Below are positions 1 to 64,000 of a stretch of 64,000 nt of DNA, one piece after another. The notes under the pieces are model-generated. The model saw nothing but the letters and a program-made list of their open reading frames with translations. It made no database searches and was not told the DNA's origin. Every line of letters begins with the position of its first letter. The stretch's first letter is position 1. Source of the stretch: a virus; IMG/VR virus record IMGVR_UViG_3300025030_001854, positions 1 through 64,000 of that record. One strand, written 5' to 3'. The translations under genes were made by a program, and so were the position numbers.

Positions 1-95
1 CACCTTTCTTTAGCCTTATCAATATAAAACTTGACAGAGGCAACGCACTCCTTCATTAGCTCTGCCATCTCAGCGGGAGAGTTTATTTCGCGCAT
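1..95 (-). CDS. partial CDS of unknown function (N-terminal 31 residues)
   Basis: An open frame starts with ATG at 95 and runs off the left edge. The first residues (MREINSPAEMAELM) are helical and charged, with no recognisable motif. A terminator for the gene upstream lies 25 bp before it. Only the N-terminus is visible, so no function is proposed. Confidence 0.6.
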   Translation of the reverse strand, partial: MREINSPAEMAELMKECVASVKFYIDKAKER

Positions 96-118
96 GGTAT
101 TATTTATTATTATTTATT

Positions 119-147
119 AAAAAGGCGGGAGGATTGCTCCCCCCGCC
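119..147 (-). terminator. intrinsic terminator
   Basis: GC-rich hairpin (GGCGGG paired with CCCGCC) followed on the minus strand by five T. It lies just beyond the stop of the AAA+ ATPase gene. Confidence 0.8.
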
Positions 148-165
148 AGTTGCTATGAACGATAC

Positions 166-1215
166 TTATCCCGCAACCACTGAACAAGATGTAACAGGAG
201 CAGCAGCCGTAGTAACTACTCCATCCAAAGCCCTAAGATACTCCAATCCCCTGGCAGTAATCTGTCGGCCCACAGTTTCAATGCTCATAAGATTATGGCG
301 CATCAAGTAAAGCTCCACATCCTTCTGGAGGCTTTCGCGGCTCATACCAGTTTTAGCAGACAAACAGGTAAGAGAAGTTCCATCACCATTCATCGCCAAA
401 TGGCGAAGCACACCCAGCTCAATAGGATTAAGTCCCAGAGGCAAAATGTTCAGAATAGCCTTAAGGTCATTCCATCCTTTCAATCCCATGACCTTATAGC
501 CTTTCAAGTAAGTGTTAATCTTACCCGCCATCTTCTGAGCGGCCCGTGCATTTCCGCGCAAGACAGTAGAAACATCCACAAGAACATCATCCTGAAACTC
601 TACTTCGGGAGCACCCTTTTGGACAATCTTGGCAAGATGTTCAAACGTATACTCTTGAAGGTCAAGACGTTCAAGCCGGTCAACGAGCGCGTGAAACACC
701 TTTTGAACCTCAGACGTTGCAAAGATAAAAGTCTGACGACGAAAATCAAAGTCACAGACATATTCATCCATGGCGAAAGTCGTGCGGTTCTCTGGATTAG
801 GGTTAAGGATAGTCAGTAGAGCCATCGCGACGGGGTGAGGAATCTCGCTCGCCTCATCAAACAAGAGCGTTACATCCTTATCCTGAACATAAGGAATAAT
901 CAAGCCATTGATAAATTGCTTGACATTCTTAAGAGTCGAACAATTGATTTCGACAAAGGTCTTCTTGCGTGGCTTGTTAGTGGTAGGATTGATTTCGACC
1001 ATACCATTCTCATCAAACTTAATGAGTCCTTTGGCAAACTCTCGCGCAAGGGTAGTTTTGCCCTGTCCTTTGGGCGCGACAATCATCATATTCGGCGCAA
1101 TGCGCGTTTTCTGATAAGAGTCAAGGTAGAAGTTGAGTTCTCGTTTGGCCGCTTCTTGGCCAACAATGTTGGCGAACAGCGGGTCAGCAGGCAATGGGAT
1201 TGTAATATCGTTCAT
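166..1215 (-). CDS. AAA+ ATPase, RuvB / clamp-loader-like
   Basis: A 349-residue AAA+ ATPase. The N-terminal linker has the VGQEAAKREL pattern typical of RuvB and clamp-loader ATPases. Walker A APKGQGKTT is at residues 47-55 and Walker B LLFDEASE at about 117-124. A sensor-1-like TFIFATSE follows, and the C-terminal third resembles a winged helix. The family remodels DNA, for example by branch migration or loading replication factors, so a role in phage DNA replication or recombination is inferred. It has its own sigma70-type promoter with the ATG 6 bp after the -10, and a terminator after the stop. A RuvB-like motor is more likely than a clamp loader because it stands alone. Confidence 0.85.
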   Translation of the reverse strand: MNDITIPLPADPLFANIVGQEAAKRELNFYLDSYQKTRIAPNMMIVAPKGQGKTTLAREFAKGLIKFDENGMVEINPTTNKPRKKTFVEINCSTLKNVKQFINGLIIPYVQDKDVTLLFDEASEIPHPVAMALLTILNPNPENRTTFAMDEYVCDFDFRRQTFIFATSEVQKVFHALVDRLERLDLQEYTFEHLAKIVQKGAPEVEFQDDVLVDVSTVLRGNARAAQKMAGKINTYLKGYKVMGLKGWNDLKAILNILPLGLNPIELGVLRHLAMNGDGTSLTCLSAKTGMSRESLQKDVELYLMRHNLMSIETVGRQITARGLEYLRALDGVVTTAAAPVTSCSVVAG

Positions 1216-1221
1216 GTGAAT

Positions 1222-1250
1222 ACTCTAATTGAAAATTGGCTTGCTGTCAA
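1222..1250 (-). promoter_or_regulatory. early promoter
   Basis: TTGACA (1245-1250), 17 bp, TAGAGT (1222-1227). The ATG of the AAA+ gene follows after 6 bp, so the transcript should be leaderless. Confidence 0.8.
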
Positions 1251-1270
1251 GCCCCGCATTAAAAAGAAAT

Positions 1271-1301
1271 AAAAAAAAGGACCGGAGGTTCTCTCCGGTC
1301 C
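1271..1301 (-). terminator. intrinsic terminator
   Basis: Stem GGACCGGA/TCCGGTCC with a 7-nt loop, followed on the minus strand by eight T. It ends the 80-residue gene beside it. Confidence 0.85.
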
Positions 1302-1306
1302 CTATG

Positions 1307-1549
1307 TTAGGCCATCTCCCTTACAGGATACTTAAAGGAACCAGCTTCGTTAGCGAAATAGTCTGGGTCTTCATAAAGGCGTGTAGCATCGGCCATCACC
1401 TTAGACTCAAACCACTTAAACGCTTCACTATCTTGGTCAACATCATTGGCAATGATGTCTCTCGTATCATCGGGAAGGTCGGCCCACACCCGACGTATTA
1501 CCTTTTGGTGAATACGCCAGAAGTGTTCGGTTTTTCCGTTCTTCATCAA
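1307..1549 (-). CDS. hypothetical protein, 80 aa
   Basis: Small soluble protein, mostly charged and predicted helical, with many Asp/Glu and aromatic residues (for example FKWFESK). No family is recognised. It sits between two terminator/promoter units and is followed by a strong terminator. Confidence 0.65.
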   Translation of the reverse strand: MMKNGKTEHFWRIHQKVIRRVWADLPDDTRDIIANDVDQDSEAFKWFESKVMADATRLYEDPDYFANEAGSFKYPVREMA

Positions 1550-1584
1550 TAATGGTTATTGATTGTTGTGGTTGGTTAATAACC

Positions 1585-1848
1585 CTAACTAGCATCAAGG
1601 TCAGTCACCGTAGCTGCAACAGCAGTAGCGGGGGTCTTACCTTGAATCGACTCGTAGCTTGCAGCGGCGGTCGTTGCAGTCAGGCCAGCGAAACCTACAG
1701 CTTCAGCCCACTTGCGGGACACCAAAACAGGCGTGGTGCCATCTGCAAATTTGCTGGTTAGCTCGGCCAATGGGACGCGTACGAAACTGAATGAACCCTT
1801 GGTGCGTCCACTACCCTTACGGCTCACCTTGTTAGTTGAATTGCTCAT
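1585..1848 (-). CDS. hypothetical protein, 87 aa
   Basis: The N-terminus is basic and Ser/Gly-rich (KVSRKGSGRTKGSFSF); the rest is Ala/Thr-rich. The basic lead suggests nucleic-acid contact, but no family is recognised. A promoter with TAATAT 6 bp before the ATG drives it, implying a leaderless, strongly expressed early gene. Confidence 0.7.
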   Translation of the reverse strand: MSNSTNKVSRKGSGRTKGSFSFVRVPLAELTSKFADGTTPVLVSRKWAEAVGFAGLTATTAAASYESIQGKTPATAVAATVTDLDAS

Positions 1849-1854
1849 GATGTT

Positions 1855-1883
1855 ATATTAGAGGTTGTTTGTGCGGAGGTCAA
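1855..1883 (-). promoter_or_regulatory. early promoter
   Basis: TTGACC (1878-1883), 17 bp, TAATAT (1855-1860); ATG after 6 bp. Confidence 0.75.
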
Positions 1884-1905
1884 TCTTTTTTTCGATTTTT
1901 CGAAA

Positions 1906-2121
1906 TTAATTCAGGTTCCACACACAACGGGAAGAAACAAAAACTTTTTTATCGGCAGCTTTCTTATCAAGATTGTTAAAATTGCCAAGTCCTAATTTAT
2001 GCGCTTGTGATAAAATAACGTTTTTGTCCAACAAAGATAAAAAGGTATCAGCTTCTCCGGTCGTCATAGTAAAAACGACTTTAACAGTTGTGTCTTTTTG
2101 TTTAATAATATCAGTTTTCAT
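1906..2121 (-). CDS. hypothetical protein, 71 aa
   Basis: A 71-residue Lys/Asp-rich protein with a TMTTGEADTFLSLL segment. Its start lies 1 bp after the stop of the 97-residue gene upstream, so the two look co-transcribed. The shared 'TLTLREAYLL' / 'TMTTGEADTF' style of N-terminal half hints that the two neighbours may be distant paralogues. Function unknown. Confidence 0.65.
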   Translation of the reverse strand: MKTDIIKQKDTTVKVVFTMTTGEADTFLSLLDKNVILSQAHKLGLGNFNNLDKKAADKKVFVSSRCVWNLN

Positions 2122-2122
2122 A

Positions 2123-2416
2123 TTAGTTATTAATTAGGGGTATTGCTTGGTTCAAAGTTCGGCCAAGACAATCATGGGCACCACTATGGAGAAATTCGAT
2201 TTCTTTTTCGGTCATCTCCACCCTTAGATTTTCTGGAACCTCAGATTCTAATCCAGGAGGATTGGTCACGTAATACTTTAGCTTTTCCTTAATACTCTCT
2301 CGCGAGAGAGAGCCCATATATAGCCATAACAAATAAGCTTCTCGCAGAGTTAAGGTTACTGTAATGTTTTCCACGGTCGTTATGGTAACAGTTTTAATAT
2401 TTGGTGTCGAATTCAT
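2123..2416 (-). CDS. hypothetical protein, 97 aa
   Basis: Begins with a Thr/Val-rich beta-like stretch followed by a helix (LTLREAYLLWLYMG). No family is recognised. First gene of a two-gene unit, with its promoter -10 6 bp upstream of the ATG. Confidence 0.65.
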   Translation of the reverse strand: MNSTPNIKTVTITTVENITVTLTLREAYLLWLYMGSLSRESIKEKLKYYVTNPPGLESEVPENLRVEMTEKEIEFLHSGAHDCLGRTLNQAIPLINN

Positions 2417-2422
2417 ATTATT

Positions 2423-2451
2423 ATCCTAGCTGGGATTTGCGGGCCTGTCAA
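2423..2451 (-). promoter_or_regulatory. early promoter
   Basis: TTGACA (2446-2451), 17 bp, TAGGAT (2423-2428); ATG after 6 bp. It overlaps the 3' end of the preceding gene. Confidence 0.8.
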
Positions 2452-2755
2452 TATCTTTGGGCTGTTCTTTTTTATCTTTTTTAATTGGCTTAAAGTCTTG
2501 CGCCTCAGCCAAAGCTACTACATCCTTAATGAAGACCTCAACCATCCTATCCATAATGGTAACGTCGGACTGAACCAATAGCACTCGCTCTTTAATATTC
2601 TGTGGGAGTTTAGAAAAGAGTAATTCGTGTGCTTGTCTGTAACGCTCGGCCCAAGCTTCAGCCTCTTCAGCCTCTTTATTTGGCTCAGTATTATTTGGAA
2701 CTTTTTCGTTTGACGGGGGATTATTTTGGCTCATATTTGCAAAAAAGTGTGCCAT
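2426..2755 (-). CDS. hypothetical protein, 109 aa
   Basis: Acidic N-terminal half (KEAEEAEAWAERY) and Lys/Pro-rich tail, mostly helical. Met8 at 2734 is an alternative start because the first seven residues look unrelated. No family is recognised. Confidence 0.6.
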   Translation of the reverse strand: MAHFFANMSQNNPPSNEKVPNNTEPNKEAEEAEAWAERYRQAHELLFSKLPQNIKERVLLVQSDVTIMDRMVEVFIKDVVALAEAQDFKPIKKDKKEQPKDIDRPANPS

Positions 2756-2957
2756 TTTTGGACACTCTTATTTATTATTTAAAAGCTGAAAAACCAATTT
2801 GATAAACTTTTCATAGGGGGTAATACAACTAAATTCGTCAAAATGAGCGAAAATCATTTTAAATAACTTTAAATAACTTTAAAAAGTTTTAAATAACGTT
2901 ATTTCATTTCGACTGTCCCATTTTGTCACACTTCGTTTTTGGAGCCCATTATTTGTC
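2756..2957. repeat. non-coding gap with TTTAAATAAC repeats
   Basis: No ORF is supported on either strand. Positions about 2859-2900 hold three or four tandem-like copies of TTTAAATAAC with variants. The repeats could be regulatory or simple AT-rich slippage. No hairpin terminator is obvious. Confidence 0.5.
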
Positions 2958-3215
2958 TCACGGCAGCTCCACCCAGTCATAATTGTTATCATAAAAAGTA
3001 TCTCCAACAAAAAAACTTTGATACTCTTCTGACCAATTTGCCAGCTTATAAAACCACCGATAATTAACAAAAATTCTCAAAAGATATTTTCCGCTCTCGT
3101 TATTTGGTCTACTCTGCGGCATTTTTTGCCAAACAAAAACAGAAACGTTTTCGCTGTTGGCTGGAGGTTGATTTTCGCTTGATTTCATTTTTATTCTATT
3201 GTTTACGCCTGTCAC
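2958..3215 (-). CDS. hypothetical protein, 85 aa
   Basis: Aromatic-rich protein (YRWFYKLANWSEEY) with predicted beta strands after a short basic N-terminus. No family is recognised. A promoter lies 55 bp upstream, so this early gene keeps a 5' leader, unlike most of its neighbours. Confidence 0.6.
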   Translation of the reverse strand: MTGVNNRIKMKSSENQPPANSENVSVFVWQKMPQSRPNNESGKYLLRIFVNYRWFYKLANWSEEYQSFFVGDTFYDNNYDWVELP

Positions 3216-3270
3216 GTATCCAGACCTAACAACTTAATACTCAACGACTTATCTCTCTTACTACTCTTCT

Positions 3271-3299
3271 ACTTTAACGGAAAGTTGCTGCGGTGTCAA
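3271..3299 (-). promoter_or_regulatory. early promoter
   Basis: TTGACA (3294-3299), 17 bp, TAAAGT (3271-3276). It points to the 85-residue gene. Confidence 0.7.
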
Positions 3300-3737
3300 G
3301 AGTTTGTTTTGGTTGATTTTTTTATTTTTTTGGTTGAAAAAAGTAACAGCAATTACATACAAATATCAACATGAGCAGTAGTATAATTATTTTTGGCATG
3401 GGGGAAGATTAGCCATAGAACAGTAAGTAGAACAAGGAGAGGATTCTTTTTTTAAAATGATTTTGTGTTATTATTTAAAATAATAAATAAATCGACCTCG
3501 CCCCACCAAAAAAACACCAACAACATTAACCCTCTTATACTATCTACTATATCTATATCTATCTTACTTATCCTTTCTTTTGTTGGCTAACTGCTTATTA
3601 TCAAGCACTTACACAAACTCTTTAAATTATTCTTTATTTATTATCACGTCTATTTTTACCCTATATTTCACCCTATAAAAGGTCGAATTTGGTATTACTA
3701 TAAGAATCAACACTTTACACCCGCAAACAAACAACAC
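3300..3737. other. non-coding AT-rich gap
   Basis: About 440 bp with no credible gene. The plus strand has long pyrimidine-rich tracts, notably around 3525-3585, where TATC/TCTA units recur. No tRNA or terminator was found. It could be a replication or packaging region, but nothing here proves that. Confidence 0.4.
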
Positions 3738-4013
3738 TTAACCTTTAAGACGGCGAGAAAAGAGCTTATTATATCTCTCAAGGAACCAATTCTTAATTCT
3801 TCCGTCTTCTATGTCTATAAGTTCCTCACAAACAAACCCATAAAAATCAAAATAACCAGCATATATTTTCTGTATTCCAGATACCCCTACAAAAAAGAAT
3901 ATTAATAAACACAAAGGAAACATAATAAAAAAACCAAAAGTCATTCCTATCATAGCTATAAACAGCACCACCCTTAAAACAAAATTAACTATAAGATTTA
4001 ATAGCGTCTTCAT
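3738..4013 (-). CDS. small membrane protein, 91 aa
   Basis: Two hydrophobic segments of about 20 residues (roughly residues 8-30 and 32-47), then a soluble tail with basic C-terminus. No family is recognised. It follows the 160-residue gene with 5 bp between them. Confidence 0.65.
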   Translation of the reverse strand: MKTLLNLIVNFVLRVVLFIAMIGMTFGFFIMFPLCLLIFFFVGVSGIQKIYAGYFDFYGFVCEELIDIEDGRIKNWFLERYNKLFSRRLKG

Positions 4014-4018
4014 ATTAT

Positions 4019-4501
4019 TTAATAATTTAATTCTCTAAGCGGAATCAACCATTCGCAAAAACAAGAATCCACATTTCGAAGCAAATAGGAACTTCTACGA
4101 CCCTCATTATCTTCAGCATAACAATCTCCATACTTATCCTTGGGGCATTCTTGTAAATTGAAAGCTGAACACTCAAGAATAGCAACGCGAGAACCATAAC
4201 CTTGATAACAGTTGTAAATCTTCGCGGCCTTTACAGCTTGTTCCAAAGAAGCAAAAACAAACAAACATTTTAAAGATGGCAACGGAAAAGTATGAGCATC
4301 AATTTTATATTGAACTATTAATTCTTCTTTAAAAAGTTTCTCTTGTCCATCAAGATTATAAAAGTTTGTCTCTCTTAAAAAATGGTCGGTTGTATTCGCA
4401 CTCCACATGTTACCAAAGCGGTCAACGACTACGACTTTAAAAGCGGGGGAAAGGATATTCATATTTTTTATTACTTGTTCTCTGGCAATTTCCACCCACA
4501 A
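4019..4501 (-). CDS. hypothetical protein, 160 aa
   Basis: Mixed alpha/beta protein with several Cys near the C-terminus (DSCFCEW). It overlaps the 3' end of the upstream 100-residue gene by 31 bp. A later Met, at NMNILSPAF (residue 14, position 4462), would remove the overlap and matches the other N-termini of this region, so the true start may be 4462. Confidence 0.6.
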   Translation of the reverse strand: MWVEIAREQVIKNMNILSPAFKVVVVDRFGNMWSANTTDHFLRETNFYNLDGQEKLFKEELIVQYKIDAHTFPLPSLKCLFVFASLEQAVKAAKIYNCYQGYGSRVAILECSAFNLQECPKDKYGDCYAEDNEGRRSSYLLRNVDSCFCEWLIPLRELNY

Positions 4502-4773
4502 ACCAACTTAAAGTATTCCGCTTCTGCGGAGGCTTTCATTTCCGCCCTTTTATTTTGAATCTCCCGATAACCATCTTGAGCAAATAAAATGTTTATTTTA
4601 TTAAATAACACAAGCTGAAACGCTCCAATACCCTCAATCAAAAGAGACACATACCAATAATCTTCATAATCAGAAATTAAAGCTTGATTTGTTAAATGCG
4701 GGGTTAGGGCAGAAATAAACATCACCCTATTTAAATCAATACTCTCTCCAAGAGCGGTTTTAAAAATATTCAT
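4471..4773 (-). CDS. hypothetical protein, 100 aa
   Basis: Starts MNIFKTALGES and has a central hydrophobic beta-rich part (LIEGIGAFQLVLF). Co-directional with the next genes with 13 bp spacing. No family is recognised. Confidence 0.6.
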   Translation of the reverse strand: MNIFKTALGESIDLNRVMFISALTPHLTNQALISDYEDYWYVSLLIEGIGAFQLVLFNKINILFAQDGYREIQNKRAEMKASAEAEYFKLVCGWKLPENK

Positions 4774-4786
4774 AATTTAAAATAAT

Positions 4787-4999
4787 TTAAAATGTTCTAA
4801 GAATCGCGGCAATCTCAGACGGGTTAATATAGCGGGGCGACAATCCTCGACCGCCACCAGTAAAAGACCAAGAGGTAAGATTCCCAGTAGTAGAATCGAA
4901 CTTCCAAGAAAACTCATCGCACTTAAACGATATTTCTTTACCAGACTTAAGGATAATGGTAATCTTGGTTCTTTTCTTCCAGAAAGTAGAGAGGTTCAT
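4787..4999 (-). CDS. hypothetical protein, 70 aa
   Basis: Short beta-rich protein (KITIILKSGKEISFKCDEF) ending in NPSEIAAILRTF. The layout resembles small phage proteins that bind another protein. No family is recognised. 4 bp from the upstream gene. Confidence 0.6.
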   Translation of the reverse strand: MNLSTFWKKRTKITIILKSGKEISFKCDEFSWKFDSTTGNLTSWSFTGGGRGLSPRYINPSEIAAILRTF

Positions 5000-5003
5000 A
5001 TTA

Positions 5004-5258
5004 TTAAATTTTAAATGTCACCCACAAAAAACTATCTTTAGCAGTTCCAGACGCGGCACCACCAACAAAAGAGTGAAAATGATTTCCGCTATCTGTTATG
5101 ATGGCGTCGGGCAATTTGTCTTTAATGAATTTGACTAACGCATCAGCCGAAGATGTGAAGCCATAAAAATAACTTCTATGATAACGGAATTGACCTTTAT
5201 ATTTTTTAATATGTCTATCGGATATTCCTAATTTCTTAGATAATTCTTGGGTAGTCAT
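5004..5258 (-). CDS. hypothetical protein with N-terminal helix-turn-helix-like segment, 84 aa
   Basis: The first 20 residues (TTQELSKKLGISDRHIKKY) read as a helix-turn-helix DNA-binding motif. The C-terminal part has Gly/Ala-rich strands. A small regulator is possible. No conserved family is recognised beyond the HTH pattern. Confidence 0.6.
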   Translation of the reverse strand: MTTQELSKKLGISDRHIKKYKGQFRYHRSYFYGFTSSADALVKFIKDKLPDAIITDSGNHFHSFVGGAASGTAKDSFLWVTFKI

Positions 5259-5268
5259 AAATTTTATA

Positions 5269-5610
5269 TTATTTTCCAGTTAAAAGCCATTCAACCAATT
5301 CTGCTGAAGTATTGAATTGATAAACCTTGTACCCATAACTAAGTAAACATTTAACCGTTTCATATAAACTTTCTCCATTTACGCATCTTGTCCCCGACCA
5401 ACCATTTCCTATGGTTAAGGACGCCAAACACATAGCCATAAAATTGCCTCTACGAAAATGTTCCCTGGTAATAAAACCGCGGCTCTCAATTGTAGACGGT
5501 TTATTAGAATAAACACTTGTTCCCTCTTCTATTCCATAGTAAAAGTCTTCATTTACTAAATCAGCGGTGATAATGGAAGGGTTATTAAATAATACGATTT
5601 GAGTTTTCAT
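5269..5610 (-). CDS. hypothetical protein, 113 aa
   Basis: The C-terminus LLSYGYKVYQFNTSAELVEWL resembles the end of the 110-residue protein at 6112-6444 (GWHVFEFDSFIELMTWV), so the two look like paralogues. First gene of its unit, with a leaderless early promoter. Confidence 0.65.
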   Translation of the reverse strand: MKTQIVLFNNPSIITADLVNEDFYYGIEEGTSVYSNKPSTIESRGFITREHFRRGNFMAMCLASLTIGNGWSGTRCVNGESLYETVKCLLSYGYKVYQFNTSAELVEWLLTGK

Positions 5611-5616
5611 ATTTTT

Positions 5617-5645
5617 ATGTTACAGCGGATTTTTGGTTTTGTCAA
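5617..5645 (-). promoter_or_regulatory. early promoter
   Basis: TTGACA (5640-5645), 17 bp, TAACAT (5617-5622); ATG after 6 bp. Confidence 0.8.
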
Positions 5646-5793
5646 GGGTGCTAAGGTGGAAACAACGGCAGAACGGGCAGCGATACCAACGATATGTCTT
5701 TTTATATTTAAATTCTAAAATACCAGCCCAACAAGCGGCTTGAATCTCAGACTTAAACAGGCGTTTACTATCGCAAGTTTTTTGTTTGTCCAT
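5620..5793 (-). CDS. small Cys-rich protein, 57 aa
   Basis: An ORF of 57 codons starting MDKQKTCDSK, with Cys residues clustered as CPFCRC near the C-terminus, suggesting a zinc site. Its ATG overlaps the stop of the upstream membrane gene by one base (TAATG), which supports translational coupling. The downstream promoter lies inside its 3' end. Confidence 0.65.
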   Translation of the reverse strand: MDKQKTCDSKRLFKSEIQAACWAGILEFKYKKTYRWYRCPFCRCFHLSTLDKTKNPL

Positions 5794-6110
5794 TAATCAT
5801 TAAAAGGTTTAATGGGGACTAGAAGATTAGACGAAACAATACACGAAAAATTATTCGTCGGCATCTGAACTAAAATAGTTACAAGTTTTCCTCTGACTTT
5901 GGTTACGACGGCATTAGTGTAAAACGTTGAGTGTTTAATGGCGACCGAAGAGGAAATAGGAAAAATATCCGTTGTTCTGCTCGTTATACCTGAACAATAT
6001 ACAAAATAAAAAATAATCACCGACAATAAAATAGTAATCACAAACATCCAAAAACTAGGGTCAGTTTCCCCTTTAATATTCTTTAGATAATTTTTACGGT
6101 GGATTTTCAT
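5793..6110 (-). CDS. small membrane protein, 105 aa
   Basis: One strong transmembrane helix at about residues 20-40 (MFVITILLSVIIFYFVYC), then an extracytoplasmic-looking beta-rich domain. No family is recognised. Coupled to the 57-residue gene downstream. Confidence 0.65.
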   Translation of the reverse strand: MKIHRKNYLKNIKGETDPSFWMFVITILLSVIIFYFVYCSGITSRTTDIFPISSSVAIKHSTFYTNAVVTKVRGKLVTILVQMPTNNFSCIVSSNLLVPIKPFND

Positions 6111-6111
6111 A

Positions 6112-6444
6112 TTATAGTTCTTCGAAATTATCGTCGCTTACCCACGTCATAAGCTCTATAAAAGAATCAAATTCGAAAACATGCCAACCCCTCGCAAGAG
6201 AGTTTTGGATGACTCCTTTAACCGTATCGGAATCGGAAGCACACCAAGTATTTCCATCGGTCATGAGTTTCGGGCAGATAACGGTGGCGTTTTCAGGATA
6301 TTTAATAATAAAACCCCTCTTAGGAGAGCTGGGCCTTTTAATTTCTACACCGAAATACTTCTTTTCAGGAGCATATTCAGGAGCAAGAACATCAGCAAGT
6401 GATATAACGGTTTGTTTAGGAATTTGGTGGACAATTTGTTTCAT
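6112..6444 (-). CDS. hypothetical protein, 110 aa
   Basis: Soluble protein whose C-terminal segment resembles that of the 113-residue protein at 5269-5610. It has an unusually long 5' region: the nearest promoter is about 180 bp upstream, with a hairpin just before the gene. Confidence 0.6.
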   Translation of the reverse strand: MKQIVHQIPKQTVISLADVLAPEYAPEKKYFGVEIKRPSSPKRGFIIKYPENATVICPKLMTDGNTWCASDSDTVKGVIQNSLARGWHVFEFDSFIELMTWVSDDNFEEL

Positions 6445-6623
6445 ATTAGTAGGAAGCTACAGTTCGCTCCGCTGTAGCACCGGAACTTTCATTACAATTT
6501 TATTATACCCCAGGCCCACACCTGCAATTTTCGGGTTCTATGCATTAATACGCCCTAGTCGGCCCGTGGTTTGTTTGCGAGACACTGTTTACTTTTTTTT
6601 CTCCAGTCTTTCGACCGCACCTA
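6445..6623 (-). other. structured 5' leader / possible small RNA
   Basis: About 180 bp lie between a clear promoter and the next ATG with no ORF. On the minus strand a strong hairpin (GCTACAG...CTGTAGC, about 6453-6475) sits just before the gene. Because most early genes here are leaderless, this long leader suggests a regulatory RNA or a separate small RNA. Confidence 0.4.
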
Positions 6624-6652
6624 AGATTACACAACGTTTTCCCTCTTGTCAA
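6624..6652 (-). promoter_or_regulatory. early promoter
   Basis: TTGACA (6647-6652), 17 bp, TAATCT (6624-6629). It reads into the long leader. Confidence 0.7.
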
Positions 6653-6675
6653 GAGCGAACCTTTTGACCTTTTTA

Positions 6676-6951
6676 TTAATTTTTAAGTGAGACTTCTCCT
6701 TCGAAAAGCTTCCAATTTCCATCTTCAAAAAGAAAATTAGACGAAGAATAACCTATTGAAATAAAATCATTACGATAATTTGATAGAATTTTATCTTTAG
6801 GAATAAAAAGAACCGTTCCTTCGCTACTAGTTCTAGCCAAAACAACAACCCCATCCCAGTCTTCTTGATTTGTGTTAGATGTTCTGACTAATAGACATGG
6901 GTATTCAAAAAGTTTTACAGATTTTTGATTAGTGGTTATAGTCGATTTCAT
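6676..6951 (-). CDS. hypothetical protein, paralogue family A, 91 aa
   Basis: Similar along its length to the next protein: both have a 'P(C/M)LLVR..T......W..VVVLA' core, 'GT(V/I)(L/V)FIP', and an ending 'W..F.GE..L.N'. With the gene at 7229 it forms a tandem triplication of a small family of unknown function. 8 bp from its upstream paralogue. Confidence 0.7.
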   Translation of the reverse strand: MKSTITTNQKSVKLFEYPCLLVRTSNTNQEDWDGVVVLARTSSEGTVLFIPKDKILSNYRNDFISIGYSSSNFLFEDGNWKLFEGEVSLKN

Positions 6952-6959
6952 ATTTTTAA

Positions 6960-7220
6960 TTAATTATTAAGCCAAATCTCTCCATCGAAAGTCTCCCAAT
7001 TCTTTTCTTCAAAAAAATAACTATTTGAATGATAACCAATATTAATCTCTTTATCATGGGCTGATATTGGATGCTGATTAGTAGGAATAAAAACAATGGT
7101 TCCTGATAAAGCACTTGTGGCGAGAACGACAACCCTATTCCAATCCGAACACCCTACTGTATTTTTTCTAACTAACAACATTGGATATTTAGTTTCTTTT
7201 TCTTTAAGTATTGATTGCAT
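6960..7220 (-). CDS. hypothetical protein, paralogue family A, 86 aa
   Basis: Middle copy of the tandem family. It shares the LLVR...DWNRVVVLA core and the FDGEIWLNN ending with the neighbours. Function unknown; a protein-binding small beta protein would fit. Confidence 0.7.
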   Translation of the reverse strand: MQSILKEKETKYPMLLVRKNTVGCSDWNRVVVLATSALSGTIVFIPTNQHPISAHDKEINIGYHSNSYFFEEKNWETFDGEIWLNN

Positions 7221-7228
7221 ATTTTTAT

Positions 7229-7513
7229 TTAATTAGACAACTCAACCTTCCCATTAAACTTTGCCCAATATGGCTGTTGGAAATTTTGTAAATTATCCCT
7301 ATATAATACTTTCCCCTCTACAAAAAGACCGTTGCCTTGGAGCACAATCTGTATTTCTGGAGAAGCATCTAATATAATAAAGTCTTTCCAAAGTTTACTT
7401 CCGATTTTTGTTCCATGTGGCCCATCAACTATTCCCAAATGAATAAACAATGTTGGATATTGCATTAGTGGGGGTTCTTCTGGGCCTTGTGGTGTTGTTA
7501 TTTCAGCATTCAT
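7229..7513 (-). CDS. hypothetical protein, paralogue family A (divergent), 94 aa
   Basis: The most diverged member. The ending WAKFNGKVELSN aligns with the two neighbours, and it has the same 'P.LFI......W.DFIIL' core. Separated by 13 bp from the RNA ligase gene upstream, so probably in the same transcript. Confidence 0.65.
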   Translation of the reverse strand: MNAEITTPQGPEEPPLMQYPTLFIHLGIVDGPHGTKIGSKLWKDFIILDASPEIQIVLQGNGLFVEGKVLYRDNLQNFQQPYWAKFNGKVELSN

Positions 7514-7526
7514 ATTTTTTTATTAT

Positions 7527-8438
7527 TTATGGATTTTGACTTCTCAGATTACTTTCGAGTAACCCTTTATACATCTTCGCGGTCTTACCAGAGATAGCTT
7601 TCCTAACTTCCTTACTATCAACAATTTCCCCCGCTCCCTCGCGAAGCACATCTTCGACCATAGCCTTAAGGATTTCTCCCATCTTAGTCATATCATGATT
7701 TGGAAAACCCTGAAGGATATGCTCAAGCCGATTTGACGTAACCCATTCATTACCAACGGCTTCGGCATCGGCCAAGACCTGAAGCTTTGCCGGGTCAGTA
7801 ACCTCTCGCGGGGTCGCTGTCTCTCGGAACTTTTCAGTCTTATGCTTAACGATAACCCTATTACCATTATTAAGAGTAAATTCTTTCAATGGAAGAATCA
7901 CAACACCTTCACGGGGGCGAGGATTATTAATAGAACCATCAGGATTAGCCGAACTTACCTTATTTCGTATTGCCTGAACCGACGGGGCATCTCTCTGGGC
8001 GTCTAAGTCCTTAAGTTCAGTAGTAGTCCTAACATAATGAACAAACTCAAAACACAAATCAGAACAAACCTTAGCCGCATCAGGCACAGAAAGCCAGCAA
8101 TCACCAATTTTAACAGCAAAGGCAATAAACTTCAACTCTTTACCGTAAGTATCGCTCATTCCTTGCTGGCTACCTCCATAAGCCTCTCCATAGACAACGC
8201 ACGGCCTATCAACGGGCAAGCTCATAGCCTTAAACTGGGTCAGTAAAGCCTCTTGGTCAAATAGCGCCACAAATCGGGCGTGAGGCTCGCCACCAGAGGA
8301 AAACTGAATAGTATTATCGGCAGGATTAAATACAATTCGTGTATTTGTACCATGAATTTTCTCTAAACAGAAACACTCCTTGAAAAGAAGAATCTCCTGA
8401 GACTTATACAAATTATCAATATGGGGCATATAACTCAT
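7527..8438 (-). CDS. RNA ligase (nucleotidyltransferase superfamily)
   Basis: A 303-residue ATP-dependent RNA ligase of the Rnl2/REL-like group. The nucleotidyltransferase motifs are in order: motif I EKIHGTN (Lys27 is the predicted AMP acceptor), motif III-like VVYGEAYGG, motif IV EGVVIL and motif V VIVKHKT. Such phage enzymes rejoin broken RNA, classically host or phage tRNA cut by anticodon nucleases. With about 41 phage tRNAs, a 2H phosphoesterase and a macro domain in the same window, tRNA repair is a natural role here (inference). The promoter lies 26 bp upstream. Confidence 0.9.
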   Translation of the reverse strand: MSYMPHIDNLYKSQEILLFKECFCLEKIHGTNTRIVFNPADNTIQFSSGGEPHARFVALFDQEALLTQFKAMSLPVDRPCVVYGEAYGGSQQGMSDTYGKELKFIAFAVKIGDCWLSVPDAAKVCSDLCFEFVHYVRTTTELKDLDAQRDAPSVQAIRNKVSSANPDGSINNPRPREGVVILPLKEFTLNNGNRVIVKHKTEKFRETATPREVTDPAKLQVLADAEAVGNEWVTSNRLEHILQGFPNHDMTKMGEILKAMVEDVLREGAGEIVDSKEVRKAISGKTAKMYKGLLESNLRSQNP

Positions 8439-8464
8439 AATATTATTAATTTTTAATGTTTCTT

Positions 8465-8493
8465 ATCTTAGCTCATATTTTGGGAACTGTCAA
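8465..8493 (-). promoter_or_regulatory. early promoter
   Basis: TTGACA (8488-8493), 17 bp, TAAGAT (8465-8470). It drives the RNA ligase gene with a 20-nt leader. Confidence 0.75.
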
Positions 8494-8496
8494 GAA

Positions 8497-8715
8497 TCAA
8501 TTCCCCTCTAACATTTTCTGAATAAAAAAAGCATCACCAGGTAGAGCTTTAAGCCCAAGAGACAAACTTTCTCCATACACCGTAACTTCTCCGTTTTTCT
8601 CATAAAAAAACCCCGCGCTTGTTGCTTTTAAATGGCTAAGAATTTCTGTATGTTTAAAATAGCTCCCAAAAACAACGGGCATCCACCCATCAAACATAAC
8701 ATATTTAAGATTCAT
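8497..8715 (-). CDS. hypothetical protein, 72 aa
   Basis: Short protein with a hydrophobic aromatic N-terminal half (YVMFDGWMPVVFGSYF). No family is recognised. 5 bp after the 73-residue gene. Confidence 0.6.
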   Translation of the reverse strand: MNLKYVMFDGWMPVVFGSYFKHTEILSHLKATSAGFFYEKNGEVTVYGESLSLGLKALPGDAFFIQKMLEGN

Positions 8716-8720
8716 AGCTA

Positions 8721-8942
8721 TTATTCCTTACTCACCCACAACTGACCTAATCCCAGCGGTCCATTGTTTTCGGCCCACAAATTAATATGAGAGCCATCCG
8801 TAAAATTAACTACCCAGCAATTAATCGCCCCATGAGTAATACTCTTAATGGTTTTTCCATGAGTCCAAGTGGTATCTTTGGTTTGGCGATAATTTGGAAA
8901 GTCTTTGGGGAAAATTCCTTTAATAATGTTACTTTTTTTCAT
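8721..8942 (-). CDS. hypothetical protein, 73 aa
   Basis: Basic N-terminus, then a Trp/Gly-rich beta domain (INCWVVNFTDGSHINLW). Its start overlaps the end of the 76-residue gene by 14 bp. Function unknown. Confidence 0.6.
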   Translation of the reverse strand: MKKSNIIKGIFPKDFPNYRQTKDTTWTHGKTIKSITHGAINCWVVNFTDGSHINLWAENNGPLGLGQLWVSKE

Positions 8943-9159
8943 AATTTTTTGGGACTCTTAACCAATGAGTAATATTATCGACATTTTTAAGATAAACCGC
9001 TGGGTCAAATCGTAATTCCCATTCCTTAGAAACAAAATCATAATTGCCGAATCCATATCTACACCAACCCCTCACTTTTACCAATGTCAGTGAGGAATCA
9101 TTACCGACAATGGGTGGCGTTTTAACCGACATCCAGCGGAGACTTGTTTTTTTATTCAT
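8929..9159 (-). CDS. hypothetical protein, 76 aa
   Basis: Basic start (MNKKTSLRW), aromatic-rich, ending in a Lys tail. One base after the 107-residue gene. No family is recognised. Confidence 0.6.
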   Translation of the reverse strand: MNKKTSLRWMSVKTPPIVGNDSSLTLVKVRGWCRYGFGNYDFVSKEWELRFDPAVYLKNVDNITHWLRVPKNYEKK

Positions 9160-9160
9160 A

Positions 9161-9484
9161 TTAAATCCTAGTAGGGGGAAGACCCTCTTCTTGAATCTCT
9201 GCTTTTGGCCAAGAAGACTCGTTAACCTTATATGTATTACGAGAACCTTTACGATTAAACCAAAACGTTCCAGCGCAGGCTTGATACATCCAACCTTTGG
9301 GAAGGGCAGCAGTAATTTTATTTAGCAATCCCCATTTATCCCAATCTTTTCGTTGAGAGAAAATTTTTGTTTCTTCTCCCGCGCAAAAAGAACGAGAGAT
9401 AACCCTTTCATCGGCTTCTGCTCGGCGAACGTAATATTCTCCAACGGCAATAGTTAGAGCGTTCGGAAGTTTGCAGGTTTTCAT
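9161..9484 (-). CDS. hypothetical protein, 107 aa
   Basis: First gene of a unit of four. Mixed alpha/beta composition with a WMYQACAGTFWF segment. No family is recognised. The promoter -10 is 6 bp before the ATG. Confidence 0.65.
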   Translation of the reverse strand: MKTCKLPNALTIAVGEYYVRRAEADERVISRSFCAGEETKIFSQRKDWDKWGLLNKITAALPKGWMYQACAGTFWFNRKGSRNTYKVNESSWPKAEIQEEGLPPTRI

Positions 9485-9490
9485 ATATGG

Positions 9491-9519
9491 AGTCTATTCT
9501 TTGGTTAGAGACTTGTCAA
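9491..9519 (-). promoter_or_regulatory. early promoter
   Basis: TTGACA (9514-9519), 17 bp, TAGACT (9491-9496); ATG after 6 bp. Confidence 0.8.
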
Positions 9520-9537
9520 CCCAAATTTTATGTTATT

Positions 9538-9759
9538 TTAAATCACAGAAAGTAGGGCTCTAGCTGGAAAAACAGTTGTAATCATCAATAAAAAGGAACT
9601 ATCGTTTATAGCCGCAACATCCAACCATGGTCGAATTAAATAATGATTCATTGGTGGAACTTTTCCCTGTAATACTAAAGCTGTAACTATATCAATAAGT
9701 TCCATTTTATCTTTTTTAGTTAGACCCTCGAATATTAAAGTATTTGGATTGATATACAT
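9538..9759 (-). CDS. hypothetical protein, 73 aa
   Basis: Mostly hydrophobic helices and strands (MELIDIVTALVLQGKVP, SSFLLMITTVFP). It could be membrane-associated. 12 bp from its upstream neighbour. No family is recognised. Confidence 0.55.
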   Translation of the reverse strand: MYINPNTLIFEGLTKKDKMELIDIVTALVLQGKVPPMNHYLIRPWLDVAAINDSSFLLMITTVFPARALLSVI

Positions 9760-9771
9760 AATTAATTATTT

Positions 9772-10122
9772 TTAAAACCAATTAAGTCCTTTTCCTTGAC
9801 CTAAATATACATCAAAAATTGGGTCCAACATTTTTTGAATATTAATATTCCAATGAACAAAGTTCCCATGAACATCATTTACAATCGTTGTGTCTAATTC
9901 CCCCAGGTTTTTCCATGTCCCTTCGGGGGTCCAATATTCTAAGTCAAGCCAATAAACCCAAAACCCTTCTGACCTGTCTTTTCTCCATTTTAGTCTAAAA
10001 GGAATACCTCTGTGCCAATATCGACCTTTTATTGGGATATCTCCAATTAAATTCTGCCACGGAAAATAAGAACCAGAAATATTGGGATATTCAGGTGGAA
10101 GAAAGGTGTATAGTTTATTCAT
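9772..10122 (-). CDS. hypothetical protein, 116 aa
   Basis: Trp/Tyr-rich protein (about 8 Trp), typical of a beta-sandwich or binding module. One base separates it from the 234-residue gene, so the two are probably coupled. No family is recognised. Confidence 0.6.
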   Translation of the reverse strand: MNKLYTFLPPEYPNISGSYFPWQNLIGDIPIKGRYWHRGIPFRLKWRKDRSEGFWVYWLDLEYWTPEGTWKNLGELDTTIVNDVHGNFVHWNINIQKMLDPIFDVYLGQGKGLNWF

Positions 10123-10123
10123 T

Positions 10124-10828
10124 TTAATTATTTTTTAATCCCATTGACCGTAACTCATGGCTAGAAAGTTGTCGCTTTTGAATCTTCATGCAAGACAAAA
10201 CAATATTTCTCTTCGATAACCATTTTTTTTCTTTGTCGGGATTAAGGCTTTCTTCTGGGCCTAAAGGCTTCATACAATATGTAATTGGTTTAGTATTATA
10301 ATCAATAGGGATTTTCCAAAAATAAGGATTTAATTTCTTTTTATAAATAGAATATTTTAATTCATAATTGGGATTTACCAAAGCCTTAAATTCATACCAA
10401 ATACCATTAACTTTCTCAAGATGATGATAGTCTCCCAATAGAATAAATGTCTTCTCTTTTTTAACACGAGCAGCTTTTACTTTTGGACTGAGACAAATCA
10501 GTTTCGAGATTGGATGAACATAAAGAGTATCACAAAAAGTAGGGAGAAAATACTCTCTTCCATGACCAATAACGCGAAATTTACCATTCTCAATAACAAT
10601 ATTCGTTTCAACGTGCCGGGTATAATACTCTAAGGTCTTATATTTGCGCGGCACCCAAGAAAGAAAATGAAAATCAGAATAAACTTGGTCAGACAATCTT
10701 CCGACTTGCGCCCGAAACCATTTGTCTAACCGCTTCCAGGGATAATCGCTATGATAATCCCAATCCGATACTTCCTTCATTTTGCTTCGGGTGGGCAGCG
10801 TTTCGAGTTGTTCAATATCCAAGTTCAT
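10124..10828 (-). CDS. hypothetical protein, 234 aa
   Basis: A longer basic, aromatic-rich protein without membrane segments or a motif I recognise. It starts a two-gene unit with a leaderless early promoter. Candidate early host-takeover protein by context only. Confidence 0.7.
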   Translation of the reverse strand: MNLDIEQLETLPTRSKMKEVSDWDYHSDYPWKRLDKWFRAQVGRLSDQVYSDFHFLSWVPRKYKTLEYYTRHVETNIVIENGKFRVIGHGREYFLPTFCDTLYVHPISKLICLSPKVKAARVKKEKTFILLGDYHHLEKVNGIWYEFKALVNPNYELKYSIYKKKLNPYFWKIPIDYNTKPITYCMKPLGPEESLNPDKEKKWLSKRNIVLSCMKIQKRQLSSHELRSMGLKNN

Positions 10829-10834
10829 GATTTA

Positions 10835-10863
10835 AAACTACGACGAAATTGGCAGAGAGTCAA
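10835..10863 (-). promoter_or_regulatory. early promoter
   Basis: TTGACT (10858-10863), 17 bp, TAGTTT (10835-10840); ATG after 6 bp. Confidence 0.75.
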
Positions 10864-10866
10864 CCA

Positions 10867-11166
10867 CTAATCCAAATCCCAATCAACAAAAGGTTTTCCA
10901 AATTCTATTTCTTTAACTAATAAAGCGTAACATTCTCCACATCCACCGTAATAAAAATCTTTAAAAAGAAAAGGATGATATTTTTCATCTTCTAAAAGTC
11001 TATCAATATTATAATAGAATTCTCCTAATTTATCAGGATAAGTGGTGGCTGGAACCGCGAAGGTTTTTTCACAGAAACTTTTTGCTTCTTCTAAGGAAGG
11101 AAAAATTAATAATGGAATTTTAAGTTCATTACATCCCAGGCCAATAACGGCAGCAATTTTTTTCAT
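10867..11166 (-). CDS. hypothetical protein, 99 aa
   Basis: The start is taken at MKKIAAVIGLG, because a longer reading would run back through the rIIB terminator. The N-terminal strand is hydrophobic, and a C-terminal CGECYALLV segment carries two Cys. It lies directly downstream of rIIB. No family is recognised. Confidence 0.65.
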   Translation of the reverse strand: MKKIAAVIGLGCNELKIPLLIFPSLEEAKSFCEKTFAVPATTYPDKLGEFYYNIDRLLEDEKYHPFLFKDFYYGGCGECYALLVKEIEFGKPFVDWDLD

Positions 11167-11176
11167 AAAATATTTT

Positions 11177-11205
11177 AAAAAAAGCGGGAGTATTGCTACT
11201 CCCGC
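11177..11205 (-). terminator. intrinsic terminator after rIIB
   Basis: Stem GCGGGAG/CTCCCGC with an 8-nt loop followed by seven T on the minus strand. It sits 20 bp after the rIIB stop. Confidence 0.85.
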
Positions 11206-11227
11206 CCTTACTATTCCCCACTTCCGA

Positions 11228-12079
11228 TTAGGAGCAGAAACGTCCCAACGCATCGCGTTTGAGTTGCTGCTTTACCTTGGCGACCTTATCGAAATTCGAA
11301 TCGCGAACATCTTCCAACTTACGATTTTCCTCGGCAATGACCTCATACTCGCAAGCACGACATTTCTTGTGGCTTTCGTCAAACGGCACAGAAACCACAT
11401 TTTTAGGATTGACCTTAACAACCATCAAATGCCCATTTGAAGACTTAAAACCATTAGCATATTCCCAAGAGCCAACATGCAGTCCTCGGGAACATCCTTG
11501 ATTAGGATTATCATTAACATCACTACGCTCAACAATGATAACCTCTCCAACCCCGTTGAAGATTCGTCCTCCTTCCACTTTACCCTTGAGAACTTTAATA
11601 TCTCCAGAAGTGATAGAAAAATAATCCTCAGCTACCCCCTTATAGGCCAGGAAACATCCATCATCCGTAATAGGCATGTTTTGGTGTTCGAGGAATGCAT
11701 AAAGTTCATTTCGGGAGCGTTCACTTGGATTAGCGTAAAGGTTATCCGCAAACTTTAGAAGGCGTTGATAGCTAAGACCTTCTCGCATGAAGAAAAGAAT
11801 CCGGTCCATAAGATAGCCATGAACCTCTTGGCCGTCTCGGAGAACTTTTCCATTCTTAACAAGAAAGCGACCATTAAATTTCTTATTAATCGCCTGAGCG
11901 ACATCAATGAGTTCAATCACGGCCGCGAAATTTCCAGCTTTGTAAGCGCGAAGAACTTGCTTCCAATTTGGGTGAGAAGATTCAACGATTTTCGTATGAA
12001 TTGAATTGTCCATCCACACAACGACCAAAGTTCGGCCGGTGAAGTTATGGCTTAGAATTACAGGGTGTTTTTTGTCCAT
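11228..12079 (-). CDS. rIIB: rIIB-like protein
   Basis: The 283-residue sequence carries the rIIB signature: a SERSRNELYAFLE block (about residues 117-130), MPITDDGCFLAYKGV, then NQGCSRGLHVGSWEYANGF, HLMVVKVNPKNVVSVPFD and the CRACEYEVIAEE close. In T4, rIIA and rIIB act together in membrane-linked lysis control and in exclusion phenotypes; the molecular activity is not settled. It lies directly downstream of rIIA, as in other phages, but has its own promoter 6 bp from the ATG and its own terminator. Confidence 0.9.
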   Translation of the reverse strand: MDKKHPVILSHNFTGRTLVVVWMDNSIHTKIVESSHPNWKQVLRAYKAGNFAAVIELIDVAQAINKKFNGRFLVKNGKVLRDGQEVHGYLMDRILFFMREGLSYQRLLKFADNLYANPSERSRNELYAFLEHQNMPITDDGCFLAYKGVAEDYFSITSGDIKVLKGKVEGGRIFNGVGEVIIVERSDVNDNPNQGCSRGLHVGSWEYANGFKSSNGHLMVVKVNPKNVVSVPFDESHKKCRACEYEVIAEENRKLEDVRDSNFDKVAKVKQQLKRDALGRFCS

Positions 12080-12085
12080 ATTTAT

Positions 12086-12114
12086 ATATTCTCAAAAATT
12101 TGTCAGATAGTCAA
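12086..12114 (-). promoter_or_regulatory. early promoter of rIIB
   Basis: TTGACT (12109-12114), 17 bp, GAATAT (12086-12091); ATG after 6 bp. Confidence 0.7.
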
Positions 12115-12160
12115 GAAAAAATTTCTCAATAAGCCGGAATTTTTATCTTTTTTTAATTTA

Positions 12161-14362
12161 TTAAATAATAACCGTATCCTCTTCCTTAGCTATACAGATT
12201 TCGGCATCCTTGAATCTAACATACTTCTTTAGTTCCTCTTGCCATTCAGAAGAAACAAGATATATTCCTCCATAATGAGAGGCGACCAAGTGCAACAAAG
12301 AATACTTCTTAACAACATCAGAGACTAAAGACGAAATATCAAAAGTCGGAGCCATTGTCTTAAGCAAATTCTTGTCAAGAAACTCGATAATAACCAATAG
12401 ATGGTCCAATGTTTTTGATTTCATCGAATCTTGCAATCGCAAAGCCTTATCCCTCAACTCTTTCGCGTCTTTAGGAATATTATCCCCCATACAAACAAAG
12501 AACTGAATAAGATGGTCTATGGCCGAATAATTCCCTTTACATTCTTTGTAGTGTTTCTGGTTAATTAGATTTTGCAGAGCATCAGGATTATTCGAACAAT
12601 ATTCAGTAATCGCATTAAAGAAAAACGTGCTAAAAGACTTCATCTTAGTATTGTTTTGAACCTGACTAGCATTTTTAAGTCCAATAATCTCTGGGACAGG
12701 AATATTTAAATTAGAAAGCATTCTAATATATTCTTCCAAATGATATGGATGAGTCCAACCGCTACCGCTGATAGTATTATTGAAATCAAATCCACTAATG
12801 GCAACATATACCCCTTCTTCCGTAGTCGGGTCAATATCCTTAATTTTCCAAAAATCAGACCGCTTAGAAGAATGCCTTGACAGACCCTTGCCGTCCCAAT
12901 AAAAGACCTTCTTAAAATGCTTTTTATTAACGATAACCGGAGTAGGATTTCCAGAGTCGTCTGTTTTAAAATATTTTGACAACGGTTCTTTCTCTAGCGT
13001 CGAAAGCTTAATCATCGGACAATCCAAACCAGTGTCCGCAAGAAACTTTTTCTTATCTTCGTCATTACCAAAGTTAAGAACATAAACCTTTCCGTATTTT
13101 CCATCGTGCAAAAACCTAATAACTCGTTGAGCAATACCATTACAAATATGAGTATCATTCTCCACAACAAGATTTTGCTCGCTAGCCTTAATTTCTGAAG
13201 TGCTAGAGACATCCATCTTATTGTAACCGACTCGATAAGAACGACAAGCTACTTGCGATTCGCTTAGGCTTCTCCAGGAAAAGGTATCAGAGTTAATTTT
13301 CTTTCCTTGAAACGATACCAAACTACCAAAAAGAAAACGTAGGGAATAAAAATTACCACCGTAATCAAAGACATTCCTCCAAAGCTTGCGAGCCTCCCAT
13401 AGGGTTTTAATTCCCGCAAACATATTAGAAATATCGCCTGTAAGAGCGGCATGAATAGCATTTAACTTTTCATTAATGACCTTCTTGGTTCTTGGGGTAT
13501 ATTGTAAGCCTTCTCGATTAGCAGCAAATTCAATGTCGCCAATATTAAATTTAATAACCAAACCCCAATCCAAAATTTGGCGAGCGACATCAGTAATTTC
13601 CCCCTGAGCGAAAACGTTCTTATCAATCTTATAGGGAATATTGCCCATAACAGCAATAGATGGGCGTTGCTTGGCAAAAAACTTCCAATCCTCGCCAAAA
13701 AACATCGGTTTCTCTTTGCGAATAATAGTAATTTGATTGGTGACTTCTTCTACAACGCTAACAACGTTAGGAATAGAATCAGAATAAGCTAAAAAGTTAA
13801 CAGCTTTTTCGATAAACTTATGAATATCTTGACCCTTAATAGGAACAACAATCTCAATACCATTTGGTTCCTCGGTCGGAACCTGGGCCATTAAAGCAAT
13901 CTTTCCACGATTACTTGTGTCAAGATAAGCATTCCAAGAGAAAAGCGTTCCATCTTTAAAGGAATTAATGATAAAAGAATCATTATAGGCAAACGCGCTC
14001 TTACATCCAATACCAAGCATTCCCGTTTCGTCTTGAGTATTCCTCTTGGTAGATTCCCCATAAGAGACATAAACATCCTTGATTTCTTCCTCGGTCAAGC
14101 CGGGACCGAAATCTCGGATTTTAAGAAAACAATCAAGAACAGATGGAAGACTAATCCTAACGGGGGCAGTTTGACCAATCCTCTTATGAGCATCAACCGC
14201 GTTAGTATAATACTCTCGGATAACTGCCAAAATAGGGTCGGAATATAATTGGTTGCGAACAATATGAAACAAAACATGAAGATTCTTCAGCGAGGCCGAA
14301 AAATCATATTCAGTTGTGATGCCAGACTGTTCGTTGATAAGGTTTTGGGAAACGGGAATCAT
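12161..14362 (-). CDS. rIIA: rIIA-like protein, GHKL ATPase
   Basis: A 733-residue protein with an N-terminal Hsp90/MutL-type (GHKL) ATPase. The N box is EYYTNAVDAHKR at about residues 49-60, the G1 box IRDFGPGL at about 86-93, and the G2 box GMLGIGCKSAF at about 121-131. Length and partner gene match T4 rIIA (725 residues). In T4 it works with rIIB in lysis inhibition and in resisting lambda Rex exclusion. The promoter lies 9 bp upstream, with TTGACA and TATTGT spaced by 17 bp. Confidence 0.9.
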   Translation of the reverse strand: MIPVSQNLINEQSGITTEYDFSASLKNLHVLFHIVRNQLYSDPILAVIREYYTNAVDAHKRIGQTAPVRISLPSVLDCFLKIRDFGPGLTEEEIKDVYVSYGESTKRNTQDETGMLGIGCKSAFAYNDSFIINSFKDGTLFSWNAYLDTSNRGKIALMAQVPTEEPNGIEIVVPIKGQDIHKFIEKAVNFLAYSDSIPNVVSVVEEVTNQITIIRKEKPMFFGEDWKFFAKQRPSIAVMGNIPYKIDKNVFAQGEITDVARQILDWGLVIKFNIGDIEFAANREGLQYTPRTKKVINEKLNAIHAALTGDISNMFAGIKTLWEARKLWRNVFDYGGNFYSLRFLFGSLVSFQGKKINSDTFSWRSLSESQVACRSYRVGYNKMDVSSTSEIKASEQNLVVENDTHICNGIAQRVIRFLHDGKYGKVYVLNFGNDEDKKKFLADTGLDCPMIKLSTLEKEPLSKYFKTDDSGNPTPVIVNKKHFKKVFYWDGKGLSRHSSKRSDFWKIKDIDPTTEEGVYVAISGFDFNNTISGSGWTHPYHLEEYIRMLSNLNIPVPEIIGLKNASQVQNNTKMKSFSTFFFNAITEYCSNNPDALQNLINQKHYKECKGNYSAIDHLIQFFVCMGDNIPKDAKELRDKALRLQDSMKSKTLDHLLVIIEFLDKNLLKTMAPTFDISSLVSDVVKKYSLLHLVASHYGGIYLVSSEWQEELKKYVRFKDAEICIAKEEDTVII

Positions 14363-14371
14363 AGTCCATTG

Positions 14372-14400
14372 ACAATATACGGAAGTTGATACTCTGTCAA
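14372..14400 (-). promoter_or_regulatory. early promoter of rIIA
   Basis: TTGACA (14395-14400), 17 bp, TATTGT (14372-14377); ATG after 9 bp. Confidence 0.7.
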
Positions 14401-14404
14401 GAGG

Positions 14405-14629
14405 CTAAAGAGCGGAGAGTTTTTTAATTATATTTCGAGAGCGAGTGATATACCATTTAATTTGTCTCCTTCTATTGACAAGACCCTTCCTAATTTTTGG
14501 GAAAAGAAGCATCCCAGATGAAGATAAATTAAACATCTCATTAAAATTTCTTAAATAATCTTGACAAGTATGAAGCCGTTCGGTTTGATAGACAATATTT
14601 GATTGAATTTCTTTTCGAGTCATAATCAT
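14405..14629 (-). CDS. hypothetical basic protein, 74 aa
   Basis: Strongly basic, helical protein (KGLVNRRRQIKWYITRSRNIIKK), so nucleic-acid binding is plausible. Its start overlaps the stop of the 156-residue gene by 4 bp (ATGA), indicating coupling. Confidence 0.6.
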   Translation of the reverse strand: MIMTRKEIQSNIVYQTERLHTCQDYLRNFNEMFNLSSSGMLLFPKIRKGLVNRRRQIKWYITRSRNIIKKLSAL

Positions 14630-15096
14630 TCCTTAGATGGGGGATTTTTCTTCTTTCGTTTATTTCGTGGTTTTTTATTAAAATTTTTTAATTCTTTAAT
14701 GAAAGCGTCTTTGTGTTCTGGATTTTCTTGTAAGAATTCATCTGCTTCTTTATTCATAATGAAGAACATTTCCATTGAATCATTATAAAGACCGCAATTC
14801 CCTAAAATAATATGTCCAAAAAGCATAACGTTCTTATTCGGGTCGCCGTTTAATGGAAAAGCAAACATTATCGGAGCTAACGATGGTTTTTCTTCCCCAT
14901 CGTCCATAGTTAGGGTAATATTATTATCAAGAGTCGGCTTTAACCCCTTAATATGTTCAACCACTTGGGACGCCGCCTCATAAAGCTGAATATCAATTGG
15001 AAATTGGGCGTTAAATTCGTCCATAGCGACGTTTGCCTGCCAATTCGGCGCTACGATTGTCCAAACAGGTAACTGGTCAGTAGTAGAATCAGTCAT
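14626..15096 (-). CDS. hypothetical protein, 156 aa
   Basis: Soluble alpha/beta protein with a very basic tail (KKPRNKRKKKN). One base downstream of the small membrane gene at 15098. No family is recognised. Confidence 0.65.
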   Translation of the reverse strand: MTDSTTDQLPVWTIVAPNWQANVAMDEFNAQFPIDIQLYEAASQVVEHIKGLKPTLDNNITLTMDDGEEKPSLAPIMFAFPLNGDPNKNVMLFGHIILGNCGLYNDSMEMFFIMNKEADEFLQENPEHKDAFIKELKNFNKKPRNKRKKKNPPSKE

Positions 15097-15097
15097 A

Positions 15098-15244
15098 TTA
15101 TTTAAAATTATAAGTTACAGTAAATTTAATATCATGTAAAACAAAAAGAGCCACCGCCCATGTTGGCACCGTTCCTTGATAACATAATATACCCATCACG
15201 GTATAAAATACTATCTTAAACAAATCAATTTTTAGGTGTTTCAT
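15098..15244 (-). CDS. small membrane protein, 48 aa
   Basis: A 48-residue ORF starting MKHLKIDLFK with a hydrophobic core (IVFYTVMGILCY, WAVALFVL), probably one or two membrane helices. It fits exactly between its neighbours with 1-bp gaps on both sides, which supports it as a real gene. Confidence 0.6.
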   Translation of the reverse strand: MKHLKIDLFKIVFYTVMGILCYQGTVPTWAVALFVLHDIKFTVTYNFK

Positions 15245-15245
15245 T

Positions 15246-15407
15246 TTATTTACCCTCGATTAATTCAACTTCTTCTAAGATAATTGTTGCGGCGTCTATT
15301 TGTAGGTCGTTTATCCCTCGCATTAAAATGTGACACACAACTTCGTCATCAGAAAAAACACTTTCTAATTGTCCATCAGAATCTAGAATAATAGTTATAT
15401 TTGTCAT
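15246..15407 (-). CDS. small acidic protein, 53 aa
   Basis: A 53-residue ORF starting MTNITIILDS, acidic and strand/helix alternating, with 1-2 bp gaps to both neighbours. No family is recognised. Confidence 0.6.
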   Translation of the reverse strand: MTNITIILDSDGQLESVFSDDEVVCHILMRGINDLQIDAATIILEEVELIEGK

Positions 15408-15409
15408 AA

Positions 15410-15706
15410 TTATCTAAGAGTTCCATCGTGTCGTAAAGTATAAGTCTTAGAGGTAAGACATGGGCGAGAACGTTTAACTCTTCCAAAATAATCTTCATTA
15501 TTAGAAATAGTATATTCTGACAAACCTTTACAGAGCTTTATTTTAATATTATTTGGTGGAGTTGATTTATATAGTTTTCTTAAGTAGTCTCTTCCTCCAT
15601 CAACGGCGATTTCTCCACACCGACACTTACGATAATCGTGACGAGAACAAGAAAAAATAACATCGTGGCAAATTGGACATTGGAGCCCCGTAATATGAAT
15701 TGGCAT
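15410..15706 (-). CDS. zinc-ribbon-like hypothetical protein, 98 aa
   Basis: The N-terminus has CPICHDVIFSC and then CRCGE, a plausible four-Cys zinc ribbon, followed by a basic tail. The promoter sits 6 bp before the ATG. Function unknown. Confidence 0.65.
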   Translation of the reverse strand: MPIHITGLQCPICHDVIFSCSRHDYRKCRCGEIAVDGGRDYLRKLYKSTPPNNIKIKLCKGLSEYTISNNEDYFGRVKRSRPCLTSKTYTLRHDGTLR

Positions 15707-15712
15707 ATCTAT

Positions 15713-15741
15713 TCAATACGACGTTTTTGGCTGAGAGTCAA
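15713..15741 (-). promoter_or_regulatory. early promoter
   Basis: TTGACT (15736-15741), 17 bp, TATTGA (15713-15718); ATG after 6 bp. Confidence 0.65.
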
Positions 15742-15944
15742 TCCTCTTCTTCTTCCAACGCCTCAGTATCGGACTCGGAATCGGTCTGTGCAAGGTCATA
15801 AAGAGCCTCTAGTGAGGCAATGGCGTCCTCCTTAGCTCTATCCGCCTCTGTCTCTAGCGACTTGTCCAAGAATGGATAATGAAGGTTTCGAATTTTATCA
15901 ATAAGTACTTCAACTTTTTTTTCTAATTGTTCAATAGTCATCAT
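15738..15944 (-). CDS. hypothetical acidic coiled-coil protein, 68 aa
   Basis: Heptad-like helix (IEQLEKKVEVLIDKI) and a very acidic tail (SESDTEALEEEED). It probably binds a partner protein. 13 bp from the upstream gene. Confidence 0.6.
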   Translation of the reverse strand: MMTIEQLEKKVEVLIDKIRNLHYPFLDKSLETEADRAKEDAIASLEALYDLAQTDSESDTEALEEEED

Positions 15945-15957
15945 ATTAAATAATAAT

Positions 15958-16164
15958 TTATTTTACCGCTACTCCATGAGATTTTAATTTAAACGTTTGT
16001 TCTCTCATTCCACTCTTTACACCTTCTAATAGTCGGATATTAAAAATATCTAACAAAGAATTGGCAATACCCCTCGCCCGTTTATTTTGTATTTCAGACT
16101 GTAATATATCTAAAGTCTTAGGGTCGAACTTAACTAATATTTCTTTCATAACTGTATTTTCCAT
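15958..16164 (-). CDS. hypothetical protein, 68 aa
   Basis: Helical basic protein with no recognised motif. Met6 (MKEILVKFD) is an alternative start. It follows the cupin terminator. Confidence 0.6.
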   Translation of the reverse strand: MENTVMKEILVKFDPKTLDILQSEIQNKRARGIANSLLDIFNIRLLEGVKSGMREQTFKLKSHGVAVK

Positions 16165-16183
16165 AACTTTTCTCTCATTTTAA

Positions 16184-16216
16184 TAAATAAAGAAACTGCC
16201 TAAAAACGGCAGTTTC
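16184..16216 (-). terminator. intrinsic terminator after the cupin gene
   Basis: Perfect 9-bp stem GAAACTGCC/GGCAGTTTC with a 7-nt loop, followed by TTTATTTATT on the minus strand. Confidence 0.8.
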
Positions 16217-16236
16217 ATTATTGAAACTTTTTACAC

Positions 16237-16677
16237 TTATTTTTGGTTTTGTGAATCTCCAGGTATTACTCGATAATTGTCCCAAGACCTATCGGTAGAA
16301 GAAAACTCAATAATAATTCCCGCTTTAATACATTTTAATTGATGCTGACAAAGAGGCGGGATATCAACAACATCGCCATTTTTTAACAATACTTCTAAAA
16401 TCTCAGCGTTTTCTGGATTAATATATCTCAAAAGAAATTCCCCTGAAAATTGATAGAATGTCTCCCACTTGACGCCGTGCGAGTGCATAGATGAAATAGC
16501 TCCATCTTTTTCATATACAAGTAGTTTGCCAGCATAACCAGTTGGGAAATTCTCGCCAGGGATAATAATCTTATTGATTATTTGGACTTCTTTACCCCAT
16601 CCTTTAGGAACGTCGCAAGCTCGAAAAATCCGAATTTCGCCTCGCGCTCCAGTTTTTAATGTTTTGTTGTTCGCCAT
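16237..16677 (-). CDS. cupin-fold protein
   Basis: A 146-residue single-domain cupin. Motif 1 is SMHSHGVKWETFYQFSGE, with metal-binding His-x-His and Glu; motif 2 is NGDVVDIPPLCQHQLK with the third His. The ending EFSSTDRSWDNYRVIPG resembles sugar-isomerase-type cupins. Substrate unknown; sugar or nucleotide-sugar handling is a guess. Its 5' end overlaps the 409-residue membrane protein gene by 74 bp in another frame. Confidence 0.75.
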   Translation of the reverse strand: MANNKTLKTGARGEIRIFRACDVPKGWGKEVQIINKIIIPGENFPTGYAGKLLVYEKDGAISSMHSHGVKWETFYQFSGEFLLRYINPENAEILEVLLKNGDVVDIPPLCQHQLKCIKAGIIIEFSSTDRSWDNYRVIPGDSQNQK

Positions 16678-17833
16678 AGCTTTTATTTATTTCATTATTA
16701 TTTATCCACCAAGTTGCTGCACCTTGAATTAAAGAAACCCATACAATATACCAAATAATTAAACTTATTCGTGGTTCGACTTTTATATAGTCTAATTTAC
16801 TCCAATCCTTTATTTTATAGTTTTTGACAACTTCTTCATAAAGAAAATTCATAAAATTAGTAGACAAACCATATTGTAGAACATGAGACTGGATATTCCT
16901 CTTAACTATTTCGCTGTCGGTCCATCCGAAAACATGAGCCCATGATGGATAATGTAAGTTAGTTCCGCCTAATGAGATTACTAAATCATTTTTCTTTCCT
17001 CCCACGAATTTTGCTTGTTGATACTGTCCAAGCATAGAATCGTCAGAATCAAAGCCAATGATAATTAAATTAACATATTTTTTAGGACCAAGCTTCGCAT
17101 TTAATACGTCCCATTTAAAACCATTGATATACTTCTTAGCAGTTCCCATAACCCTATCAGAAGCAAAATGGTTATTGTTATTTGGCCATTCGAATACCAT
17201 TATATTTGTCGGAACTTTAATAAAAGAAAAAACGCTTGGGGCGGCTTTAATTTTATTACTCCAACGGACAATTTTAGTTACTGGTTCAATCCATTGGGTT
17301 TTCCTCCATGACGTAACATAATCGTTTGGGTCGCCATCAATCATCTTACTGTTATGTTCTGAGGTTCGTCGTCGCCCAGCAACAGGAGTTTCATCTTCGA
17401 ATTTCCTTACGAATTCTTGATATTGAATTTGATTAATATTATATTGAGAGTCTATGTCTGAAAAAGAAACCCAATGTTCTGAATGCCAACGAGTTCTTGG
17501 AGCCCAATGGTCAAAAACACGTCTAGTATGATGAACGGTTCTACGCCCACCTTTCCCGTCAGATTCAGAAGTTGTATAATGTTCTGTTCGATAAATAGCT
17601 TCTTCGTAATATTCTCGCCATGCTGAATAATGAGTAGCATGAGTAATTTTGCCAGACCACGTTTCAATATCGGCGGTCATTCCTTTAATGGCATAAATAT
17701 GAAATGTTCCAGCCATTAAAAAAGCCAAAATCGAAACCCCAAGCCACTCTTGCCACGCCACCCTTTTATTTTTTGCCCAAAAAATGCCCCCGACAAGCAG
17801 GGGCACACAAGCAATGATATAAAAAATCATCAT
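16604..17833 (-). CDS. large membrane protein, 409 aa
   Basis: Two N-terminal membrane helices (about residues 2-20 and 28-50), a large soluble domain rich in Trp, Tyr and Arg, and one helix near the C-terminus (LIIWYIVWVSLIQGAATWW). It lies next to a LemA-like gene; LemA proteins and such membrane proteins often occur together in large phages (from memory, not checked). Function unknown; a role in envelope remodelling is only an inference. Confidence 0.75.
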   Translation of the reverse strand: MMIFYIIACVPLLVGGIFWAKNKRVAWQEWLGVSILAFLMAGTFHIYAIKGMTADIETWSGKITHATHYSAWREYYEEAIYRTEHYTTSESDGKGGRRTVHHTRRVFDHWAPRTRWHSEHWVSFSDIDSQYNINQIQYQEFVRKFEDETPVAGRRRTSEHNSKMIDGDPNDYVTSWRKTQWIEPVTKIVRWSNKIKAAPSVFSFIKVPTNIMVFEWPNNNNHFASDRVMGTAKKYINGFKWDVLNAKLGPKKYVNLIIIGFDSDDSMLGQYQQAKFVGGKKNDLVISLGGTNLHYPSWAHVFGWTDSEIVKRNIQSHVLQYGLSTNFMNFLYEEVVKNYKIKDWSKLDYIKVEPRISLIIWYIVWVSLIQGAATWWINNNEINKSYGEQQNIKNWSARRNSDFSSLRRS

Positions 17834-17845
17834 ATTGTTAGTAAT

Positions 17846-18391
17846 TTACTTAAGGTTAACGTTGTCGTCTTTTCCTGTCTTGAACACTTCTTCTGTTCGT
17901 GTTGATGTAATTACTTGCGGGTCAATATGTTTGAATCCAAAAACACCCAAAATTAGACCACGGGGCTGAGTCACTAACATATTATTATACTCCGAAGCAA
18001 TTCCCACAAGCTCCTTTTGTCGCATCGTCCAACTATCCCTTGAAGCCACAATGATATTCTGAGCTTTATCGTAAACTCCAAGGTCAAGATTCGGAGGGGC
18101 CGACTCCTGCAACCACAGCATCATCTTTCCAGCTTCCTTTGGCGTCCTAGCTTCCGCCCATGCAGTAAAGATTTCCTTAAATCCGTTTTTCTTGGAATCT
18201 GCAATTTGACACACTTGGGAAATCTTCTTCCACATGTTATCAAATTCACTAGAGTTATCCTTAACCTTCATTTCATACAGGTTTTTAAGAGACGCGGCTT
18301 GATTGTAAGTCGATAGAGTTCCTAAAGCAAGAACCAAGGATAGCGCCAACATTGAAACCCCAGACACAATAAGAATTGATAGTTTATTCAT
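17846..18391 (-). CDS. LemA-like membrane-anchored protein
   Basis: A 181-residue protein. N-terminal membrane anchor (residues about 5-25), then helices with the LemA pattern: a conserved YNQAASLKNLYE start and, near the end, RQKELVGIASEYNNML followed by GVFGFKHID. LemA is a widespread helical, membrane-tethered family of unclear role, likely scaffolding at the envelope. It lies 12 bp from the 409-residue membrane gene. Confidence 0.75.
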   Translation of the reverse strand: MNKLSILIVSGVSMLALSLVLALGTLSTYNQAASLKNLYEMKVKDNSSEFDNMWKKISQVCQIADSKKNGFKEIFTAWAEARTPKEAGKMMLWLQESAPPNLDLGVYDKAQNIIVASRDSWTMRQKELVGIASEYNNMLVTQPRGLILGVFGFKHIDPQVITSTRTEEVFKTGKDDNVNLK

Positions 18392-18399
18392 AGTTTTAA

Positions 18400-18600
18400 T
18401 TAAAATTTACCGATAGGCATATATTCAATAATAAAAGACATATCGTTATCGTCGGTAACCACTTCACCCAAATAATAAGCAAATCCATTAACCCCACACA
18501 ACATTTTTTCTGAATCTCCCTGAGTAACAAAATATAAACGAGTGTTATTAAAACGAACGACAGTTCCCAGGGGTAAAGAATCAAGAGTTTTTCGGTTCAT
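18400..18600 (-). CDS. hypothetical protein, paralogue family B, 66 aa
   Basis: Core LPLGTVVRFNNTRLYFVTQ and ending FIIEYMPIGK. It is clearly related to the protein at 46254-46448 (LPIGSVVKVDNTYCFV and FVIEFMPIGK). The start MNRKTLD is chosen because it preserves this alignment. Function unknown. Confidence 0.7.
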   Translation of the reverse strand: MNRKTLDSLPLGTVVRFNNTRLYFVTQGDSEKMLCGVNGFAYYLGEVVTDDNDMSFIIEYMPIGKF

Positions 18601-18613
18601 ATTATTTGGATTA

Positions 18614-19039
18614 TTATTTAACCATTTTCACTAATTCCGCAATCGCCGCATATTCTGGATTGAAAAATCCAGTTATAATAGTATTAAAGTTTACTACTAA
18701 TATCATAATAGATATAACCATTCCTAACATAGACGCTAAATATCCAATATAAAAATTCTCTTTTGTATCGCTACTTACATATCTCCCATCTTCCGCTAGA
18801 TTTATTAAAATATTAATCTTTTTATTAAAATGTTTTAACAAAGAAAAACAAAAAATAAATAAAATCAAAGCTATAAACAAATATGTTGTTGCTTGAATAA
18901 CTTGCTGCCAAATAAAAATCGGCCAAAAATGGTCAACCGCCACCCCCGCCTTATCAGCAAGAGAAGAAAAAATAGATGTAATATTCGTTCCGATTTTATC
19001 GGAGGTAGATTGAAGAATCTGAAGTGTGTTTGTGTCCAT
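18614..19039 (-). CDS. membrane protein, 141 aa
   Basis: Two strong membrane helices (about residues 51-70 and 101-125), with an amphipathic start. Promoter 6 bp from the ATG. No family is recognised. Confidence 0.65.
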   Translation of the reverse strand: MDTNTLQILQSTSDKIGTNITSIFSSLADKAGVAVDHFWPIFIWQQVIQATTYLFIALILFIFCFSLLKHFNKKINILINLAEDGRYVSSDTKENFYIGYLASMLGMVISIMILVVNFNTIITGFFNPEYAAIAELVKMVK

Positions 19040-19045
19040 AAAATT

Positions 19046-19074
19046 ATGTTAAGCTGGGTTTGGAGCGGAGTCAA
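19046..19074 (-). promoter_or_regulatory. early promoter
   Basis: TTGACT (19069-19074), 17 bp, TAACAT (19046-19051); ATG after 6 bp. Confidence 0.75.
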
Positions 19075-19363
19075 TAGGATTTTGCGGTGTTTCTGGTTGC
19101 ATTTCTACAATAACCTCAACATCATTCACCAATTTATGAATAAGAGTAAGAGCATTATTTGCCCAATCCAATTCTTCTACTTGGTGAGATAGTGGAACGT
19201 TTAATAAAGTTTTACTATCGAGCCAATGGGTAAATGTCTGAAACCAAGGTGTTTGTATGGGATTAACAGATAAATCATGTCCCTGATTACATATTTGGGT
19301 CAGCATCGCCATTACTTGTCCCCGGTGAGCCTCATTATTTTGGAACATTACAGAAAATCTCAT
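19049..19363 (-). CDS. hypothetical protein, 104 aa
   Basis: Helical protein with an acidic, Pro-rich tail. Its start overlaps the upstream stop by 4 bp (ATGA). No family is recognised. Confidence 0.6.
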   Translation of the reverse strand: MRFSVMFQNNEAHRGQVMAMLTQICNQGHDLSVNPIQTPWFQTFTHWLDSKTLLNVPLSHQVEELDWANNALTLIHKLVNDVEVIVEMQPETPQNPIDSAPNPA

Positions 19364-19689
19364 ATTATTGATTCAAAAAAAGCCTGCCCGTATAATTTTC
19401 GACTAGTCGAAACAGACCCTTTATTTTTTTGTTGTGGTTTATCTTGAAAAGTAAGAGTATTTGTTCCTTGAAGATTAGGAATTTTTTTAATTTTTAATGA
19501 TTTAATGGAAAATGTAGGACTCCAATTAAAATGCCTAACTTGTAATCGGATATTTTTAATAACATCAGTCACGTCTCTAAAATCCGTAAAATAACCTCGT
19601 CTTTTATTATGTAGACAAAGAAGCCCATAAACAAAAGCAATATAACTTTTGGTCCCTTTAATATCCGCCTCAATATAAAACACTTTCAT
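19360..19689 (-). CDS. hypothetical protein, 109 aa
   Basis: Start taken at MKVFYIEADIKG, 5 bp after the end of the tmRNA-like RNA; a longer reading would run into that RNA. Lys/Phe-rich, alpha/beta. No family is recognised. Confidence 0.65.
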   Translation of the reverse strand: MKVFYIEADIKGTKSYIAFVYGLLCLHNKRRGYFTDFRDVTDVIKNIRLQVRHFNWSPTFSIKSLKIKKIPNLQGTNTLTFQDKPQQKNKGSVSTSRKLYGQAFFESII

Positions 19690-19694
19690 AAAGT

Positions 19695-19866
19695 TGGTGA
19701 TGGGGGCGGGAATTGAACCCACCCAGACCTTAGAAACCCAAGCAAATCAAATGGTCTGATTACAGATATCATTTAACCTCTTCATTTGCGACTTGAGCTA
19801 TCAATGGTCATTTCGCATAGCTATACGAAACGAACGGTTGATTCCGCCCTGGCAATCTGCCCCATC
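19695..19866 (-). ncRNA. ssrA: minimal tmRNA-like RNA (172 nt)
   Basis: The ends form a tRNA-like half: acceptor GATGGGG (19860-19866) pairs with CCCCATC, then A-CCA. The T arm has the canonical loop TTCAATT. Between them lie about 110 nt instead of an anticodon arm. In order: a possible P2 helix (AATCAA with TTGATT); an H-type pseudoknot (TTTCGTA/TGCGAAA, whose loop AGCTAT pairs with downstream ATAGCT); then AAGTC-GCA-AAT-GAA-GAG-GTT-AAA-TGA (tag ANEEVK, 19769-19789), close to the E. coli resume site AGTC-GCA-AA; then a hairpin TCTG-TAAT-CAGA after the stop. tmRNA rescues stalled ribosomes. Oddities: no G3-U70 alanine determinant, only one pseudoknot, an atypical tag end, and a D-stem-like helix. 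A tRNA interrupted by an insertion is the alternative. Confidence 0.55.
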
Positions 19867-19881
19867 TTAAATTTTCTTAAA

Positions 19882-20427
19882 TTATTCTTTTTTATCAGTG
19901 CTACCAAATCTACCTTCTCCCCTAAGAGACGGAGGAAGAACCTCTACAACCTCAAATGTTATCGGTAAAGTCTGTCTGGCAACCATCTGACAAATTTGTT
20001 CTCCACGTTGATAAATATTTTCAGGACGAATAATCCCATAAGTTCTAATACCCCCCGCTTCCTGAATTGTAATAAAATCTTCTGGTTGAAAAAGATAACG
20101 AAAACGCAACATCAATTCTCCCCGATAAGGAGCATCAATAAGACCAATAGAATTCGCCAATGACAAACGATATTTCGAAAGACTCGAACGAGGAAAAAGT
20201 TCAATATGAGTATCTTTATCTAGCGGAGCGATAAATAGCCCCGTTCCATACTCAATATAAGTAACGTATTTCCAGAGCTTCATACCGTCAATTGCCCTTT
20301 CAATAAATTCTCCTTTAATATTTGGCTCTGTAGTCGCCGTAATATCATATCCAACATCTTCCCCATTATGTTCAGCACATTGCGTCGGTAAAATCAAATT
20401 TTTTGTTTTTTTAATCAGTAGATTCAT
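19882..20427 (-). CDS. dut: dUTP diphosphatase
   Basis: A 181-residue trimeric-type dUTPase with all five motifs: I GYDITA, II PRSSLSK, III GLIDAPYRGEL, IV GEQICQMV and V RGEGRFGST. It hydrolyses dUTP to dUMP, keeping uracil out of DNA and feeding thymidylate synthase, which lies 4 kb away. About 35 residues longer than typical, from an insertion between motifs I and II. Confidence 0.9.
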   Translation of the reverse strand: MNLLIKKTKNLILPTQCAEHNGEDVGYDITATTEPNIKGEFIERAIDGMKLWKYVTYIEYGTGLFIAPLDKDTHIELFPRSSLSKYRLSLANSIGLIDAPYRGELMLRFRYLFQPEDFITIQEAGGIRTYGIIRPENIYQRGEQICQMVARQTLPITFEVVEVLPPSLRGEGRFGSTDKKE

Positions 20428-20806
20428 ATTTGTTTAAAAGTTCTGGATTTTCAAAAGTGTTACCTTTAACTATAACACTTTTTTGTCTTCCTAAATGCCA
20501 AAAACCAATAGGAGAATAATGATTAAATCTCACAATAAATTCCCCATAAGAAAAAATAACCTCTCCCATTAGTTTAAGCCCATAATGGTCAACGACCATT
20601 TCTACGATATCCCCTTCGTAAATTTCTTTTTTGTTATTGTCTAGTAAACCAGTAAATTGCGTGATTGTCAAGTCATTTAGTTCTTCCAATTTATATTGTT
20701 TTATTAAATCAAAAACCGTTACCTCACCAATGATATGAAACCCAATGAAAGACGGCGGGAAGATTTTTTTGACAGCATCCCAAGCTCGAAATTTAAGAAT
20801 TCTCAT
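20411..20806 (-). CDS. YopX-like protein, 131 aa
   Basis: Start at MRILKFRAWD, the typical YopX N-terminus. Then ITQFTGLLDNNKKEIYEGDIV, the family's second hallmark, and the GNTFENPELL ending. YopX proteins are common in phages; their function is not known. Overlaps dut by 17 bp. One of three YopX genes in this region. Confidence 0.85.
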   Translation of the reverse strand: MRILKFRAWDAVKKIFPPSFIGFHIIGEVTVFDLIKQYKLEELNDLTITQFTGLLDNNKKEIYEGDIVEMVVDHYGLKLMGEVIFSYGEFIVRFNHYSPIGFWHLGRQKSVIVKGNTFENPELLNKYESTD

Positions 20807-20810
20807 AATA

Positions 20811-21590
20811 TTATATATCAAATTCTTGACCCTTGTCCACGAACCCGAGAAATCCATCTTCCGCGACAGTTCCAATTTTATCAGCATAATGATAAAGCCA
20901 CATTTTTTTCTTAATGTCTAAGTCTAAGGTCTTTAAATCATCATAATGAGCATGAACGTGAGACTTAAATCTCATAGTTTCACAATCATGAAAAATTATA
21001 TCTGCTTGATGATAAAATTCTCTTAATTGATATGGGGCGAATTGGGTATCAGTGGTGACAAACGCCTTTTTGCCATCGGGGTTTGTAATCATTAGCCCGA
21101 AACTATACCTGAACATATATCCAGACATTATATGAATGGTTTGGACTGGTCGAAACTTATAATATTCCCAAACAAATTCTCCATTCATTTGAACGGGAAG
21201 GCATTCAAAATAATCAGTTAAATTCATCAATCTTCCCTCTATTGTTTCCAAACCTCCTTTTAATGAAGCTTCCCACAATTCAGACATTAACTCTCGAATG
21301 GTAAACATTTTTATTTTAATAGAATTATTTAGTTCGTCTTTTTTTGGAACAAAATAATTCATTAACGCAAGCCATTCTAATCCTCCAATATGGTCCGCAT
21401 GAAGATGGCTTATCCACAAAGAATCTATATCATTATGTTGAATTTTAAGTTCGTCTCTAAGAATATATGGGGCGGTCGTCCCACAATCAATCAAAAACTT
21501 TCTCCCATTATCAGCCGTAAGTAACATATTAGAGTTACCTTTACTAATAGGTGCAAACGCGCCACCAACTCCTAAAAATTTGATTTTCAT
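20811..21590 (-). CDS. MBL-fold metallo-hydrolase (RNase Z / cyclic-phosphodiesterase-like)
   Basis: A 259-residue metallo-beta-lactamase fold. It opens KIKFLGVGGAF and has the metal motif SHLHADHIGG at about residues 61-70. Further candidate ligands are Asp/His in FHDCETM and HYAD near the C-terminus. The layout is close to RNase Z and cyclic-nucleotide or cyclic-oligonucleotide phosphodiesterases. RNase Z would process tRNA 3' ends, and several phage tRNAs here lack an encoded CCA; breakdown of host cyclic signalling nucleotides is equally possible. Confidence 0.8.
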   Translation of the reverse strand: MKIKFLGVGGAFAPISKGNSNMLLTADNGRKFLIDCGTTAPYILRDELKIQHNDIDSLWISHLHADHIGGLEWLALMNYFVPKKDELNNSIKIKMFTIRELMSELWEASLKGGLETIEGRLMNLTDYFECLPVQMNGEFVWEYYKFRPVQTIHIMSGYMFRYSFGLMITNPDGKKAFVTTDTQFAPYQLREFYHQADIIFHDCETMRFKSHVHAHYDDLKTLDLDIKKKMWLYHYADKIGTVAEDGFLGFVDKGQEFDI

Positions 21591-21618
21591 AAATTTAATA
21601 TTCTAAATTTTATTTCTC

Positions 21619-22371
21619 TCATGCGAAAACCTCTCCCAAATTAACAGTAGTACTCTCTTTAATAACCTTAATGGTTTGGTCTATATAATAAAAGATTTCG
21701 GGTAATCTAAGATGATAATTGCGGTTTCCCATTGCCCGAATTTCTATTCTTGAGGTTGCGTTTCTAATGGGAGTAAGATTATTTAAATTAATCGCAACAG
21801 ATTTTTCCCCAAAAGCTGTAGATGAATTTCCACTAAAGAAATAATCAGTTGCACGTTCTTGAACATGCATATACCTATTACTTCTAATATATTCCCATAG
21901 TTTTAAAGCTGTCTTTTGCTTAAATTTAAAAGCCGCTGGAGATGAAGGTTTACAGTAATCATTTTTTTCCCTTTTGAATTTTTTGGCAATCTTCGCGAAT
22001 AACCTATGCCTAGCCAGAAAGAAAGGATTAATTTTTTTATAAACCTCATTAGACACTGGCGATAAATTAACATGAAAGCCCGTGGAGCTATTAGTATAGC
22101 CAAATTCCTTAACCAAAGACAACACTTTATCTAAAACCACACAGGCTTCAACGGCTTTTAGCGGAGGAGTCTTAATCTCTGCCGAAAAATCGCAACCATT
22201 TCTTGGACGAATTGAACCATCATCACTAAATATAATTCCAGAGCAAATTTTTAGTAACCGTCTTTTTAATACTAAAATAGTAATTTTCCTCTCTTTAAAA
22301 CAGGCTTCGACTTCAAAGCCCAAAAGGAAATCGTTTTGAAAAATAAATGGATATTGTTCTTTAGAGTTCAT
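21619..22371 (-). CDS. amidoligase-like protein (glutamine-synthetase-fold ligase)
   Basis: A 250-residue amidoligase. GFEVEACF opens the fold, SDDGSIRPRNGCDFSAEIKTPPL carries Asp/Glu metal ligands, GFHVNLS follows, and INLNNL...RIEIRAMGNRNYHLRLPE ends the active site. The family joins carboxylates to amines using ATP. Substrate unknown. A second COOH-NH2 ligase with ATP-grasp and amidotransferase partners lies at 35.7-38.6 kb, so a common peptide-like product is possible. Confidence 0.8.
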   Translation of the reverse strand: MNSKEQYPFIFQNDFLLGFEVEACFKERKITILVLKRRLLKICSGIIFSDDGSIRPRNGCDFSAEIKTPPLKAVEACVVLDKVLSLVKEFGYTNSSTGFHVNLSPVSNEVYKKINPFFLARHRLFAKIAKKFKREKNDYCKPSSPAAFKFKQKTALKLWEYIRSNRYMHVQERATDYFFSGNSSTAFGEKSVAINLNNLTPIRNATSRIEIRAMGNRNYHLRLPEIFYYIDQTIKVIKESTTVNLGEVFA

Positions 22372-22382
22372 AAATCTTTACG

Positions 22383-22574
22383 TTACATGGTCCTGTATTC
22401 TTTAATATACTCCAATATTCTTTGGCATTCCTCTTTAGTAGTAAAGGAAAAATGAAAAGTCTGCCCACCCACGTCATAAAAAACGATAAAATGAGAATCC
22501 CCCATCTCATAACTGTAATATCTTACAATATTAGCGAGATTTATTTGTTGGTTTTGTATGGTGATGAATTTCAT
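22383..22574 (-). CDS. hypothetical protein, 63 aa
   Basis: Small beta-rich protein (SHFIVFYDVGGQTFHFSF). 4 bp from the upstream gene. No family is recognised. Confidence 0.6.
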   Translation of the reverse strand: MKFITIQNQQINLANIVRYYSYEMGDSHFIVFYDVGGQTFHFSFTTKEECQRILEYIKEYRTM

Positions 22575-22578
22575 AAAA

Positions 22579-22887
22579 TTATAGCTTGTATCGAAGTCTT
22601 TTTAGCAACTTTTTCTTTAAAAGTCTTTTAGCGACACGATTAAGGCTAACAACTTGCCCTTCTAATAGGTCTACCACATTACAATAAACATCAAAAGCAA
22701 TTTTTTCTTCCCAATCTGGACATACCATAACATCTTCTGGGTCAACCATATCGTAAGAAATACCAGTAACCATATCTTCTATTGCTAATCGTCCATTTTG
22801 ATTAATGTCATATATACAATAAACCTCATCAGAATCACGATAAGCTACCTTTTGACCAACCTTGAATTTTTGAGTTTTAGTTTTCAT
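22579..22887 (-). CDS. hypothetical protein, 102 aa
   Basis: The N-terminal part KFKVGQKVAYRDSDEVYCIYDI is a small SH3-like beta barrel by pattern. The C-terminus is a basic helix (RVAKRLLKKKLLKRL). It abuts the DUF5662-like gene. Confidence 0.6.
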   Translation of the reverse strand: MKTKTQKFKVGQKVAYRDSDEVYCIYDINQNGRLAIEDMVTGISYDMVDPEDVMVCPDWEEKIAFDVYCNVVDLLEGQVVSLNRVAKRLLKKKLLKRLRYKL

Positions 22888-23346
22888 TTAAAAGTATCTG
22901 TTTATAGTATTAAGTAAAATTTGTTTAAGTTGCGGGGTAATTCTAAAATGGTCAGAGTTAAACTCTAACGATTTATGAATATTCCCATTTTTATTTCGTT
23001 TTGTCGCTGCCGCCCAATCAGCCAACATTTCAATAATGTCAACTAAATCCATATCATTAATTCCATTCGGCCAATGCTGTGGATGGTGACGATTTTTTGA
23101 ATAGTGATGGTCAATTGCTGGCCTAACTGACTCTAGCAAGGCTTTGTATTCAGGGGAAGCAAATTCTACTTCTTTCAGCCGATGTTATTGCTCCTGAAAG
23201 ACTTCTCGCTCTGGGCTTTGAAGCTTCGACGCATCATGAGTATCGCCACGGTCATATAAAAGATGAATAATTTTTAATATATTAGCCCGCACTGAGGCAA
23301 TATGGTCGTTTACTTCTTGTTCGTAAGTTTGTTCTGATTGTTGCAT
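22888..23346 (-). pseudogene. DUF5662-like protein interrupted by an in-frame TAA
   Basis: Reading from ATG at 23346 gives MQQSEQTYEQEVNDHIASV, then HDASKLQSPEREVFQEQ. A TAA stop follows at 23185-23187 (codon 54). The same frame resumes HRLKEVEFASPEYKALL, then HHYSKNRHHPQHWPNGINDMDLVDI to the stop at 22888. Both halves match the single continuous DUF5662 pattern, so the stop interrupts one gene. Reading may restart at TTG 23139. A nonsense mutation, a sequencing error or stop readthrough are the options. The family's function is unknown. Confidence 0.75.
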
Positions 23347-23348
23347 AT

Positions 23349-23525
23349 TTAAAAAGTATAATGTTTTTCTATTTTATAAGAATAATAAGGGGCATAAGCA
23401 GCAAATTTTTTGTAAGCTTCTAGTTCGTTTTTGATAAATTGTCTAGCTTCGTGTTGAGAATCAAAAGAGCTTAATTCGTTCCATTTATCGTATTTGCCCC
23501 CATAAACAACGTATCTAGTTTTCAT
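23349..23525 (-). CDS. hypothetical protein, 58 aa
   Basis: Start at MKTRYVVYGGKYD. The sequence SSFDSQHEARQFIKNELEAYKKF suggests a small beta-alpha fold. 2 bp after the YopX/zinc-ribbon gene and 2 bp before the DUF5662-like gene. Confidence 0.65.
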   Translation of the reverse strand: MKTRYVVYGGKYDKWNELSSFDSQHEARQFIKNELEAYKKFAAYAPYYSYKIEKHYTF

Positions 23526-23527
23526 AT

Positions 23528-24052
23528 TTAAATATCTTTCATTCCGCAACAATGACAAATACGCCCGTCCCAAGCTGCCTCTCCGCATTGTTCGCAACAA
23601 GCTAAATCTAATTCTTCTTCTTTGTCAACTAAAATTTCCGAAATAGTTTTGTGACAAGTTTTACATTCTCCACCATCTGAATCATAGATACATTGGTGAG
23701 ATGGGTTTGATTTTACCAATAATTCTTTATTCTCAAAAATATTTCCAATAACAAAAGCCCTATCATAAACGGCAGAAGTTAATCCTTGAATATCACTTTC
23801 AAAGTCCAAAGGCTGAATACCCCAGTGCCAAGTATCCCAAAGAATCTCATATCTATAAGGAGCGCCCTCAAGTTGAATAATGTCTCCCTCATATATTTCA
23901 ACGCCGTTTTTATCTTTTAATCCTGTCCATTGTTGGATTATAAACTCTCCTTGCCAATATCCAAGATTGATTGTAGTAATAGGACGACCATCTTCTTGCA
24001 CAAACTGATTGTGGGTTTTATCCCAAACTCTAAATTTAAATCTATTATTCAT
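23528..24052 (-). CDS. YopX-like protein with C-terminal zinc ribbon, 174 aa
   Basis: Start at MNNRFKFRVWD. The QQWTGLKDKNGVEIYEGDII block and the IGNIFENKELL ending of the YopX domain are followed by about 60 residues with CKTCHK and CCEQCGEAAWDGRICHCC, one or two zinc sites. The added ribbon is unusual and may give nucleic-acid binding. Overlaps the next YopX gene by 8 bp. Confidence 0.85.
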   Translation of the reverse strand: MNNRFKFRVWDKTHNQFVQEDGRPITTINLGYWQGEFIIQQWTGLKDKNGVEIYEGDIIQLEGAPYRYEILWDTWHWGIQPLDFESDIQGLTSAVYDRAFVIGNIFENKELLVKSNPSHQCIYDSDGGECKTCHKTISEILVDKEEELDLACCEQCGEAAWDGRICHCCGMKDI

Positions 24053-24392
24053 AATGATAACATAAATTGGGATTTTCAAATACATTTCCAATAACGACCA
24101 ACGTAATTGTCTCTACGCATCTACCTACGTTGGTATTAATAAGTAATCCGCTAACGGTAAAGGCAGCAATTCTGTCATTATATTCTACTATCCAATTTGG
24201 ATAAGTATTTCCGTGGGTAACGATATCTCCCTCATATATTTCGACTCCATTTTTATCTTTTAATCCAGTGTTCTGCTGGAACACCAAATCTTCAATTTTG
24301 TCATAATCTAATTTATTAACAGTTTGGTTGATATTAATATGTCCGCACCACTCATGTCCGTTCCAAACTCTAAATTTAGATTTTTTGTTCAT
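24045..24392 (-). CDS. YopX-like protein, 115 aa
   Basis: Starts MNKKSKFRVWNGHEW, with QQNTGLKDKNGVEIYEGDIV and IGNVFENPNL. Third YopX copy, adjacent to the second; the shared block is nearly identical at the amino-acid level, indicating recent duplication. Confidence 0.85.
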   Translation of the reverse strand: MNKKSKFRVWNGHEWCGHININQTVNKLDYDKIEDLVFQQNTGLKDKNGVEIYEGDIVTHGNTYPNWIVEYNDRIAAFTVSGLLINTNVGRCVETITLVVIGNVFENPNLCYHYE

Positions 24393-24634
24393 ATTGGTAT
24401 GTCTCTAATATATTTTGGCAATTTAGTATTCCTATGAATAATTCTTTTTTTAGCATAAGCTATGCCGCACCATCCAGTAAATGCTCCATTTAAAAACAAA
24501 TTAACAAATCCCATCGAACGAGGGGCATAATTTAATCCTTTTCTGTTTCCTCTCGTTGTCTCTCTATCAGTCATTTCTATAACTTCACAAATACCGAATA
24601 TAGGTATTCTAACTAAAACGGGCCAGATTTTCAT
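24389..24634 (-). CDS. hypothetical protein, 81 aa
   Basis: Basic protein, possibly with a membrane-proximal segment (FVNLFLNGAFTGWCGIAY). ATGA overlaps link it to both neighbours (thyA upstream, YopX downstream). Confidence 0.6.
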   Translation of the reverse strand: MKIWPVLVRIPIFGICEVIEMTDRETTRGNRKGLNYAPRSMGFVNLFLNGAFTGWCGIAYAKKRIIHRNTKLPKYIRDIPI

Positions 24635-25869
24635 ACTGCCACTTCTCCTTTAATAGCAGGATGGGGGTCATAACCAAGCAACTTAATATCCTCATATCTA
24701 AAATCAAATAACGATTTAACTTCTTCATTTAACCATAACTTAGGTAAGTCTTTCGGGCACCTAGAAAGTTGTAAATTTACTTGTTCTCTATGATTCTCAT
24801 AAATATGCAAATCTCCATAAGTATGAATAAACTCATCGGGAACCATCCCTACTACATGAGCAACCATCGCCAGTAATAAAGAATAAGAACTAATATTAAA
24901 TGGAACACCTAAAAAAGTATCACAACTGCGTTGGTAGAGTAATAGATTTAATTTGCGTCGAGGAACCCCGATATTATCCATATCCGTATCCAGTGTGGCA
25001 TCGTTTCTACGGAACTGGTTTTTGTGACATTTCTTTTCCTCACACCAGTTGTATTTGGAAATGAGATTCCATCGTTCCTCTTGCGTCAGTTCCTCTGTAT
25101 TAAAATGAAATAAACAATGACAAGGAGGCAACGCACAATGGTCTACCCAATAAGGATGCCATGCCGAGACAATCATTCGCCGGTCATCTGGATTGGTTTT
25201 GAGTTTATTTATTACTTTTTGAAGTTGGTCAACTGTCACCAATTCTCCTTTTCCCCATAATGTAGCAAAATTAACATCAGTTTCGACTTCTTCAATAAAT
25301 CGTTCTTCTGTCCATGATGAACGCCATCTATTTCCCCCTAAATCTCCAGTAGGATTAACTTCAAAAGTATTCTCTGGATGGTCTTCTAAATAATTTTTAT
25401 AACGATTATATGCAAATGTATGTGACCATTTAAATGTCGGAAATGCCCTCCACATACCGCCATAGGTTCCTTCCCCAAGTTCTCCCCATTGTTTAGCAAA
25501 TTCGAAATTTTCTTTGATAAGTTGAATAAATTTTTCTTGTGGAATAACATTCTTTTCGTCAAAAGCAAAAGGAGGGGTCATTAGTGATTTTTTATATCGA
25601 GCATAGGCCCAATCGTCCCAAATATGAACATCATTATCAACCAAATACTTAATATTTGTATTGCCCTGAATGAACCAAAGTAATTCATGAACAATCCCTT
25701 TAAACCAAACCTTCTTGGTGGTTAGAATAGGAAACCCATCTTTAAAATTAAAACGGGCTTGTTCTCCGAATACTCCTATAGTATCGACGCCAGTTCTGTT
25801 CTTCTTAACCCGTCCATAATCCAAAATAGTATGGAGAAGACGATTATATTCTTTATCTACATGATTCAT
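24631..25869 (-). CDS. thyA: thymidylate synthase
   Basis: A 412-residue ThyA-type enzyme that methylates dUMP to dTMP with methylene-tetrahydrofolate. Recognisable parts: the N-terminal KNRTGVDTIGVFGEQARFNF, the HELLWFIQGNTNIKYL block, DDRRMIVSAWHPYW, the catalytic Cys in ALPPCHCLFHF, the RSCDTFLGVPFNISSYSLL block, and the HIYENHREQ folate/dUMP region. It is about 150 residues longer than the bacterial enzyme, with extra sequence before DDRRM and after the catalytic loop, the latter carrying CEEKKCHK. Works with dut and dCMP deaminase nearby. Confidence 0.92.
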   Translation of the reverse strand: MNHVDKEYNRLLHTILDYGRVKKNRTGVDTIGVFGEQARFNFKDGFPILTTKKVWFKGIVHELLWFIQGNTNIKYLVDNDVHIWDDWAYARYKKSLMTPPFAFDEKNVIPQEKFIQLIKENFEFAKQWGELGEGTYGGMWRAFPTFKWSHTFAYNRYKNYLEDHPENTFEVNPTGDLGGNRWRSSWTEERFIEEVETDVNFATLWGKGELVTVDQLQKVINKLKTNPDDRRMIVSAWHPYWVDHCALPPCHCLFHFNTEELTQEERWNLISKYNWCEEKKCHKNQFRRNDATLDTDMDNIGVPRRKLNLLLYQRSCDTFLGVPFNISSYSLLLAMVAHVVGMVPDEFIHTYGDLHIYENHREQVNLQLSRCPKDLPKLWLNEEVKSLFDFRYEDIKLLGYDPHPAIKGEVAV

Positions 25870-25871
25870 AA

Positions 25872-26141
25872 TTAACTTTCTTCTATCCTCAACTTCGTCG
25901 TTGTTTTTTGATATCCGCCGTTAATATATTGATATCCAGTAACTTCTATAAGAATTTCTGGTCTATCAGGAACCTTAGACATTTGGACTACGCAATCATT
26001 AATAAGTATGCTTTTTATCAATCTTGCTCTTTCAGGAATAAACTCAAATGTTCGTTCAGACGGGCTCAAATTAAAAGACATACAAGGAAAACAATTACCC
26101 CAACCAGTTTCAGGGTCGTGAAAAGAAACAGTAGTTTTCAT
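25872..26141 (-). CDS. hypothetical protein, 89 aa
   Basis: Soluble beta-rich protein (TTVSFHDPETGWGNCFPC) with two Cys. ATGA-type overlap with the membrane gene upstream. No family is recognised. Confidence 0.6.
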   Translation of the reverse strand: MKTTVSFHDPETGWGNCFPCMSFNLSPSERTFEFIPERARLIKSILINDCVVQMSKVPDRPEILIEVTGYQYINGGYQKTTTKLRIEES

Positions 26142-26413
26142 AGTTTATTTAAAGCCGAAGCTGTAATATTATTAATAACCCTTACTGAGTTATTCGTTTC
26201 TAATATTGCTATAGAAACGACTCCATTAATTTCATATCGAACAACCGTTCCATTAATCTGTTTTCCATCTATAACAAAAGATACATTATCTCCAGGCGAA
26301 ATTCTTGATTGTCTCAACCATTCTTTTCTTTCTGGGTCATTATCTCTTTGATAAGCTAACATGAAAGCAATTAATGATAGTGTTAAAAAACATCCAAAAA
26401 TAAATTTTCCCAT
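26138..26413 (-). CDS. small membrane-anchored protein, 91 aa
   Basis: N-terminal membrane helix (IFGCFLTLSLIAFMLAY), then a soluble beta domain (GDNVSFVIDGKQINGTVVRY) that looks like a small barrel. Function unknown. Confidence 0.65.
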   Translation of the reverse strand: MGKFIFGCFLTLSLIAFMLAYQRDNDPERKEWLRQSRISPGDNVSFVIDGKQINGTVVRYEINGVVSIAILETNNSVRVINNITASALNKL

Positions 26414-26422
26414 AGTATTTAA

Positions 26423-26596
26423 TTAAAATTTAATTTCCCACCATTTAAGTGCTAAACCAATCATCCATGCTAAAAACGCAATAGCAAAAAGCAAAACAAT
26501 AAAAACAAATAAGTTGGGAAAAAGAAAAATAAATGACATTATTCCGATAATCGCCGCCATCAAAAACAAAAATCTAAAGATATTTTTAATGTTCAT
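26423..26596 (-). CDS. small membrane protein, 57 aa
   Basis: An ORF starting MNIKNIFRFL with two hydrophobic helices covering most of its length (FLMAAIIGIMSFIFLF and VFIVLLFAIAFLAWMIG). Overlaps the upstream gene by 11 bp. Confidence 0.6.
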   Translation of the reverse strand: MNIKNIFRFLFLMAAIIGIMSFIFLFPNLFVFIVLLFAIAFLAWMIGLALKWWEIKF

Positions 26597-26771
26597 TTTC
26601 AATTAGTTTTAAAAGTTCTCTTGCGAATAAGATTTCTCCGTCTTCGCACCCGTAAGAATAAGCGTCATCAAAATTCCCACCTGACCAATCATAAGCGTTA
26701 AAATCTGGAACATCTATTCTGGCTTTCCGAGAAGCCACGTCCTTTAATTTAAGCAAAAGTTTTTCGTTCAT
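26586..26771 (-). CDS. hypothetical protein, 61 aa
   Basis: Short protein with an Asp/Gly/Tyr-rich middle (FNAYDWSGGNFDDAYSYG) and a helical tail. ATGA overlap with the gene upstream. No family is recognised. Confidence 0.6.
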   Translation of the reverse strand: MNEKLLLKLKDVASRKARIDVPDFNAYDWSGGNFDDAYSYGCEDGEILFARELLKLIENEH

Positions 26772-26893
26772 AGTTGTTTAATAAGTAACTTTAAATTAGC
26801 GACTAAAGTTTCCCTCGAAATACCATTCATTAAATAGTCCACACACATTCCGATAATGGCTTCGATGTATTTCTTAAATTCTTGGTTTGTCAT
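26768..26893 (-). CDS. hypothetical protein, 41 aa
   Basis: A 41-residue helical ORF (MTNQEFKKYI start) whose stop overlaps the next ATG by 4 bp and whose start abuts the gene upstream. The perfect fit supports it as real. Confidence 0.55.
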   Translation of the reverse strand: MTNQEFKKYIEAIIGMCVDYLMNGISRETLVANLKLLIKQL

Positions 26894-27085
26894 TTAATTT
26901 AAAGTGTTGAGAAAATCGTTAATCTCTTTGGGAGAGAGTTCTCCATGAGCCCTTCGGCACTCTTGGTCCTCGCATTCTCTATGAATGAACTCTGTATATG
27001 GTCGCTGTTCGTTTGGCCAATAAACGGGGTGAGGAATCTTGTCGGCACCGGGCAATCCACATAAACCGCAGATATCGTCGTTCAT
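26894..27085 (-). CDS. zinc-binding hypothetical protein, 63 aa
   Basis: CGLCGLPGADK near the N-terminus and HRECEDQEC later form a plausible Cys/His zinc site. Early promoter 7 bp upstream of the ATG. Function unknown. Confidence 0.65.
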   Translation of the reverse strand: MNDDICGLCGLPGADKIPHPVYWPNEQRPYTEFIHRECEDQECRRAHGELSPKEINDFLNTLN

Positions 27086-27092
27086 GTTCTAT

Positions 27093-27121
27093 TGATAACA
27101 AAAATTTGAGTCGAGAGTCAA
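27093..27121 (-). promoter_or_regulatory. early promoter
   Basis: TTGACT (27116-27121), 17 bp, TTATCA (27093-27098); ATG after 7 bp. Confidence 0.65.
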
Positions 27122-27534
27122 GAATCAATTTGAACAAGTTCAATTCCAAACTCCTTGGACAAAATTAAACTAAAATCATCTTTATCATAAATCTCTTGGA
27201 AAATCACCTGTTTAATCCCATAAGCAGCAATAGTTTGCATACAATTACGACATGGTAATAAATTACATGCCAATAACCAAATTTCGCCCGGTTTGCAATA
27301 AGATAAGGCATTTACTTCTGCATGAATAACCCTTTTTCGACGTTCGTCTCTATCCGACCAATCAATTTCTATTCCCCTTGGGGCACCATTATATCCTATT
27401 GCCGCCACACTTTTATCAAACCTTAAAACACAACATCCAGTTTTTTTATATGGGTCTTCGCTTCTTTCGCTGGCAGCTTTGGCTAATAATAAAGCATATT
27501 TTCCCCATGAAATTCTAGTAGATTTTACAAACAT
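27118..27534 (-). CDS. dCMP deaminase
   Basis: A 138-residue zinc-dependent deoxycytidylate deaminase. HAEVNAL supplies the His ligand and the catalytic Glu; PCRNCMQTI supplies the two Cys ligands. DPYKKTGCCVL and GYNGAPRG are typical substrate-loop elements. It converts dCMP to dUMP for ThyA. Start taken at Met4 (MFVKSTR), because the longer form overlaps the oppositely oriented LAGLIDADG promoter. Possible sites: T4-like enzymes are allosteric, but this one is shorter. Confidence 0.88.
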   Translation of the reverse strand: MFVKSTRISWGKYALLLAKAASERSEDPYKKTGCCVLRFDKSVAAIGYNGAPRGIEIDWSDRDERRKRVIHAEVNALSYCKPGEIWLLACNLLPCRNCMQTIAAYGIKQVIFQEIYDKDDFSLILSKEFGIELVQIDS

Positions 27535-27558
27535 ATTTGTCACAAATTCGGTTCTCTT

Positions 27559-27565
27559 GTGTAAT
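27559..27565 (+). promoter_or_regulatory. late-type promoter element
   Basis: GTGTAAT, 7 bp before the ATG of the LAGLIDADG gene at 27573. Confidence 0.65.
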
Positions 27566-27572
27566 TCATTCT

Positions 27573-28436
27573 ATGAAACTATTAAGATTTAGTCAAGAAG
27601 AAATACAATTTCTCAAAGATAATTATCGTTCTCTCGGAAGAAAAAAATGTAGTATTCAATTAAATAGAACTCTCTCTTCTATTGCTAGTAAAATAAAAAA
27701 ATTAAAAATTACCTGTTCTCCAGAAGAAATTCGTATTAGACAAGCGGCTCCTAAAAAAGAAGCTGGACAATATAAAATTAAAGAAAATCTATTTATAAAA
27801 GATTTTAATGTTCGTTCTGTTTATTTATTAGGATTAATATGGGCCGATGGATATTTACAAATTCAAAAACATTCAAGATTAAGATTGCAATTAATTGAAA
27901 ATGATGCACGAAATATAGAACCCATTATTGATTCTACGGGAATATGGTCAAAAAATATTGTTTATTCTCAAAAAGGAAAAAAGAATTTACAATTTTCTTG
28001 TTCTAATCCTATTTTGTGTTCTTTTTTGAATGAACAAGATTATAAAAATAAATCTTTTTTATCTCCAGATAAAATTTTAGATATTATTCCAAAACACCTA
28101 CATAAGTATTTTTTTCTTGGATATTTAGATGGAGATGGTTGTATTTTCGCCAAAGGAAAACATTTTGTTATTACTTTTACTTCTACTCACCAACAAAATT
28201 GGAATTTTTTAGAAAGATTGTGTCAAACATTAAAATGTAAATATTATATTAAAAGATATATAAGAAAAAATAAAAATAGTAAATATTCTTCTTTTTCAAT
28301 TTATGGATATAAAAACTGTTTTGTTCTAGGAAATTACCTCTACGAACAGACCGAAAACATTTATCTACCAAGAAAGTATCAACAATTTCTCGCAATCCAA
28401 AACAAACAACTATCAAAAAAAACTAATTATGTTTGA
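27573..28436 (+). CDS. LAGLIDADG homing endonuclease
   Basis: A 287-residue protein with two LAGLIDADG helices, LLGLIWADGYLQI and FFLGYLDGDGCIF, each ending in the catalytic acidic residue, and an N-terminal helix-turn-helix-like region. These enzymes cut intron- or gene-less alleles and spread their own gene. It is free-standing and opposite to its neighbours, between the dCMP deaminase and a small gene, so it is an insertion. The overlapping 3' end (10 bp with the next gene) is tight. The start MKLLRFS is set by the promoter element 7 bp upstream. Confidence 0.88.
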   Translation: MKLLRFSQEEIQFLKDNYRSLGRKKCSIQLNRTLSSIASKIKKLKITCSPEEIRIRQAAPKKEAGQYKIKENLFIKDFNVRSVYLLGLIWADGYLQIQKHSRLRLQLIENDARNIEPIIDSTGIWSKNIVYSQKGKKNLQFSCSNPILCSFLNEQDYKNKSFLSPDKILDIIPKHLHKYFFLGYLDGDGCIFAKGKHFVITFTSTHQQNWNFLERLCQTLKCKYYIKRYIRKNKNSKYSSFSIYGYKNCFVLGNYLYEQTENIYLPRKYQQFLAIQNKQLSKKTNYV

Positions 28437-28663
28437 CATTGTTTTTGTATTTGTTTTAAAGTTTTTTCAACAGATTGAAGTTGTTCTAACATTTTAGCAC
28501 TTTTTTTAATATAAGATTTTCCGCCTTTTAATTCAGCTATTTCGGATGAATGAGTTTTTATATCGCTTAATAAAATTTTTTCTGGGAAATTCAAAAAAAG
28601 CAACGCTTTAGTAACAAAATCAGAAATAATAATTCTTTTGTGTTTTAGATTTTTGGAGGGCAT
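28427..28663 (-). CDS. hypothetical coiled-coil protein, 78 aa
   Basis: Basic N-terminus, helical with a heptad-like C-terminus (MLEQLQSVEKTLKQIQKQ). Overlaps the 3' ends of both neighbours by 10-19 bp. Confidence 0.6.
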   Translation of the reverse strand: MPSKNLKHKRIIISDFVTKALLFLNFPEKILLSDIKTHSSEIAELKGGKSYIKKSAKMLEQLQSVEKTLKQIQKQCQT

Positions 28664-29394
28664 AAATTTTTAATAAAAGGAGAATATACATAATGACATA
28701 AATTATTGGCAATTTCTTCGTTAAAATGATTATCAATACTTCGACGCGAAAAAGAGACTTCTAATTGTTGTTCCGCTTCTTTTACATAATTATTTAATTG
28801 TTCTTTGGTATATTCGTGAGGATTAACTTTAATATTTAAAAGAAAGTTCCTAAAATCATAATCATATTCTTGAACATTAACGGGAAAAACATTGTAATCA
28901 AAATAATACTTTCCAGCCCAAGCTAATCTTAGCAACTGCGTAAAGTTTTTCGGGCTAAAGCCGAATTTGTCAATAGAATCTTTTCGTTTAGAACCTAGTC
29001 GGCCCGTTCTTTCCCCATTAGCTAATCTAAGCTCGCTTTGCATATAGCCCTTTAGAGCTTTATACAAAGTAGAACTTTCAATAAGACAATTTCTATATCG
29101 TCTAACCACTTCCCATTCATCAGAAACATTAATAAAATTATTAATAAACAACAACTCAATCATTTGAGTATTGGCTTGCCTAAGCAGCTTTAGGGCATGA
29201 CGAAATTCAGTAAATACTTTATCCTCAGCAACTTGAGAAACTAGTATTTCATCTTTTTTTAAGCCCAAAAGGTGAGCAGTATCTGTATTAATAAAAACCC
29301 CTCGATAATCAGTATCGGAATTTTCTGTAGCCAAGCCATAAGAACGAGAGCCACCTAATACTTCTATTAATAATTTATGATTTACTGTTAACAT
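28645..29394 (-). CDS. predicted nucleotidyltransferase (YcgL-type, pol-beta superfamily)
   Basis: A 249-residue protein. GGSRSYGLATENSDTDYRGVFI at residues 14-35 is the pol-beta nucleotidyltransferase signature (Gly-Ser, then Asp-x-Asp). The helical C-terminal part, with the KGYMQSELRLANG and RLGSKRKDSIDKFGFSPKN blocks, is shared with phage homologues. Such proteins transfer nucleotides to RNA, protein or small molecules; the substrate is unknown. In this tRNA-rich genome, RNA 3'-end modification is an attractive guess. Confidence 0.8.
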   Translation of the reverse strand: MLTVNHKLLIEVLGGSRSYGLATENSDTDYRGVFINTDTAHLLGLKKDEILVSQVAEDKVFTEFRHALKLLRQANTQMIELLFINNFINVSDEWEVVRRYRNCLIESSTLYKALKGYMQSELRLANGERTGRLGSKRKDSIDKFGFSPKNFTQLLRLAWAGKYYFDYNVFPVNVQEYDYDFRNFLLNIKVNPHEYTKEQLNNYVKEAEQQLEVSFSRRSIDNHFNEEIANNLCHYVYSPFIKNLCPPKI

Positions 29395-29401
29395 ATAAAA
29401 A

Positions 29402-29476
29402 GAAAGACAGATAATTGGTATCCTAATAATAAACGTAGGAAAGTCCTACCGAGCTTACCAATATCTGTCTTTATTA
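29402..29476 (-). terminator. branched hairpin, probable terminator
   Basis: Outer stem AAAGACAGAT/ATCTGTCTTT, a middle stem TTGGTA/TACCAA and an inner hairpin GTAGGA/TCCTAC, followed on the minus strand by CTTTTTATA. It lies between the 90-residue gene and the nucleotidyltransferase gene. It is larger than a normal terminator. Confidence 0.6.
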
Positions 29477-29487
29477 GTTACACAAGA

Positions 29488-29760
29488 TTAAGTCGCAATA
29501 CCAACTTGCGCCAAATATTCCGTAACCTTTTCCTGTGGAACTAGTTCCAATTCAGAAGGCTTAACAAAGCCGTTAAGTTTCTTATGGAAGGATACTAACC
29601 AAGTCCCATTGGGCTTAGGCATTCTTGCTCGAACTACCATACCTTTAAAACCATACAATCGGCCTGCTACTACATCAAAACGATGTTCTGGTTGCGTATG
29701 TTGAACTATAGAACGAGGAATAAACCGACCCGTTAAAGGACAACGTAATGAATGTCTCAT
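29488..29760 (-). CDS. hypothetical protein, 90 aa
   Basis: Start at MRHSLRCPLTGRF, placing the promoter -10 7 bp upstream. Then a beta-rich domain (GRLYGFKGMVVRARMPKPNG) that looks like a small RNA- or protein-binding barrel. No family is recognised. Confidence 0.7.
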   Translation of the reverse strand: MRHSLRCPLTGRFIPRSIVQHTQPEHRFDVVAGRLYGFKGMVVRARMPKPNGTWLVSFHKKLNGFVKPSELELVPQEKVTEYLAQVGIAT

Positions 29761-29767
29761 GTCAGCA

Positions 29768-29796
29768 ATACTAAAACTTAGTTGGAGAAAAGTCAA
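29768..29796 (-). promoter_or_regulatory. early promoter
   Basis: TTGACT (29791-29796), 17 bp, TAGTAT (29768-29773); ATG after 7 bp. Confidence 0.8.
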
Positions 29797-29802
29797 GAAA
29801 TA

Positions 29803-29809
29803 GTGTAAG
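29803..29809 (+). promoter_or_regulatory. late-type promoter element
   Basis: GTGTAAG, 8 bp before the ATG of the holin-like gene. Confidence 0.65.
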
Positions 29810-29817
29810 AAAAGTAT

Positions 29818-30252
29818 ATGTATATGGAGATTTTATCGCTGGCCGGTGGTGCTTTGTCCGGCTTCATATTTAAAATGCTCGCGCAAAATGCTCAAAACAG
29901 AGCCGATGAGCATAAAATGTTAATAGAAAGAATAGGTTCCCGAGACTCTTCTGCTGATAAGGCGTCTACTAGAGTTCCTAACTCTAAAGAGGGCAATTGG
30001 ATTAGAAGAATATTAGTATTATCTATTCTTTTCGGGGTTATTCTCGCGCCATTTATATTGGCCGTTTTTGGGAAACCCGTTATTGTGGAAGTGAGTTCTC
30101 CGGTAAAAAGTTGGTTTTTCGGTCTATTTTCATCAGGAGGAAAACAGCATTTTTATGAATTATCTAGTTACTTATTAATACAAGAAGTAAGGGTTGCTCT
30201 TATGTCCTTGATAGGATTCTATTTTGGACAAAGTGCCGCCAGAACATCATAA
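29818..30252 (+). CDS. holin-like membrane protein
   Basis: A 144-residue protein with an N-terminal hydrophobic stretch (MEILSLAGGALSGFIFKML), a charged linker, a strong helix (ILVLSILFGVILAPFILAVF) and a final helix (VALMSLIGFYFGQSA). Size, helix number and position before a lipoprotein with spanin features suggest a lysis function, likely holin. It is one of the few plus-strand genes and carries the late-type element, as expected for a lysis gene. Confidence 0.6.
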   Translation: MYMEILSLAGGALSGFIFKMLAQNAQNRADEHKMLIERIGSRDSSADKASTRVPNSKEGNWIRRILVLSILFGVILAPFILAVFGKPVIVEVSSPVKSWFFGLFSSGGKQHFYELSSYLLIQEVRVALMSLIGFYFGQSAARTS

Positions 30253-30253
30253 T

Positions 30254-30721
30254 ATGAACAAGTTTTTATATTTTATTTTAATTATCGGTCTTCTTGTAGG
30301 ATGTTCTTCTAACAAGGGAATTCCTCCAAAAAAGATATCTGGATTCAAACCCGCCGCTATCCAATCAATTACCCCCATCACAAATAAGAACATTAAACCA
30401 ATATTCATTGTAAATGGAACTATCACTAATAAATTATCTCAACGACCAAATGATAAAAAGGGAGCAGAATTATTAAATAATAATAATAATACCCAAGAAA
30501 TATCAAAAGGAGCAATTATACCCCCACTAGAAGTTCCACAAATATTTAAATTAAGTATTACGTCTTCTAATGTGTTAGTGGAAAAATGGTCTTCTAATCA
30601 AAATATCAATAAAAAAACATCCCAAGGATGTTTAAAGATAATTATATATTATCTTGTTGTAATAGTTATTGGACTTTTTGGATGGAAATACTATAAATTT
30701 TGGTTTGGCAAAAAAAAGTAA
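30254..30721 (+). CDS. putative unimolecular spanin (lipoprotein with C-terminal membrane helix)
   Basis: A 155-residue protein. Signal peptide plus lipobox (IIGLLVGCSS; the Cys is lipidated), about 100 periplasmic residues rich in Asn/Lys/Pro, then a C-terminal membrane helix (IIIYYLVVIVIGLFG). This outer-membrane anchor plus inner-membrane anchor is the u-spanin layout that fuses the two membranes at lysis. Start chosen at MNKFLYF, 1 bp after the holin-like stop. No peptidoglycan hydrolase is seen beside it. Confidence 0.6.
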   Translation: MNKFLYFILIIGLLVGCSSNKGIPPKKISGFKPAAIQSITPITNKNIKPIFIVNGTITNKLSQRPNDKKGAELLNNNNNTQEISKGAIIPPLEVPQIFKLSITSSNVLVEKWSSNQNINKKTSQGCLKIIIYYLVVIVIGLFGWKYYKFWFGKKK

Positions 30722-30724
30722 AAG

Positions 30725-31132
30725 TTATTTATTAGTAATTTCTTCAGGAACAAAAGAAATAATCTTTACGGGTTTACCCTTCATTTTAGCAACTTCAATG
30801 GTGTTTTTGGTCCCCCTAGATGTCCCATCCCAGAACGCGATGATGACATCCGAATGCTCCACAATCTGAGCATTGCGCTTGAAACCCGCCCCACGGTCAA
30901 ACAGACCCGTTTCTGGGTCATTCCATAACGGGGGAAAAACCAAAAAGGGTACACCAAATTTTATAGCCCATTCCACAGCAAATGAATCTGCCCCATTAGC
31001 GTTCCCCGAAACAATCAATCTTATTTTCTTTTTATTGTCTGTTAAGACTTGAAAAAGACGGTCCTTATCTTTAAAGTTACGCCCGCCAACAACTGCTACT
31101 TTTTTTAATGTTTCTTTGGTTTCGTCGGACAT
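30725..31132 (-). CDS. SLOG-domain protein (DUF2493-like)
   Basis: A 135-residue Rossmann-like SLOG protein. VAVVGGRNFKDKDRL opens the nucleotide-binding fold, LIVSGNANGADSFAVEWA carries the family SGgaxGaD motif, and DVIIAFWDGTSRGTKNTI ends it. SLOG proteins bind nucleotides, NAD or ADP-ribose products. Together with the macro domain 4 kb away it suggests handling of ADP-ribose-like metabolites (inference). Start at MSDETKE. Confidence 0.8.
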   Translation of the reverse strand: MSDETKETLKKVAVVGGRNFKDKDRLFQVLTDNKKKIRLIVSGNANGADSFAVEWAIKFGVPFLVFPPLWNDPETGLFDRGAGFKRNAQIVEHSDVIIAFWDGTSRGTKNTIEVAKMKGKPVKIISFVPEEITNK

Positions 31133-31281
31133 GATTTTTCCTCCACAAGTTCGTATGGTAACATATTCTTTCTTGATAATAGAGTTAAACAAAAACAACA
31201 ATAAAAATCTTGGTCGTTTTTAACCCCACAACATACTTTCCCACAAGAGGGACATAAATAAAGTCTTGGTTTTTCTCTCAT
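31105..31281 (-). CDS. zinc-ribbon small protein, 58 aa
   Basis: Start at MREKPRLYLCPSCGKVCCG. Two Cys pairs (CPSC and CCFC) indicate a zinc ribbon. Overlaps the SLOG gene by 28 bp and follows the HNH terminator. Confidence 0.65.
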   Translation of the reverse strand: MREKPRLYLCPSCGKVCCGVKNDQDFYCCFCLTLLSRKNMLPYELVEEKSCPTKPKKH

Positions 31282-31294
31282 AATTTTATTAAAT

Positions 31295-31318
31295 AAAAAG
31301 AGGCTCCCTACGGAGCCT
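31295..31318 (-). terminator. intrinsic terminator after the HNH gene
   Basis: AGGCTCC/GGAGCCT stem with a 4-nt loop followed by CTTTTTATTT on the minus strand. Confidence 0.85.
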
Positions 31319-31324
31319 TGTAAC

Positions 31325-31948
31325 TTAAAAATATCTATGGTCTGGATGTTTTGCATCCTTCACCAAAGCACAAAGAGGAATAGACTTAGGGGCAACGGGC
31401 TTTTTAAGCAACTTTAAACCAACCTCATGGTTTAACCTATCGCCCTTCTTTGAATTCACGTCTCGATGACAAGAGACAAGATTTTCCCAAGAATCCTTAC
31501 CCCCTCTGGCGCGAGGAATAATATGGTCCTTTGAAAAAGTCCTATTAGTTAATTCAACCCCAGTATATTGACAGCGATTGCCGTCCCTATCTCGGATAGC
31601 TTTTGCCGTAGGTTGTTGGTCCTTCATTGGCATTTTAGTATAGTTAGGACAAATAACCACGGTTGGAACCCTAATCCGTTGGCGAACTCCACCAATAGTC
31701 ATATCCCAATCTCGAATAGGTAACTGCAACCAAGTATCAAAATCTACTGGATAGAAATTAGGAGAAATGTCATAACGAGGTTGATTATCTTCCCCAATTT
31801 CATAAATGATATCTAATGCCAAATACGGAGAAGAACCGTGCTGCCCACCCATCATAGCAGAAAGAGCTTCCGCTACGGTGGAAAAACCTAATCGTTGGTA
31901 GTTCGCGTTGAGACGCAAACAAATAGGAGAATGTAATATTTCGGCCAT
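31325..31948 (-). CDS. HNH endonuclease
   Basis: A 207-residue protein. The C-terminal half has the HNH core CQYTGVELTNRTFSKDHIIPRARGG...NLVSCHRDVNSKKGD, with its metal-binding Asp-His, Asn and His. The N-terminal 100 residues are not recognised. Unlike the tRNA-associated HNH genes it has an early promoter and its own terminator, so it may be a resident phage nuclease rather than a homing enzyme. Confidence 0.85.
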   Translation of the reverse strand: MAEILHSPICLRLNANYQRLGFSTVAEALSAMMGGQHGSSPYLALDIIYEIGEDNQPRYDISPNFYPVDFDTWLQLPIRDWDMTIGGVRQRIRVPTVVICPNYTKMPMKDQQPTAKAIRDRDGNRCQYTGVELTNRTFSKDHIIPRARGGKDSWENLVSCHRDVNSKKGDRLNHEVGLKLLKKPVAPKSIPLCALVKDAKHPDHRYF

Positions 31949-31956
31949 AATATATC

Positions 31957-31985
31957 TATTCTACACGATATTGGGCTTTAGTCAA
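31957..31985 (-). promoter_or_regulatory. early promoter
   Basis: TTGACT (31980-31985) with AGAATA at 17 bp, or TAGAAT at 16 bp. ATG about 8 bp on. Confidence 0.6.
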
Positions 31986-32208
31986 CAGGAAAACATTCGT
32001 CGCATAAATATTGAGTATCATCTTGCCCAGTTTCTATTGCTGGCCCAGTTCTATAACTATCTAATTCATACCACCATAACCATCCGGCCCCCTGGCATTT
32101 AGAACAAGCAGGATTAGGAACCTTTTTGTGACCCCAATTAATTTCTTGATAGTTTTTATTAAAAGATTTAAAGTCTTTAACTCTATCTCGGTCGCCTTTT
32201 CCATTCAT
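31978..32208 (-). CDS. zinc-binding hypothetical protein, 76 aa
   Basis: CSKCQGAGWLWW and CDECFP are DnaJ-type Cys pairs that would bind zinc. Basic N-terminus. ATGA overlap with the 143-residue gene. Confidence 0.65.
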   Translation of the reverse strand: MNGKGDRDRVKDFKSFNKNYQEINWGHKKVPNPACSKCQGAGWLWWYELDSYRTGPAIETGQDDTQYLCDECFPVD

Positions 32209-32636
32209 ACAAAAGTCATTTTTTTACTCCCAACTTTTTCAATATCCTTGGCATAAATCATGGCCGTAAAACACCCTGACTGGTAAAAATTAATTTCTAA
32301 TCCATTTTCATCATAGTCACGATTATCATCTAATTGTTTGGCTATGACATGATGCCCATCGGGATAAATATCATGTGGACCATGACCTGTTCCCCCTCCT
32401 GAGAATGACGTTTTAGTTACGACATAAGCACCAATAAACACAGAAGTATCAAAAGATAAAGCATTTGAAGCTTTGGGCGAGGCTGGTCTTAACACTTCCC
32501 CAACTTTTATGTCAGTAAGAGCTAATTCTTTACTGAAGGGACGATTAGAATAAACAAATCGTGATTGAATTTTAGCGTATACTGTCATTCCCCTTTTAAT
32601 TAAAAAAACATCTCCAGTTTGTAAGTTTGTTTTCAT
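32205..32636 (-). CDS. hypothetical protein, 143 aa
   Basis: Beta-rich protein with a Gly/His-rich turn (FSGGGTGHGPHDIYPDGHHV). No family is recognised. 3 bp from the small membrane gene upstream. Confidence 0.6.
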   Translation of the reverse strand: MKTNLQTGDVFLIKRGMTVYAKIQSRFVYSNRPFSKELALTDIKVGEVLRPASPKASNALSFDTSVFIGAYVVTKTSFSGGGTGHGPHDIYPDGHHVIAKQLDDNRDYDENGLEINFYQSGCFTAMIYAKDIEKVGSKKMTFV

Positions 32637-32639
32637 ATA

Positions 32640-32810
32640 TTAAAGTAAGCTTTTATATTTTCGAACAAAAAGACTAATCACCGGCCAAAAAGGAATAAGT
32701 AACAATTTTACTTGTCTTTTGGTAACATAGATGTCCGTAAGAAGACCCATCATAACAGCCGCATACTGAAATACAAGTATCACTATTAATATCACAATAA
32801 TAATTTCCAT
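32640..32810 (-). CDS. small membrane protein, 56 aa
   Basis: Starts MEIIIVILIV: one long N-terminal helix, then a second weaker hydrophobic segment (LLLIPFWPVISLFV). Fills the gap between its neighbours with 3-12 bp spacing. Confidence 0.6.
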   Translation of the reverse strand: MEIIIVILIVILVFQYAAVMMGLLTDIYVTKRQVKLLLIPFWPVISLFVRKYKSLL

Positions 32811-32822
32811 AAGTTTTAATAT

Positions 32823-33059
32823 TTATCCTTTTACCCAAACTTTTTTAAGTTCTTGTTTTTTAGTTGATTTATTATATTGTTCATCTAAAGATATATTCAA
32901 ATAAAAAATTTCAACTTCTTCGCCACTACTATAACAATGACTATCTCCACAACATACATGAGGAGCATCAATCATAATCCCCGCCTCCATTTCTGGGTCG
33001 AATTCTTTTAAAGAATTAAGAACATTCTGCAACTGGTCTATTACGTCTTTAACTTTCAT
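32823..33059 (-). CDS. hypothetical protein, 78 aa
   Basis: Helical start (VIDQLQNVLNSLKEF), then a Cys/His cluster (HVCCGDSHC). Acidic. 3 bp from the upstream gene. Confidence 0.6.
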   Translation of the reverse strand: MKVKDVIDQLQNVLNSLKEFDPEMEAGIMIDAPHVCCGDSHCYSSGEEVEIFYLNISLDEQYNKSTKKQELKKVWVKG

Positions 33060-33062
33060 AAA

Positions 33063-33539
33063 TTATCCAAATAGTTTTTTATATTCTTCATCACACGATG
33101 AGCGCAAATTAAGAGGATGGTTCTCTTCCCATTCTCCGATATCTCTTTCTACAATATTTTTAACTTTAGAGTCTAAACAATCGTCCATTTCAATCATGTC
33201 AACAATATTCGTTGGTCCAATACCCTCATGGTCAATAACAAGAATTTCAACTTTATAAGCTTTCATAACCCCAAATACTCTTCGTTCTTCCAACGACAAC
33301 TTATCTAAAGCTTTCTGTTTGACCCGTTGCCTAATTCCAGCGGCGTTTTCTTGTTTAATTCTTCGGGCATCTTCTTCATCGTGTTGAGCTATCCACTCTC
33401 GGGTTTCGACAGTTAATTCGTGAAGTTTTTTCAATCTTCGCAAAATTGTTCTCATATCACAAGCGGCCCTAGTTGCTTTATCAGCTTCTTGGCGTAAACC
33501 CCCATCATAATCATTAGGATAATCACATCGGCATGGCAT
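33063..33539 (-). CDS. hypothetical protein, 158 aa
   Basis: Starts MPCRCDYPNDYD; long charged helices in the middle and an acidic alpha/beta C-terminus. No family is recognised. Confidence 0.65.
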   Translation of the reverse strand: MPCRCDYPNDYDGGLRQEADKATRAACDMRTILRRLKKLHELTVETREWIAQHDEEDARRIKQENAAGIRQRVKQKALDKLSLEERRVFGVMKAYKVEILVIDHEGIGPTNIVDMIEMDDCLDSKVKNIVERDIGEWEENHPLNLRSSCDEEYKKLFG

Positions 33540-33560
33540 AATTTTTTCTTTTTGTTTAAT

Positions 33561-34166
33561 TTAATCAATCCGAATAAGTCTTGAACCTCCACCTGGACTA
33601 ACCTCAACAGCCTTTTTAATGTCTTCTTCTGAAAGACCCCTTAAAGATTGGGCAATTTTCATAACTGTTCCATTACAAGGAAAATATCCCTTTTTGGTAT
33701 ATTTAAAAGCCCTCCTTAAAGAATCAACAACATTTCCCTCAAGTTTATTAACTCCAAGATGATTCCTTAAAGTAGAAATAATAGCTTCAGTAGTGGAATA
33801 AATTTGAGTTCCATTCCAAGCAAACTGACAAACAGTAAAATCAAAAGAATTAAATAAATCTTCTATCGAAGAATAATACTTAACCCTAATGCATTGAACC
33901 AACAAATCATCAAGAATAAAAGAGACAGCATTCTTATGTTCACTGATTTTTTTAAATCCCCTCTGTAAAAGTAATTGACAATAATTGTTAAACGCCTTCT
34001 CTGTTTCAAAAAAAACATCTACATCACTTAATTTCTCATTACCTTTAAACCAACCACGAATCGCCCCGCCAGCTATCCAACCAAATAACGATGAAGAGGG
34101 AATAGGAACAATATCGGGAATTTTTGGTCCTAACATCTGAAGTTCGTCAAGAGTAATAATAGTCAT
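33561..34166 (-). CDS. nucleotidyltransferase (poly(A)/CCA-polymerase head-like)
   Basis: A 201-residue protein with the class II nucleotidyltransferase head: IAGGAIRGWFKG then SDVDVFFE (Gly-Gly and Asp-x-Asp), and a later Asp in the LVQCIRV strand. The C-terminal helices (VDSLRRAFKYTKKGYFPCNG) resemble the neck of tRNA nucleotidyltransferases. CCA-adding or related RNA-tailing activity is plausible, because several tRNAs here (Ser-CGA, Leu-GAG, Thr-CGT, His, Gln-CTG) lack an encoded CCA. It lies beside the RNase P-like RNA. Similar phage proteins of unknown substrate exist. Confidence 0.75.
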   Translation of the reverse strand: MTIITLDELQMLGPKIPDIVPIPSSSLFGWIAGGAIRGWFKGNEKLSDVDVFFETEKAFNNYCQLLLQRGFKKISEHKNAVSFILDDLLVQCIRVKYYSSIEDLFNSFDFTVCQFAWNGTQIYSTTEAIISTLRNHLGVNKLEGNVVDSLRRAFKYTKKGYFPCNGTVMKIAQSLRGLSEEDIKKAVEVSPGGGSRLIRID

Positions 34167-34183
34167 AAATAATAAAAAAATTT

Positions 34184-34441
34184 AAGAAAAAATAGCCGAG
34201 ATTCTGTGTTCCTTGCGGTCATCTTACATTTATCTCACTTTACAGTGGGGATTTACTAATAATCCCTGCTCCAACCTCGCCAGACTTTGGCGTATAACTC
34301 ACATACGGCTCTGGCTATTTAGGATTGCTTTGGATTTGTGGTATTAACGAGAATAAATTCTCTCCCAATCATCGAGTTAAAAAGTCTCGAACTTGTCCTC
34401 TATAATAGGGTTAGCCTATTACAGCGTAAGATTTTTTTCTT
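34184..34441 (-). ncRNA. rnpB: RNase P RNA-like (about 258 nt)
   Basis: Conserved ends of bacterial RNase P RNA are present. CR-I-like GAGGACAAGTTCGAGA (34385-34400) pairs with CR-V-like ACAGAATCTCGGCTA (34194-34208): CGAGA with TCTCG, U-G, a bulged U, then AG with CU, which is the P4 helix with its invariant bulged U. The 5' AAGAAAAAA and the 3' TTTTTTCTT form P1. TAATAGG/CCTATTA gives a P3-like hairpin. GGAGCAGG and AAGATGACCGC match the CR-IV and J15/2 neighbourhoods of E. coli M1 RNA. RNase P cuts tRNA 5' leaders. It lies beside a CCA-transferase-like gene and upstream of the tRNA-processing context. Smaller than M1 (377 nt). Confidence 0.7.
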
Positions 34442-34444
34442 AAA

Positions 34445-34633
34445 TTAAAATAGTTCTCCATATTTTATCAATTTTCCATTTACTTCTTTAAGCATATAAC
34501 AATCAGCATATCCTAATTCATTTAACATTAAACGACTAGCAATATCTTCAGCTATATCTTTTTTAGAAGGACGGGACAACTGTTCTAAATATTCATCAGA
34601 TACTTCTACATCTATAAGCATTTTAATATTCAT
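34445..34633 (-). CDS. hypothetical protein, 62 aa
   Basis: Acidic helical protein (VSDEYLEQLSRPSKKDIAEDI). It lies between two structured RNA regions. Function unknown. Confidence 0.6.
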   Translation of the reverse strand: MNIKMLIDVEVSDEYLEQLSRPSKKDIAEDIASRLMLNELGYADCYMLKEVNGKLIKYGELF

Positions 34634-34855
34634 AAAAATTAGAGTAGCTTTTGTTTTTTGCGGCGTTAGCCATGGTAGTGCTACTTATCCATCTACCGTA
34701 GTTTGGTCAATGTAGAGAAACCTTCGATGGCGTAGAATTTCCTCTGGTTTCTTTAGTTTGTTCTATTAGACACTTCTCAGCATCCGTCAATGACTCAAAG
34801 TGTTAATATATTCCGTTTTAACAACTACTCCGTGGCCTACGGATGACCAAATTGT
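34634..34855 (-). ncRNA. structured RNA candidate, unknown
   Basis: 222 bp without an ORF but with several local stems on the minus strand: CCGT/ACGG, GTTAA/TTAAC, GAAACC/GGTTTC enclosing about 23 nt, and GGTAG/CTACC. GC content is higher than in the flanking genes. It could be a leader RNA for the 62-residue gene or an independent RNA. No known family is recognised. Confidence 0.45.
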
Positions 34856-35209
34856 TTAATACTTCCTCATAAAACTAACAACGTCATTATTAATATTTTT
34901 TATAAAGAAATATTTATGTTCTATCAAATATTTTTCAATTTCTGTCTTTGTAAGAAATCCCTGTGGCATACAACTATAGCTATGAAGCCCACAACGTCCA
35001 AGAAGCAAATAACAACCTTCATTCTTATCAGACCATTTTCCATGAACAATTAACATGGGTCCAGAGTCTACGGAGCGAAAAACATCCCCAGCTTCAAGGG
35101 CACCGACTTTTAATTGATAAACGGGTTTAATTAAACCTTGTTTTAGAGCTTTATCTAAATCGACCTCATAATCTTTGCCGTTAATCGTTAATTTAATATT
35201 AGGTTCCAT
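34856..35209 (-). CDS. hypothetical protein, 117 aa
   Basis: Starts MEPNIKLTINGKDYEVDL; a beta-rich fold with a Cys pair. Promoter 20 bp upstream. No family is recognised. Confidence 0.65.
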   Translation of the reverse strand: MEPNIKLTINGKDYEVDLDKALKQGLIKPVYQLKVGALEAGDVFRSVDSGPMLIVHGKWSDKNEGCYLLLGRCGLHSYSCMPQGFLTKTEIEKYLIEHKYFFIKNINNDVVSFMRKY

Positions 35210-35229
35210 ATATTTGGTGTGATGTTCAA

Positions 35230-35258
35230 ATCTTAACGCAAGTTTGCCCCGCTGTCAA
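35230..35258 (-). promoter_or_regulatory. early promoter
   Basis: TTGACA (35253-35258), 17 bp, TAAGAT (35230-35235); ATG 20 bp on. Confidence 0.75.
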
Positions 35259-35757
35259 GCACCCCTTTTGTTCCGAAATCTGGATGTTGACAAATTAAAA
35301 CTTTAATATTTAACGATTGTCCAAAAACAGATTCGAGAATAGCCATAACAATATGCCAATCTCCACCACCCCTATTACATCCAATACCATAAGGGATAGC
35401 TAAAATTTTAACTTCTCCGCTATCTTTCTTTAAAATATTATTCCTAAGAGAAGTTAGTCCTTCAACCAAAGCGTTGTAATCAGTTTGTCTTTTCCCGCCC
35501 CCTAATTCAAATTGCCCATATAAATTAATAATATTAGACACCCCAGGAAATGAAAAATTATAAACTGCTGCATGGGAAAAGGTTCCAAGTTTAGATGGGT
35601 CGCCGTAAGAAGTTTTTTTATCAGCTTCGTAAGCTTCTGGAAACAGCTCTCGTATATCTTTAGCTATTCCCGCGCCCATAACATGAAAACAATTAGCTTG
35701 ATGAATATGGGCATCTGCTTCTTGCTGAAAGAAGTCTATTACTTTTAATTCAATCAT
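35233..35757 (-). CDS. macro-domain protein
   Basis: A 174-residue macro domain. IHQANCFHVMGAGIAKDI is the ADP-ribose-binding first loop (Asn and the Gly-Ala-Gly stretch). IPYGIGCNRGGGDW is the second loop, close to Appr-1''-p phosphatase types. It may remove ADP-ribose or process ADP-ribose-1''-phosphate, a by-product of 2'-phosphate removal after tRNA ligation. That link gains weight from the RNA ligase and 2H phosphoesterase in the same window (inference). ATGA overlap with the ATP-grasp gene. Confidence 0.85.
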   Translation of the reverse strand: MIELKVIDFFQQEADAHIHQANCFHVMGAGIAKDIRELFPEAYEADKKTSYGDPSKLGTFSHAAVYNFSFPGVSNIINLYGQFELGGGKRQTDYNALVEGLTSLRNNILKKDSGEVKILAIPYGIGCNRGGGDWHIVMAILESVFGQSLNIKVLICQHPDFGTKGVLDSGANLR

Positions 35758-36464
35758 ATAATAATTTTAAATTTGTCTAAAATAAGTTGCCTTAAACCAT
35801 TAGAAAAAAACCTAATAAGAGTTTTAGTATCTACGCTAGGTGCAGAATTTAACTCTAGAAAATAGTAGTCTTTTCCTACTTTCAAAATATCTGCGGCTCC
35901 AGCATCTAACCCGATAGTTTTAGCCGCGTCAAGTGTTTGTTGGGAAATTTTTGAGTCAAATTTAAATCTATAACTGTATCCCCAATTACTTCTACAAGGA
36001 AAAGATTTATGGTCTTCTGGTGTTAATGGAACTCGTTGAGCCACAAATGTTTGCTCTCCGCAAAACCAAACTCGATATTCTTCATCTGTTTCCAAGAACT
36101 GAGTCGCATAGTATCCACCTAAAACTTCAAATGGACCATTAATAATACTAAATTCATTTCCCGCTGTATGTGTATATGGGCGAATTACAGCTTTTATTCC
36201 CTTTGGGACCATTTTATAATAAATGGTAGGAGTTTTTACTATATGAGATAATCTTTTAAGAGCCTCTAATTTATCGCAATTTAAAGAAATATTTGATGCT
36301 GGATTAATTACCATGTCGAATTCTCCCCCGCGAGTTAAATAAGAATTTCCCCATCGAACCACAACAACATCCCTTTGGACATTTTTTGCAGACCTAGTAA
36401 CAGGAAAGCCAATTTGTTTAGCGGACTCGAATTCGCTTTTAATTGTAAGGATATTAATCTTCAT
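35754..36464 (-). CDS. ATP-grasp ligase (RimK-like)
   Basis: A 236-residue ATP-grasp protein. Late strands carry EVLGGYYATQFLE and EYRVWFCGEQ, and the metal motif is DYYFLELNSAPSVDT (Glu-x-Asn). It would activate a carboxylate as acyl phosphate for amide-bond formation. Directly downstream of a class II amidotransferase and near a COOH-NH2 ligase, it belongs to the amide-forming phage gene set described by comparative genomics of amidoligases. Start MKINILTIKS chosen to match fold and spacing; it overlaps the upstream gene by 11 bp. Confidence 0.8.
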   Translation of the reverse strand: MKINILTIKSEFESAKQIGFPVTRSAKNVQRDVVVVRWGNSYLTRGGEFDMVINPASNISLNCDKLEALKRLSHIVKTPTIYYKMVPKGIKAVIRPYTHTAGNEFSIINGPFEVLGGYYATQFLETDEEYRVWFCGEQTFVAQRVPLTPEDHKSFPCRSNWGYSYRFKFDSKISQQTLDAAKTIGLDAGAADILKVGKDYYFLELNSAPSVDTKTLIRFFSNGLRQLILDKFKIII

Positions 36465-37305
36465 ACCAGTGAGGTCGATTGATAATAGGAGTACTCGTTC
36501 CAATAGGACTTGAAGAATATTGAGACATCACAGAATTCTGTCCAGCCGTATTAGGGATATAAGGTTTATATGGAGTATATGGCAATGCAGAATAAACTTT
36601 ATTTTGTTTACCACCCAATCTATACCATTTCCCACCTTCTGCAAACGGACTTGGCTTGATTTTTTGCTTAACAAACTTGCCATGTCTATTATAGCGATAC
36701 CAACCCTCTTCTACCTCGGAACTCTTTTTATATTCTCCAAAAGGGAATACTGATGCGAAAGCAAAACTTTTATCGCTACGAGGCCAAATTTCCAAATCGC
36801 CACTTGTTTTAACAATATCTAGGGTGCCATTTTTATGTAGAGCCATAAAAACTCCAGCATGGTCTAATACTTGAGAAAACTTCTTTGGCCCGATAGTCTT
36901 TAAAAGATGACCGGCAACTTCACTATCTGTTTCCCCCTCCATTTTTCCGACAAACTTTTGTAAAAGAACCTTAGACACACCATAATCAGACCATATACCA
37001 TTATGGACAACAGCCATATCTCCGATAATAAACGGATGAGTATTTCTATCAGCATTACAGCCATGGGAAGCCGCCCGAAGATGAGCAAGCGTCCATCCAT
37101 TGTAAGGCATGTGAGACAGAAAAGGATATTGTTCCTTTTCAAGTAGCTGGGTTAGCGAAAATGGGAATTTTTCAACTTTAAATTCTCCATCTGGTTGAAT
37201 AAAAACAGAGCCAACTCCGTCTTTATTCATATTTTCGAAATCTAACAGTATTTTAATTGCCCGTTCACGGGAGAACAGCGGCGGAAAAGCGGCGAGGCGA
37301 CACAT
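36454..37305 (-). CDS. class II glutamine amidotransferase
   Basis: A 283-residue GAT-II enzyme. The catalytic Cys2 follows the initiator Met (MCRLAAF). GVGSVFIQ, LAHLRAASHGCNADRNTHPF and MAVVHNGIWSDY are the conserved GATase II blocks, and ETDSEVAGHLL closes the site. It releases ammonia from glutamine, probably for the ATP-grasp or COOH-NH2 ligase neighbours. The C-terminal 60 residues are Tyr/Pro/Ser-rich and unrecognised. Confidence 0.88.
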   Translation of the reverse strand: MCRLAAFPPLFSRERAIKILLDFENMNKDGVGSVFIQPDGEFKVEKFPFSLTQLLEKEQYPFLSHMPYNGWTLAHLRAASHGCNADRNTHPFIIGDMAVVHNGIWSDYGVSKVLLQKFVGKMEGETDSEVAGHLLKTIGPKKFSQVLDHAGVFMALHKNGTLDIVKTSGDLEIWPRSDKSFAFASVFPFGEYKKSSEVEEGWYRYNRHGKFVKQKIKPSPFAEGGKWYRLGGKQNKVYSALPYTPYKPYIPNTAGQNSVMSQYSSSPIGTSTPIINRPHWYED

Positions 37306-37308
37306 AAT

Positions 37309-37710
37309 TTATTTTTTAGTAGGTAATGGTAACGTAAAATTTTGAAAATCGACTTCTGTAGTTTTTTTGTCCAAAAATAGAATAATAGTTTCTAAAATAG
37401 CTGTCGCTAATGGAATATTTTGTCTTAGTTCGTATCCAAGACCAATATAATATTTTCCATAATAGCGGTCGTTTTTGTATATGTCAATAGAAATTCCGTA
37501 TTTTTTAAAAAAATCAACGATAATTTTAAGATATTCTGGATGGTCAAAATTATGATATGCAGCGAAACAAATCTTAACATCCCAATTAATTTCTTCCTTT
37601 TCTGGTTTTTTAATTCCAAATACTCGGTAATCAAATTGAATTGAATTATTTGATAAACGGCAGTTGTCTCGTATTTGTTGTAGATTAATATCTTTTTTAA
37701 AAGTTATCAT
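37309..37710 (-). CDS. hypothetical protein in the amide-ligase cluster, 133 aa
   Basis: Start at MITFKKDINLQQI. An alpha/beta protein (WDVKICFAAYHNFDHPEYLKI) lying between the amidotransferase and COOH-NH2 ligase genes with 3-4 bp gaps, so a partner role is likely. No family is recognised. Confidence 0.65.
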   Translation of the reverse strand: MITFKKDINLQQIRDNCRLSNNSIQFDYRVFGIKKPEKEEINWDVKICFAAYHNFDHPEYLKIIVDFFKKYGISIDIYKNDRYYGKYYIGLGYELRQNIPLATAILETIILFLDKKTTEVDFQNFTLPLPTKK

Positions 37711-37714
37711 AAAA

Positions 37715-38641
37715 TTATGTCGGTGTTGAAATAAGAGAATCTGAATACCTTTTCCAAACATCTTCCAAAGAAGGAATTTTTACTTCGTCTTTATATAGAC
37801 CCCAAGACTTTTTCATGTCATCGGTATTCCAAGATAATTTTTTGGAAATCAGCAAAGGAAATAATTCAAGATACTTTTGATATAATGGATATAATTCCAT
37901 CTTTTGGATTTTAGGCCAAAGTTCAAAGAATAGTTTTGTCAATTGTGTTCTATTTACGGTATTTAAATAAACCAAAAACATACTATCTGGAGAATACTTC
38001 TGAAAAAAAGGCGATTGGCTAGCTTTAACAATTTTAAATAATTCATAACCAACAACCTTAGATAAACATAATGCTGCTGCCGCTGCATACGGAGAAGATA
38101 ACCAACTACTTGGACTTCTAAATTCTAATCCATGTAATTGAATCCTATAATCTAAACCCTGCCCATAATGGCGGCGACGAAAACGAGCATCTTTTGATTT
38201 TTCAACCAAGGTGCAAGGAATTCCCACAAAAAACGCCAAATTAAACATAAAAAAGTCTATATTTAGAGGAAAATTACCCTGCCACGCTTGATAATCATCT
38301 CCTTCTTTTTCAAAACCAAAATGAATATGTCCACCTAAAGTCTCTCGATTAATTCTTGACCCGGCTTTCCAAATATAATCTTGTAAAATCGGTCGAGTAT
38401 TAGCGAAAGAAAGAAGAATTTCTCTAATTCTATTTACTACTACTAGAGGATTTTCATCTGGTTCTGGACGTAATTCAAGAATCCTCCCACATCCATCTGT
38501 TCCCATCAACCCAACATTATGAGAATCATCTTCGCTAAAAAATCTGGCCAATGCTGTAGAATGAGTCGTTGTGTGGGGCAAACAAAGAGCAAACTCTGGG
38601 TCAGCACCTAACTTAAAATTTTTAAAATCTCTCTCACTCAT
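37715..38641 (-). CDS. phage-type COOH-NH2 ligase (amidoligase)
   Basis: A 308-residue ligase. KLGADPEFALCL opens the fold. LMGTDGCGRILELRPEPDENPL and GGHIHFGF supply acidic and His metal ligands, and the GLEFRSPSSWLSSPYAAAAALCL block matches the phage COOH-NH2 ligase type 2 family. It should form an amide bond at ATP cost. Substrate unknown; cell-wall or protein-tail peptides are proposed for relatives. Start at MSERDFKNF. Confidence 0.85.
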   Translation of the reverse strand: MSERDFKNFKLGADPEFALCLPHTTTHSTALARFFSEDDSHNVGLMGTDGCGRILELRPEPDENPLVVVNRIREILLSFANTRPILQDYIWKAGSRINRETLGGHIHFGFEKEGDDYQAWQGNFPLNIDFFMFNLAFFVGIPCTLVEKSKDARFRRRHYGQGLDYRIQLHGLEFRSPSSWLSSPYAAAAALCLSKVVGYELFKIVKASQSPFFQKYSPDSMFLVYLNTVNRTQLTKLFFELWPKIQKMELYPLYQKYLELFPLLISKKLSWNTDDMKKSWGLYKDEVKIPSLEDVWKRYSDSLISTPT

Positions 38642-38645
38642 AAAA

Positions 38646-38879
38646 TTATGTATTAGATGGGATAATAAAATCATCAAGGGTGAGAACTGGAATAGAACTA
38701 ATTGGTTCTCCAGAGCTTATCTGTAATACTCTATTAGTTAGAGTACAATATACATCTTTTTGTGAGGCTTGAACATTTAAAGCTCGAATAATCCCGGCTG
38801 GGACTTGAATAAAAAAGGTTTTATTTTTGCGAATTAATTTTGTTTTTCGCGGAACGTCTAATGCTGTAGTTTTTGGCAT
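38646..38879 (-). CDS. AbrB/SpoVT-like DNA-binding protein, 77 aa
   Basis: RKTKLIRKNKTFFIQVPAGIIRALNV is the swapped-hairpin AbrB pattern, and it is first in the amide-ligase unit. It may regulate the unit. Start at MPKTTALD puts the promoter 6 bp upstream. Confidence 0.7.
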   Translation of the reverse strand: MPKTTALDVPRKTKLIRKNKTFFIQVPAGIIRALNVQASQKDVYCTLTNRVLQISSGEPISSIPVLTLDDFIIPSNT

Positions 38880-38885
38880 ACAACA

Positions 38886-38914
38886 AGCATAGAGGACTTT
38901 TGTTTTTGAGTCAA
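38886..38914 (-). promoter_or_regulatory. early promoter of the amide-ligase cluster
   Basis: TTGACT (38909-38914), 17 bp, TATGCT (38886-38891); ATG after 6 bp. Confidence 0.7.
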
Positions 38915-38924
38915 GAGTCAAAAA

Positions 38925-39350
38925 TCAAAAAGGAACGTCCTGTTCGTCATATTGAATACCCTCTAATTCTAGTCTGTCTATTTTATCTAATAAATTTTGT
39001 TGACGTTCTTCAAGCCAATTATCAATCAATGCTCCCCTTTTAGTTTGAATATCAAGAAACTTACCAATAAATAAATGATTATACGATTCAGCAATATAGT
39101 TTCTAAGTTCTCCAAAACTCAAATCTTCATCAAGACTTTGAGCTTCTAATGGTGTAGAGTTTACTATTTCTATTTTAAGATTTTGACAATCATCACAAAT
39201 TTTAAAACTACAACCCTTATGGTCCCAAACACCATGATGGTAATGGTAAAGTTCTCCTACTTTAATAACCCCATGACACTCATAACATTTATGTGTTTTC
39301 CTAGCTTTACGCAATTTACAAAGATAAACCTGTGGATATTCTGCGTCCAT
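38925..39350 (-). CDS. zinc-binding hypothetical protein, 141 aa
   Basis: N-terminal CKLRKARKTHKCYECHGVI and CSFKICDDC provide Cys pairs for one zinc; the rest is helical and acidic. Similar proteins occur in many phages. Function unknown. Confidence 0.7.
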   Translation of the reverse strand: MDAEYPQVYLCKLRKARKTHKCYECHGVIKVGELYHYHHGVWDHKGCSFKICDDCQNLKIEIVNSTPLEAQSLDEDLSFGELRNYIAESYNHLFIGKFLDIQTKRGALIDNWLEERQQNLLDKIDRLELEGIQYDEQDVPF

Positions 39351-39353
39351 ATT

Positions 39354-39899
39354 TTATTTTTCTCCGTGATGGTCTATTGGCTTAAATGTTTTTTTGGACA
39401 TTATTTTCTTTACTTGTTCAAAAGAAATGGGGGTAAAATTATGGCAATCAACTCCTACGTCGATAGCTAAAGCATTTGGGTCGTCTGGAAGAGAATTGTG
39501 ACTATGACCATAAAGATTATAAGCCCCGTGATGACTCTTATTCCAAACCCTCATAGAATAATGACACAAAGTAATATCTTGCCCCTCTACTTTTATCTCA
39601 TGATATGTATCATAAGCGGCATAAAATTTTCGTCTATTTGCCCAAGCAAGACGGTCATGGTTACCTTTTATAAAAACAATTAAACCTCTTAAGCGACGAA
39701 AGACGATATCAAAATGATAATCCTCTCGCCCAAAACAGAAATCGCCCAAATGATAAACTAAATCTCCATCTTTCACGACGTTATTCCAATTATTAATAAT
39801 GGTTTCGTTCATTTCTACTGTATTAGAAAATGGACGATTGCAATAACGGCAAATATTAAAATGGTGAAAATGGGTATCGGCAGTAAAAAAAGTACTCAT
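39354..39899 (-). CDS. calcineurin-like metallophosphoesterase
   Basis: A 181-residue enzyme with the full motif set: DTHFHH, LGDFCFG, GNHD, HYSM and GHSH. This binuclear family cleaves phosphodiesters or phosphomonoesters. The short form is common in phages, with unknown substrate. RNA ends or nucleotides are possible. Start at MSTFFTADTHF, overlapping the next gene by 4 bp. Confidence 0.88.
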   Translation of the reverse strand: MSTFFTADTHFHHFNICRYCNRPFSNTVEMNETIINNWNNVVKDGDLVYHLGDFCFGREDYHFDIVFRRLRGLIVFIKGNHDRLAWANRRKFYAAYDTYHEIKVEGQDITLCHYSMRVWNKSHHGAYNLYGHSHNSLPDDPNALAIDVGVDCHNFTPISFEQVKKIMSKKTFKPIDHHGEK

Positions 39900-40105
39900 A
39901 CAATCCCAGACCAATAATGAACTCCAGTATAAGAAACCTTGGGTAAATAAATTCCAGATGGAGAACTAGAAGTAGGGCTAGAAGTAGGAATACTATTTTC
40001 TTTAAATTTCCGCACATAAGATGGCTCTGCCTTTGGCACAACCTTGGCGGCGAAAGCTCCAACTAAACCGGCACCTAAACGGGTTAAAAAAGCACGTCTT
40101 TGCAT
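39896..40105 (-). CDS. small protein with twin-arginine signal-like N-terminus, 69 aa
   Basis: Starts MQRRAFLTRLGAGLVGAFAA: Arg-Arg followed by a hydrophobic core resembles a Tat signal. The rest is Ser/Pro/Tyr-rich. It may be exported; for a phage protein this is unusual, and an N-terminal membrane helix is the simpler reading. No family is recognised. Confidence 0.6.
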   Translation of the reverse strand: MQRRAFLTRLGAGLVGAFAAKVVPKAEPSYVRKFKENSIPTSSPTSSSPSGIYLPKVSYTGVHYWSGIV

Positions 40106-40109
40106 AATT

Positions 40110-40316
40110 TTATATTTTTTCGTATCGAGGAACAATTACAATGGGGACACCAGGGAAGTTAGTCTTAACAAACGCCTCTCCTGAATTTTTTGCGACATCT
40201 AATTTTAGCATCGCATTTTGAGAGGTAACGTTTGGCATAGCAGAAGGTAAATCTGTGCTTAAACACACGACATCCCAACCCTCAGATAAGACAATTGTTG
40301 CTTTGGTGATATTCAT
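40110..40316 (-). CDS. hypothetical protein, 68 aa
   Basis: Beta-alpha small protein (MNITKATIVLSEGWDVVCL) with the promoter -10 6 bp before the ATG. No family is recognised. Confidence 0.6.
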   Translation of the reverse strand: MNITKATIVLSEGWDVVCLSTDLPSAMPNVTSQNAMLKLDVAKNSGEAFVKTNFPGVPIVIVPRYEKI

Positions 40317-40322
40317 ACGAAG

Positions 40323-40351
40323 ACTATATTGAACTTTTGGAAGACAGTCAA
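40323..40351 (-). promoter_or_regulatory. early promoter
   Basis: TTGACT (40346-40351), 17 bp, TATAGT (40323-40328); ATG after 6 bp. Confidence 0.75.
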
Positions 40352-40407
40352 GAAGAAAAAAATATTAAAATGGCGGAAAACATCAGTCCTGCCCTGAACC
40401 CCTCTTG

Positions 40408-40586
40408 TTAGACGGGCCATCCCGTTTCCAGCGGGAGAAGCCACTTTGGCTTTTTATTTTCCACATCTTCTCTTAAACGATTCTCTATATCATTATATGA
40501 AAAAACATCGCAATATCTAAGACCATGATAATCTCGATTTGCATTTTTTCCCAATTTAAAAACCACTGTTGGTCATACCAATTCAT
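40408..40586 (-). pseudogene. frameshifted small gene, about 59 aa
   Basis: ATG at 40586 reads MNWYDQQWF and then leaves the coding frame. The -1 frame continues KLGKNANRDYHGLRYCDVF and ends LETGWPV at 40408. The break falls in a T5-A3 run near 40555, so one missing T restores a single protein. A late-type element GTGTAAT lies 8 bp before the ATG. Sequencing indel, transcriptional slippage or true pseudogene cannot be told apart here. Confidence 0.6.
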
Positions 40587-40594
40587 GTATTACT

Positions 40595-40601
40595 ATTACA
40601 C
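40595..40601 (-). promoter_or_regulatory. late-type promoter element
   Basis: GTGTAAT between tRNA-Ser(CGA) and the ATG at 40586 (8 bp gap). Confidence 0.55.
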
Positions 40602-40606
40602 TTTTT

Positions 40607-40691
40607 CGGCTGTTGAAGGGATTGCACCCTCGCGCCCAAAGGGACGGCTTCAGTTTTCGAGACTGACCTATTACTACTCTAGCAAACAGCC
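40607..40691 (-). tRNA. tRNA-Ser(CGA)
   Basis: 85 nt. Acceptor GGCTGTT/AACAGCC, D stem CTA/TAG, anticodon loop CTCGAAA, long serine-type variable arm. T loop TGCAATC (G55). D loop GAGTAGTAA lacks GG. Discriminator G, no encoded CCA. Confidence 0.9.
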
Positions 40692-40838
40692 CTAACTGCT
40701 TTTCTTGGATTCGTGACAAGAACAGTCGCAACTCTTCTTAGAACACCAATTAAATTTCTTTTTTAGCCAAACTAAAAGTCCAGCACAAAAAATTGGAATT
40801 CCTATACAAAAAATTCCACCATCAATACAAGATATCAT
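40692..40838 (-). CDS. small membrane protein with Cys-rich tail, 48 aa
   Basis: Starts MISCIDGGIF: one membrane helix, then WCSKKSCDCSCHES. Its stop abuts the tRNA-Ser 5' end and its ATG overlaps the upstream stop (TAATG). Confidence 0.6.
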   Translation of the reverse strand: MISCIDGGIFCIGIPIFCAGLLVWLKKKFNWCSKKSCDCSCHESKKSS

Positions 40839-40978
40839 TATTTTTCCCCTTTAGAACATTTACCACATAAAAATTGTGAGCCATTCCACCATAATAACAA
40901 CAAAGGATAAATATCGTGACAACATTCGCATTCTTGCAAAAGGTCATAATTCCCTATATTGTCGTATCCATCCCACAT
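40838..40978 (-). CDS. zinc-finger-like small protein, 46 aa
   Basis: CECCHDIY and CGKCSKG make a four-Cys zinc site in 46 residues. TAATG coupling to the next gene. Confidence 0.6.
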   Translation of the reverse strand: MWDGYDNIGNYDLLQECECCHDIYPLLLLWWNGSQFLCGKCSKGEK

Positions 40979-40989
40979 ATTATAGTTTA

Positions 40990-41154
40990 TTAAATTAATT
41001 CCCTAAGATAACGTTTAATTTCAATACGAGCGGGTTTATTAGCTTTGGCATATTGCTTTTTAGAAGCTCTAATAGCAGTATGAAGCTTGTCTTCTGGAAG
41101 TTCTGAAGATTCTCGTAATGCTTTTCTAATGAGTTTTGCTGTTTTTGCGTTCAT
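40990..41154 (-). CDS. small basic helical protein, 54 aa
   Basis: Starts MNAKTAKLIRKALRESSEL; strongly basic and helical, so nucleic-acid binding is possible. 6 bp from the upstream gene. Confidence 0.6.
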   Translation of the reverse strand: MNAKTAKLIRKALRESSELPEDKLHTAIRASKKQYAKANKPARIEIKRYLRELI

Positions 41155-41160
41155 AAAAGT

Positions 41161-41415
41161 TTAACTATTTTTTATATATTTTTCTAATTCTTTATCGGGT
41201 AAATTTTTTCTCATTTCGACACATTGAGGATTTGAAGAAGAACATCTACCGCCAAATTTTAAGCATTCATAAAAATAAGAGCCTTTTAAATTCATTAATT
41301 CTTGTCTAGTAGATTTTGGGGCCAATTCTGGATATTTTTTAAACGATACAAATTTACCAAGCTCTAAATTTCCAACTTTTTTACATTCTACAAATTGAAT
41401 ACTATAACGTCTCAT
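41161..41415 (-). CDS. hypothetical protein, 84 aa
   Basis: Four Cys (YECLKFGGRCSSSNPQCVEM) in the C-terminal half suggest a zinc or disulfide site; Lys-rich. One base after the 37-residue gene. Confidence 0.6.
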   Translation of the reverse strand: MRRYSIQFVECKKVGNLELGKFVSFKKYPELAPKSTRQELMNLKGSYFYECLKFGGRCSSSNPQCVEMRKNLPDKELEKYIKNS

Positions 41416-41416
41416 A

Positions 41417-41530
41417 TTAAATTCCAGTAAAAGTGTCTTTTTTCTTTTTTTTAAACCACTCTTCTACTTCTAACCACAAAGCCACTACAATTAGTAGAAC
41501 TAATATAAAAAAATCTTTTATGGTTCTCAT
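41417..41530 (-). CDS. small membrane peptide, 37 aa
   Basis: Starts MRTIKDFFILVLLIVVALWL with a basic tail. The start is placed immediately after tRNA-Thr(GGT), because longer readings run through two tRNA genes. Confidence 0.5.
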   Translation of the reverse strand: MRTIKDFFILVLLIVVALWLEVEEWFKKKKKDTFTGI

Positions 41531-41604
41531 TGGAGCCCTAAGATGGTATCGCGCCATCGTCTCTTGAATACCAATCAAGAATAATGCTTTTATACTATTA
41601 GGGC
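41531..41604 (-). tRNA. tRNA-Thr(GGT)
   Basis: 74 nt with encoded CCA. Acceptor GCCCTAA/TTAGGGC, anticodon arm CTTGA-TTGGTAT-TCAAG. T loop CGCGATA (C54, G55). The D arm is weak (ATA/TAT). Confidence 0.85.
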
Positions 41605-41620
41605 ATAAACAAAATATTTG

Positions 41621-41692
41621 AGCCCCGTCCCAGAATTGCACTGAGATTTCTTCCTTACGAGGGAAGCACATCTCTATTTATGTTTACGGGGC
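41621..41692 (-). tRNA. tRNA-Thr(CGT)
   Basis: 72 nt, no encoded CCA. Acceptor GCCCCGT/ACGGGGC, D stem CAT/ATG, anticodon arm CTTCC-CTCGTAA-GGAAG. T loop TGCAATT (G55). D loop AAATAGAG lacks GG. Confidence 0.9.
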
Positions 41693-41729
41693 TTAGACCC
41701 ATTATAAAATGGGCGGGTTCTGGCCAAAT

Positions 41730-41948
41730 TTAAGCGGTTACTAATTGAGAATTCTTATATTCTTCTCCGCACTTATCACAAACAACAACTGGTTGAAATC
41801 CAATTTCTTCTCGGCCCGTGCCACTCAATAGGGCCGAAACCTTACGAATTGTCAATACTTGTTTAAAGTATCCATGTCCACACTTACACATAACTTGTGT
41901 CGTTTGAGACATAGGAATACTGCGAGGACTTAGGTCTGATGCGTTCAT
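41730..41948 (-). CDS. zinc-binding hypothetical protein, 72 aa
   Basis: CKCGHGYF and CDKCGEEY form a zinc ribbon. 4 bp after the 59-residue membrane gene. No family is recognised. Confidence 0.65.
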   Translation of the reverse strand: MNASDLSPRSIPMSQTTQVMCKCGHGYFKQVLTIRKVSALLSGTGREEIGFQPVVVCDKCGEEYKNSQLVTA

Positions 41949-41952
41949 ATTT

Positions 41953-42132
41953 TTAATTTAAAAAGAAAATTCCGACTAAACAAAATAAAACACCAATACC
42001 TAAATAAGCAAATAGCTTACATAGCATTTTAAAGTTTTTGGCATTTGCTTGTTCTTCAACGTATAAATTATCCCAAGAGGTTTCTTCCTGTTTAAGGACA
42101 GGAGATTTAAGGTCAATTTCTTGATTTTCCAT
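41953..42132 (-). CDS. small membrane protein, 59 aa
   Basis: Starts MENQEIDLKS; acidic N-terminal half and a C-terminal membrane helix (FAYLGIGVLFCLVGIFF). Promoter 7 bp upstream. Confidence 0.65.
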   Translation of the reverse strand: MENQEIDLKSPVLKQEETSWDNLYVEEQANAKNFKMLCKLFAYLGIGVLFCLVGIFFLN

Positions 42133-42139
42133 ATAGGTT

Positions 42140-42168
42140 ATATTAAATTAGAGTTGCTGGTTTGTCAA
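42140..42168 (-). promoter_or_regulatory. early promoter
   Basis: TTGACA (42163-42168), 17 bp, TAATAT (42140-42145); ATG after 7 bp. Confidence 0.75.
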
Positions 42169-42176
42169 ACAAAAAT

Positions 42177-42253
42177 TGGTGTTCGCGGTTGGATTTGCAC
42201 CAACCTAATCTATCTACGATTACTTTTTTAGGAAAAAAGGTCGATACGCGAAC
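42177..42253 (-). tRNA. tRNA-Arg(CCT), no D arm
   Basis: 77 nt with CCA. Acceptor GTTCGCG/CGCGAAC. Only TATCGAC lies between acceptor and anticodon arm CTTTT-TTCCTAA-AAAAG, so the D arm is missing. An extra hairpin TAATC-GTAGATA-GATTA follows, then T loop TGCAAAT. Reading the second hairpin as anticodon arm (AGA) is the less likely alternative. Confidence 0.7.
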
Positions 42254-42266
42254 AAAAAATTATAAA

Positions 42267-42581
42267 TTAACATCCATAATTGCTATCTTCTGGAGGAATA
42301 ATTAATGGTTCCAGTTTAAGGGTTTTCTTAAGAAGGTTCTTCTTAATAAGGACGCTTAAAGCTTTTGCTCTTAGATTAAATTCTCTTTGAGATTCTTTTC
42401 TTTTCTGACCTGCAAATTTTTTTGTTTTTCTTTCTTTTTTATTAAATTGACCTTGATGACCAATTCTCCATTTATCTCCAAGAGATTCTAATGGTTCACG
42501 ACAAATAGGACATAACCCATAACCCTTACGGCTATATTTATGCTTTTCGCAAACGTAATTTAAGTTTCTATTTCCAAACAT
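42267..42581 (-). CDS. zinc-finger-like conserved phage protein, 104 aa
   Basis: NYVCEKHKYSRKGYGLCPICREPL is a Cys/His zinc site seen in many T4-like phage small proteins; the remainder is very basic. It may bind nucleic acid. Function unknown. Confidence 0.7.
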   Translation of the reverse strand: MFGNRNLNYVCEKHKYSRKGYGLCPICREPLESLGDKWRIGHQGQFNKKERKTKKFAGQKRKESQREFNLRAKALSVLIKKNLLKKTLKLEPLIIPPEDSNYGC

Positions 42582-42587
42582 ACAATT

Positions 42588-42854
42588 TCATTTAATTAAT
42601 TTATATTTACTCTTAAGAAAATCAATACGAGTGGAATATTTAGAACTCTCAATAATTGGATTTCCTTCTATCTTCAGAAAGATATAACGGACTTCTGTTC
42701 TATCTTTATTTATAGCAACAATTTTAATGAAGGTATCTCCCCAATCTTTGTCTACTAATTCGTCACCAACAGAAATATTGGGACAACAGGATTTAGAAAT
42801 AATACTCTTTCCGTTAACAACAAAATTCCAAAATCTAGTAAAAATATTATTCAT
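42588..42854 (-). CDS. hypothetical protein, 88 aa
   Basis: Central part ISVGDELVDKDWGDTFIKIVAI reads as a small SH3-like barrel. No family is recognised. It starts 11 bp after the tRNA-Arg(TCT) 3' end. Confidence 0.6.
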   Translation of the reverse strand: MNNIFTRFWNFVVNGKSIISKSCCPNISVGDELVDKDWGDTFIKIVAINKDRTEVRYIFLKIEGNPIIESSKYSTRIDFLKSKYKLIK

Positions 42855-42865
42855 AATATATAAAT

Positions 42866-42943
42866 TGGTAGGATAGGAGGGATTCGAACCCTCATTAGTC
42901 CATTATGCACACATTGTTTAGAAGACAAGGCCATTACTATCCC
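42866..42943 (-). tRNA. tRNA-Arg(TCT), no D arm
   Basis: 78 nt with CCA. Acceptor GGGATAG/CTATCCT. TAATGGC replaces the D arm. Anticodon loop CTTCTAA, then a 19-nt variable region. T loop TTCGAAT is canonical, which is rare in this array. Confidence 0.75.
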
Positions 42944-42970
42944 ATTAAATTATTTAATTACTTTAAACTT

Positions 42971-43168
42971 TTATCGTCCTTTTCTGGGAGGATAAAAAAA
43001 TATAGAGCTTTTACAAACCTCACAGGTTTCTCTTGCGAAATCTCCATCTCTCTGGCATGACTCTATTTTCAGTTCCCGTTGAAAAGCTTCAAAACGAGAG
43101 AAACAATTAGGACAAGTACTAATCCAAATTTCTTCTGAAGGAGGATTGCCTCTAAAAACACATTTCAT
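42971..43168 (-). CDS. zinc-binding small protein, 65 aa
   Basis: CPNCFSRF and CEVCKSSIF pairs indicate a zinc ribbon; basic ending. 1 bp after the 63-residue gene. Confidence 0.65.
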   Translation of the reverse strand: MKCVFRGNPPSEEIWISTCPNCFSRFEAFQRELKIESCQRDGDFARETCEVCKSSIFFYPPRKGR

Positions 43169-43169
43169 A

Positions 43170-43361
43170 TTAAATTTTTTTCTCTATTTTCACCACCAAA
43201 AATTCTATATCTTTAGCAAAATGAAGAGTCTCCTGTTTATTTCTTCTCGCATCACGAATAGCTAATTTTTTATTTTTCCAGTTACTTGATTGAATATGCC
43301 AAGTAATAGGAAAATCTTCTCTGTTTCTCCAAAAAATTGTATAATTGATGGTAGATTTCAT
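43170..43361 (-). CDS. hypothetical protein, 63 aa
   Basis: Aromatic N-terminal half (NYTIFWRNREDFPITW) and basic helical end. No family is recognised. Confidence 0.6.
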   Translation of the reverse strand: MKSTINYTIFWRNREDFPITWHIQSSNWKNKKLAIRDARRNKQETLHFAKDIEFLVVKIEKKI

Positions 43362-43371
43362 TTTAAATAAT

Positions 43372-43536
43372 TCAGTTTTTTTTAATTTGATTTCGAGTTT
43401 TTAACACCCAGGCTGTCTCGACGATAGTATAACCATCTTGGTCACATACGCTATCCCATTCTCCAATAGATATAAGATAATCTTTCGCCTGTTGATAAGT
43501 TAGACCTTTTTCTTTTTCGAAGTCACTAATTTTCAT
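43372..43536 (-). CDS. hypothetical protein, 54 aa
   Basis: Starts MKISDFEKEKGLTYQQAKDY, with a helix then a beta hairpin. It lies 7 bp after the tRNA-Cys 3' end. No family is recognised. Confidence 0.6.
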   Translation of the reverse strand: MKISDFEKEKGLTYQQAKDYLISIGEWDSVCDQDGYTIVETAWVLKTRNQIKKN

Positions 43537-43543
43537 TCAGAAA

Positions 43544-43619
43544 TGGAGTCCGCTATAGGAATCGCACCTATCAACCCTCGTTTTGCAGACGCGGTGTTTC
43601 ACTAGCCACACCAGCGGAC
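43544..43619 (-). tRNA. tRNA-Cys(GCA)
   Basis: 76 nt with CCA. Acceptor GTCCGCT/AGCGGAC, D stem GTGT/ACAC, anticodon loop CTGCAAA. T loop TGCGATT (G55). Confidence 0.9.
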
Positions 43620-43623
43620 ATTT

Positions 43624-43827
43624 TTATTCTTCATTAAAAGTCTTATCTTGGCATTCCTGGCAAAGGCCCGAAATCCTCGCCTCCTTACGGCTTAGAGTAT
43701 CTCGAAAAGGCCCATAAGGCTTTCGGCAGATTGGACAGACTTCTTTCCCGATGCTTTCCTGCCTATTTACACCAAAAATTTGGGTCAAAAGTTTATCAAT
43801 TGCTGGATTTTTCTCTGTCGGTTTCAT
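43624..43827 (-). CDS. zinc-ribbon protein, 67 aa
   Basis: CPICRKPYG and CQECQDK pairs, with ISGLC nearby. Typical small phage zinc ribbon. 4 bp from the tRNA-Cys 5' end. Confidence 0.65.
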   Translation of the reverse strand: MKPTEKNPAIDKLLTQIFGVNRQESIGKEVCPICRKPYGPFRDTLSRKEARISGLCQECQDKTFNEE

Positions 43828-43840
43828 AATATTCTTTAAA

Positions 43841-44071
43841 TTAATTAGTTATTTTATCCGCCAAAGTTCTAAGAGCACCAGAAAGAGCAATTAAATCTTG
43901 CTTACGAACAGTATTAAGACAGAACGTAGATGCTACTGTTGAATCAGTTCGTTGCGTGACATCAAAAACCAAACTATGATAACAAAAATTTTTCATCTTG
44001 TTCTTCTTAAGAGTAAGAAAGACTACTGAATTATAGCTATTAATTACTACAGATACAGATTGTCGTTTCAT
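43841..44071 (-). CDS. hypothetical protein, 76 aa
   Basis: Starts MKRQSVSVVINSYNSVVFLTL; beta strands then a helix (DLIALSGALRTLADKI). Promoter 6 bp upstream, inside the next gene. No family is recognised. Confidence 0.6.
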   Translation of the reverse strand: MKRQSVSVVINSYNSVVFLTLKKNKMKNFCYHSLVFDVTQRTDSTVASTFCLNTVRKQDLIALSGALRTLADKITN

Positions 44072-44077
44072 AATCTT

Positions 44078-44106
44078 ACTTTACTCCTGTTTTGGCTGCT
44101 CGTCAA
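44078..44106 (-). promoter_or_regulatory. early promoter
   Basis: TTGACG (44101-44106), 17 bp, TAAAGT (44078-44083); ATG after 6 bp. Confidence 0.7.
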
Positions 44107-44374
44107 GCCATTTTGCAATCACATCACAATGACACGACACTTCTTTATCGGCACGTTTACAATAACAGCCTAATTTTTCATCTTTTAAAGTTAAAACTAA
44201 ATCATAAAACCTTTTATCTTTAAGACAAAAATTAAACCATTTAGCAAATTTATTAATAACTTCTTCTCTTGTCCCATCTCTACCGATTTCAAAAGGATTA
44301 CCAAATATAGAACCCCTTCCACAGTACTCATAAGGAGTTTCTGAATAAGCTCTTATATTAATTACTTTTGTCAT
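44081..44374 (-). CDS. DUF4326-like protein, 97 aa
   Basis: GRGSIFGNPFEIGRDGTREEVINKF and LGCYCKRADKEVSCHCDVIAKWL are the hallmark blocks of DUF4326, common in phages, with conserved Cys/His. Function unknown. Start at MTKVINIR. Confidence 0.85.
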   Translation of the reverse strand: MTKVINIRAYSETPYEYCGRGSIFGNPFEIGRDGTREEVINKFAKWFNFCLKDKRFYDLVLTLKDEKLGCYCKRADKEVSCHCDVIAKWLDEQPKQE

Positions 44375-44391
44375 ATATATTTGCAAACGGG

Positions 44392-44464
44392 GAGATTTGC
44401 ACTCCCACGCTTTTTAAAGCCTAAGATTCTCGGTCTTAGATGTCTGCTCTTTCATCACGTTTGC
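44392..44464 (-). tRNA. tRNA-Leu(GAG)
   Basis: 73 nt, no CCA. Acceptor GCAAACG/CGTTTGC, D stem ATG/CAT, anticodon loop CCGAGAA (C33 rather than U33), variable arm GCTTT/AAGC. T loop TGCAAAT. D loop AAAGAGCAGA lacks GG. Confidence 0.8.
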
Positions 44465-44923
44465 TCTATTTCTTACTCCATAATTAGAGGTTTGAGCATG
44501 ACAATTACAGCATAAAAGTTGAATATTGAATAATCTATTATCCTTATTATCTCCATTGATATGATGTAATTCCAAAGGAATATATAATGTATTCCATTTA
44601 ACCCGACCACATTTTTCGCATTGATGTTTTTTTAAACCCTCTTGAATCAATCTTTTTTTTAAACAATGACTACTAATTTTTATGCAATCTTTTACAAGAA
44701 AATATTCAATGGGTTTTCTGGTTGGAGCCCTTTTACCTCTCCAGATAGCTTGACCCAAAAAATGAGGTGCTTTTATTAAAAACTCTTCGGCCCTTTCTTT
44801 TATTCTTAAATAATTATGACTGTCTGGATACAATCCCAATTTAATACATACACTTCTCCAAGATTCTGAATTTTGAATCACAATATTTAATGTTTGAAAA
44901 TCAATTTGTTTTATCTTACCCAT
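44414..44923 (-). CDS. HNH homing endonuclease overlapping tRNA-Leu
   Basis: A 169-residue HNH protein. HQCEKCGRVKWNTLYIPLELHHINGDNKDNRLFNIQLLCCNCHAQT is the zinc-stabilised HNH core (two Cys pairs, His-His, Asn, His). N-terminal helices probably recognise DNA. The last 17 codons lie inside the tRNA-Leu gene (51 bp overlap), suggesting the enzyme homes to tRNA genes. Confidence 0.9.
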   Translation of the reverse strand: MGKIKQIDFQTLNIVIQNSESWRSVCIKLGLYPDSHNYLRIKERAEEFLIKAPHFLGQAIWRGKRAPTRKPIEYFLVKDCIKISSHCLKKRLIQEGLKKHQCEKCGRVKWNTLYIPLELHHINGDNKDNRLFNIQLLCCNCHAQTSNYGVRNRANVMKEQTSKTENLRL

Positions 44924-44934
44924 ACTGTCTAATA

Positions 44935-44941
44935 GTTACAC
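44935..44941 (-). promoter_or_regulatory. late-type promoter element
   Basis: GTGTAAC, 11 bp before the ATG of the HNH gene. Confidence 0.5.
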
Positions 44942-44980
44942 GAAACAGTATGAATTGGGAATTTTCCCTATCTAAAAATT

Positions 44981-45071
44981 TGCGGGGTCTGAGATTTGAA
45001 CCTCAGTCCAGAGTGACAAGCTCTCTTGTATACCCTACTCGCCTTTCGGTTCTTCAGGGCCGCTCCCCCGC
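44981..45071 (-). tRNA. tRNA-like RNA, anticodon unclear
   Basis: About 90 nt. GCGGGG/CCCCGC acceptor and a T arm with canonical TTCAAAT. The D-like stem CGG/CCG can be drawn. The middle forms CCCT/AGGG and ACAAG/CTTGT hairpins instead of a normal anticodon arm. Possibly degenerate or a structured RNA of another kind. Confidence 0.45.
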
Positions 45072-45072
45072 G

Positions 45073-45474
45073 TCAGTAACCTCGGTAACAAACCGTTAAG
45101 TGTAACGGCCATTTTAAATCAGGTTTTAATCCTAATTCAGTTCTTATATGTTGAATAAAAGGACATTCCACTAATAACCAAAAATACTCTCCTAAAAAGA
45201 AATATTCATGGTCAGTCTTAATATCAGAGAAATATTTAAATTCAATTACTTTTCCTTCATATTTACCCCATAAAGGATGTTGATTAATTCCCCTTTCGTG
45301 TTTTCCAGGAAGAATCGTAACGTGGCTTCCGTGGTAAGAGGTAGAAGTTTTCTTGCCGATAAATCTTTCTACCCAAAATCTATAGTAATTAGCAATAGAA
45401 TGAGGACATTCTAAAATTATCCAATCATTCTTATATCTAATAACGCCTTTGGCGAAATAAAATTTTTCTTTCAT
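45073..45474 (-). CDS. 2H phosphoesterase-like protein, 133 aa
   Basis: Two His-x-Thr-x motifs, GSHVTILPG at about residue 50 and LHLTVCYRG at the C-terminus, are the signature of 2H phosphoesterases (LigT/CPDase). They open 2',3'-cyclic phosphates or cleave 2'-5' bonds. In this genome it pairs logically with the RNA ligase and macro domain in RNA-end healing. An anti-defence cleavage of 2'-5' or cyclic oligonucleotides is an alternative. The sequence outside the motifs is unusual (Trp/Tyr-rich). Confidence 0.7.
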   Translation of the reverse strand: MKEKFYFAKGVIRYKNDWIILECPHSIANYYRFWVERFIGKKTSTSYHGSHVTILPGKHERGINQHPLWGKYEGKVIEFKYFSDIKTDHEYFFLGEYFWLLVECPFIQHIRTELGLKPDLKWPLHLTVCYRGY

Positions 45475-45519
45475 AATTCAATCCTTTCTGTTTTTTTCAC
45501 CAGATAAGTGAACGGTTCT

Positions 45520-45548
45520 ACACTAAAACGTATTTGTTTTGTCGTCAA
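45520..45548 (-). promoter_or_regulatory. early promoter
   Basis: TTGACG (45543-45548), 17 bp, TAGTGT (45520-45525). The ATG of the 2H gene is 45 bp on. Confidence 0.6.
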
Positions 45549-45718
45549 GGACTTTCCAAAACTAACGGCCCTATCACTTCACGACAATCATTAGATAATC
45601 TTAATTCTTTTATTCTTTTTAAACACTCTTTTTTAAAAGAAAATCTTTCAAACCGAACATCCCAATGTCCTTCCATTTGATTATACTCAAAATATTCTTC
45701 GTAAATAATAAAATACAT
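45545..45718 (-). CDS. hypothetical protein, 57 aa
   Basis: Starts MYFIIYEEYFEYNQ; Tyr/Phe-rich strand, then a basic helix (KKECLKRIKELRL). It starts 5 bp after the tRNA-Leu(CAA) 3' end. No family is recognised. Confidence 0.6.
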   Translation of the reverse strand: MYFIIYEEYFEYNQMEGHWDVRFERFSFKKECLKRIKELRLSNDCREVIGPLVLESP

Positions 45719-45723
45719 AAATT

Positions 45724-45798
45724 TGGTAGTCCCGAACGGTCTTGCGCCGATACTTGCGAATTTTTGAAATTCGTGCCTCTGCTTTGGGCTACGGGACC
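45724..45798 (-). tRNA. tRNA-Leu(CAA), short variable loop
   Basis: 75 nt with CCA. Acceptor GGTCCCG/CGGGACT, D stem GCC/GGC, anticodon arm CGAAT-TTCAAAA-ATTCG. T loop CGCAAGA. The 5-nt variable loop is odd for leucine, which is class II in bacteria. Confidence 0.85.
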
Positions 45799-45800
45799 AT

Positions 45801-46082
45801 TTAATCTAAATTTTCTGGTTTAACTGGCCAACCAATACTTAAAAAGGATTCTAATTGCTCTCCCGCATTATATTTCCACTTAGGAGGTTCATCACAAATA
45901 GCGGAACAAAAATCCATTAATTGATACGCTGGAAGAGAAACTATTTGATGGATATCACTACCTAAAACTTTAGCCCCAATCTTATAAGCTATTTTTTCGG
46001 CGTCTTCTAAAGATTGAGCGGGCAAATGGAAAGCATATTTCCGATTTTCAATATCATATTCAAGTAAATACAATTTCACCAT
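45801..46082 (-). CDS. hypothetical protein, 93 aa
   Basis: Alpha/beta protein (LPAQSLEDAEKIAYKIGAKVLG); the N-terminal strand and helix resemble small ferredoxin-like folds. No family is recognised. Confidence 0.6.
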   Translation of the reverse strand: MVKLYLLEYDIENRKYAFHLPAQSLEDAEKIAYKIGAKVLGSDIHQIVSLPAYQLMDFCSAICDEPPKWKYNAGEQLESFLSIGWPVKPENLD

Positions 46083-46083
46083 A

Positions 46084-46248
46084 TTAATTTTTTAATTCAA
46101 ATTCAAGTTTAGTTAAAGTTTTCAAATTTAAATCTTTTTTCTTACATTCTTCACATCCATTTTTAACAAAGATTTCTGTTTTGTCTTTTGATGGACAACG
46201 GCATTGTTCTAACACTTTACCGCAACTACATTTTTTTATATAATGCAT
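46084..46248 (-). CDS. zinc-binding small protein, 54 aa
   Basis: KCSCGKVLEQCRCPSK and CEECKKK provide Cys for a zinc site. One base from the next gene. Lys-rich. Confidence 0.6.
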   Translation of the reverse strand: MHYIKKCSCGKVLEQCRCPSKDKTEIFVKNGCEECKKKDLNLKTLTKLEFELKN

Positions 46249-46253
46249 AGAGA

Positions 46254-46448
46254 TTATTTTCCAATTGGCATAAACTCAATCACAAAATCTGTATAATCAT
46301 CAGGCAATAGCAAAATATTTCCATTGGATGTTACAATTGATTTACCAGAACGAGGATTTGCCCATGTTCCACCACCCTCACGAACAAAACAGTAAGTGTT
46401 ATCTACTTTAACTACAGAACCAATAGGTAAAGCTAAAATATTTTTCAT
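46254..46448 (-). CDS. hypothetical protein, paralogue family B, 64 aa
   Basis: LPIGSVVKVDNTYCFVREGG and DFVIEFMPIGK align with the 66-residue protein at 18400. Start at MKNILALP, 4 bp after tRNA-Glu(CTC). Confidence 0.7.
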   Translation of the reverse strand: MKNILALPIGSVVKVDNTYCFVREGGGTWANPRSGKSIVTSNGNILLLPDDYTDFVIEFMPIGK

Positions 46449-46451
46449 AAA

Positions 46452-46528
46452 TGGTGAGATTAGAGGGCATTGCACCCTCGTTTACTGCTTGAGAAACAGT
46501 AGTCCTATTCTTCTTAGACGATAATCTC
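46452..46528 (-). tRNA. tRNA-Glu(CTC)
   Basis: 77 nt with CCA. Acceptor GAGATTA/TAATCTC, D stem GTC/GAC, anticodon arm ACTGT-TTCTCAA-GCAGT. T loop TGCAATG. D loop lacks GG. Confidence 0.9.
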
Positions 46529-46531
46529 ATT

Positions 46532-46867
46532 TTAAGAACTACATACTAAACTACTAATTTTAGCTATAACAGCGGCATCAATATAGTCTGTATACTTTGA
46601 TGTTATAGTTGTATAAAAACAATCGCTATTATCTATTTTTAGTATTCCGGTGCTGTCAATTGGCGGTAATGGGCTTCCGACAATAGTATTTTGGGTTAAA
46701 GTATTTAAACGATTTAACTCTACTTTTTCAGCTTCTCCACTACTTACCCATAGACTAAAAAGCGAAAAACACTCAGGACAAACATTCAAAACTTCTTCTT
46801 TGGGTTTTTTAAGTTGAATAGCTTCGTTTTCGTTTTCTATTCTTGATTGGCAAAAAAAGCATTCCAT
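46532..46867 (-). CDS. zinc-binding hypothetical protein, 111 aa
   Basis: N-terminal MECFFCQSRI and VCPECFSLF form a zinc site; the rest is mixed. Promoter 7 bp upstream. No family is recognised. Confidence 0.65.
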   Translation of the reverse strand: MECFFCQSRIENENEAIQLKKPKEEVLNVCPECFSLFSLWVSSGEAEKVELNRLNTLTQNTIVGSPLPPIDSTGILKIDNSDCFYTTITSKYTDYIDAAVIAKISSLVCSS

Positions 46868-46874
46868 AGTTAAA

Positions 46875-46903
46875 GATTAACCTGGAGTTGTTTGATTGTC
46901 AAG
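46875..46903 (-). promoter_or_regulatory. early promoter
   Basis: TTGACA (46898-46903), 17 bp, TAATCT (46875-46880); ATG after 7 bp. Confidence 0.7.
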
Positions 46904-46909
46904 AAAATT

Positions 46910-46980
46910 GGTGGCAGGCTGGGGATTCGCACCCCACCGAATTCCTTATGAGAGAACTCTGGCCGCTAGACCGCTTGCCA
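46910..46980 (-). tRNA. tRNA-Met(CAT)
   Basis: 71 nt with CCA. Acceptor GGCAAGC/GCCTGCC with one mismatch, anticodon loop CTCATAA, T loop TGCGAAT (G55). D loop AGCGGCC. It could be elongator Met or, if modified, Ile reading AUA. Confidence 0.85.
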
Positions 46981-46987
46981 AAAATAA

Positions 46988-46994
46988 GTGTAAT
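46988..46994 (+). promoter_or_regulatory. late-type promoter element
   Basis: GTGTAAT on the plus strand upstream of the HNH gene at 47111. The transcript would run antisense through the tRNA-Gly-like element. Confidence 0.45.
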
Positions 46995-47000
46995 ATATTG

Positions 47001-47084
47001 TGAATTGAGATTTGAAATAGCTATAATTTTTAGCCTCCTTATGTGCCCCTTGGAAGGGAGCTTCTGGTTTCCAGTCTCAATTCA
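47001..47084 (-). tRNA. tRNA-Gly(TCC)-like, aberrant
   Basis: Outer 10-bp stem TGAATTGAGA/TCTCAATTCA; D-arm-like CTGG-AAA-CCAG triloop hairpin; anticodon arm GCTCC-CTTCCAA-GGGGC; a third hairpin GGCTA/TAGCT with loop AAAATTA. The T arm and spacing are abnormal. A clean tRNA-Gly(TCC) exists at 52156. Confidence 0.45.
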
Positions 47085-47110
47085 CCATAAGGACGGCTAT
47101 GATTAATAAT

Positions 47111-47626
47111 ATGAAAAAATGTTCTAAATGTCAGCAATTAAAAAATAAATCTTTTTTTTGTAAAAATAAACGAGCAAAAGATGGACTTTTTTCCCACTGT
47201 AGAGACTGCCGAATAATTTATTATAAATCAATAACTACTATTAAAAAAGAAAAAATTAAAATTCGTCATAATATTCGAATGAACGAACGATTTGATAATC
47301 CAATAGAAGTAAGAAAAATTCGTTTAAAAACCTTATTAATTATATCAAGATATAGAGCTAAAAAAAGAAATTTACCATTCGATTTAGATAAAGACTGGCT
47401 AGATAAAAATACCCCCGATACTTGTCCAGCTTTAGGTATTCCTCTTATTTTTAATCCTAGATATGGAAACCATTCTTTTAATTGCCCATCAATAGATAGA
47501 ATAGATAACTCAAAAGGATATACTAAAGATAATTGTGTTGTTGTATCAAAAAAAGCTAATACTATTAAAAATATGTCTACTATATCCGAATTAAAAATGG
47601 TCGCTGATTTTTATTCCAAATTTTGA
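47111..47626 (+). CDS. HNH-type endonuclease (endonuclease VII-like)
   Basis: 171 residues. Start MKKCSKCQQLKNKSFFC with CRDC gives a zinc site. The core CPALGIPLIFNP...SIDRIDNSKGYTKDNCVVVSKKANTIKN is the phage HNH form seen in endonuclease-VII-like and intron-type nucleases. On the plus strand, opposite its neighbours, so a mobile insertion. ATG at 47099 is an alternative start. Confidence 0.85.
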   Translation: MKKCSKCQQLKNKSFFCKNKRAKDGLFSHCRDCRIIYYKSITTIKKEKIKIRHNIRMNERFDNPIEVRKIRLKTLLIISRYRAKKRNLPFDLDKDWLDKNTPDTCPALGIPLIFNPRYGNHSFNCPSIDRIDNSKGYTKDNCVVVSKKANTIKNMSTISELKMVADFYSKF

Positions 47627-47629
47627 AGA

Positions 47630-47896
47630 TTATTTATATCTTTTTCTTAAAAAGTTTAATAGACAACGTTCATCGCAAAAATTATATTGCTTGGTTTCCC
47701 CAGTGTCAATACCTGTTTCTAATGTAGCATCAATAGCTGGATTGGGTTTTTCTCCCTGTTCTTTTGTTTTCTTGGGTTTTGACGAATCAATAGACATTTT
47801 ACATTCGTCGCATTGAATTACCTTTTTCGCTATAACAGAAGGAATATCTAATAACCAAATTCCCTGCTTTTTAAATGTTTCGTCTATTAATGGCAT
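47630..47896 (-). CDS. zinc-binding hypothetical protein, 88 aa
   Basis: CDECKMSID and CDERCLLNFL Cys motifs, with a charged linker between. Start at MPLIDETF, 9 bp after a late-type element. Confidence 0.6.
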   Translation of the reverse strand: MPLIDETFKKQGIWLLDIPSVIAKKVIQCDECKMSIDSSKPKKTKEQGEKPNPAIDATLETGIDTGETKQYNFCDERCLLNFLRKRYK

Positions 47897-47905
47897 ATAT
47901 TGTCT

Positions 47906-47912
47906 ATTACAC
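47906..47912 (-). promoter_or_regulatory. late-type promoter element
   Basis: GTGTAAT pointing left to the 88-residue gene (9 bp gap). Divergent from the element at 47921. Confidence 0.55.
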
Positions 47913-47920
47913 AAAAAAAC

Positions 47921-47927
47921 GTGTAAT
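47921..47927 (+). promoter_or_regulatory. late-type promoter element
   Basis: GTGTAAT pointing right, 21 bp before the ATG at 47949. Confidence 0.5.
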
Positions 47928-47948
47928 TTATATTAACCTTAAAATTTT

Positions 47949-48197
47949 ATGCCAGAAATTACTTTTACAATCACCCAAAATCGTTTTGATAAGATTCAAA
48001 ATGCAATGACATCTTACGCCGAATATAATCCTTTAGACCCAGCGGTAGACGAAAATGACTTTGCCAAAAAGGCTTTTTTGGCTATGCTGCAAGTTTATTT
48101 AAATAGGCATCGCCAAACCCGTATTGAAACGGTTAAAACTCAACTTTCTGAATGCTCAGATGCTACCTGGACTCAAATCACTGGTATTTTAGGATAA
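47949..48197 (+). CDS. hypothetical protein, 82 aa
   Basis: Compact helical protein (MPEITFTITQNRFDKIQNAM start). On the plus strand with a late-type element, so a structural or assembly role is possible. No family is recognised. Confidence 0.65.
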   Translation: MPEITFTITQNRFDKIQNAMTSYAEYNPLDPAVDENDFAKKAFLAMLQVYLNRHRQTRIETVKTQLSECSDATWTQITGILG

Positions 48198-48305
48198 TAC
48201 CATACTATAACTAACGGGGGGAACATTTAATTTAATGTCCTTTTGCTGGGAAGACGCACATCCAGATAATAAAACAATTACAACTAATAGTATTAATAAT
48301 TTCAT
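48189..48305 (-). CDS. small lipoprotein, 38 aa
   Basis: A signal peptide with lipobox (VIVLLSGCASS), then only 23 residues. It resembles entericidin-like peptides or an o-spanin by layout. Overlaps the 3' end of the plus-strand gene by 9 bp and is followed upstream by another lipoprotein. Confidence 0.6.
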   Translation of the reverse strand: MKLLILLVVIVLLSGCASSQQKDIKLNVPPVSYSMVLS

Positions 48306-48308
48306 ATT

Positions 48309-48845
48309 TTAAAATTTAATAAAATAACAAGACTCTATCTCTTCTTTGGTGAGAATTACTATCTTACAAGTTTGGGGCTCGTAAAAGCCTATTTTTACTT
48401 TTTCTTGTTCTCTATATAAAAAAATATTTATAGCATGTCCCTGCAATTCTTTAGTCTCATAAAGAAACTCCCCAAAAGATAAAGCCGTATTTTTTAATTT
48501 ATTAGGAGTATTATGGTGAAGATATTGGGCAAAAAAAGCAGAAAATCTTGCGAAATCATCACAATCATTTTCTTCAGCAGTCCAATTAGAACTTGCTAAT
48601 TGTTGTTTAAAACTAAAAAATGAGTCAGAAAAAGCTCCAGCCACCCAATTTTTACTTGGAACAGCGTAATTTCTGTCAGAATACATTGATAGAGAAGGAA
48701 TAATACCATTAGTGGCAAGATGAATTCTAATTTCTTGTCCAGTCATCTTAAACGTCGAAACTGGATGATTATCTTGTTTTGAACAACCAAATAGTAATAA
48801 AACACTTAAAATTATAACCGCTAATATACTCTTACCGATATTCAT
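48309..48845 (-). CDS. lipoprotein with papain/transglutaminase-like domain
   Basis: 178 residues. Signal peptide with lipobox LLLFGCSKQ. Then ENDCDDFARFSAFFAQYL, probably the catalytic Cys, then ELQGHAINIFLY (His) and IGFYEPQTC (acidic), the order expected of transglutaminase-like cysteine peptidases. Anchored in the envelope, it may cleave or cross-link a cell-wall or envelope target. Late-type element 7 bp before the ATG. Confidence 0.7.
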   Translation of the reverse strand: MNIGKSILAVIILSVLLLFGCSKQDNHPVSTFKMTGQEIRIHLATNGIIPSLSMYSDRNYAVPSKNWVAGAFSDSFFSFKQQLASSNWTAEENDCDDFARFSAFFAQYLHHNTPNKLKNTALSFGEFLYETKELQGHAINIFLYREQEKVKIGFYEPQTCKIVILTKEEIESCYFIKF

Positions 48846-48852
48846 GACTATA

Positions 48853-48859
48853 TTTACAC
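48853..48859 (-). promoter_or_regulatory. late-type promoter element
   Basis: GTGTAAA, 7 bp before the lipoprotein ATG and directly after a terminator. Confidence 0.7.
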
Positions 48860-48860
48860 A

Positions 48861-48883
48861 AAAAAGCCAGCTAAAAAGCTGGC
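48861..48883 (-). terminator. intrinsic terminator
   Basis: GCCAGCT/AGCTGGC stem with a 4-nt loop, then six T on the minus strand. Separates the VWA unit from the late lipoprotein gene. Confidence 0.85.
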
Positions 48884-48902
48884 TCGTGTTTAATATTCAA
48901 AC

Positions 48903-49100
48903 TTAATTTTCAGGTTTTATCCCCCAGTTCGTTTTGAGAAGTTCATTTTCAATTACTTGGAAATCCAATGTCTCTCCACCAACTAGCATTGGATGAATGT
49001 AAATGTTTGGATGACCATTTTCATCTATATGAGAAACCCTAATGGAATGGTCTATTACATTATTTTTGTAATTTATTTTTAAATAATCTTCGAGGTTCAT
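48903..49100 (-). CDS. hypothetical protein, 65 aa
   Basis: Small acidic protein with no recognised motif, ending in LLKTNWGIKPEN. 5 bp after the VWA gene, sharing its terminator. Confidence 0.6.
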   Translation of the reverse strand: MNLEDYLKINYKNNVIDHSIRVSHIDENGHPNIYIHPMLVGGETLDFQVIENELLKTNWGIKPEN

Positions 49101-49105
49101 AAAAA

Positions 49106-50110
49106 TTATTTTAATACAATAAGTAAAGTTCCTGGCACAAGATTTCTGTTCACAGAAGTACTTTGTATAAAGATATTATACTTATCATGACTTGCTGGCG
49201 AGACTTTAACCTCGTAGTCTGGTAAACCAAGAAGTTGCCGAGCGTTAGCTCCAGAATAGACTTTACCAGTTGTCTTTTCCTGAACTAGAATTTGTTTATA
49301 ATTTTGAACGCTTTCAGGTTTAGTAAGCTGAAAATAAGCAGAACCCTTTCGATAGGGTCGAGAAGTCCAACTTTCTACAAACGGCTGAATAACCGCTTTC
49401 CTCTGAACAGGGAAAACCTCAAAATCATTTATAGGTAATTCATCGAGAGTCACTTTTACAGCTTTCGTATTTAAAGTATTAGTATTTAATTGGAAAAGAC
49501 TCTTTGTGGAACGAATACCTTGGGAACGACCCAACATATAATTATCAGTTGCAGTCCTAATAACTTCTCCTACTTTAGTAACTCCATCAGAAGTAGTAGA
49601 CCAAATTTGAGTGTTCTCCAATGGGAATCCATAAGAAGTAGCATATCTTCGTCCCGAAGGGTCAGGAACTAAACACGCGAAAGTCCAATTATCCTTAGAC
49701 GTTTCAATCATTAATTTAAGCTTTTCGGGAGAATTTTTGCTACTATTTTCTTGACCATCAGTTAAAACATAAACTAAAAATGCATGGTCGGCATAGATTT
49801 CAGGAGTAAGACTTAAATCATCTGAAGCTTTAATTGTGGCATCAATAAGCGCCGTATTACCTGTTGCCAAATAATGCTTGGCGATACTTGGTAATCTCAT
49901 AACATCCATGTCATAAAGAAGGCAAGTGATGTCCTGATTAAACAAATAAACAGAAACTCTCGTTTCCTGATTCATCTCTTTGGAACGAGTCGCAAGGTGA
50001 GAAATTTGTTCATCGAATACCTTAACTACTTCACGAGAAAGTCCTCTCATAGAACCACTCTTATCAATGACAAATACAATATGATTAATATAATTTTGAA
50101 TTAAACTCAT
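49106..50110 (-). CDS. von Willebrand factor A domain protein
   Basis: 334 residues. N-terminal VWA domain: VFVIDKSGSMRGL is the MIDAS Asp-x-Ser-x-Ser, with TGNTALIDA and VYVLTDGQENSS completing it. The C-terminal half is beta-rich (ELPINDFEVFPVQ) and unrecognised. VWA proteins bind partners through metal. With a Ro60-like VWA protein at the window end, an RNA-protein quality-control link is possible but unproven. Confidence 0.85.
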   Translation of the reverse strand: MSLIQNYINHIVFVIDKSGSMRGLSREVVKVFDEQISHLATRSKEMNQETRVSVYLFNQDITCLLYDMDVMRLPSIAKHYLATGNTALIDATIKASDDLSLTPEIYADHAFLVYVLTDGQENSSKNSPEKLKLMIETSKDNWTFACLVPDPSGRRYATSYGFPLENTQIWSTTSDGVTKVGEVIRTATDNYMLGRSQGIRSTKSLFQLNTNTLNTKAVKVTLDELPINDFEVFPVQRKAVIQPFVESWTSRPYRKGSAYFQLTKPESVQNYKQILVQEKTTGKVYSGANARQLLGLPDYEVKVSPASHDKYNIFIQSTSVNRNLVPGTLLIVLK

Positions 50111-50115
50111 GACTT

Positions 50116-50144
50116 ATGATATGTAAAATTTTCCAAAAAATCAA
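50116..50144 (-). promoter_or_regulatory. early promoter of the VWA gene
   Basis: TTGATT (50139-50144), 17 bp, TATCAT (50116-50121); ATG after 5 bp. Confidence 0.6.
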
Positions 50145-50163
50145 GTAAAATTTTCCAAAAAAT

Positions 50164-50238
50164 TGGTGGGTTGACGGGGAATCGCACCCCGTTCCGAGAC
50201 TTTAAGAGAGTCCGCTTCACTATCAAAGTTTTCAACCC
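50164..50238 (-). tRNA. tRNA-Lys(CTT)
   Basis: 75 nt with CCA. Acceptor GGGTTGA/TCAACCC, D stem CTT/AAG, anticodon loop CTCTTAA, T loop TGCGATT. D loop TGATAGTG lacks GG. Confidence 0.9.
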
Positions 50239-50350
50239 ATAATTACTAAAAAGGTGGCCGGGCTAGCTCGTCATTATTACAGACGCCGACCATAAATTAA
50301 TTTTAATAAATTGCGGGTGAGATTTTACTCACAACAGTTTTCAGGGCTGG
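50239..50350 (-). other. gap with two unresolved tRNA-like hairpin elements
   Basis: One element has GGTCGG/CCGGCC ends followed by ACC around an anticodon-like hairpin (GTC...GAC). The other has a GTGAG/CTCAC T-arm-like stem and a CAG/CTG hairpin with loop containing TGA (Ser-like). Neither forms a complete cloverleaf. Confidence 0.35.
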
Positions 50351-50491
50351 TTAGGCTATATACTGCACCCAAACAGTTACGTCACACAATTCATAAAACC
50401 ATTCCTCATAACCAATTAAGGAACACGTTTGTATGCACCATGGCTCTCTTTCAGACCATGCCATAACTATCTGTCCATCTAATTCTGGCAC
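50351..50491 (-). CDS. small protein with GTG start, 46 aa
   Basis: Coding-looking frame from GTG at 50491: PELDGQIVMAWSEREPWCI, then GYEEWFYELCDVTVW. Trp/Glu-rich. No ATG precedes it in frame, so it may be the end of a gene whose start was lost. 23 bp after the 94-residue gene. Confidence 0.45.
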   Translation of the reverse strand: MPELDGQIVMAWSEREPWCIQTCSLIGYEEWFYELCDVTVWVQYIA

Positions 50492-50514
50492 CGCAAAATT
50501 ATTTAATCCAATAA

Positions 50515-50799
50515 TTAAAAATCTTTATCTACGACAGCAATCTTTAGTTTATTGCCAGTAGCCATTTTCACTAAATCATTAACGGTCTTTAATAAATTAT
50601 TTAAATCTTTATCGTCTTTAATTAGCTGGGTCACCCAACCCTCTCCGGTTGGTAACTCGCACCATACAAAACAAGCCCCTTTTTGTTCTCCAGCAAACTT
50701 TAAGATTCCACTTTTCTCTATTAATTCAATCATTTCTGATTGGACATCTGGAAGTTTATCTGTGTTAACTAATTTTTTGTCGATGGTTGTGATTTTCAT
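50515..50799 (-). CDS. hypothetical protein, 94 aa
   Basis: Alpha/beta protein (MKITTIDKKLVNTDKLPD start; FVWCELPTGEGWVTQLIKDD). No family is recognised. 2 bp from the small membrane gene. Confidence 0.65.
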   Translation of the reverse strand: MKITTIDKKLVNTDKLPDVQSEMIELIEKSGILKFAGEQKGACFVWCELPTGEGWVTQLIKDDKDLNNLLKTVNDLVKMATGNKLKIAVVDKDF

Positions 50800-50801
50800 A
50801 A

Positions 50802-50987
50802 TTAAATATGAATACTATTTAAATAAGACCAAAGCCCACTTACCTTAATTAGCCACAGAACTAGCAAAACAACAGTCGCTATATTAAGGATTTTCTTAAT
50901 CTTTCCGTCCATTGGAACATACAAATTAATTGCATACAGGGCCATTCCAATCAAAACTATAACCAACATAACTATAAATAATGACAT
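50802..50987 (-). CDS. small membrane protein, 61 aa
   Basis: Two membrane helices (SLFIVMLVIVLIGMALYAI and ILNIATVVLLVLWLI). Start at MSLFIVML, 4 bp after tRNA-Lys(TTT). Holin-like by size, function unknown. Confidence 0.65.
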   Translation of the reverse strand: MSLFIVMLVIVLIGMALYAINLYVPMDGKIKKILNIATVVLLVLWLIKVSGLWSYLNSIHI

Positions 50988-50991
50988 AAAT

Positions 50992-51065
50992 TGGTGGGAC
51001 TCCACGGTATCTCGCCGTGTTCTCAAGGTTAAAAGCCTTTTGCATCAATTTAATGCTTGAATCCC
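50992..51065 (-). tRNA. tRNA-Lys(TTT), copy 1
   Basis: 74 nt with CCA. Acceptor GGGATTC/GAGTCCC, D stem GCAT/ATGC with loop TAAATTG, anticodon loop CTTTTAA. T loop CGAGATA. Nearly identical to the copy at 51816. Confidence 0.9.
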
Positions 51066-51098
51066 ATTTTGTTTTAATCTCTCTTGTGTAGATTAAAA

Positions 51099-51105
51099 GT
51101 GTAAA
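51099..51105 (+). promoter_or_regulatory. late-type promoter element
   Basis: GTGTAAA, 7 bp before the ATG of the plus-strand HNH gene. Confidence 0.65.
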
Positions 51106-51112
51106 CACATAT

Positions 51113-51580
51113 ATGAAAGAACAAATTCTTAAACTCAGAGCTGAAGGTAAATCTTACGACCAAATTGTTTCGTTACTTGGATGTTCTTCTGCTACTGTTT
51201 GGTATCATTGTAACCCAACCGCAAAAAAAGAACGAGCCCGCCTCAATAGATTAAAAGATAAACTTTGGCATAAAAAAATTAAAATTATTTTTGGTGGTAA
51301 ATGTCAATCTTGCGGTTATCATCGCTGTCTTTCCGCTTTAGATTTCCATCACTATAATAACGATAAAACATATTCGGTCATGAATATTATTCGTATTTCA
51401 AAAGGTAAAGCAATACAAGAAGCAATGAAATGTATTCTTCTTTGTTCTAATTGTCATCGAGAAGTTCATAATAAAATGTTAGATATTAGTCATTTAGTCC
51501 CAAACATTCCTACTCAAGGACTTGGGAAAAGCGGACGACCATCAAAACTTATAGTAATGGCTAAAACCTTCAACCCATAA
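51113..51580 (+). CDS. HNH homing endonuclease with N-terminal HTH
   Basis: 155 residues. The N-terminus LRAEGKSYDQIVSLLGCSSATVWYH is a helix-turn-helix. The core CQSCGYHRCLSALDFHHYNND...CILLCSNCHREVHN is a zinc-stabilised HNH. Plus strand, lying between two near-identical tRNA-Lys(TTT) genes that may mark its insertion or a duplication event. Confidence 0.88.
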   Translation: MKEQILKLRAEGKSYDQIVSLLGCSSATVWYHCNPTAKKERARLNRLKDKLWHKKIKIIFGGKCQSCGYHRCLSALDFHHYNNDKTYSVMNIIRISKGKAIQEAMKCILLCSNCHREVHNKMLDISHLVPNIPTQGLGKSGRPSKLIVMAKTFNP

Positions 51581-51811
51581 CTAATTTTTTTTCTTAGGAC
51601 CGCCATGCCTATAACAAGCTAATCCTGAGCAATATCCTGGCCACCATTTTCCATTAATAAATTCAACATAACGCATTTGGTCCTTTTCTTGAGGTCCATA
51701 AGCTTCTTCGTCGCAAAATCCATCGGGAAGACCGCCACTCCACATTGGGACAGAACAACGTCCTTTTCCTTCTGAATCTAATTCTTGATGATGTTTTGAA
51801 AGAGATGCCAT
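51581..51811 (-). CDS. hypothetical protein, 76 aa
   Basis: Start at MASLSKHHQEL. Cys residues in a GFCDEEAYGPQ and GYCSGLACYRHGG context suggest metal or disulfide binding. 4 bp after tRNA-Lys copy 2; its stop abuts the HNH stop. Confidence 0.6.
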   Translation of the reverse strand: MASLSKHHQELDSEGKGRCSVPMWSGGLPDGFCDEEAYGPQEKDQMRYVEFINGKWWPGYCSGLACYRHGGPKKKN

Positions 51812-51815
51812 AATT

Positions 51816-51889
51816 TGGTGGGCCTCCACGGTATCTCGCCGTGTTCAATTGGTTAAAAGCCAATTGCATCAATTTAATGCTTGAAGCCC
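51816..51889 (-). tRNA. tRNA-Lys(TTT), copy 2
   Basis: 74 nt with CCA. Acceptor GGGCTTC/GAGGCCC, same D arm (loop TAAATTG) and T loop CGAGATA as copy 1, anticodon arm AATTGG-CTTTTAA-CCAATT. Confidence 0.9.
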
Positions 51890-51937
51890 ATATATAACAG
51901 TATTTTCTTAAATTTTAAATTAAGAATTGTTCTAAAT

Positions 51938-52008
51938 TGGAGCCGCAGTAGGATAACGCTTCCTATCATTAAATTTACAAAATTCAATACCCTCTTAGGG
52001 ACAGCGGC
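51938..52008 (-). tRNA. tRNA-Thr(TGT), triloop D arm
   Basis: 71 nt with CCA. Acceptor GCCGCTG/CTGCGGC (one mismatch). The D arm is an 11-nt hairpin CCCT-AAG-AGGG. Anticodon loop TTTGTAA, T loop AGCGTTA. Confidence 0.75.
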
Positions 52009-52118
52009 ATTAAAAGGGTCATGAAACATGACCCAGTATTCTCTACGTCCAAGTCTTATCACGCATTTGTCCACGTTTCGAACCGTATCGTAACAGAGGA
52101 GAACATCGACTTGGTTAT

Positions 52119-52147
52119 ACTATCTCAAAAATTTGTGGACTTGTCAA
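52119..52147 (-). promoter_or_regulatory. promoter upstream of tRNA-Thr(TGT)
   Basis: TTGACA (52142-52147), 17 bp, GATAGT (52119-52124), just after tRNA-Gly(TCC). Could restart tRNA transcription. Confidence 0.6.
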
Positions 52148-52155
52148 ACAAAAAA

Positions 52156-52232
52156 TGGTGCGCCGTGAGAATTCTGCCATCTCGTTATTTTTGCTTGGAA
52201 GGCAAATGCCATAGCTTCTAGGCGAACGACGC
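52156..52232 (-). tRNA. tRNA-Gly(TCC)
   Basis: 77 nt with CCA. Acceptor GCGTCGT/ACGGCGC, D stem GCC/GGC with loop TAGAAGCTAT, anticodon arm TTTGC-CTTCCAA-GCAAA. T arm GAGA/TCTC with an atypical 9-nt loop containing GGCAG. Confidence 0.85.
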
Positions 52233-52251
52233 ATTAATTAATTTAAATTAG

Positions 52252-52323
52252 CTCCCTCTGATGGTAACGCTCCACCCTTTTCTGATTCAGAGTCAGTTGT
52301 AATAACTAATATACTAAGAGGGA
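52252..52323 (-). tRNA. tRNA-Gln(CTG)
   Basis: 72 nt, no CCA. Acceptor TCCCTCT/AGAGGGA, D stem GTA/TAC, anticodon loop CTCTGAA, T loop AGCGTTA. Discriminator G. Confidence 0.88.
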
Positions 52324-52337
52324 ATGAATCTGTTTTT

Positions 52338-52970
52338 TTATAATTGGGCTATGCCATCAAAAGTAATCCAAGGAACATAAGAATTTCCGGTTTCTGTATT
52401 ATTAACAGGCAAGTTCGCATATGTAGATTTACTTCCAAATTTTTGGAATCCTCCGCGATAAGCTGCCCCGCTATTTCCACTATTTGTTAATCTATATAAT
52501 CCGACTTCTACCACGAGAAGGTCGTAATTATCAAATTCAAAATAAGCACAATTACCAGAAAATGTTCTATTTTGTAATATTCCATAAGAAGTATTTTCAT
52601 ATTCTGAACCTACTGCTCCAGAAAACACAGTTTGTTTTAAACTTCCAGAAGGAGAATGAATAGAAATAGTAAGCGAAGTTTTATAATCACCAGCCGTCGA
52701 ATCTTCTCGGCCTTGAATTTGACCTCGAAATAATCCATTAATTGCTGCTGTTCCCATATTTAGCTGGGCAACATACTGTCTATTTAAAAAATTGAAAACT
52801 CCGGTATTAGGGAAATTTTTGTAAATTTCTTTAACAGAAGGAACTCCAGTTTCCGTCTTTGAACTACTTAAAACTTTTCTATCTCCAGATGTGGTAGCTG
52901 TCCAATAAGTAGAAAATGATGGCGAGGCAACAATGCCTGTTGATTGAGAAAAATAAAATGTATTACTCAT
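52338..52970 (-). CDS. hypothetical protein, possibly structural, 210 aa
   Basis: Ser/Thr/Gly/Tyr-rich beta-type protein without Cys clusters, of the composition common in phage virion proteins (FSQSTGIVASPSFSTYWTAT). Late-type element 7 bp before the ATG. Not matched to a known family. Confidence 0.7.
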   Translation of the reverse strand: MSNTFYFSQSTGIVASPSFSTYWTATTSGDRKVLSSSKTETGVPSVKEIYKNFPNTGVFNFLNRQYVAQLNMGTAAINGLFRGQIQGREDSTAGDYKTSLTISIHSPSGSLKQTVFSGAVGSEYENTSYGILQNRTFSGNCAYFEFDNYDLLVVEVGLYRLTNSGNSGAAYRGGFQKFGSKSTYANLPVNNTETGNSYVPWITFDGIAQL

Positions 52971-52971
52971 A

Positions 52972-53172
52972 TTAAGTATTACACTTATTCTTTCTCCATT
53001 TTCTCCATTCTACCAATAATAAAACAATAATTAAAGGAATTAAAATAAATACCCCACCAACTTCGGGAATAATTGGATAATGGGGATTATGAATATTGGA
53101 ATGACCATGAGGGTTTCCGTAATGATTTCCATTATTATAAATTGTTCCATAGGTGAGGCTGTTTGTTTCCAT
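52972..53172 (-). CDS. small protein with PEP-CTERM-like C-terminus, 66 aa
   Basis: Asn/His/Gly-rich N-terminal part (NNGNHYGNPHGHSNIHNP), then IIPEVGG, a membrane helix and a basic tail (EWRKWRKNK). This layout resembles exosortase-type sorting signals, which would be surprising in a phage; a plain tail-anchored protein is more likely. Confidence 0.55.
   Translation of the reverse strand: METNSLTYGTIYNNGNHYGNPHGHSNIHNPHYPIIPEVGGVFILIPLIIVLLLVEWRKWRKNKCNT
52978..52984 (-). promoter_or_regulatory. late-type promoter element
   Basis: GTGTAAT, 7 bp before the ATG of the 210-residue gene. Confidence 0.65.
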
Positions 53173-53198
53173 AACATCAGGTGTTTTGAGATATAAAA

Positions 53199-53272
53199 TG
53201 GTAGGCCGTACTTGTTACGCTCAAGTGAAAAAATCTCATCAGGATTCTATTTTACTATTAAATTAACGGCCC
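53199..53272 (-). tRNA. tRNA-Ile(GAT)
   Basis: 74 nt with CCA. Acceptor GGGCCGT/ACGGCCT, D stem ATTT/AAAT, anticodon loop CTGATGA, T loop AGCGTAA. Confidence 0.88.
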
Positions 53273-53331
53273 ATTAAAAGTCAGCTATGAGAACGCGATT
53301 CTCTTATAGTGGTAGTTGACGAGTCCACAAA

Positions 53332-53423
53332 TGGTAGCTCCATGCCGAATCTCACGGCCCAGCACCCCAGTCCGGGGATTATATTCGTTATAAGCGAACC
53401 CATGCAATTTACATCTTGGAGCC
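53332..53423 (-). tRNA. tRNA-Ile(TAT)-like, long variable arm
   Basis: 92 nt with CCA. Acceptor GGCTCCA/TGGAGCT, D stem ATG/CAT, anticodon arm GTTCG-CTTATAA-CGAAT, variable hairpin CCCC/GGGG, T loop TGAGATT. A class II isoleucine tRNA is abnormal; its charging identity is uncertain. Confidence 0.75.
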
Positions 53424-53436
53424 ATTACTAATTAAA

Positions 53437-53512
53437 TGGTCCCATTCCATCGTACTGCCCGATGACTTTCTGTGCTTCAAACAGACGTGCAGACTATCTA
53501 CACCAGAATGGG
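53437..53512 (-). tRNA. tRNA-Phe(GAA)
   Basis: 76 nt with CCA. Acceptor CCCATTC/GAATGGG, D stem GTG/CAC, anticodon arm TCTGT-TTGAAGC-ACAGA, T loop GGCAGTA. Confidence 0.85.
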
Positions 53513-53514
53513 AT

Positions 53515-54099
53515 TTAAAAATGTTTTTGACTATGACAATTGGGACACAAATACATTAAATTGTTAATTAAATTATTTTTTTTATTTTCGTCTATGTGAT
53601 GAATTTGTAATTGAATTGGATTATTTTTCCAAGAATCAATACTACATTCAAAACATTTATAAGGAACATTATGAATATTCATATGCTTTTTAAGAGATTT
53701 TCTTGTTAATCTTTCCTGTCTAAGTATTGTTTTTTGATTTGTTAGTTGTGCGGTTTTTAAACCTCCGCGTTTTCTCCCATTATCACGACCAATAGAAACA
53801 TCAACATTTAACTTTAATAATCTTTTTTTATAATGATACCATGCTCCACCACTCATTCCGACGCCTAAATATAATAAAAATTGATTAATTGAATCACTCT
53901 CCCTCCAAACCTCTAACAACTTTTCATCCGAAAATTTAAAACGATTCTTTAAATATATATTTGGTTTCGTTTTTAAATTTAATTTTTTTAACCGATAACG
54001 TATTCCAGTTTCACTTAATCCCACATTGGAACTTAATTCTTTAATTGTTAAACCCTGGTCAATTAAATCTTCCAAAAACTTTCTTTCTAATATTTTCAT
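53515..54099 (-). CDS. HNH homing endonuclease
   Basis: 194 residues. Helix-turn-helix-rich N-terminal half (LTIKELSSNVGLSETGIRYRL). The C-terminal HNH is YKCFECSIDSWKNNPIQLQIHHIDENKKNNLINNLMYLCPNCHSQK, with zinc Cys pairs. It ends 2 bp before tRNA-Phe. Late-type element 7 bp before the ATG. Confidence 0.9.
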   Translation of the reverse strand: MKILERKFLEDLIDQGLTIKELSSNVGLSETGIRYRLKKLNLKTKPNIYLKNRFKFSDEKLLEVWRESDSINQFLLYLGVGMSGGAWYHYKKRLLKLNVDVSIGRDNGRKRGGLKTAQLTNQKTILRQERLTRKSLKKHMNIHNVPYKCFECSIDSWKNNPIQLQIHHIDENKKNNLINNLMYLCPNCHSQKHF

Positions 54100-54106
54100 A
54101 TCTCAT

Positions 54107-54113
54107 ATTACAC
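54107..54113 (-). promoter_or_regulatory. late-type promoter element
   Basis: GTGTAAT, 7 bp before the HNH ATG. Confidence 0.65.
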
Positions 54114-54166
54114 CGAAACAGTGAATGTGAGAACAATAAATATCTCGCTATACTCAAAAAACTAAA

Positions 54167-54240
54167 TGGTCGGTCATGTCGTAATCCCAACGACCCCTTA
54201 TGCTCCCAAAGCACATGTGCTTGTTCAACACTTATGACCG
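54167..54240 (-). tRNA. tRNA-Pro(TGG)
   Basis: 74 nt with CCA. Acceptor CGGTCAT/ATGACCG, D stem GTG/CAC, anticodon arm TGTGC-TTTGGGA-GCATA, T loop TGGGATT. Confidence 0.88.
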
Positions 54241-54243
54241 ATA

Positions 54244-54317
54244 TGGTGAGGCGTAACGGTAACTCTCCGCTTTAGCTAGTTTGTAATACTAGTGCATTAA
54301 TTTTATGCTAACACCCC
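54244..54317 (-). tRNA. tRNA-Val(TAC)
   Basis: 74 nt with CCA. Acceptor GGGGTGT/ACGCCTC, D stem GCAT/ATGC, anticodon arm CTAGT-ATTACAA-ACTAG, T loop AGAGTTA. Confidence 0.88.
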
Positions 54318-54449
54318 AATTTTTCAGAGAACAGACAACAACAGCTTTTTTAACGTGCTACTATTACACCAACGACTTTCGTCGCCTTGGATTTGCACCA
54401 AAACCTTTCGTTTGATAGACGATGAAACTGTTATTTACACTACTGAAAA
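54318..54449 (-). ncRNA. tRNA-like element with halves in inverted order
   Basis: A T arm TTTGG-TGCAAAT-CCAAG and 3' acceptor strand GCGACGA are followed, after AAG, by a matching 5' strand TCGTTG and a D-arm-like hairpin GTG-TAATAGTAG-CAC. So the 3' half precedes the 5' half. A related order is seen at 58933. It contains two GTGTAA elements (54363, 54434). A circularly permuted tRNA or a degenerate remnant are both possible. Confidence 0.4.
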
Positions 54450-54523
54450 TGGTGAACGTTGAGAGAATCGCACTCCCGTCTCGGATATGTCGCACCCGCG
54501 CTTTTCTTTTAAACTAAACGTCC
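54450..54523 (-). tRNA. tRNA-Val(GAC), tentative
   Basis: 74 nt with CCA. Acceptor GGACGTT/AACGTTC, anticodon arm CGGGT-GCGACAT-ATCCG (C33), T loop TGCGATT. Anticodon less certain than its neighbours. Confidence 0.7.
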
Positions 54524-54624
54524 AATTCTAAATTTTGTAAATAAGAATATTCGCAATGAGCTAATAAGGCTTCAAATAATTCTTCGTCTGTTACGTCTGA
54601 CAAATTTGTTTCTTCTTTATTCAT
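54514..54624 (-). CDS. small acidic protein, 36 aa
   Basis: Starts MNKEETNLSDVTDEELFEAL; acidic helical. The last three codons lie in the tRNA-Val(GAC) acceptor stem. Confidence 0.5.
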   Translation of the reverse strand: MNKEETNLSDVTDEELFEALLAHCEYSYLQNLELDV

Positions 54625-54626
54625 AA

Positions 54627-54830
54627 TTAAGCAAACCTTCCATTCTTACAAATATACTCATACATACTACAATCCGCCCCGCAACCTAACTCGAAACAAA
54701 ACCTAAACCCGACATGTAATACTTTATGCTTTGTTTTCATCCATGTCAAGCCGTTATTTTTCCATGGCTTTCCTATAAATTCAAGATTTTTATATTTATT
54801 TTTAATATCTTGAGAAACGTAAATATTCAT
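54627..54830 (-). CDS. hypothetical protein, 67 aa
   Basis: Lys-rich start and a Cys-containing C-terminal half (CFELGCGADCSMYEYIC). ATGA overlap with the metallopeptidase gene. Confidence 0.6.
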   Translation of the reverse strand: MNIYVSQDIKNKYKNLEFIGKPWKNNGLTWMKTKHKVLHVGFRFCFELGCGADCSMYEYICKNGRFA

Positions 54831-55069
54831 TGGTCAACTTTTCTGTAATTCTTTTGCCATAAACCTCTTGTAATAAGATTCGCGGCCTTAATAACTTCTT
54901 TTTCAGACATTTCATGAAATGCCTCATGAATAAGCTCATGGACTAAAGTATTTAAATAAGCTTTGGGTTTTTGTCTTGGGTCAATTTCTATTAAATTATC
55001 GCCCTGATAACACATTCCCCAGGCTTTGTTTCGGCCTAATTTTTTATCTATGATTTTAAGTTTGGCCAT
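54827..55069 (-). CDS. SprT-like zinc metallopeptidase, 80 aa
   Basis: LVHELIHEAFHEMSE carries HExxH with a third His, the metalloprotease core; the N-terminal IDKKLGRNKAWG and IEIDPRQKP lead matches small SprT/WSS1-like domains. It may process phage or host proteins. Late-type element 7 bp before the ATG. Confidence 0.75.
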   Translation of the reverse strand: MAKLKIIDKKLGRNKAWGMCYQGDNLIEIDPRQKPKAYLNTLVHELIHEAFHEMSEKEVIKAANLITRGLWQKNYRKVDQ

Positions 55070-55076
55070 GACTTAA

Positions 55077-55083
55077 ATTACAC
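55077..55083 (-). promoter_or_regulatory. late-type promoter element
   Basis: GTGTAAT, 7 bp before the metallopeptidase ATG. Confidence 0.65.
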
Positions 55084-55203
55084 TAATAACTAGAGACGAT
55101 TCCCGATTCTCCACGTCTCACTTTCCTTCGGAAATATTTTATTTTCCCGCCTACTCGGAACATACTAATTTATTTATCGTATCTTTTATATGATAGTTAA
55201 AAA
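55084..55203 (-). other. gap with hairpins between tRNA-Leu(TAG) and the metallopeptidase
   Basis: No cloverleaf is seen. A 6-bp stem GAGACG/CGTCTC encloses 15 nt (about 55091-55117), and TTTCC/GGAAA forms a triloop hairpin. They could be degenerate tRNA pieces. Confidence 0.35.
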
Positions 55204-55278
55204 TGGTGACGGTGACAGGAATTGCACCCGCACTTGTTGGTGTCTAAAACCAATGCCTCTGCGTTGGGCTACACCGCC
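55204..55278 (-). tRNA. tRNA-Leu(TAG), short variable loop
   Basis: 75 nt with CCA. Acceptor GGCGGTG/CACCGTC, D stem GCC/GGC, anticodon arm TTGGT-TTTAGAC-ACCAA, 5-nt variable loop. T loop TGCAATT. Confidence 0.88.
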
Positions 55279-55369
55279 AATAAAATTACAGAGAACATAC
55301 AAATAAAGGTTTGCTTGTTGGCAGGCTTGGAGCCTAGTAGAAGTATCTTTATTTTATCGCTACTGTAAA
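55279..55369 (-). other. spacer with conserved leader-like block
   Basis: After tRNA-Leu(TAA) the minus strand reads TTTACAGTAGCGATAAAAT, resembling the spacers after other tRNAs here, then an AGGCT-CCA-AGCCT triloop hairpin, and ends GTTCTC before the next tRNA. No complete tRNA. Confidence 0.35.
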
Positions 55370-55452
55370 TGGTAGCCAAGACGGGACTTGCACCCGTAAA
55401 ATTACGAAATTTTAAGTTTCGTTGCTGTGCTGTTCGCATTAATCACTTGGCC
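55370..55452 (-). tRNA. tRNA-Leu(TAA)
   Basis: 83 nt with CCA. Acceptor GGCCAAG/CTTGGCT, anticodon arm CGAAA-CTTAAAA-TTTCG, short variable region (7 nt), T loop TGCAAGT. The D arm is unusually long and ill-defined. Confidence 0.85.
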
Positions 55453-55933
55453 GTTTTTTATTTTTACTTTTATATGTAGATGTCTGCGCGTGACAATTTG
55501 GACATAAAATTTGTAGATTCTCTAAACGATTATCTGTTTTTATTCCATTAATATGATGCAATTCTAAGGGAATTTTCTGATTTTGCCACTCTCTTATTTG
55601 ACATATTTCACATTCATACTTTTTTAATTTTCTATCAAAAAGTCTATTTTTTAAATTATGAGAGGTTGTTTTAGATGGACAATTATCGGTTAACCAATAT
55701 TCAATTGGTTTCCAATTAGATGTTTGTTTCCCTCTTAATAATTTATTGTAAGACCGACCAACCCAATGAGAAACATCAAAATTATATTTTTGAACAATTT
55801 TAACAATTATTTTAAATTGACTAGAAGATTTCCCTGTCTGACCTAGTGATAACAATACCATTTTTATTGTAATATTATTTTTATCATTTATAGCTTTTAC
55901 AGCTTCTTCGTCAGTAAATTTTCTAGCACTCAT
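55439..55933 (-). CDS. HNH homing endonuclease overlapping tRNA-Leu(TAA)
   Basis: 164 residues from MSARKFTDEE. HNH core YECEICQIREWQNQKIPLELHHINGIKTDNRLENLQILCPNCHAQTS, with zinc Cys pairs; N-terminal HTH-like helices. Closely related to the enzyme at 44414. Its last codons and stop lie in the tRNA acceptor and D region (14 bp overlap). Confidence 0.9.
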   Translation of the reverse strand: MSARKFTDEEAVKAINDKNNITIKMVLLSLGQTGKSSSQFKIIVKIVQKYNFDVSHWVGRSYNKLLRGKQTSNWKPIEYWLTDNCPSKTTSHNLKNRLFDRKLKKYECEICQIREWQNQKIPLELHHINGIKTDNRLENLQILCPNCHAQTSTYKSKNKKRPSD

Positions 55934-56085
55934 ATATGTATAGATATACACACGTCTATGCTTATAGAGAAATATTAATAGAACAAGCAATAAGAACGGC
56001 ACAATGCCAGTTTTCCCAATTACTAATTTGGCGGGAAAATTCGATTATGAGTCGAAGTATTTCTTATTTATCACTAATTAAATCG

Positions 56086-56158
56086 GGCGAACAACGAGGT
56101 TTGCACTCGCATAATCTTGATTCACAATCAAGGACATTAACGTTATGCTATATTCGCC
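56086..56158 (-). tRNA. tRNA-His(GTG)
   Basis: 73 nt, no CCA. Eight-bp acceptor GGCGAATA/TGTTCGCC, giving the G-1:C73 pair diagnostic of tRNA-His. D stem GCAT/ATGT, anticodon arm CTTGA-TTGTGAA-TCAAG. T loop TGCAAAC. Confidence 0.92.
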
Positions 56159-56161
56159 ATA

Positions 56162-56296
56162 AAATGGTAGCCTGCCAGGAATCGAACCTAGTTTTAAATT
56201 ACTTTATCAACGTAGGCTTACTATAGATATCTTACATCTCAATTTCATTATTGTTGGTTATCTGACTTCCACAGAATACCCTCGTATCAGGCCATA
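56162..56296 (-). ncRNA. tRNA-like RNA, unresolved (canonical T loop)
   Basis: A T arm CTAGG-TTCGATT-CCTGG and 3' GCAGGCT-ACCA are clear. The 5' partner is either AGCCTAC (62-nt RNA without D arm) or GGCCTGA at 56287-56293 (129-nt RNA starting right after a terminator). No anticodon arm can be fixed. Confidence 0.45.
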
Positions 56297-56333
56297 AAAT
56301 TAAAAAGCGGGCTTGCTCTCCAGCTTGCCCGCT
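56297..56333 (-). terminator. intrinsic terminator within the tRNA array
   Basis: AGCGGGC/GCCCGCT stem with a 14-nt loop, then TTTTTAATTTT on the minus strand. Separates the upstream tRNA block from tRNA-His onward. Confidence 0.8.
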
Positions 56334-56463
56334 GGGGGTGTAGGCTAATGGTTTAGCTTATTCCCTCCACCACTTATACAATTTCACAACATTTCGACCA
56401 CCGTCCGAAAATTCTCCCCTTCAATGAAGTCGGCTAGTAGTTGTGCTGGGTTTGCAGGTATAA

Positions 56464-56539
56464 TGGCCCTCTATGCGAGACTCGCACTCGCTACATATCT
56501 TAGACAGAGATATATGATAAACTCATTCAACAATAGAGG
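56464..56539 (-). tRNA. tRNA-Asp(GTC)
   Basis: 76 nt with CCA. Acceptor CCTCTAT/ATAGAGG, D stem TGA/TCA, anticodon arm ATATCT-CTGTCTA-AGATAT, T loop TGCGAGT. Discriminator G, usual for Asp. Confidence 0.9.
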
Positions 56540-56615
56540 ATGTGCCTTGTTTTATTTTTATGAGAGCAATGGACATTCTTTATTACCCATCCTGACAAGG
56601 CGGAACTCTCGGGTA
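56540..56615 (-). other. possible T-armless tRNA-like hairpin
   Basis: A perfect 7-bp acceptor-like stem GCCTTGT/ACAAGGC encloses about 44 nt with a GGA/TCC stem but no T arm. It contains CTCATAA, which looks like an anticodon loop but lacks a paired stem. Confidence 0.35.
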
Positions 56616-56692
56616 TGGCGAACATAGAGGGACTCGCACCCACAATCTTTGCCTTCGCAGGGCAATGCTTTATCTAATTTAGCTATATGTTC
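56616..56692 (-). tRNA. tRNA-Arg(GCG)
   Basis: 77 nt with CCA. Acceptor GAACATA/TATGTTC, D stem GCT/AGC, anticodon arm TTGCC-CTGCGAA-GGCAA, T loop TGCGAGT. Confidence 0.9.
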
Positions 56693-56715
56693 AAATTTTT
56701 ACGGAACAATTAGAC

Positions 56716-56838
56716 TCAGTTTTGTCTGTGCTTTTCATCCAGACTTGCCATTATTTTGTTTCTTAAACAATTTTTAAGAACGTCCATTTTTGCGTTTTTG
56801 GCGCTATGTTTATACGTCCAATATGACTTGAAAGCCAT
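56716..56838 (-). CDS. small basic protein or gene remnant, 40 aa
   Basis: Starts MAFKSYWTYKHSAKNAKMD; basic, with an open frame continuing 14 codons upstream without an ATG. It may be the end of a gene truncated by tRNA insertion. Confidence 0.45.
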   Translation of the reverse strand: MAFKSYWTYKHSAKNAKMDVLKNCLRNKIMASLDEKHRQN

Positions 56839-56887
56839 ATTATTTTTTTCATTGATAAAGATGAAACTGATTCTATCACCAGTAAAA

Positions 56888-56971
56888 TGGTAGACACGGA
56901 AAGATTTGCACTTTCATTTTCAATTTCTAATTACCATTACTAATTTCGAAGATTAGCTGGATTACGTGTCC
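56888..56971 (-). tRNA. tRNA-Arg(TCG), no D arm
   Basis: 84 nt with CCA. Acceptor GGACACG/CGTGTCT. TAATCCAG replaces the D arm. Anticodon arm CTAAT-CTTCGAA-ATTAG, then a 24-nt variable region. T loop TGCAAAT. Same plan as Arg(CCT) and Arg(TCT). Confidence 0.75.
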
Positions 56972-57696
56972 AATTTCTTTTTTTGTTTATTAACATGGGA
57001 AAATGGAGAAATATTTTTCCAATCTAAATTGTAATATTTGGCCCATTTTCTTATTGTATTGTCGGAACCCACTCCAATTAATTTTTTAATTTGTAAAATA
57101 TTTTTTGTTTTTAAAAGACTCTCCAATTCTTCTTTAGATGGACGGATAAATTTTCTATTACTAATCTTAGGAGAATGTCGCCAATTAGGATTTAATTGAG
57201 ATGGTTTTATTTTATATTTTTTATGTCTCTTTCCAGCAAATGAAGGTGTTTGGCTGTGACAGTTTGGGCAAAGAAAAGCTAAATTTTCCAAACGATTATC
57301 ATTAGATACTCCGTTCTTATGTTCTAATTGAAGACTTAATTTATTTCCTTGCCACTCTCCAAAATTTCCGCATTTTTCACATTTATAATCTAGTAATTGA
57401 AATTTAATAAGATTAGTTTTAATGTGTCGTCTATTTTGTATAGAATTTTCTTCTAATTTCCGTAAAAAATCATCTTTAGTATTTTTTCTTGTCAAGTTAG
57501 AAGAATTTACTCTCGATAAAAAATGTTTTGTATCTAATCCTAAAAATTCAATTCTCTTCCAACAGGTTTGATAATTAGACCCTTTATTTTCCATTCCAAA
57601 AAATCTTAAAACTTGAGACATACTAATGCTATTTTTAATAAGCTCAATAAAAGCATTATCTTCCATTTGCCAAACCACGCTTGTTCTTTTTCTCAT
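56962..57696 (-). CDS. HNH homing endonuclease overlapping tRNA-Arg(TCG)
   Basis: 244 residues from MRKRTSVVW. HNH core YKCEKCGNFGEWQGNKLSLQLEHKNGVSNDNRLENLAFLCPNCHSQT with zinc Cys pairs; a C-terminal HTH-like region follows. Its last four codons are the tRNA-Arg 5' end (10 bp overlap). Late-type element 7 bp before the ATG fixes the start. Confidence 0.9.
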   Translation of the reverse strand: MRKRTSVVWQMEDNAFIELIKNSISMSQVLRFFGMENKGSNYQTCWKRIEFLGLDTKHFLSRVNSSNLTRKNTKDDFLRKLEENSIQNRRHIKTNLIKFQLLDYKCEKCGNFGEWQGNKLSLQLEHKNGVSNDNRLENLAFLCPNCHSQTPSFAGKRHKKYKIKPSQLNPNWRHSPKISNRKFIRPSKEELESLLKTKNILQIKKLIGVGSDNTIRKWAKYYNLDWKNISPFSHVNKQKKKLDT

Positions 57697-57703
57697 ATCA
57701 TAT

Positions 57704-57710
57704 ATTACAC
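57704..57710 (-). promoter_or_regulatory. late-type promoter element
   Basis: GTGTAAT, 7 bp before the HNH ATG. Confidence 0.65.
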
Positions 57711-57747
57711 AAAATAACGTAAGAAGTCTAATAATAGTGCAAAATAC

Positions 57748-57821
57748 TGGCTCCCCTCCCACCACTTGCAGATGGACTTACGCTTTCAAAGAGCGGTTTG
57801 CTACTCTTACAACAGAGGGGA
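57748..57821 (-). tRNA. tRNA-Gln(TTG)
   Basis: 74 nt with CCA. Acceptor TCCCCTC/GAGGGGA, D stem TTG/CAA, anticodon loop CTTTGAA, T loop TGCAAGT. Discriminator G, typical for Gln. Confidence 0.9.
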
Positions 57822-57903
57822 ATTTCGCCAGAGCTTCGGATTAAACCGCATTTTTAATTGAGCCTCACTGTTCTGGCTAAGTGAGAATATACTTAATGAT
57901 AGT

Positions 57904-57979
57904 TGGTGGACACAGATGGGAATCGCACCCACTAAATCTTCATTGCGAATGAAGTGCATCGCTATTTTGCTTCTGGCCC
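57904..57979 (-). tRNA. tRNA-Ala(CGC)
   Basis: 76 nt with CCA. Acceptor GGGCCAG/CTG-T-GTCC with one bulge; the G3-U70 alanine determinant is present. D stem GCA/TGC, anticodon arm CTTCA-TTCGCAA-TGAAG, T loop TGCGATT. Confidence 0.85.
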
Positions 57980-58314
57980 ATTCTGTCTTTTGTTTAATAG
58001 GTATTAGGATTTCCAGCGTCACCTAAGTTTTTAACAACCTTTTCGCGGGGTATGCAACCAAGCCCGATTTGAGCCTCGTCTCAGCTAAGGATTTGCACCT
58101 TTTTATTATACCCATTTACCTTTATGGATGATACGCTCACGTAACTATGTTAGTAATGATGTCTAACTTCATCCGATACCACGATTTAGACCTATGGCAA
58201 ACCTCTTTAATAATTAATTAAATCAATGCCGACATCTAAACAGCAGTTCACACCTATTAAACGGATTCACCCCCAAAGGGTTTGGTTTTGCTTAATCACT
58301 AATAATACTAAGAC
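57980..58314 (-). other. gap with incomplete tRNA-like elements
   Basis: At about 58085-58130 a T arm AAAGG-TGCAAAT-CCTTA and a CCAT/ATGG hairpin exist without a matching acceptor. At about 58155-58195 GTCTAA/TTAGAC closes a 19-nt hairpin. No complete tRNA or convincing ORF. Confidence 0.35.
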
Positions 58315-58394
58315 TGGTGGACCACGGCGGTAACACTCCGCTTTTTTTAACTTGCTTGCAAAGCAAGTTCAACATTTTTGTTGCCACGTAGCCC
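58315..58394 (-). tRNA. tRNA-Ala(TGC)
   Basis: 80 nt with CCA. Acceptor GGGCTAC/GTGGTCC with G3-U70; D stem CAAC/GTTG; anticodon arm ACTTGC-TTTGCAA-GCAAGT; T loop AGTGTTA. Confidence 0.88.
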
Positions 58395-58454
58395 AAGGAG
58401 GCGCGTATCGTTAACGCCGACGCCTGATTGAATACAGGAGGTCTTGTGAACCCA

Positions 58455-58544
58455 TGGCGGAAGCAGGGGGAGTCGCACCCACACCGGCTTTCACCGGCTT
58501 AGTTTAGCAAACTAATTCGACAAACTGATATTCGACTTACTTCC
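58455..58544 (-). tRNA. tRNA-Ser(GCT)
   Basis: 90 nt with CCA. Acceptor GGAAGTA/TGCTTCC, D stem TCG/CGA, anticodon arm TTAGT-TTGCTAA-ACTAA, long variable arm CCGG/CCGG, T loop TGCGACT. Discriminator G. Confidence 0.9.
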
Positions 58545-58668
58545 AAAGCCCGTTTGGTGAGCAACCCCCTATGCAAATCTTCATCCATAAACAAGTTGCA
58601 TAGCGCATACATTTATGAATCTCGCTCATTTCTAACGAGCATATCTAATAAATTAAATATCGAATTAA
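58545..58668 (-). other. gap with a long hairpin RNA candidate
   Basis: Acceptor-like TGAGCGA/TTGCTCA followed by CCA encloses CATA/TATG and a perfect 8-bp stem CTATGCAA/TTGCATAG with an 18-nt loop. No T arm. It could be a Y-RNA-like or tRNA-derived RNA. Confidence 0.4.
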
Positions 58669-58754
58669 TGGCGGAAGCTAAGAGAATCGCACTCATAAGC
58701 CCTTGCGGACCAACAGTTTTCAAGACTGTGCCCTCGTCTATTCGGACAGCTTCC
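58669..58754 (-). tRNA. tRNA-Ser(TGA)
   Basis: 86 nt with CCA. Acceptor GGAAGCT/AGCTTCC, anticodon arm ACAGT-CTTGAAA-ACTGT, long variable arm, T loop TGCGATT. Discriminator G. Confidence 0.9.
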
Positions 58755-58842
58755 AAATCCCGATATTTAGTTTTCGGGCAAACAACATCAACTCTGTCTG
58801 ATGTCTGGCGATATTACATAACGGTAATATTCGTTGTTAACA

Positions 58843-58932
58843 TGGTGGGCGCGGCAGGAATTGCACCTGCGATGTTTACCCGATGGGATGAATTTTACAG
58901 ATTCACGTCTTCGCTACTCAAACCACACGCCC
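58843..58932 (-). tRNA. tRNA-Tyr(GTA)
   Basis: 90 nt with CCA. Acceptor GGGCGTG/CGCGCCC, anticodon arm TGAAT-CTGTAAA-ATTCA, variable arm CCC/GGG as expected for bacterial Tyr, T loop TGCAATT. Confidence 0.92.
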
Positions 58933-59068
58933 AATATTGTGAGAACAAACGAAAAAAGCTTTTTTCTGTGCTACCGCTACACTAAGACGGCATTTTGAGC
59001 CGTCTGCAAGACTTGAACTTGCCCTAGTCTTTACAATAAGATGAAACTCTTTTCTGACGCTACACAAA
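58933..59068 (-). ncRNA. tRNA-like element with halves in inverted order
   Basis: A canonical T arm GCAAG-TTCAAGT-CTTGC and acceptor 3' strand AGACGGC-T are followed, after CAAAA-T, by GCCGTCT, then TA and a canonical D arm GTG-TAGCGGTAG-CAC, then AAAAAAGCTTTTTT. Acceptor strands form a perfect 7-bp stem with a 7-nt loop. The D-arm sequence is among the most canonical in the window. A permuted tRNA gene is possible, but no anticodon stem joins the ends cleanly. Confidence 0.45.
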
Positions 59069-59139
59069 TGGCAAGAAGTGTGAGACTCGCACTCACCAAG
59101 ACAAGTTTTGGAGACTCGTCACCGCCTTGCGGACTTCCT
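59069..59139 (-). tRNA. tRNA-Trp(CCA), triloop D arm
   Basis: 71 nt with CCA. Acceptor AGGAAGT/ACTTCTT, D arm reduced to CCGC-AAG-GCGG, anticodon loop CTCCAAA, T loop TGCGAGT. Discriminator G. Confidence 0.85.
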
Positions 59140-59216
59140 ATTAATTGAGAGAACAAATAATTTCAGCGTTGTTTCATTAGACGTGAAGTAACTGAAATAG
59201 ACACTACTCAAATATT
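59140..59216 (-). other. spacer with acceptor/anticodon-like minihelix
   Basis: ATTTCAG/CTGAAAT (7 bp) encloses a 4-bp hairpin TTCA-CGTCTAA-TGAA without D or T arms. It follows the GTAGTGT spacer block and is followed by GTTCTC. It could be a processing signal or an armless tRNA-like RNA. Confidence 0.35.
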
Positions 59217-59291
59217 TGCGGAAAATCAGGAGTCGAACCTGTTATCTCTAACCTTATGAGGGTTGAATGGTATTCCGTTCCACTCTTCCGC
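59217..59291 (-). tRNA. tRNA-Met(CAT) with canonical elbow
   Basis: 75 nt, no CCA. Acceptor GCGGAAG/TTTCCGC, D stem TGG/CCA with loop AACGGAATA containing GG, anticodon arm CAACC-CTCATAA-GGTTA, T loop TTCGACT. The only tRNA keeping both canonical loops, perhaps the initiator, though it lacks the C1-A72 mismatch and the three G-C anticodon-stem pairs. Confidence 0.9.
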
Positions 59292-59292
59292 A

Positions 59293-59367
59293 TGGCTCTC
59301 GGGGCTTGATTCGCACAAGCATATCGCGCTTTAACAGAACGCTTCACTACTTTTGTGATACCCGAGA
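59293..59367 (-). tRNA. tRNA-Asn(GTT)
   Basis: 75 nt with CCA. Acceptor TCTCGGG/CCCGAGA, D stem TCAC/GTGA, anticodon loop CTGTTAA, T loop TGCGAAT. Discriminator G, typical for Asn. Confidence 0.9.
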
Positions 59368-59774
59368 ATTATAAAACATTTTAATACTAAATACATAAGA
59401 AGTTTTTATGGTCATTTCAACCACTTTGATAGGTAAAACCACCATTCGTTATCTCTGAATTACATAATATAGAGGCAATTCTCAGAATGGCCATACGTTT
59501 AATGGACCGAAAGTTTAAGGTTACCGCCCACATAGTCCTGCTCTGACCGAGAAATGTCAGCTTGATTGGCAAAAGGAAATCCCAAATATGCTTTACACAC
59601 CCAAAATATCCTACACAATGCTTATGTCTTGTAACATGTAACTGCATTAGTATTAAAATTGGCACCTGTCGGGGTCTTTCTCCCCAATCACCACATTGAT
59701 ATCGGCAATAATTAGCACACAATCTCTAATTATCAAAAGTATCGAATATCGTGGCACTTGTGTTCAGGTATAAA
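59368..59774 (-). other. 400-bp gap without a tRNA
   Basis: No cloverleaf is found. A minus-strand frame (59417-59722, 101 codons) is open but its Cys/His/Trp-rich content and codon use differ from real genes here, so it is not called. GGGGAGAAAGACCCC forms a hairpin. It could hold an unknown RNA. Confidence 0.4.
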
Positions 59775-59851
59775 TGGTAGTGGTAGACGGAGTTGCACCG
59801 ACATTTTACTCGCTGAAAACGAGGAGTCCTAGACTATTAGACGATACCACC
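59775..59851 (-). tRNA. tRNA-Glu(TTC)
   Basis: 77 nt with CCA. Acceptor GGTGGTA/TACCACT, D stem GTC/GAC, anticodon arm CTCG-TTTTCAG-CGAG, T loop TGCAACT. Confidence 0.88.
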
Positions 59852-59979
59852 ATAAAATTGAATACTTGTAACAACATGCATTACAAGTATTTAGAAGAAA
59901 TGTTAGACCCTTCTTGGGAAGCCTAACTTAGTGGTAATTCTTCATACCGTTCTATAACTATTGCAATAATTATAGAAAA
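59852..59979 (-). repeat. two inverted repeats downstream of the HNH gene
   Basis: AATACTTGTAA/TTACAAGTATT (11 bp, 9-nt loop, about 59860-59890) and TTCTATAA/TTATAGAA with inner TATTGCAATA (about 59949-59976). Neither has a T tract, so they are not clear terminators. Confidence 0.5.
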
Positions 59980-60462
59980 TTATTTAATAATTGGACTCGT
60001 TTTTATATGTTGTAATAAAGAAAGGATTTGTTCTTTTCTATATCCATTTTTTCCTAAATTAACAAAAATACAAACAAATTCGACATTTCCCTCAACATAT
60101 CCCTTTGAAGAATCTATTCTATCTAGAGAAGCTTTTGCTGGATTATGAGTAGAAAATCTTCCTTTGTCTAAATGCATATTAATACCTAAATATGGGCAAA
60201 TTCCCATTTGAATATCCCAAATAGATTTAAGATAACTTACGGTTAAATTAAAATCTAACTGTTTTAGTTTTGCATTTTTCTTTGCTGTGCTTACATAGAC
60301 TCTAAAAGGAGAAAATTCATCTTCTTCACTTGCCTGACAAGATAAAGAACAAAAAAATCTATCTTTTTTTCTCCCTCTAGAAAGCTGACGAGTATACTCT
60401 CGTTTCTCCTTTTCAAAGGATATTCCACATTTAAAACAAATCAATTGTAATACTTCTCTCAT
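59980..60462 (-). CDS. HNH-type homing endonuclease
   Basis: 160 residues. N-terminal zinc site ICFKCGISF and FFCSLSCQ. The core CPYLGINM...ASLDRIDSSKGYVEGNVEFVCIFVN is the phage HNH/endonuclease-VII-like form also seen at 47111. Lies between tRNA-Ala(GGC) and tRNA-Glu. Late-type element 7 bp before the ATG. Confidence 0.88.
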   Translation of the reverse strand: MREVLQLICFKCGISFEKEKREYTRQLSRGRKKDRFFCSLSCQASEEDEFSPFRVYVSTAKKNAKLKQLDFNLTVSYLKSIWDIQMGICPYLGINMHLDKGRFSTHNPAKASLDRIDSSKGYVEGNVEFVCIFVNLGKNGYRKEQILSLLQHIKTSPIIK

Positions 60463-60469
60463 ATAAGTA

Positions 60470-60476
60470 TTTACAC
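60470..60476 (-). promoter_or_regulatory. late-type promoter element
   Basis: GTGTAAA, 7 bp before the HNH ATG. Confidence 0.65.
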
Positions 60477-60502
60477 TATCCGGTGGAGCTTGAGAAACAA
60501 AA

Positions 60503-60577
60503 TGGTGGAGATAGATGGTTATGCTCCATCTATTAGACTATGCCATAGTCTTGTGATACTGATTTCACCATATCCCC
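60503..60577 (-). tRNA. tRNA-Ala(GGC)
   Basis: 75 nt with CCA. Acceptor GGGGATA/TATCTCC with G3-U70, D stem GTGA/TCAC, anticodon arm AGACT-ATGGCAT-AGTCT, T loop AGCATAA. Confidence 0.9.
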
Positions 60578-60884
60578 AGAAGGGCACTTAACGTCGAATG
60601 AGGAATTCTAGTTAAATGCCACCGACAAAAAAAAGAAAATTAGGAGGGAATATCTTATTACCCCCAAGCACTCTTTCTTTTAGATTATTCGGTCAGATAG
60701 GACCGTCGTCCCAAAATTGCGCTGTTATGGAATATAAAATCGCAACTACATTTAATATTTCGGTTGGCCGACCTAATAAAAAAATTACCTTATCTAAAAG
60801 ATTTCATGGCAGCCCAGCTTCATTTTTCATGAGTCGAGCACGTTACAAGTAACAGTACTTGTTTTTCTGTCACTAATCTTCTTA
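60578..60884. other. 300-bp gap between tRNA-Gly(GCC) and tRNA-Ala(GGC)
   Basis: A plus-strand frame (60616-60852, 78 codons, MPPTKKRKLGG start) is open with plausible codon use but has no late-type element or promoter. The minus strand has no ORF. It may be a gene remnant. Nothing certain. Confidence 0.4.
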
Positions 60885-60958
60885 TGGAGCAGTATGTCGG
60901 TAACGCTCCGACTTGTTTTGATTGGCAATCAAACGCATTACTTTTGTGCTAATACTGC
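60885..60958 (-). tRNA. tRNA-Gly(GCC)
   Basis: 74 nt with CCA. Acceptor GCAGTAT/ATACTGC, D stem GCA/TGC, anticodon arm TTTGA-TTGCCAA-TCAAA, T loop AGCGTTA. First tRNA after the array promoter. Confidence 0.9.
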
Positions 60959-61118
60959 ATAGAAATTGAGTAATGAACGAATATTTTCAATTTGTTCATC
61001 ACAATAAAGAACATCTTGCCCTTACGATTTCTCGTAGCTGGTTCTTACCCCCAGTCGTTCGTTTAATTAATCGGGCCAAACTCTCAAAAAGCCACTCTGC
61101 ATTTCTTACTACGATTCT

Positions 61119-61147
61119 ATACTACGTTCAGTTTGTGCTTCTGTCAA
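61119..61147 (-). promoter_or_regulatory. promoter of the tRNA array
   Basis: TTGACA (61142-61147), 17 bp, TAGTAT (61119-61124). About 160 bp upstream of tRNA-Gly(GCC); the long leader has hairpins such as TGTTC/GAACA. Confidence 0.8.
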
Positions 61148-61197
61148 TACTCTCTTTTCGATTTCTTGTCAGATTTTGTGGGATTTTATAATTAAAT

Positions 61198-61230
61198 AAA
61201 AAACCCGCTATCTTTTCAGGGACAGCGGGT
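61198..61230 (-). terminator. intrinsic terminator upstream of the tRNA array
   Basis: ACCCGCT/AGCGGGT stem followed by TTTTTTATTT on the minus strand. Confidence 0.85.
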
Positions 61231-61250
61231 ATTTAACTATTTTCCCCCAC

Positions 61251-61346
61251 TTATCCCACACCCCCTGTATTGGCAATAAAATAACAATCACTTGCCCATT
61301 TAGGAGCGAGGGTCACTGTTTCTGATTGACGTAATACAAATATCAT
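61251..61346 (-). CDS. small protein, 31 aa
   Basis: Starts MIFVLRQSETVTLAPKW and ends before the terminator. GTGTAAG lies 8 bp before the ATG, as for other late-type genes, which supports it despite its size. Confidence 0.5.
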   Translation of the reverse strand: MIFVLRQSETVTLAPKWASDCYFIANTGGVG

Positions 61347-61354
61347 TTTCTTAT

Positions 61355-61361
61355 CTTACAC
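61355..61361 (-). promoter_or_regulatory. late-type promoter element
   Basis: GTGTAAG, 8 bp before the ATG of the 31-residue gene. Confidence 0.5.
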
Positions 61362-61400
61362 CTATTTGATGTAATTTTCCAAAAAAAATTCAAAAAGAAA

Positions 61401-61679
61401 TTAAACTTTCAAAAATTTTTCAATTCTTTTCTCTTGATGAGTATTTCCATAAGGAATAGTTGGAAGCCAAGGGAAGCTTCTTCCAGTCCATCCTATTGGT
61501 AAATCTTTTAAAGTTTCTACTTTTTTAACGTCAAAAGTGATAGAATCTGCCTGAGCAACAATTTCGTCTCTATTTTTTCTCCAAATATCCTCGGCGAGCT
61601 TCTTTAGGTCAGATTCTTGATAGAAATTTTCTCCAACTATTTCAGTTTCTAATGTTATTTTAATTTTAATTAAACTCAT
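61401..61679 (-). CDS. hypothetical protein, 92 aa
   Basis: Beta strand, then helix (SLIKIKITLETEIVGENFYQ), with a Pro-rich C-terminal half. Overlaps the upstream gene by 14 bp. No family is recognised. Confidence 0.6.
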   Translation of the reverse strand: MSLIKIKITLETEIVGENFYQESDLKKLAEDIWRKNRDEIVAQADSITFDVKKVETLKDLPIGWTGRSFPWLPTIPYGNTHQEKRIEKFLKV

Positions 61680-61890
61680 ATATTAGTTGCTCTTTAGAAC
61701 AAAGACATTCAGGAGCATCAGGAAACTTAACAATTAAATAATTTCCATCAGGTTGATGTTTCAAATTTGGAAAAGTCTCTTGCATTCTTAACGACTCTTC
61801 AATACTATAAATTTCTCCCTCGGTATTTTTATTTATTAAAGTTTTTCCAATTTTTATTGGATATTTAGCTAATACCCTTTGACGAATCAT
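61666..61890 (-). CDS. hypothetical protein, 74 aa
   Basis: Basic start (MIRQRVLAKYPIKIGK), then a small beta domain ending in SKEQLIYEFN. No family is recognised. Confidence 0.6.
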   Translation of the reverse strand: MIRQRVLAKYPIKIGKTLINKNTEGEIYSIEESLRMQETFPNLKHQPDGNYLIVKFPDAPECLCSKEQLIYEFN

Positions 61891-61893
61891 AAA

Positions 61894-61992
61894 CTATTTA
61901 TTAAAATATAAATACATCAATAATCCAATAATAGTTAAATATCCTGCATGGATTAGAACTTTAACGCCCTTAAACCCCACAAATACTCCCAT
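61894..61992 (-). CDS. small membrane peptide, 32 aa
   Basis: Starts MGVFVGFKGVKVLIHAGYLT with one hydrophobic helix. It fills the 3-16 bp gap between its neighbours. Confidence 0.5.
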   Translation of the reverse strand: MGVFVGFKGVKVLIHAGYLTIIGLLMYLYFNK

Positions 61993-62008
61993 ACAGAAAC
62001 TAACTAGA

Positions 62009-62479
62009 CTACTTAGTTGCGGTGGTTGAGGCGGGTTCATTGGATATTCCATTGTTAACTTTATTTAAAAGTCCTTCGCACGTTCCCTTTAGCTTGTCCC
62101 TCAAAGCTCCACCAAGGAAAAAGTGGTCAATTAGAAATACGACCGCTATCCAGTAAAGCGTGTTTTTGTTTTCGTTAACGAAACTTTTAAGACCGTCTGT
62201 TATTGAGTTCATAATGTTATTATTTGTTGTTTTGTTTTCTAAAATAGGTCTATCTAATTTGGCTTCTTGTTTAGCTTCTGAATAAGCAGCAGCTAATTCT
62301 TTGTACATATCATTTCTCTCTGACTCGTTATTCCATGACCAAGATGTATCAGTTCCATTCTTAAAAAAGATTCTTATTGAATATGGCTTATCACACTGGA
62401 CATTGTTATTGATGACCGTCATTCTTGAAATTTCATATAAATCTATCGACACCCAAGAATTTGAAAATATTCTATTCAT
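62009..62479 (-). CDS. membrane-associated hypothetical protein, 156 aa
   Basis: Start at MNRIFSNSWVSIDLYE. A DUF-like beta domain, then a C-terminal membrane helix (TLYWIAVVFLIDHFFLGG). ATGA overlap with the zinc-binding gene upstream. Function unknown. Confidence 0.65.
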   Translation of the reverse strand: MNRIFSNSWVSIDLYEISRMTVINNNVQCDKPYSIRIFFKNGTDTSWSWNNESERNDMYKELAAAYSEAKQEAKLDRPILENKTTNNNIMNSITDGLKSFVNENKNTLYWIAVVFLIDHFFLGGALRDKLKGTCEGLLNKVNNGISNEPASTTATK

Positions 62480-62634
62480 AATTTTTTTCGTTTCATAAAT
62501 CTTCCGCATATCTCACATCTAGGTGGCCAGCCGCCCAATCCATGAACATAACACTCTTCATCTGGCTCTAATGCCTGAATAGAACAAGAACAAGTATGAG
62601 GTTCTTTACAAATATGTTTTTTAATTTTTTTCAT
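62476..62634 (-). CDS. zinc-binding small protein, 52 aa
   Basis: CKEPHTCSCSI and CEICGRF Cys pairs indicate one zinc site; Lys-rich ends. ATGA overlap downstream. Confidence 0.6.
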   Translation of the reverse strand: MKKIKKHICKEPHTCSCSIQALEPDEECYVHGLGGWPPRCEICGRFMKRKKL

Positions 62635-62892
62635 TTAATTTAAATAATGATTTCTTCCAAAAGAAACAAATACATCTAAAGAATCACCATTATATTGATT
62701 TGCCGATTTTCCTAAATTAAATTCGTCGGGGTATGACACTCCATTGATTGTTACGGCTGGACAATATAAATTAAATAACCCACTTTCATATCCATTAATA
62801 ATATAACATGGACGAGAAAATTTACCGTCCTTTCTATATTTGAAAGGATAAGGTCCATCAAAATTATTTTTAAATACTTGTCTTGGATTCAT
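62635..62892 (-). CDS. hypothetical protein, 85 aa
   Basis: Aromatic/Gly-rich beta protein (NGYESGLFNLYCPAVTINGVSYP). Overlaps the 115-residue gene by 23 bp. No family is recognised. Confidence 0.6.
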   Translation of the reverse strand: MNPRQVFKNNFDGPYPFKYRKDGKFSRPCYIINGYESGLFNLYCPAVTINGVSYPDEFNLGKSANQYNGDSLDVFVSFGRNHYLN

Positions 62893-63217
62893 ATTTTCTC
62901 TTTAATCGTTGAAGTTCTGCCCGTTCTTTTATTTCTATTTTCTTGGCAGCTAATTGATTATGTTTTTCTAGCTGGTTAGCAACGAGATTTCTCACCCTTT
63001 CGTCGGGAACGATATTGACTGATAATAATATTGCTTCCCGTATCATTTGATTAGGATGGGTTGGAACTGTATGGAAAATATAATCTTTTGCTAATTTTTC
63101 ATATTCTTCATCTGTATAAAAGTCAATCTTCGTATCTGGAATATCTGTTACAGTCCTTGGATAGGAGCTTATTAAAGCATATTTAGCATTTTCCCATGGC
63201 GTTGTTTTCTTTTTCAT
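62870..63217 (-). CDS. hypothetical protein, 115 aa
   Basis: Helical, basic at both ends; the C-terminus (KKIEIKERAELQRLKRKYES) is a coiled coil. No family is recognised. Confidence 0.6.
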   Translation of the reverse strand: MKKKTTPWENAKYALISSYPRTVTDIPDTKIDFYTDEEYEKLAKDYIFHTVPTHPNQMIREAILLSVNIVPDERVRNLVANQLEKHNQLAAKKIEIKERAELQRLKRKYESKTSI

Positions 63218-63229
63218 AATTAAAATTTT

Positions 63230-63436
63230 TTATTTACAATCTCCATTAGTACAAATTGGACGGCCCGAAGACGTATAAGACAACGGGTATTTACATTTAG
63301 GACACTTACCGATGGCCAAATAAATTTTCCTTTTTAGATAAAATCTTTTGTAAATAACCCACGGAACATCTTTAACACCAATATATAGAGATACAAAAAA
63401 CAATATCAAAGCTATATAAAAAATTGACTCATTCAT
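63230..63436 (-). CDS. membrane protein with zinc ribbon, 68 aa
   Basis: N-terminal membrane helix (IFYIALILFFVSLYIGV) and a C-terminal ribbon CPKCKYPLSYTSSGRPICTNGDC. Promoter 12 bp upstream. Confidence 0.65.
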   Translation of the reverse strand: MNESIFYIALILFFVSLYIGVKDVPWVIYKRFYLKRKIYLAIGKCPKCKYPLSYTSSGRPICTNGDCK

Positions 63437-63448
63437 AAATCTTTATCC

Positions 63449-63477
63449 AGAATACAAGGTAGTTGAGAAATCGTCAA
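63449..63477 (-). promoter_or_regulatory. early promoter
   Basis: TTGACG (63472-63477), 17 bp, TATTCT (63449-63454); ATG 12 bp on. Confidence 0.6.
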
Positions 63478-63514
63478 GGAAAAAGAAAAGGGCTAGAGAG
63501 ATTATCTCTAGCCC
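63478..63514 (-). terminator. intrinsic terminator after the Ro60-like gene
   Basis: GGGCTAGAGA/TCTCTAGCCC stem followed by CTTTTCTTTTTCC on the minus strand. Confidence 0.8.
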
Positions 63515-63535
63515 GTGATTTAAAACTATTTAAAG

Positions 63536-64000
63536 TTATTCTTGGTTTAACTTTTCTAGTTCGATAATGTAATCCAAAACGGCCTCAGAAAAACCGTCAA
63601 TATGGTTCCAAGCCCCATATCCGACACCATTTTGATAAGCGGCAACATTGATAATATACCCATTACTTCCTTTACGAGGATTTATTACCCTGTCATGAGA
63701 TTGTTCGTCTGTAAAAACAATCAAACGTTCGTATGGAATATTAGATACGTCACCTATGGCTTTCCCTAAATAAGTTCCAGAATGAGTCTGACTATTCTTA
63801 ATGGCGTCCCTCAAGGCAAATCCTCTACGAGAAGGAACTTGCACGGTTGCATTAGAGAAAGTAAAGACCTCTACATCTTTAAACATTTCTCTAGCAAGAA
63901 TAGCTAGTCCACTTGCCCCGTCGTCCCTTGTAGACTCGGACTTAGCACTCATAGGAGCATTCATAGAACCCGAAACGTCAATAAGAAGAACAGTTTTACC
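63536..64000 (-). CDS. Ro60/TROVE-like protein, C-terminal VWA part (partial)
   Basis: The visible 154 codons are the C-terminal VWA domain. TVLLIDVSGSMNAPMSAKS carries the MIDAS motif, SGTYLGKAI and RLIVFTDEQSHD the other metal residues, with GSNGYIINVAAYQNGVGYG typical of Ro60/Rsr. Ro60 binds Y RNAs and misfolded RNAs and works with nucleases in RNA quality control; bacterial Y RNAs can mimic tRNA. The N-terminal ring lies beyond 64000, so the assignment rests on the VWA end alone. Confidence 0.75.
   Translation of the reverse strand, partial: GKTVLLIDVSGSMNAPMSAKSESTRDDGASGLAILAREMFKDVEVFTFSNATVQVPSRRGFALRDAIKNSQTHSGTYLGKAIGDVSNIPYERLIVFTDEQSHDRVINPRKGSNGYIINVAAYQNGVGYGAWNHIDGFSEAVLDYIIELEKLNQE

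What the first reader, a model, noticed from the sequence alone, without database searches (positions are those of the whole stretch)
40607..60958. Phage tRNA array with U55 replaced by G in almost every T loop
Seen directly: of 40 tRNAs whose T arm can be drawn, only Met(CAT) at 59217 and Arg(TCT) at 42866 keep TTC. All the others have G at position 55 (TGC in 23; also AGC, CGC, CGA, TGG, TGA, AGT, AGA, GGC). D loops mostly lack the G18-G19 that normally pair with U55-C56. Anticodon loops and acceptor stems remain intact (G3-U70 in Ala, G-1:C73 in His), so these are maintained, not decayed. Established: U55 (pseudouridine) and G18-G19 form the tRNA elbow seen by RNase P, TruB, EF-Tu and the ribosome; cell-wall tRNA-Gly species of staphylococci also depart there. 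Inference: the phage tRNAs form a structurally separate set, perhaps hidden from host tRNA nucleases or modification enzymes, or with reduced EF-Tu use.
Basis: partly seen in the sequence, partly recalled or inferred. Interest (0 to 1): 0.93.

Follow-up and report, generated by a model that had tools for sequence, protein, structure and literature searches.

The report
tRNA set with a rewritten elbow
A phage carries a set of 41 tRNA genes, covering all twenty amino acids, in which one of the most conserved contacts holding tRNA in shape (G18 with U55) has been swapped almost everywhere for A18 with G55, and the same kind of tRNA set turns up beside Ro60/RtcB RNA-repair genes in Verrucomicrobia, which hints at spare tRNAs for when normal ones are cut.

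Summary
In detail: 39 of 41 tRNA genes (minus strand, 40374-60958, all 20 amino acids) have G at position 55. D loops do not lack contacts: position 18 is A instead of G, and 19:56 stays a Watson-Crick pair that covaries (AG/GC, AU/GA, AC/GG, AA/GU). Only Met(CAT) and Arg(TCT) are U55, with GG available. Pooled over 836 tRNAs, G55 goes with AG and U55 with GG (Fisher p 6e-114). The elbow is therefore rewritten, not lost. The swap occurs singly in other phages and in cells (SAR11 tRNA-Phe). Whole sets are rarer: this phage and its nearest relative, some other viral contigs, and Verrucomicrobia. In a search of 384 genomes of that class for Ro60/TROVE genes, 11 of 12 clear Ro60 genes lie within about 10 kb of G55 tRNAs, usually with RtcB and an HNH gene; 0 of 9 weak hits and 0 of 8 proteobacterial hits do. 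The phage has Ro60, an RNA ligase, RlaP, the same HNH family and a Y-RNA-like element. Most likely these are reserve tRNAs of an RNA-repair module, independent of Psi55 and Gm18. Structure is strongly supported; function is inferred.

The parts
60888..60958 (-). tRNA-Gly(GCC); 18-19 AG; T loop AGCGTTA
60506..60577 (-). tRNA-Ala(GGC); AG; AGCATAA; G3:U70
59778..59851 (-). tRNA-Glu(TTC); AG; TGCAACT
59296..59367 (-). tRNA-Asn(GTT); AG; TGCGAAT
59218..59290 (-). tRNA-Met(CAT); canonical elbow GG with TTCGACT
59072..59139 (-). tRNA-Trp(CCA); AG; TGCGAGT
58846..58932 (-). tRNA-Tyr(GTA); AG; TGCAATT
58672..58754 (-). tRNA-Ser(TGA); AG; TGCGATT
58458..58544 (-). tRNA-Ser(GCT); AG; TGCGACT
58318..58394 (-). 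tRNA-Ala(TGC); 18-19 AA with 55-56 GU; AGTGTTA
57908..57979 (-). tRNA-Ala(CGC); AG; TGCGATT
57751..57821 (-). tRNA-Gln(TTG); AG; TGCAAGT
56891..56971 (-). tRNA-Arg(TCG), D arm atypical or displaced; TGCAAAT
56619..56692 (-). tRNA-Arg(GCG); AG; TGCGAGT
56467..56539 (-). tRNA-Asp(GTC); AG; TGCGAGT
56086..56157 (-). tRNA-His(GTG); 18-19 read as CG; TGCAAAC; G-1
55373..55452 (-). tRNA-Leu(TAA); TGCAAGT
55207..55278 (-). tRNA-Leu(TAG); 18-19 read as CG; TGCAATT
54453..54523 (-). tRNA-Val(GAC); AG; TGCGATT
54247..54317 (-). tRNA-Val(TAC); AU with 55-56 GA; AGAGTTA
54170..54240 (-). tRNA-Pro(TGG); AC with 55-56 GG; TGGGATT
53440..53512 (-). tRNA-Phe(GAA); AG; GGCAGTA
53335..53423 (-). tRNA-Ile(TAT); AU with 55-56 GA; TGAGATT
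53202..53272 (-). tRNA-Ile(GAT); AG; AGCGTAA
52252..52323 (-). tRNA-Gln(CTG); AG; AGCGTTA
52159..52232 (-). tRNA-Gly(TCC); AG; GGCAGAA
51941..52008 (-). tRNA-Thr(TGT); AG; AGCGTTA
51819..51889 (-). tRNA-Lys(TTT); AU with 55-56 GA; CGAGATA
50995..51065 (-). tRNA-Lys(TTT), second copy; AU with GA; CGAGATA
50167..50238 (-). tRNA-Lys(CTT); AG; TGCGATT
46912..46979 (-). tRNA-Met(CAT); TGCGAAT
46455..46528 (-). tRNA-Glu(CTC); AG; TGCAATG
45727..45798 (-). tRNA-Leu(CAA); AG; CGCAAGA
44382..44464 (-). tRNA-Leu(GAG); AG; TGCAAAT
43547..43619 (-). tRNA-Cys(GCA); AG; TGCGATT
42869..42943 (-). tRNA-Arg(TCT), no normal D arm; TTCGAAT with GG available
42180..42253 (-). tRNA-Arg(CCT), no normal D arm, extra arm between anticodon and T arms; TGCAAAT
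41621..41692 (-). tRNA-Thr(CGT); AG; TGCAATT
41534..41604 (-). tRNA-Thr(GGT); AG; CGCGATA
40607..40691 (-). tRNA-Ser(CGA); AG; TGCAATC
40374..40462 (-). tRNA-Ser(GGA); AG; GGCAGGA (just outside the reported range)
58938..59055 (-). Y-RNA-like element: closing helix, anticodon-like hairpin, T arm (UUC), acceptor helix closed by a loop, D arm (GG); ortholog in relative G001
63536..64000 (-). 3' part of a Ro60/TROVE gene (468 aa; gene continues to 64942 of the record), 2.6 kb upstream of the array
7527..8438 (-). RNA ligase (PF09414, phrog_548)
28645..29394 (-). RlaP RNA-repair nucleotidyltransferase (PF10127)
31325..31948 (-). HNH protein of the family that also sits in the Verrucomicrobial tRNA/Ro60/RtcB loci

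Best explanation
These are functional phage tRNAs whose elbow pair 18:55 has been rewritten from G:Psi to A:G while the 19:56 Watson-Crick pair is kept (shown by covariation). They cannot receive Psi55 or Gm18 (follows from sequence), yet the D-T loop contact is preserved. They belong with a Ro60/RNA-repair module: in Verrucomicrobia equivalent tRNA sets lie next to, and in two loci read closely in the same direction as, Ro60, RlaP, RtcB and HNH genes; the phage holds Ro60, RlaP, an Rnl-type RNA ligase, the same HNH family and a Y-RNA-like element. Inferred function: a near-complete reserve tRNA set that keeps translation going when ordinary tRNAs are cleaved by defence nucleases or RNA damage, with the altered elbow freeing it from elbow-modifying enzymes and possibly from elbow-reading nucleases. 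My confidence: rewritten but intact elbow 0.93; association with the Ro60/RNA-repair module 0.85; reserve-set function 0.45; evasion of an elbow-reading factor as the reason for the swap 0.3.
For: Covariation: U55 with GG in 576 of 606, G55 with AG (no GG) in 188 of 230, Fisher p 6e-114; where D-loop numbering is unambiguous, 55-56/18-19 are UC/GG 162 and GC/AG 68, with rarer GA/AU, GG/AC, UA/GU and UU/GA. Stems kept by paired changes. All 20 amino acids covered. SAR11 tRNA-Phe uses A18:G55 while the order also holds G18:U55 orthologues. Ro60 beside G55 arrays in G000, G001, G018, G019, G028, G029 and in none of 20 mixed or canonical records. Search started from Ro60 in 384 genomes: 11 of 12 clear Ro60 genes have G55 tRNAs within about 10 kb, with RtcB in 8 of 9 of the loci compared, HNH and RlaP.
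Against: No expression, charging or modification data. RlaP also occurs in phages with canonical arrays. Three G55-dominated sets (G016, G017, G027) gave no TROVE match, and 8 proteobacterial TROVE loci have no array. The phage Ro60 gene is 2.6 kb from the array, and its HNH, RlaP and RNA ligase genes are roughly 8 to 32 kb away. No RtcB was found in the held 136.8 kb.
Confidence: 0.5

Rival explanations
1. Modification-independent folding: phage tRNAs are made faster than host enzymes can modify them, so a purine-purine A18:G55 pair that needs no Psi55, m5U54 or Gm18 is selected; nucleases play no part.
For: U54 is also lost in about 38% of G55 tRNAs (54-58 A-U 34, G-G 31, C-A 17 of 230), against about 7% of U55 tRNAs.
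Against: Phages with large canonical arrays exist (LR756501/2, RcXuper, DSS3_MAL1); chromosomal Verrucomicrobial sets have no such time pressure.
Confidence: 0.25
2. Neutral swap: A18:G55 is an isofunctional alternative that drifts in, and arrays dominated by it expanded by duplication and horizontal transfer of the module, with no benefit from the swap itself.
For: Single swaps occur in many phages and in SAR11, candidate-phyla and archaeal genomes.
Against: Near-total adoption across isotypes; isotype-specific loops such as AGCGUUA mirror AUCGUUA of canonical relatives, which suggests many parallel conversions.
Confidence: 0.2
3. The array RNAs are tRNA mimics (decoys or Ro60 ligands) and are not used in translation.
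For: Ro60 neighbours and a Y-RNA-like element with a tRNA-like domain.
Against: Anticodons, CCA ends, Ala G3:U70 and His G-1 are kept, all 20 amino acids are covered, and the Y-RNA-like element keeps the canonical elbow.
Confidence: 0.08
4. The host's own tRNAs all have A18:G55 and the phage merely matches its host.
For: Verrucomicrobial chromosomes carry such sets.
Against: Those genomes have 51-56 tRNA hits in all, many outside the arrays and scoring up to 75 bits as ordinary tRNAs; the single SAR11 genome read has only one A18:G55 tRNA among those parsed.
Confidence: 0.04

Closest known systems
Phage tRNA arrays proposed to counter tRNA-cutting defences (eLife 2023, PMC10264068; Nat Commun 2024, PMC11555353)
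   Same: Phage-encoded tRNA set covering many amino acids; linked in the literature to anticodon-nuclease and retron evasion
   Different: There the escape is by anticodon-loop changes or by supplying specific tRNAs; here the elbow pair 18:55 is rewritten in almost every tRNA
Bacterial Ro60/Rsr - Y RNA - RtcB RNA-repair operon (PMC7790460)
   Same: Ro60, RtcB, a tRNA-like Y RNA; concerned with cleaved tRNAs
   Different: The Verrucomicrobial loci also hold a near-complete tRNA set with A18:G55 elbows; the phage has an Rnl-type ligase instead of RtcB in the held sequence
Jumbo-phage RNA-repair kits (PMC7824862)
   Same: RNA ligase, RlaP, macro domain and, in a small subset, TROVE proteins
   Different: No elbow change is described in the passages read
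tRNA array units of mycobacteria, their phages and plasmids (PMC5966550)
   Same: Dense tRNA arrays on chromosomes and phages with HNH, peptidyl-tRNA hydrolase or RF-1 genes
   Different: A term search of the text found no mention of T-loop, TROVE or RtcB
Canonical tRNA elbow (PMC4810234, PMC7912444)
   Same: Residue 19 pairs with 56; residue 18 intercalates; 54:58 pair
   Different: A18:G55 instead of G18:Psi55; several 54:58 types

Membership tests
tRNA (Rfam RF00005) | Cloverleaf with 7-bp acceptor, D, anticodon and T arms | tested here: met
   12-18 genes reach the gathering score; the rest found by stem search; stems kept by paired changes; three Arg tRNAs lack a normal D arm
tRNA (Rfam RF00005) | G18:U55 and G19:C56 elbow | tested here: not met
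   39 of 41 have G55, mostly with A18; 19:56 kept as a Watson-Crick pair
Phage tRNA arrays | Many tRNA genes clustered in a phage genome | tested here: met
   41 tRNAs in about 20 kb of an IMG/VR virus record with rIIA/rIIB, polymerase and primase genes
Ro60/RtcB RNA-repair operon | Ro60 (TROVE + vWA) gene with RtcB | tested here: inconclusive
   Verrucomicrobial loci: met. Phage: TROVE met, RtcB not found in the held 136.8 kb, Rnl-type ligase present
YrlA-type bacterial Y RNA | tRNA-like domain closed on itself plus Ro60-binding helix | tested here: inconclusive
   Fold and an ortholog in G001 fit, but no Rfam Y-RNA match; Ro60 binding not testable here; YrlA description is from own knowledge
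Staphylococcal cell-wall tRNA-Gly | Elbow-altered tRNA-Gly used by Fem ligases outside translation | not tested
   Here nearly all isotypes are altered, so the analogy is weak (own knowledge)

The most novel reading that the evidence does not exclude
Phages and Verrucomicrobia share a module in which a near-complete second tRNA set with an A18:G55 elbow is held next to Ro60, RlaP and RtcB genes as an orthogonal reserve: tRNAs that tRNA-cutting or elbow-reading factors do not recognise, deployed when normal tRNAs are destroyed, while a Y RNA with the canonical elbow may act as decoy.
Probability: 0.3. Interest if true: 0.93.

Novelty: new variant of a known kind. Interest (0 to 1): 0.8.

Why it matters
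The G18:Psi55 contact is treated as near universal. Hundreds of natural tRNAs with a covarying A18:G55 swap show that the elbow has a second working solution, in whole sets as well as singly. Their place beside Ro60 and RtcB gives a direct, testable link between phage tRNA arrays, RNA repair and the poorly understood Ro60/Y RNA system, and suggests why some genomes keep a second tRNA set.

Tried and rejected
Mis-registered T arms: rejected, 5-bp stems with 7-nt loops and Rfam alignments agree. Decayed pseudo-tRNAs: rejected by paired stem changes. Antiparallel 18:56/19:55 pairing: considered because GC or GU with GC would fit; dropped because A18 with 19:56 Watson-Crick also fits Pro AC/GG and Ala AA/GU. 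Circularly permuted tRNA at 59022: reinterpreted as Y-RNA-like; the look-alike in RcXuper is probably a two-piece tmRNA (own knowledge). Verrucomicrobial arrays as misbinned phage: rejected, arrays lie on contigs of up to 1.5 Mb. RtcB in the phage: none found. Cultured relatives of the array: DNA searches found none with G55; RcXuper and DSS3_MAL1 are canonical. First protein query (rIIA) found no relatives. PADLOC gave only generic HNH hits. Burroughs and Aravind 2016, Chen 2014 and Sim 2020 are not held in the library, so prior notice of tRNA arrays in Ro60 loci could not be excluded.
Full report
What was checked. The window is bases 1-64000 of a 136,838 bp IMG/VR virus record. A stem-based scan together with Rfam gives 41 tRNA genes, all on the minus strand at 40374-60958, covering all 20 amino acids, and none elsewhere in the record. 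Thirty-nine have G at position 55; only Met(CAT) 59218 and Arg(TCT) 42869 have UUC.

The D loop answers the T loop. Reading the D loops against the T loops shows A18G19 opposite G55C56 in most tRNAs, A18U19 opposite G55A56 (Lys twice, Val-UAC, Ile-UAU), A18C19 opposite G55G56 (Pro) and A18A19 opposite G55U56 (Ala-UGC). His and Leu(UAG) read best as C18G19. Met(59218) has G18G19, and the unusual Arg(UCT) has GG available. So 18:55 is switched from G:U to A:G, and 19:56 stays Watson-Crick. In 849 distinct tRNAs from the window, related and unrelated viral contigs, two cultured phages and Verrucomicrobial loci (tRNAs selected by my own pattern scans removed, except in the window), U55 goes with GG in 576 of 606 and G55 with AG but not GG in 188 of 230 (Fisher p 6e-114). 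Restricting to D loops where numbering is unambiguous gives, as 55-56/18-19, UC/GG 162, GC/AG 68, UU/GA 4, UA/GU 3, GA/AU 3, GG/AC 1. For G55 tRNAs with a base other than C at 56, 8 of 10 contain the required A plus complement, against 23-39% expected from other loops; in the U55 class U56 goes with GA in 17 of 17. The scanner is home-made, D-loop numbering is ambiguous in long loops, and related sequences are not independent, so the p-value is nominal; the pattern itself is very strong.

Loop core. The 54:58 pair in G55 tRNAs is U-A 142, A-U 34, G-G 31, C-A 17. LR756502, a megaphage related through ribonucleotide reductase, has AUCGUUA or AUCGUAA loops in Val, Ile and Thr tRNAs where the window has AGCGUUA, AGCGUAA or AGAGUUA, which points to conversion isotype by isotype, not spread from one founder.

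Where else. Of the nearest relatives by ribonucleotide reductase, G001 is G55/A18 throughout (6 tRNAs) and G005's one tRNA (a CTA suppressor) is G55 with AG, but G002's one tRNA is canonical and megaphages LR756501/2 are canonical. Cultured phages RcXuper and DSS3_MAL1, with about 30 tRNAs each, are canonical; a Ser tRNA of viral contig L318 is 76% identical to that of DSS3_MAL1 over 88 bases yet has the swapped elbow. Many viral contigs mix both types. In cells, SAR11 tRNA-Phe(GAA), some candidate-phyla Phe and Thr, Elusimicrobia Thr and archaeal Ala and Thr tRNAs carry A18:G55. In one SAR11 genome 30 of 33 tRNA loci were fetched; of the 19 tRNAs parsed only Phe has the swap, and the order contains both forms of tRNA-Phe. 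A18:G55 is therefore very probably a working elbow.

The Ro60 link. G55-dominated arrays were noticed in three Verrucomicrobial genome bins, two of them beside RlaP and HNH genes and one of these also beside a TROVE (Ro60) gene. The phage itself has a Ro60 gene at 63536-64942 of the record, a PF09414 RNA ligase, RlaP and the same HNH family. Among 29 records searched, TROVE is found in 6 of 9 with G55-dominated sets and in 0 of 20 others (Fisher 1.8e-4, or 5.7e-4 with the two closest phages merged), near a G55 array in each of the six. The stronger test started from Ro60 alone: in 384 genomes of the class of G029, the 12 clear TROVE hits (at least 31 bits) include 11 with G55 tRNAs within about 10 kb. 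In the ten newly fetched loci with such tRNAs the G55 counts are 20 of 20, 16 of 16, 3 of 3, 3 of 3, 24 of 27, 4 of 4, 26 of 27, 19 of 19, 15 of 19 and 5 of 5; the eleventh is G029 itself, through which the class was chosen. One clear hit (G353) has none, and 9 weaker TROVE hits and 8 proteobacterial ones have no G55 array. The arrays lie on contigs of up to 1.5 Mb, so they are chromosomal. Eight of nine of these loci compared encode RtcB (four identified by Pfam, the rest by similarity to them); several encode HNH and RlaP, and in L551 the order tRNAs - Ro60 - RlaP - RtcB - HNH and in L553 tRNAs - Ro60 - RtcB - HNH run in one direction.

Y-RNA-like element. At 59055-58938 (minus) lies a folded element with a closing helix, an anticodon-like hairpin, a T arm (UUCAAGU), an acceptor helix closed by a 7-nt loop, and a D arm (AGCGGUA). 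The relative G001 has an ortholog with paired changes. From own knowledge this resembles YrlA Y RNAs, partners of Ro60, but Rfam does not recognise it. It keeps the canonical UUC/GG elbow, unlike the tRNAs around it.

How it most likely works. Shown: sequence, elbow covariation, maintained stems, all-20 set, genomic association with Ro60 and RNA repair. Following from known enzymes: no U55 means no TruB product, and A18 means no Gm18. Inferred: the set is used in translation as a reserve when normal tRNAs are cut; the elbow swap gives independence from elbow modification or escape from elbow-reading factors. Literature supports parts of this frame: phage tRNAs counter tRNA-cutting defences (PMC10264068, PMC11555353), Ro60/RtcB operons respond to cleaved tRNAs and the YrlA tRNA-like domain has been proposed as a competitive inhibitor of the nuclease (PMC7790460), and jumbo phages carry RNA ligases, RlaP and sometimes TROVE (PMC7824862). 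In the papers searched and read I found no description of an A18:G55 elbow; key papers on RNA-repair systems and Y RNAs were not readable here, so earlier notice of tRNA arrays in these loci cannot be excluded.

Verdict. Observation confirmed, interpretation partly right: the elbow is rewritten rather than lost, and the trait belongs to a wider Ro60-linked tRNA-set module. Function remains to be tested.

Noticed in passing
window 42180-42253, 42869-42943, 56891-56971: Three Arg tRNAs (CCT, TCT, TCG) have only 7-8 nt between acceptor and anticodon stems and a long stretch (an arm in Arg-CCT) between anticodon and T arms, as if the D arm were missing or displaced. Not seen in the Arg tRNAs read in L177.
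   Followed up: partly
window about 54330-54430, minus strand: Possible second Y-RNA-like or permuted tRNA-like element with an acceptor helix closed by GAAA and a UGC T loop with an AG D loop.
   Followed up: partly
window, 10-20 nt upstream of tRNA-Tyr, Val(TAC), Leu(TAG), Trp: Recurring TGTTCTC element before several tRNAs, role unknown.
   Followed up: no
window 44414-44923, 51113-51580, 53515-54099, 55439-56002, 56962-57765, 59980-60462: Several HNH-like (homing-endonuclease-like) reading frames scattered inside the tRNA array, judged from their Cys/His motifs; the 56962 frame ends inside the acceptor stem of tRNA-Arg(TCG).
   Followed up: no
window 20811-21590: Apyc1-like (anti-Pycsar) metallo-beta-lactamase-fold protein (PF23023, 8e-28), a likely anti-defence gene.
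   Followed up: no
SAR11 genomes, e.g. L446: The tRNA-Phe of many Pelagibacteraceae carries A18:G55 while the other tRNAs parsed in the genome examined are canonical.
   Followed up: partly
window about 44975-45080, minus strand: A roughly 105-nt tRNA-like RNA with paired ends and a GTTCAAAT T loop, not classified.
   Followed up: no
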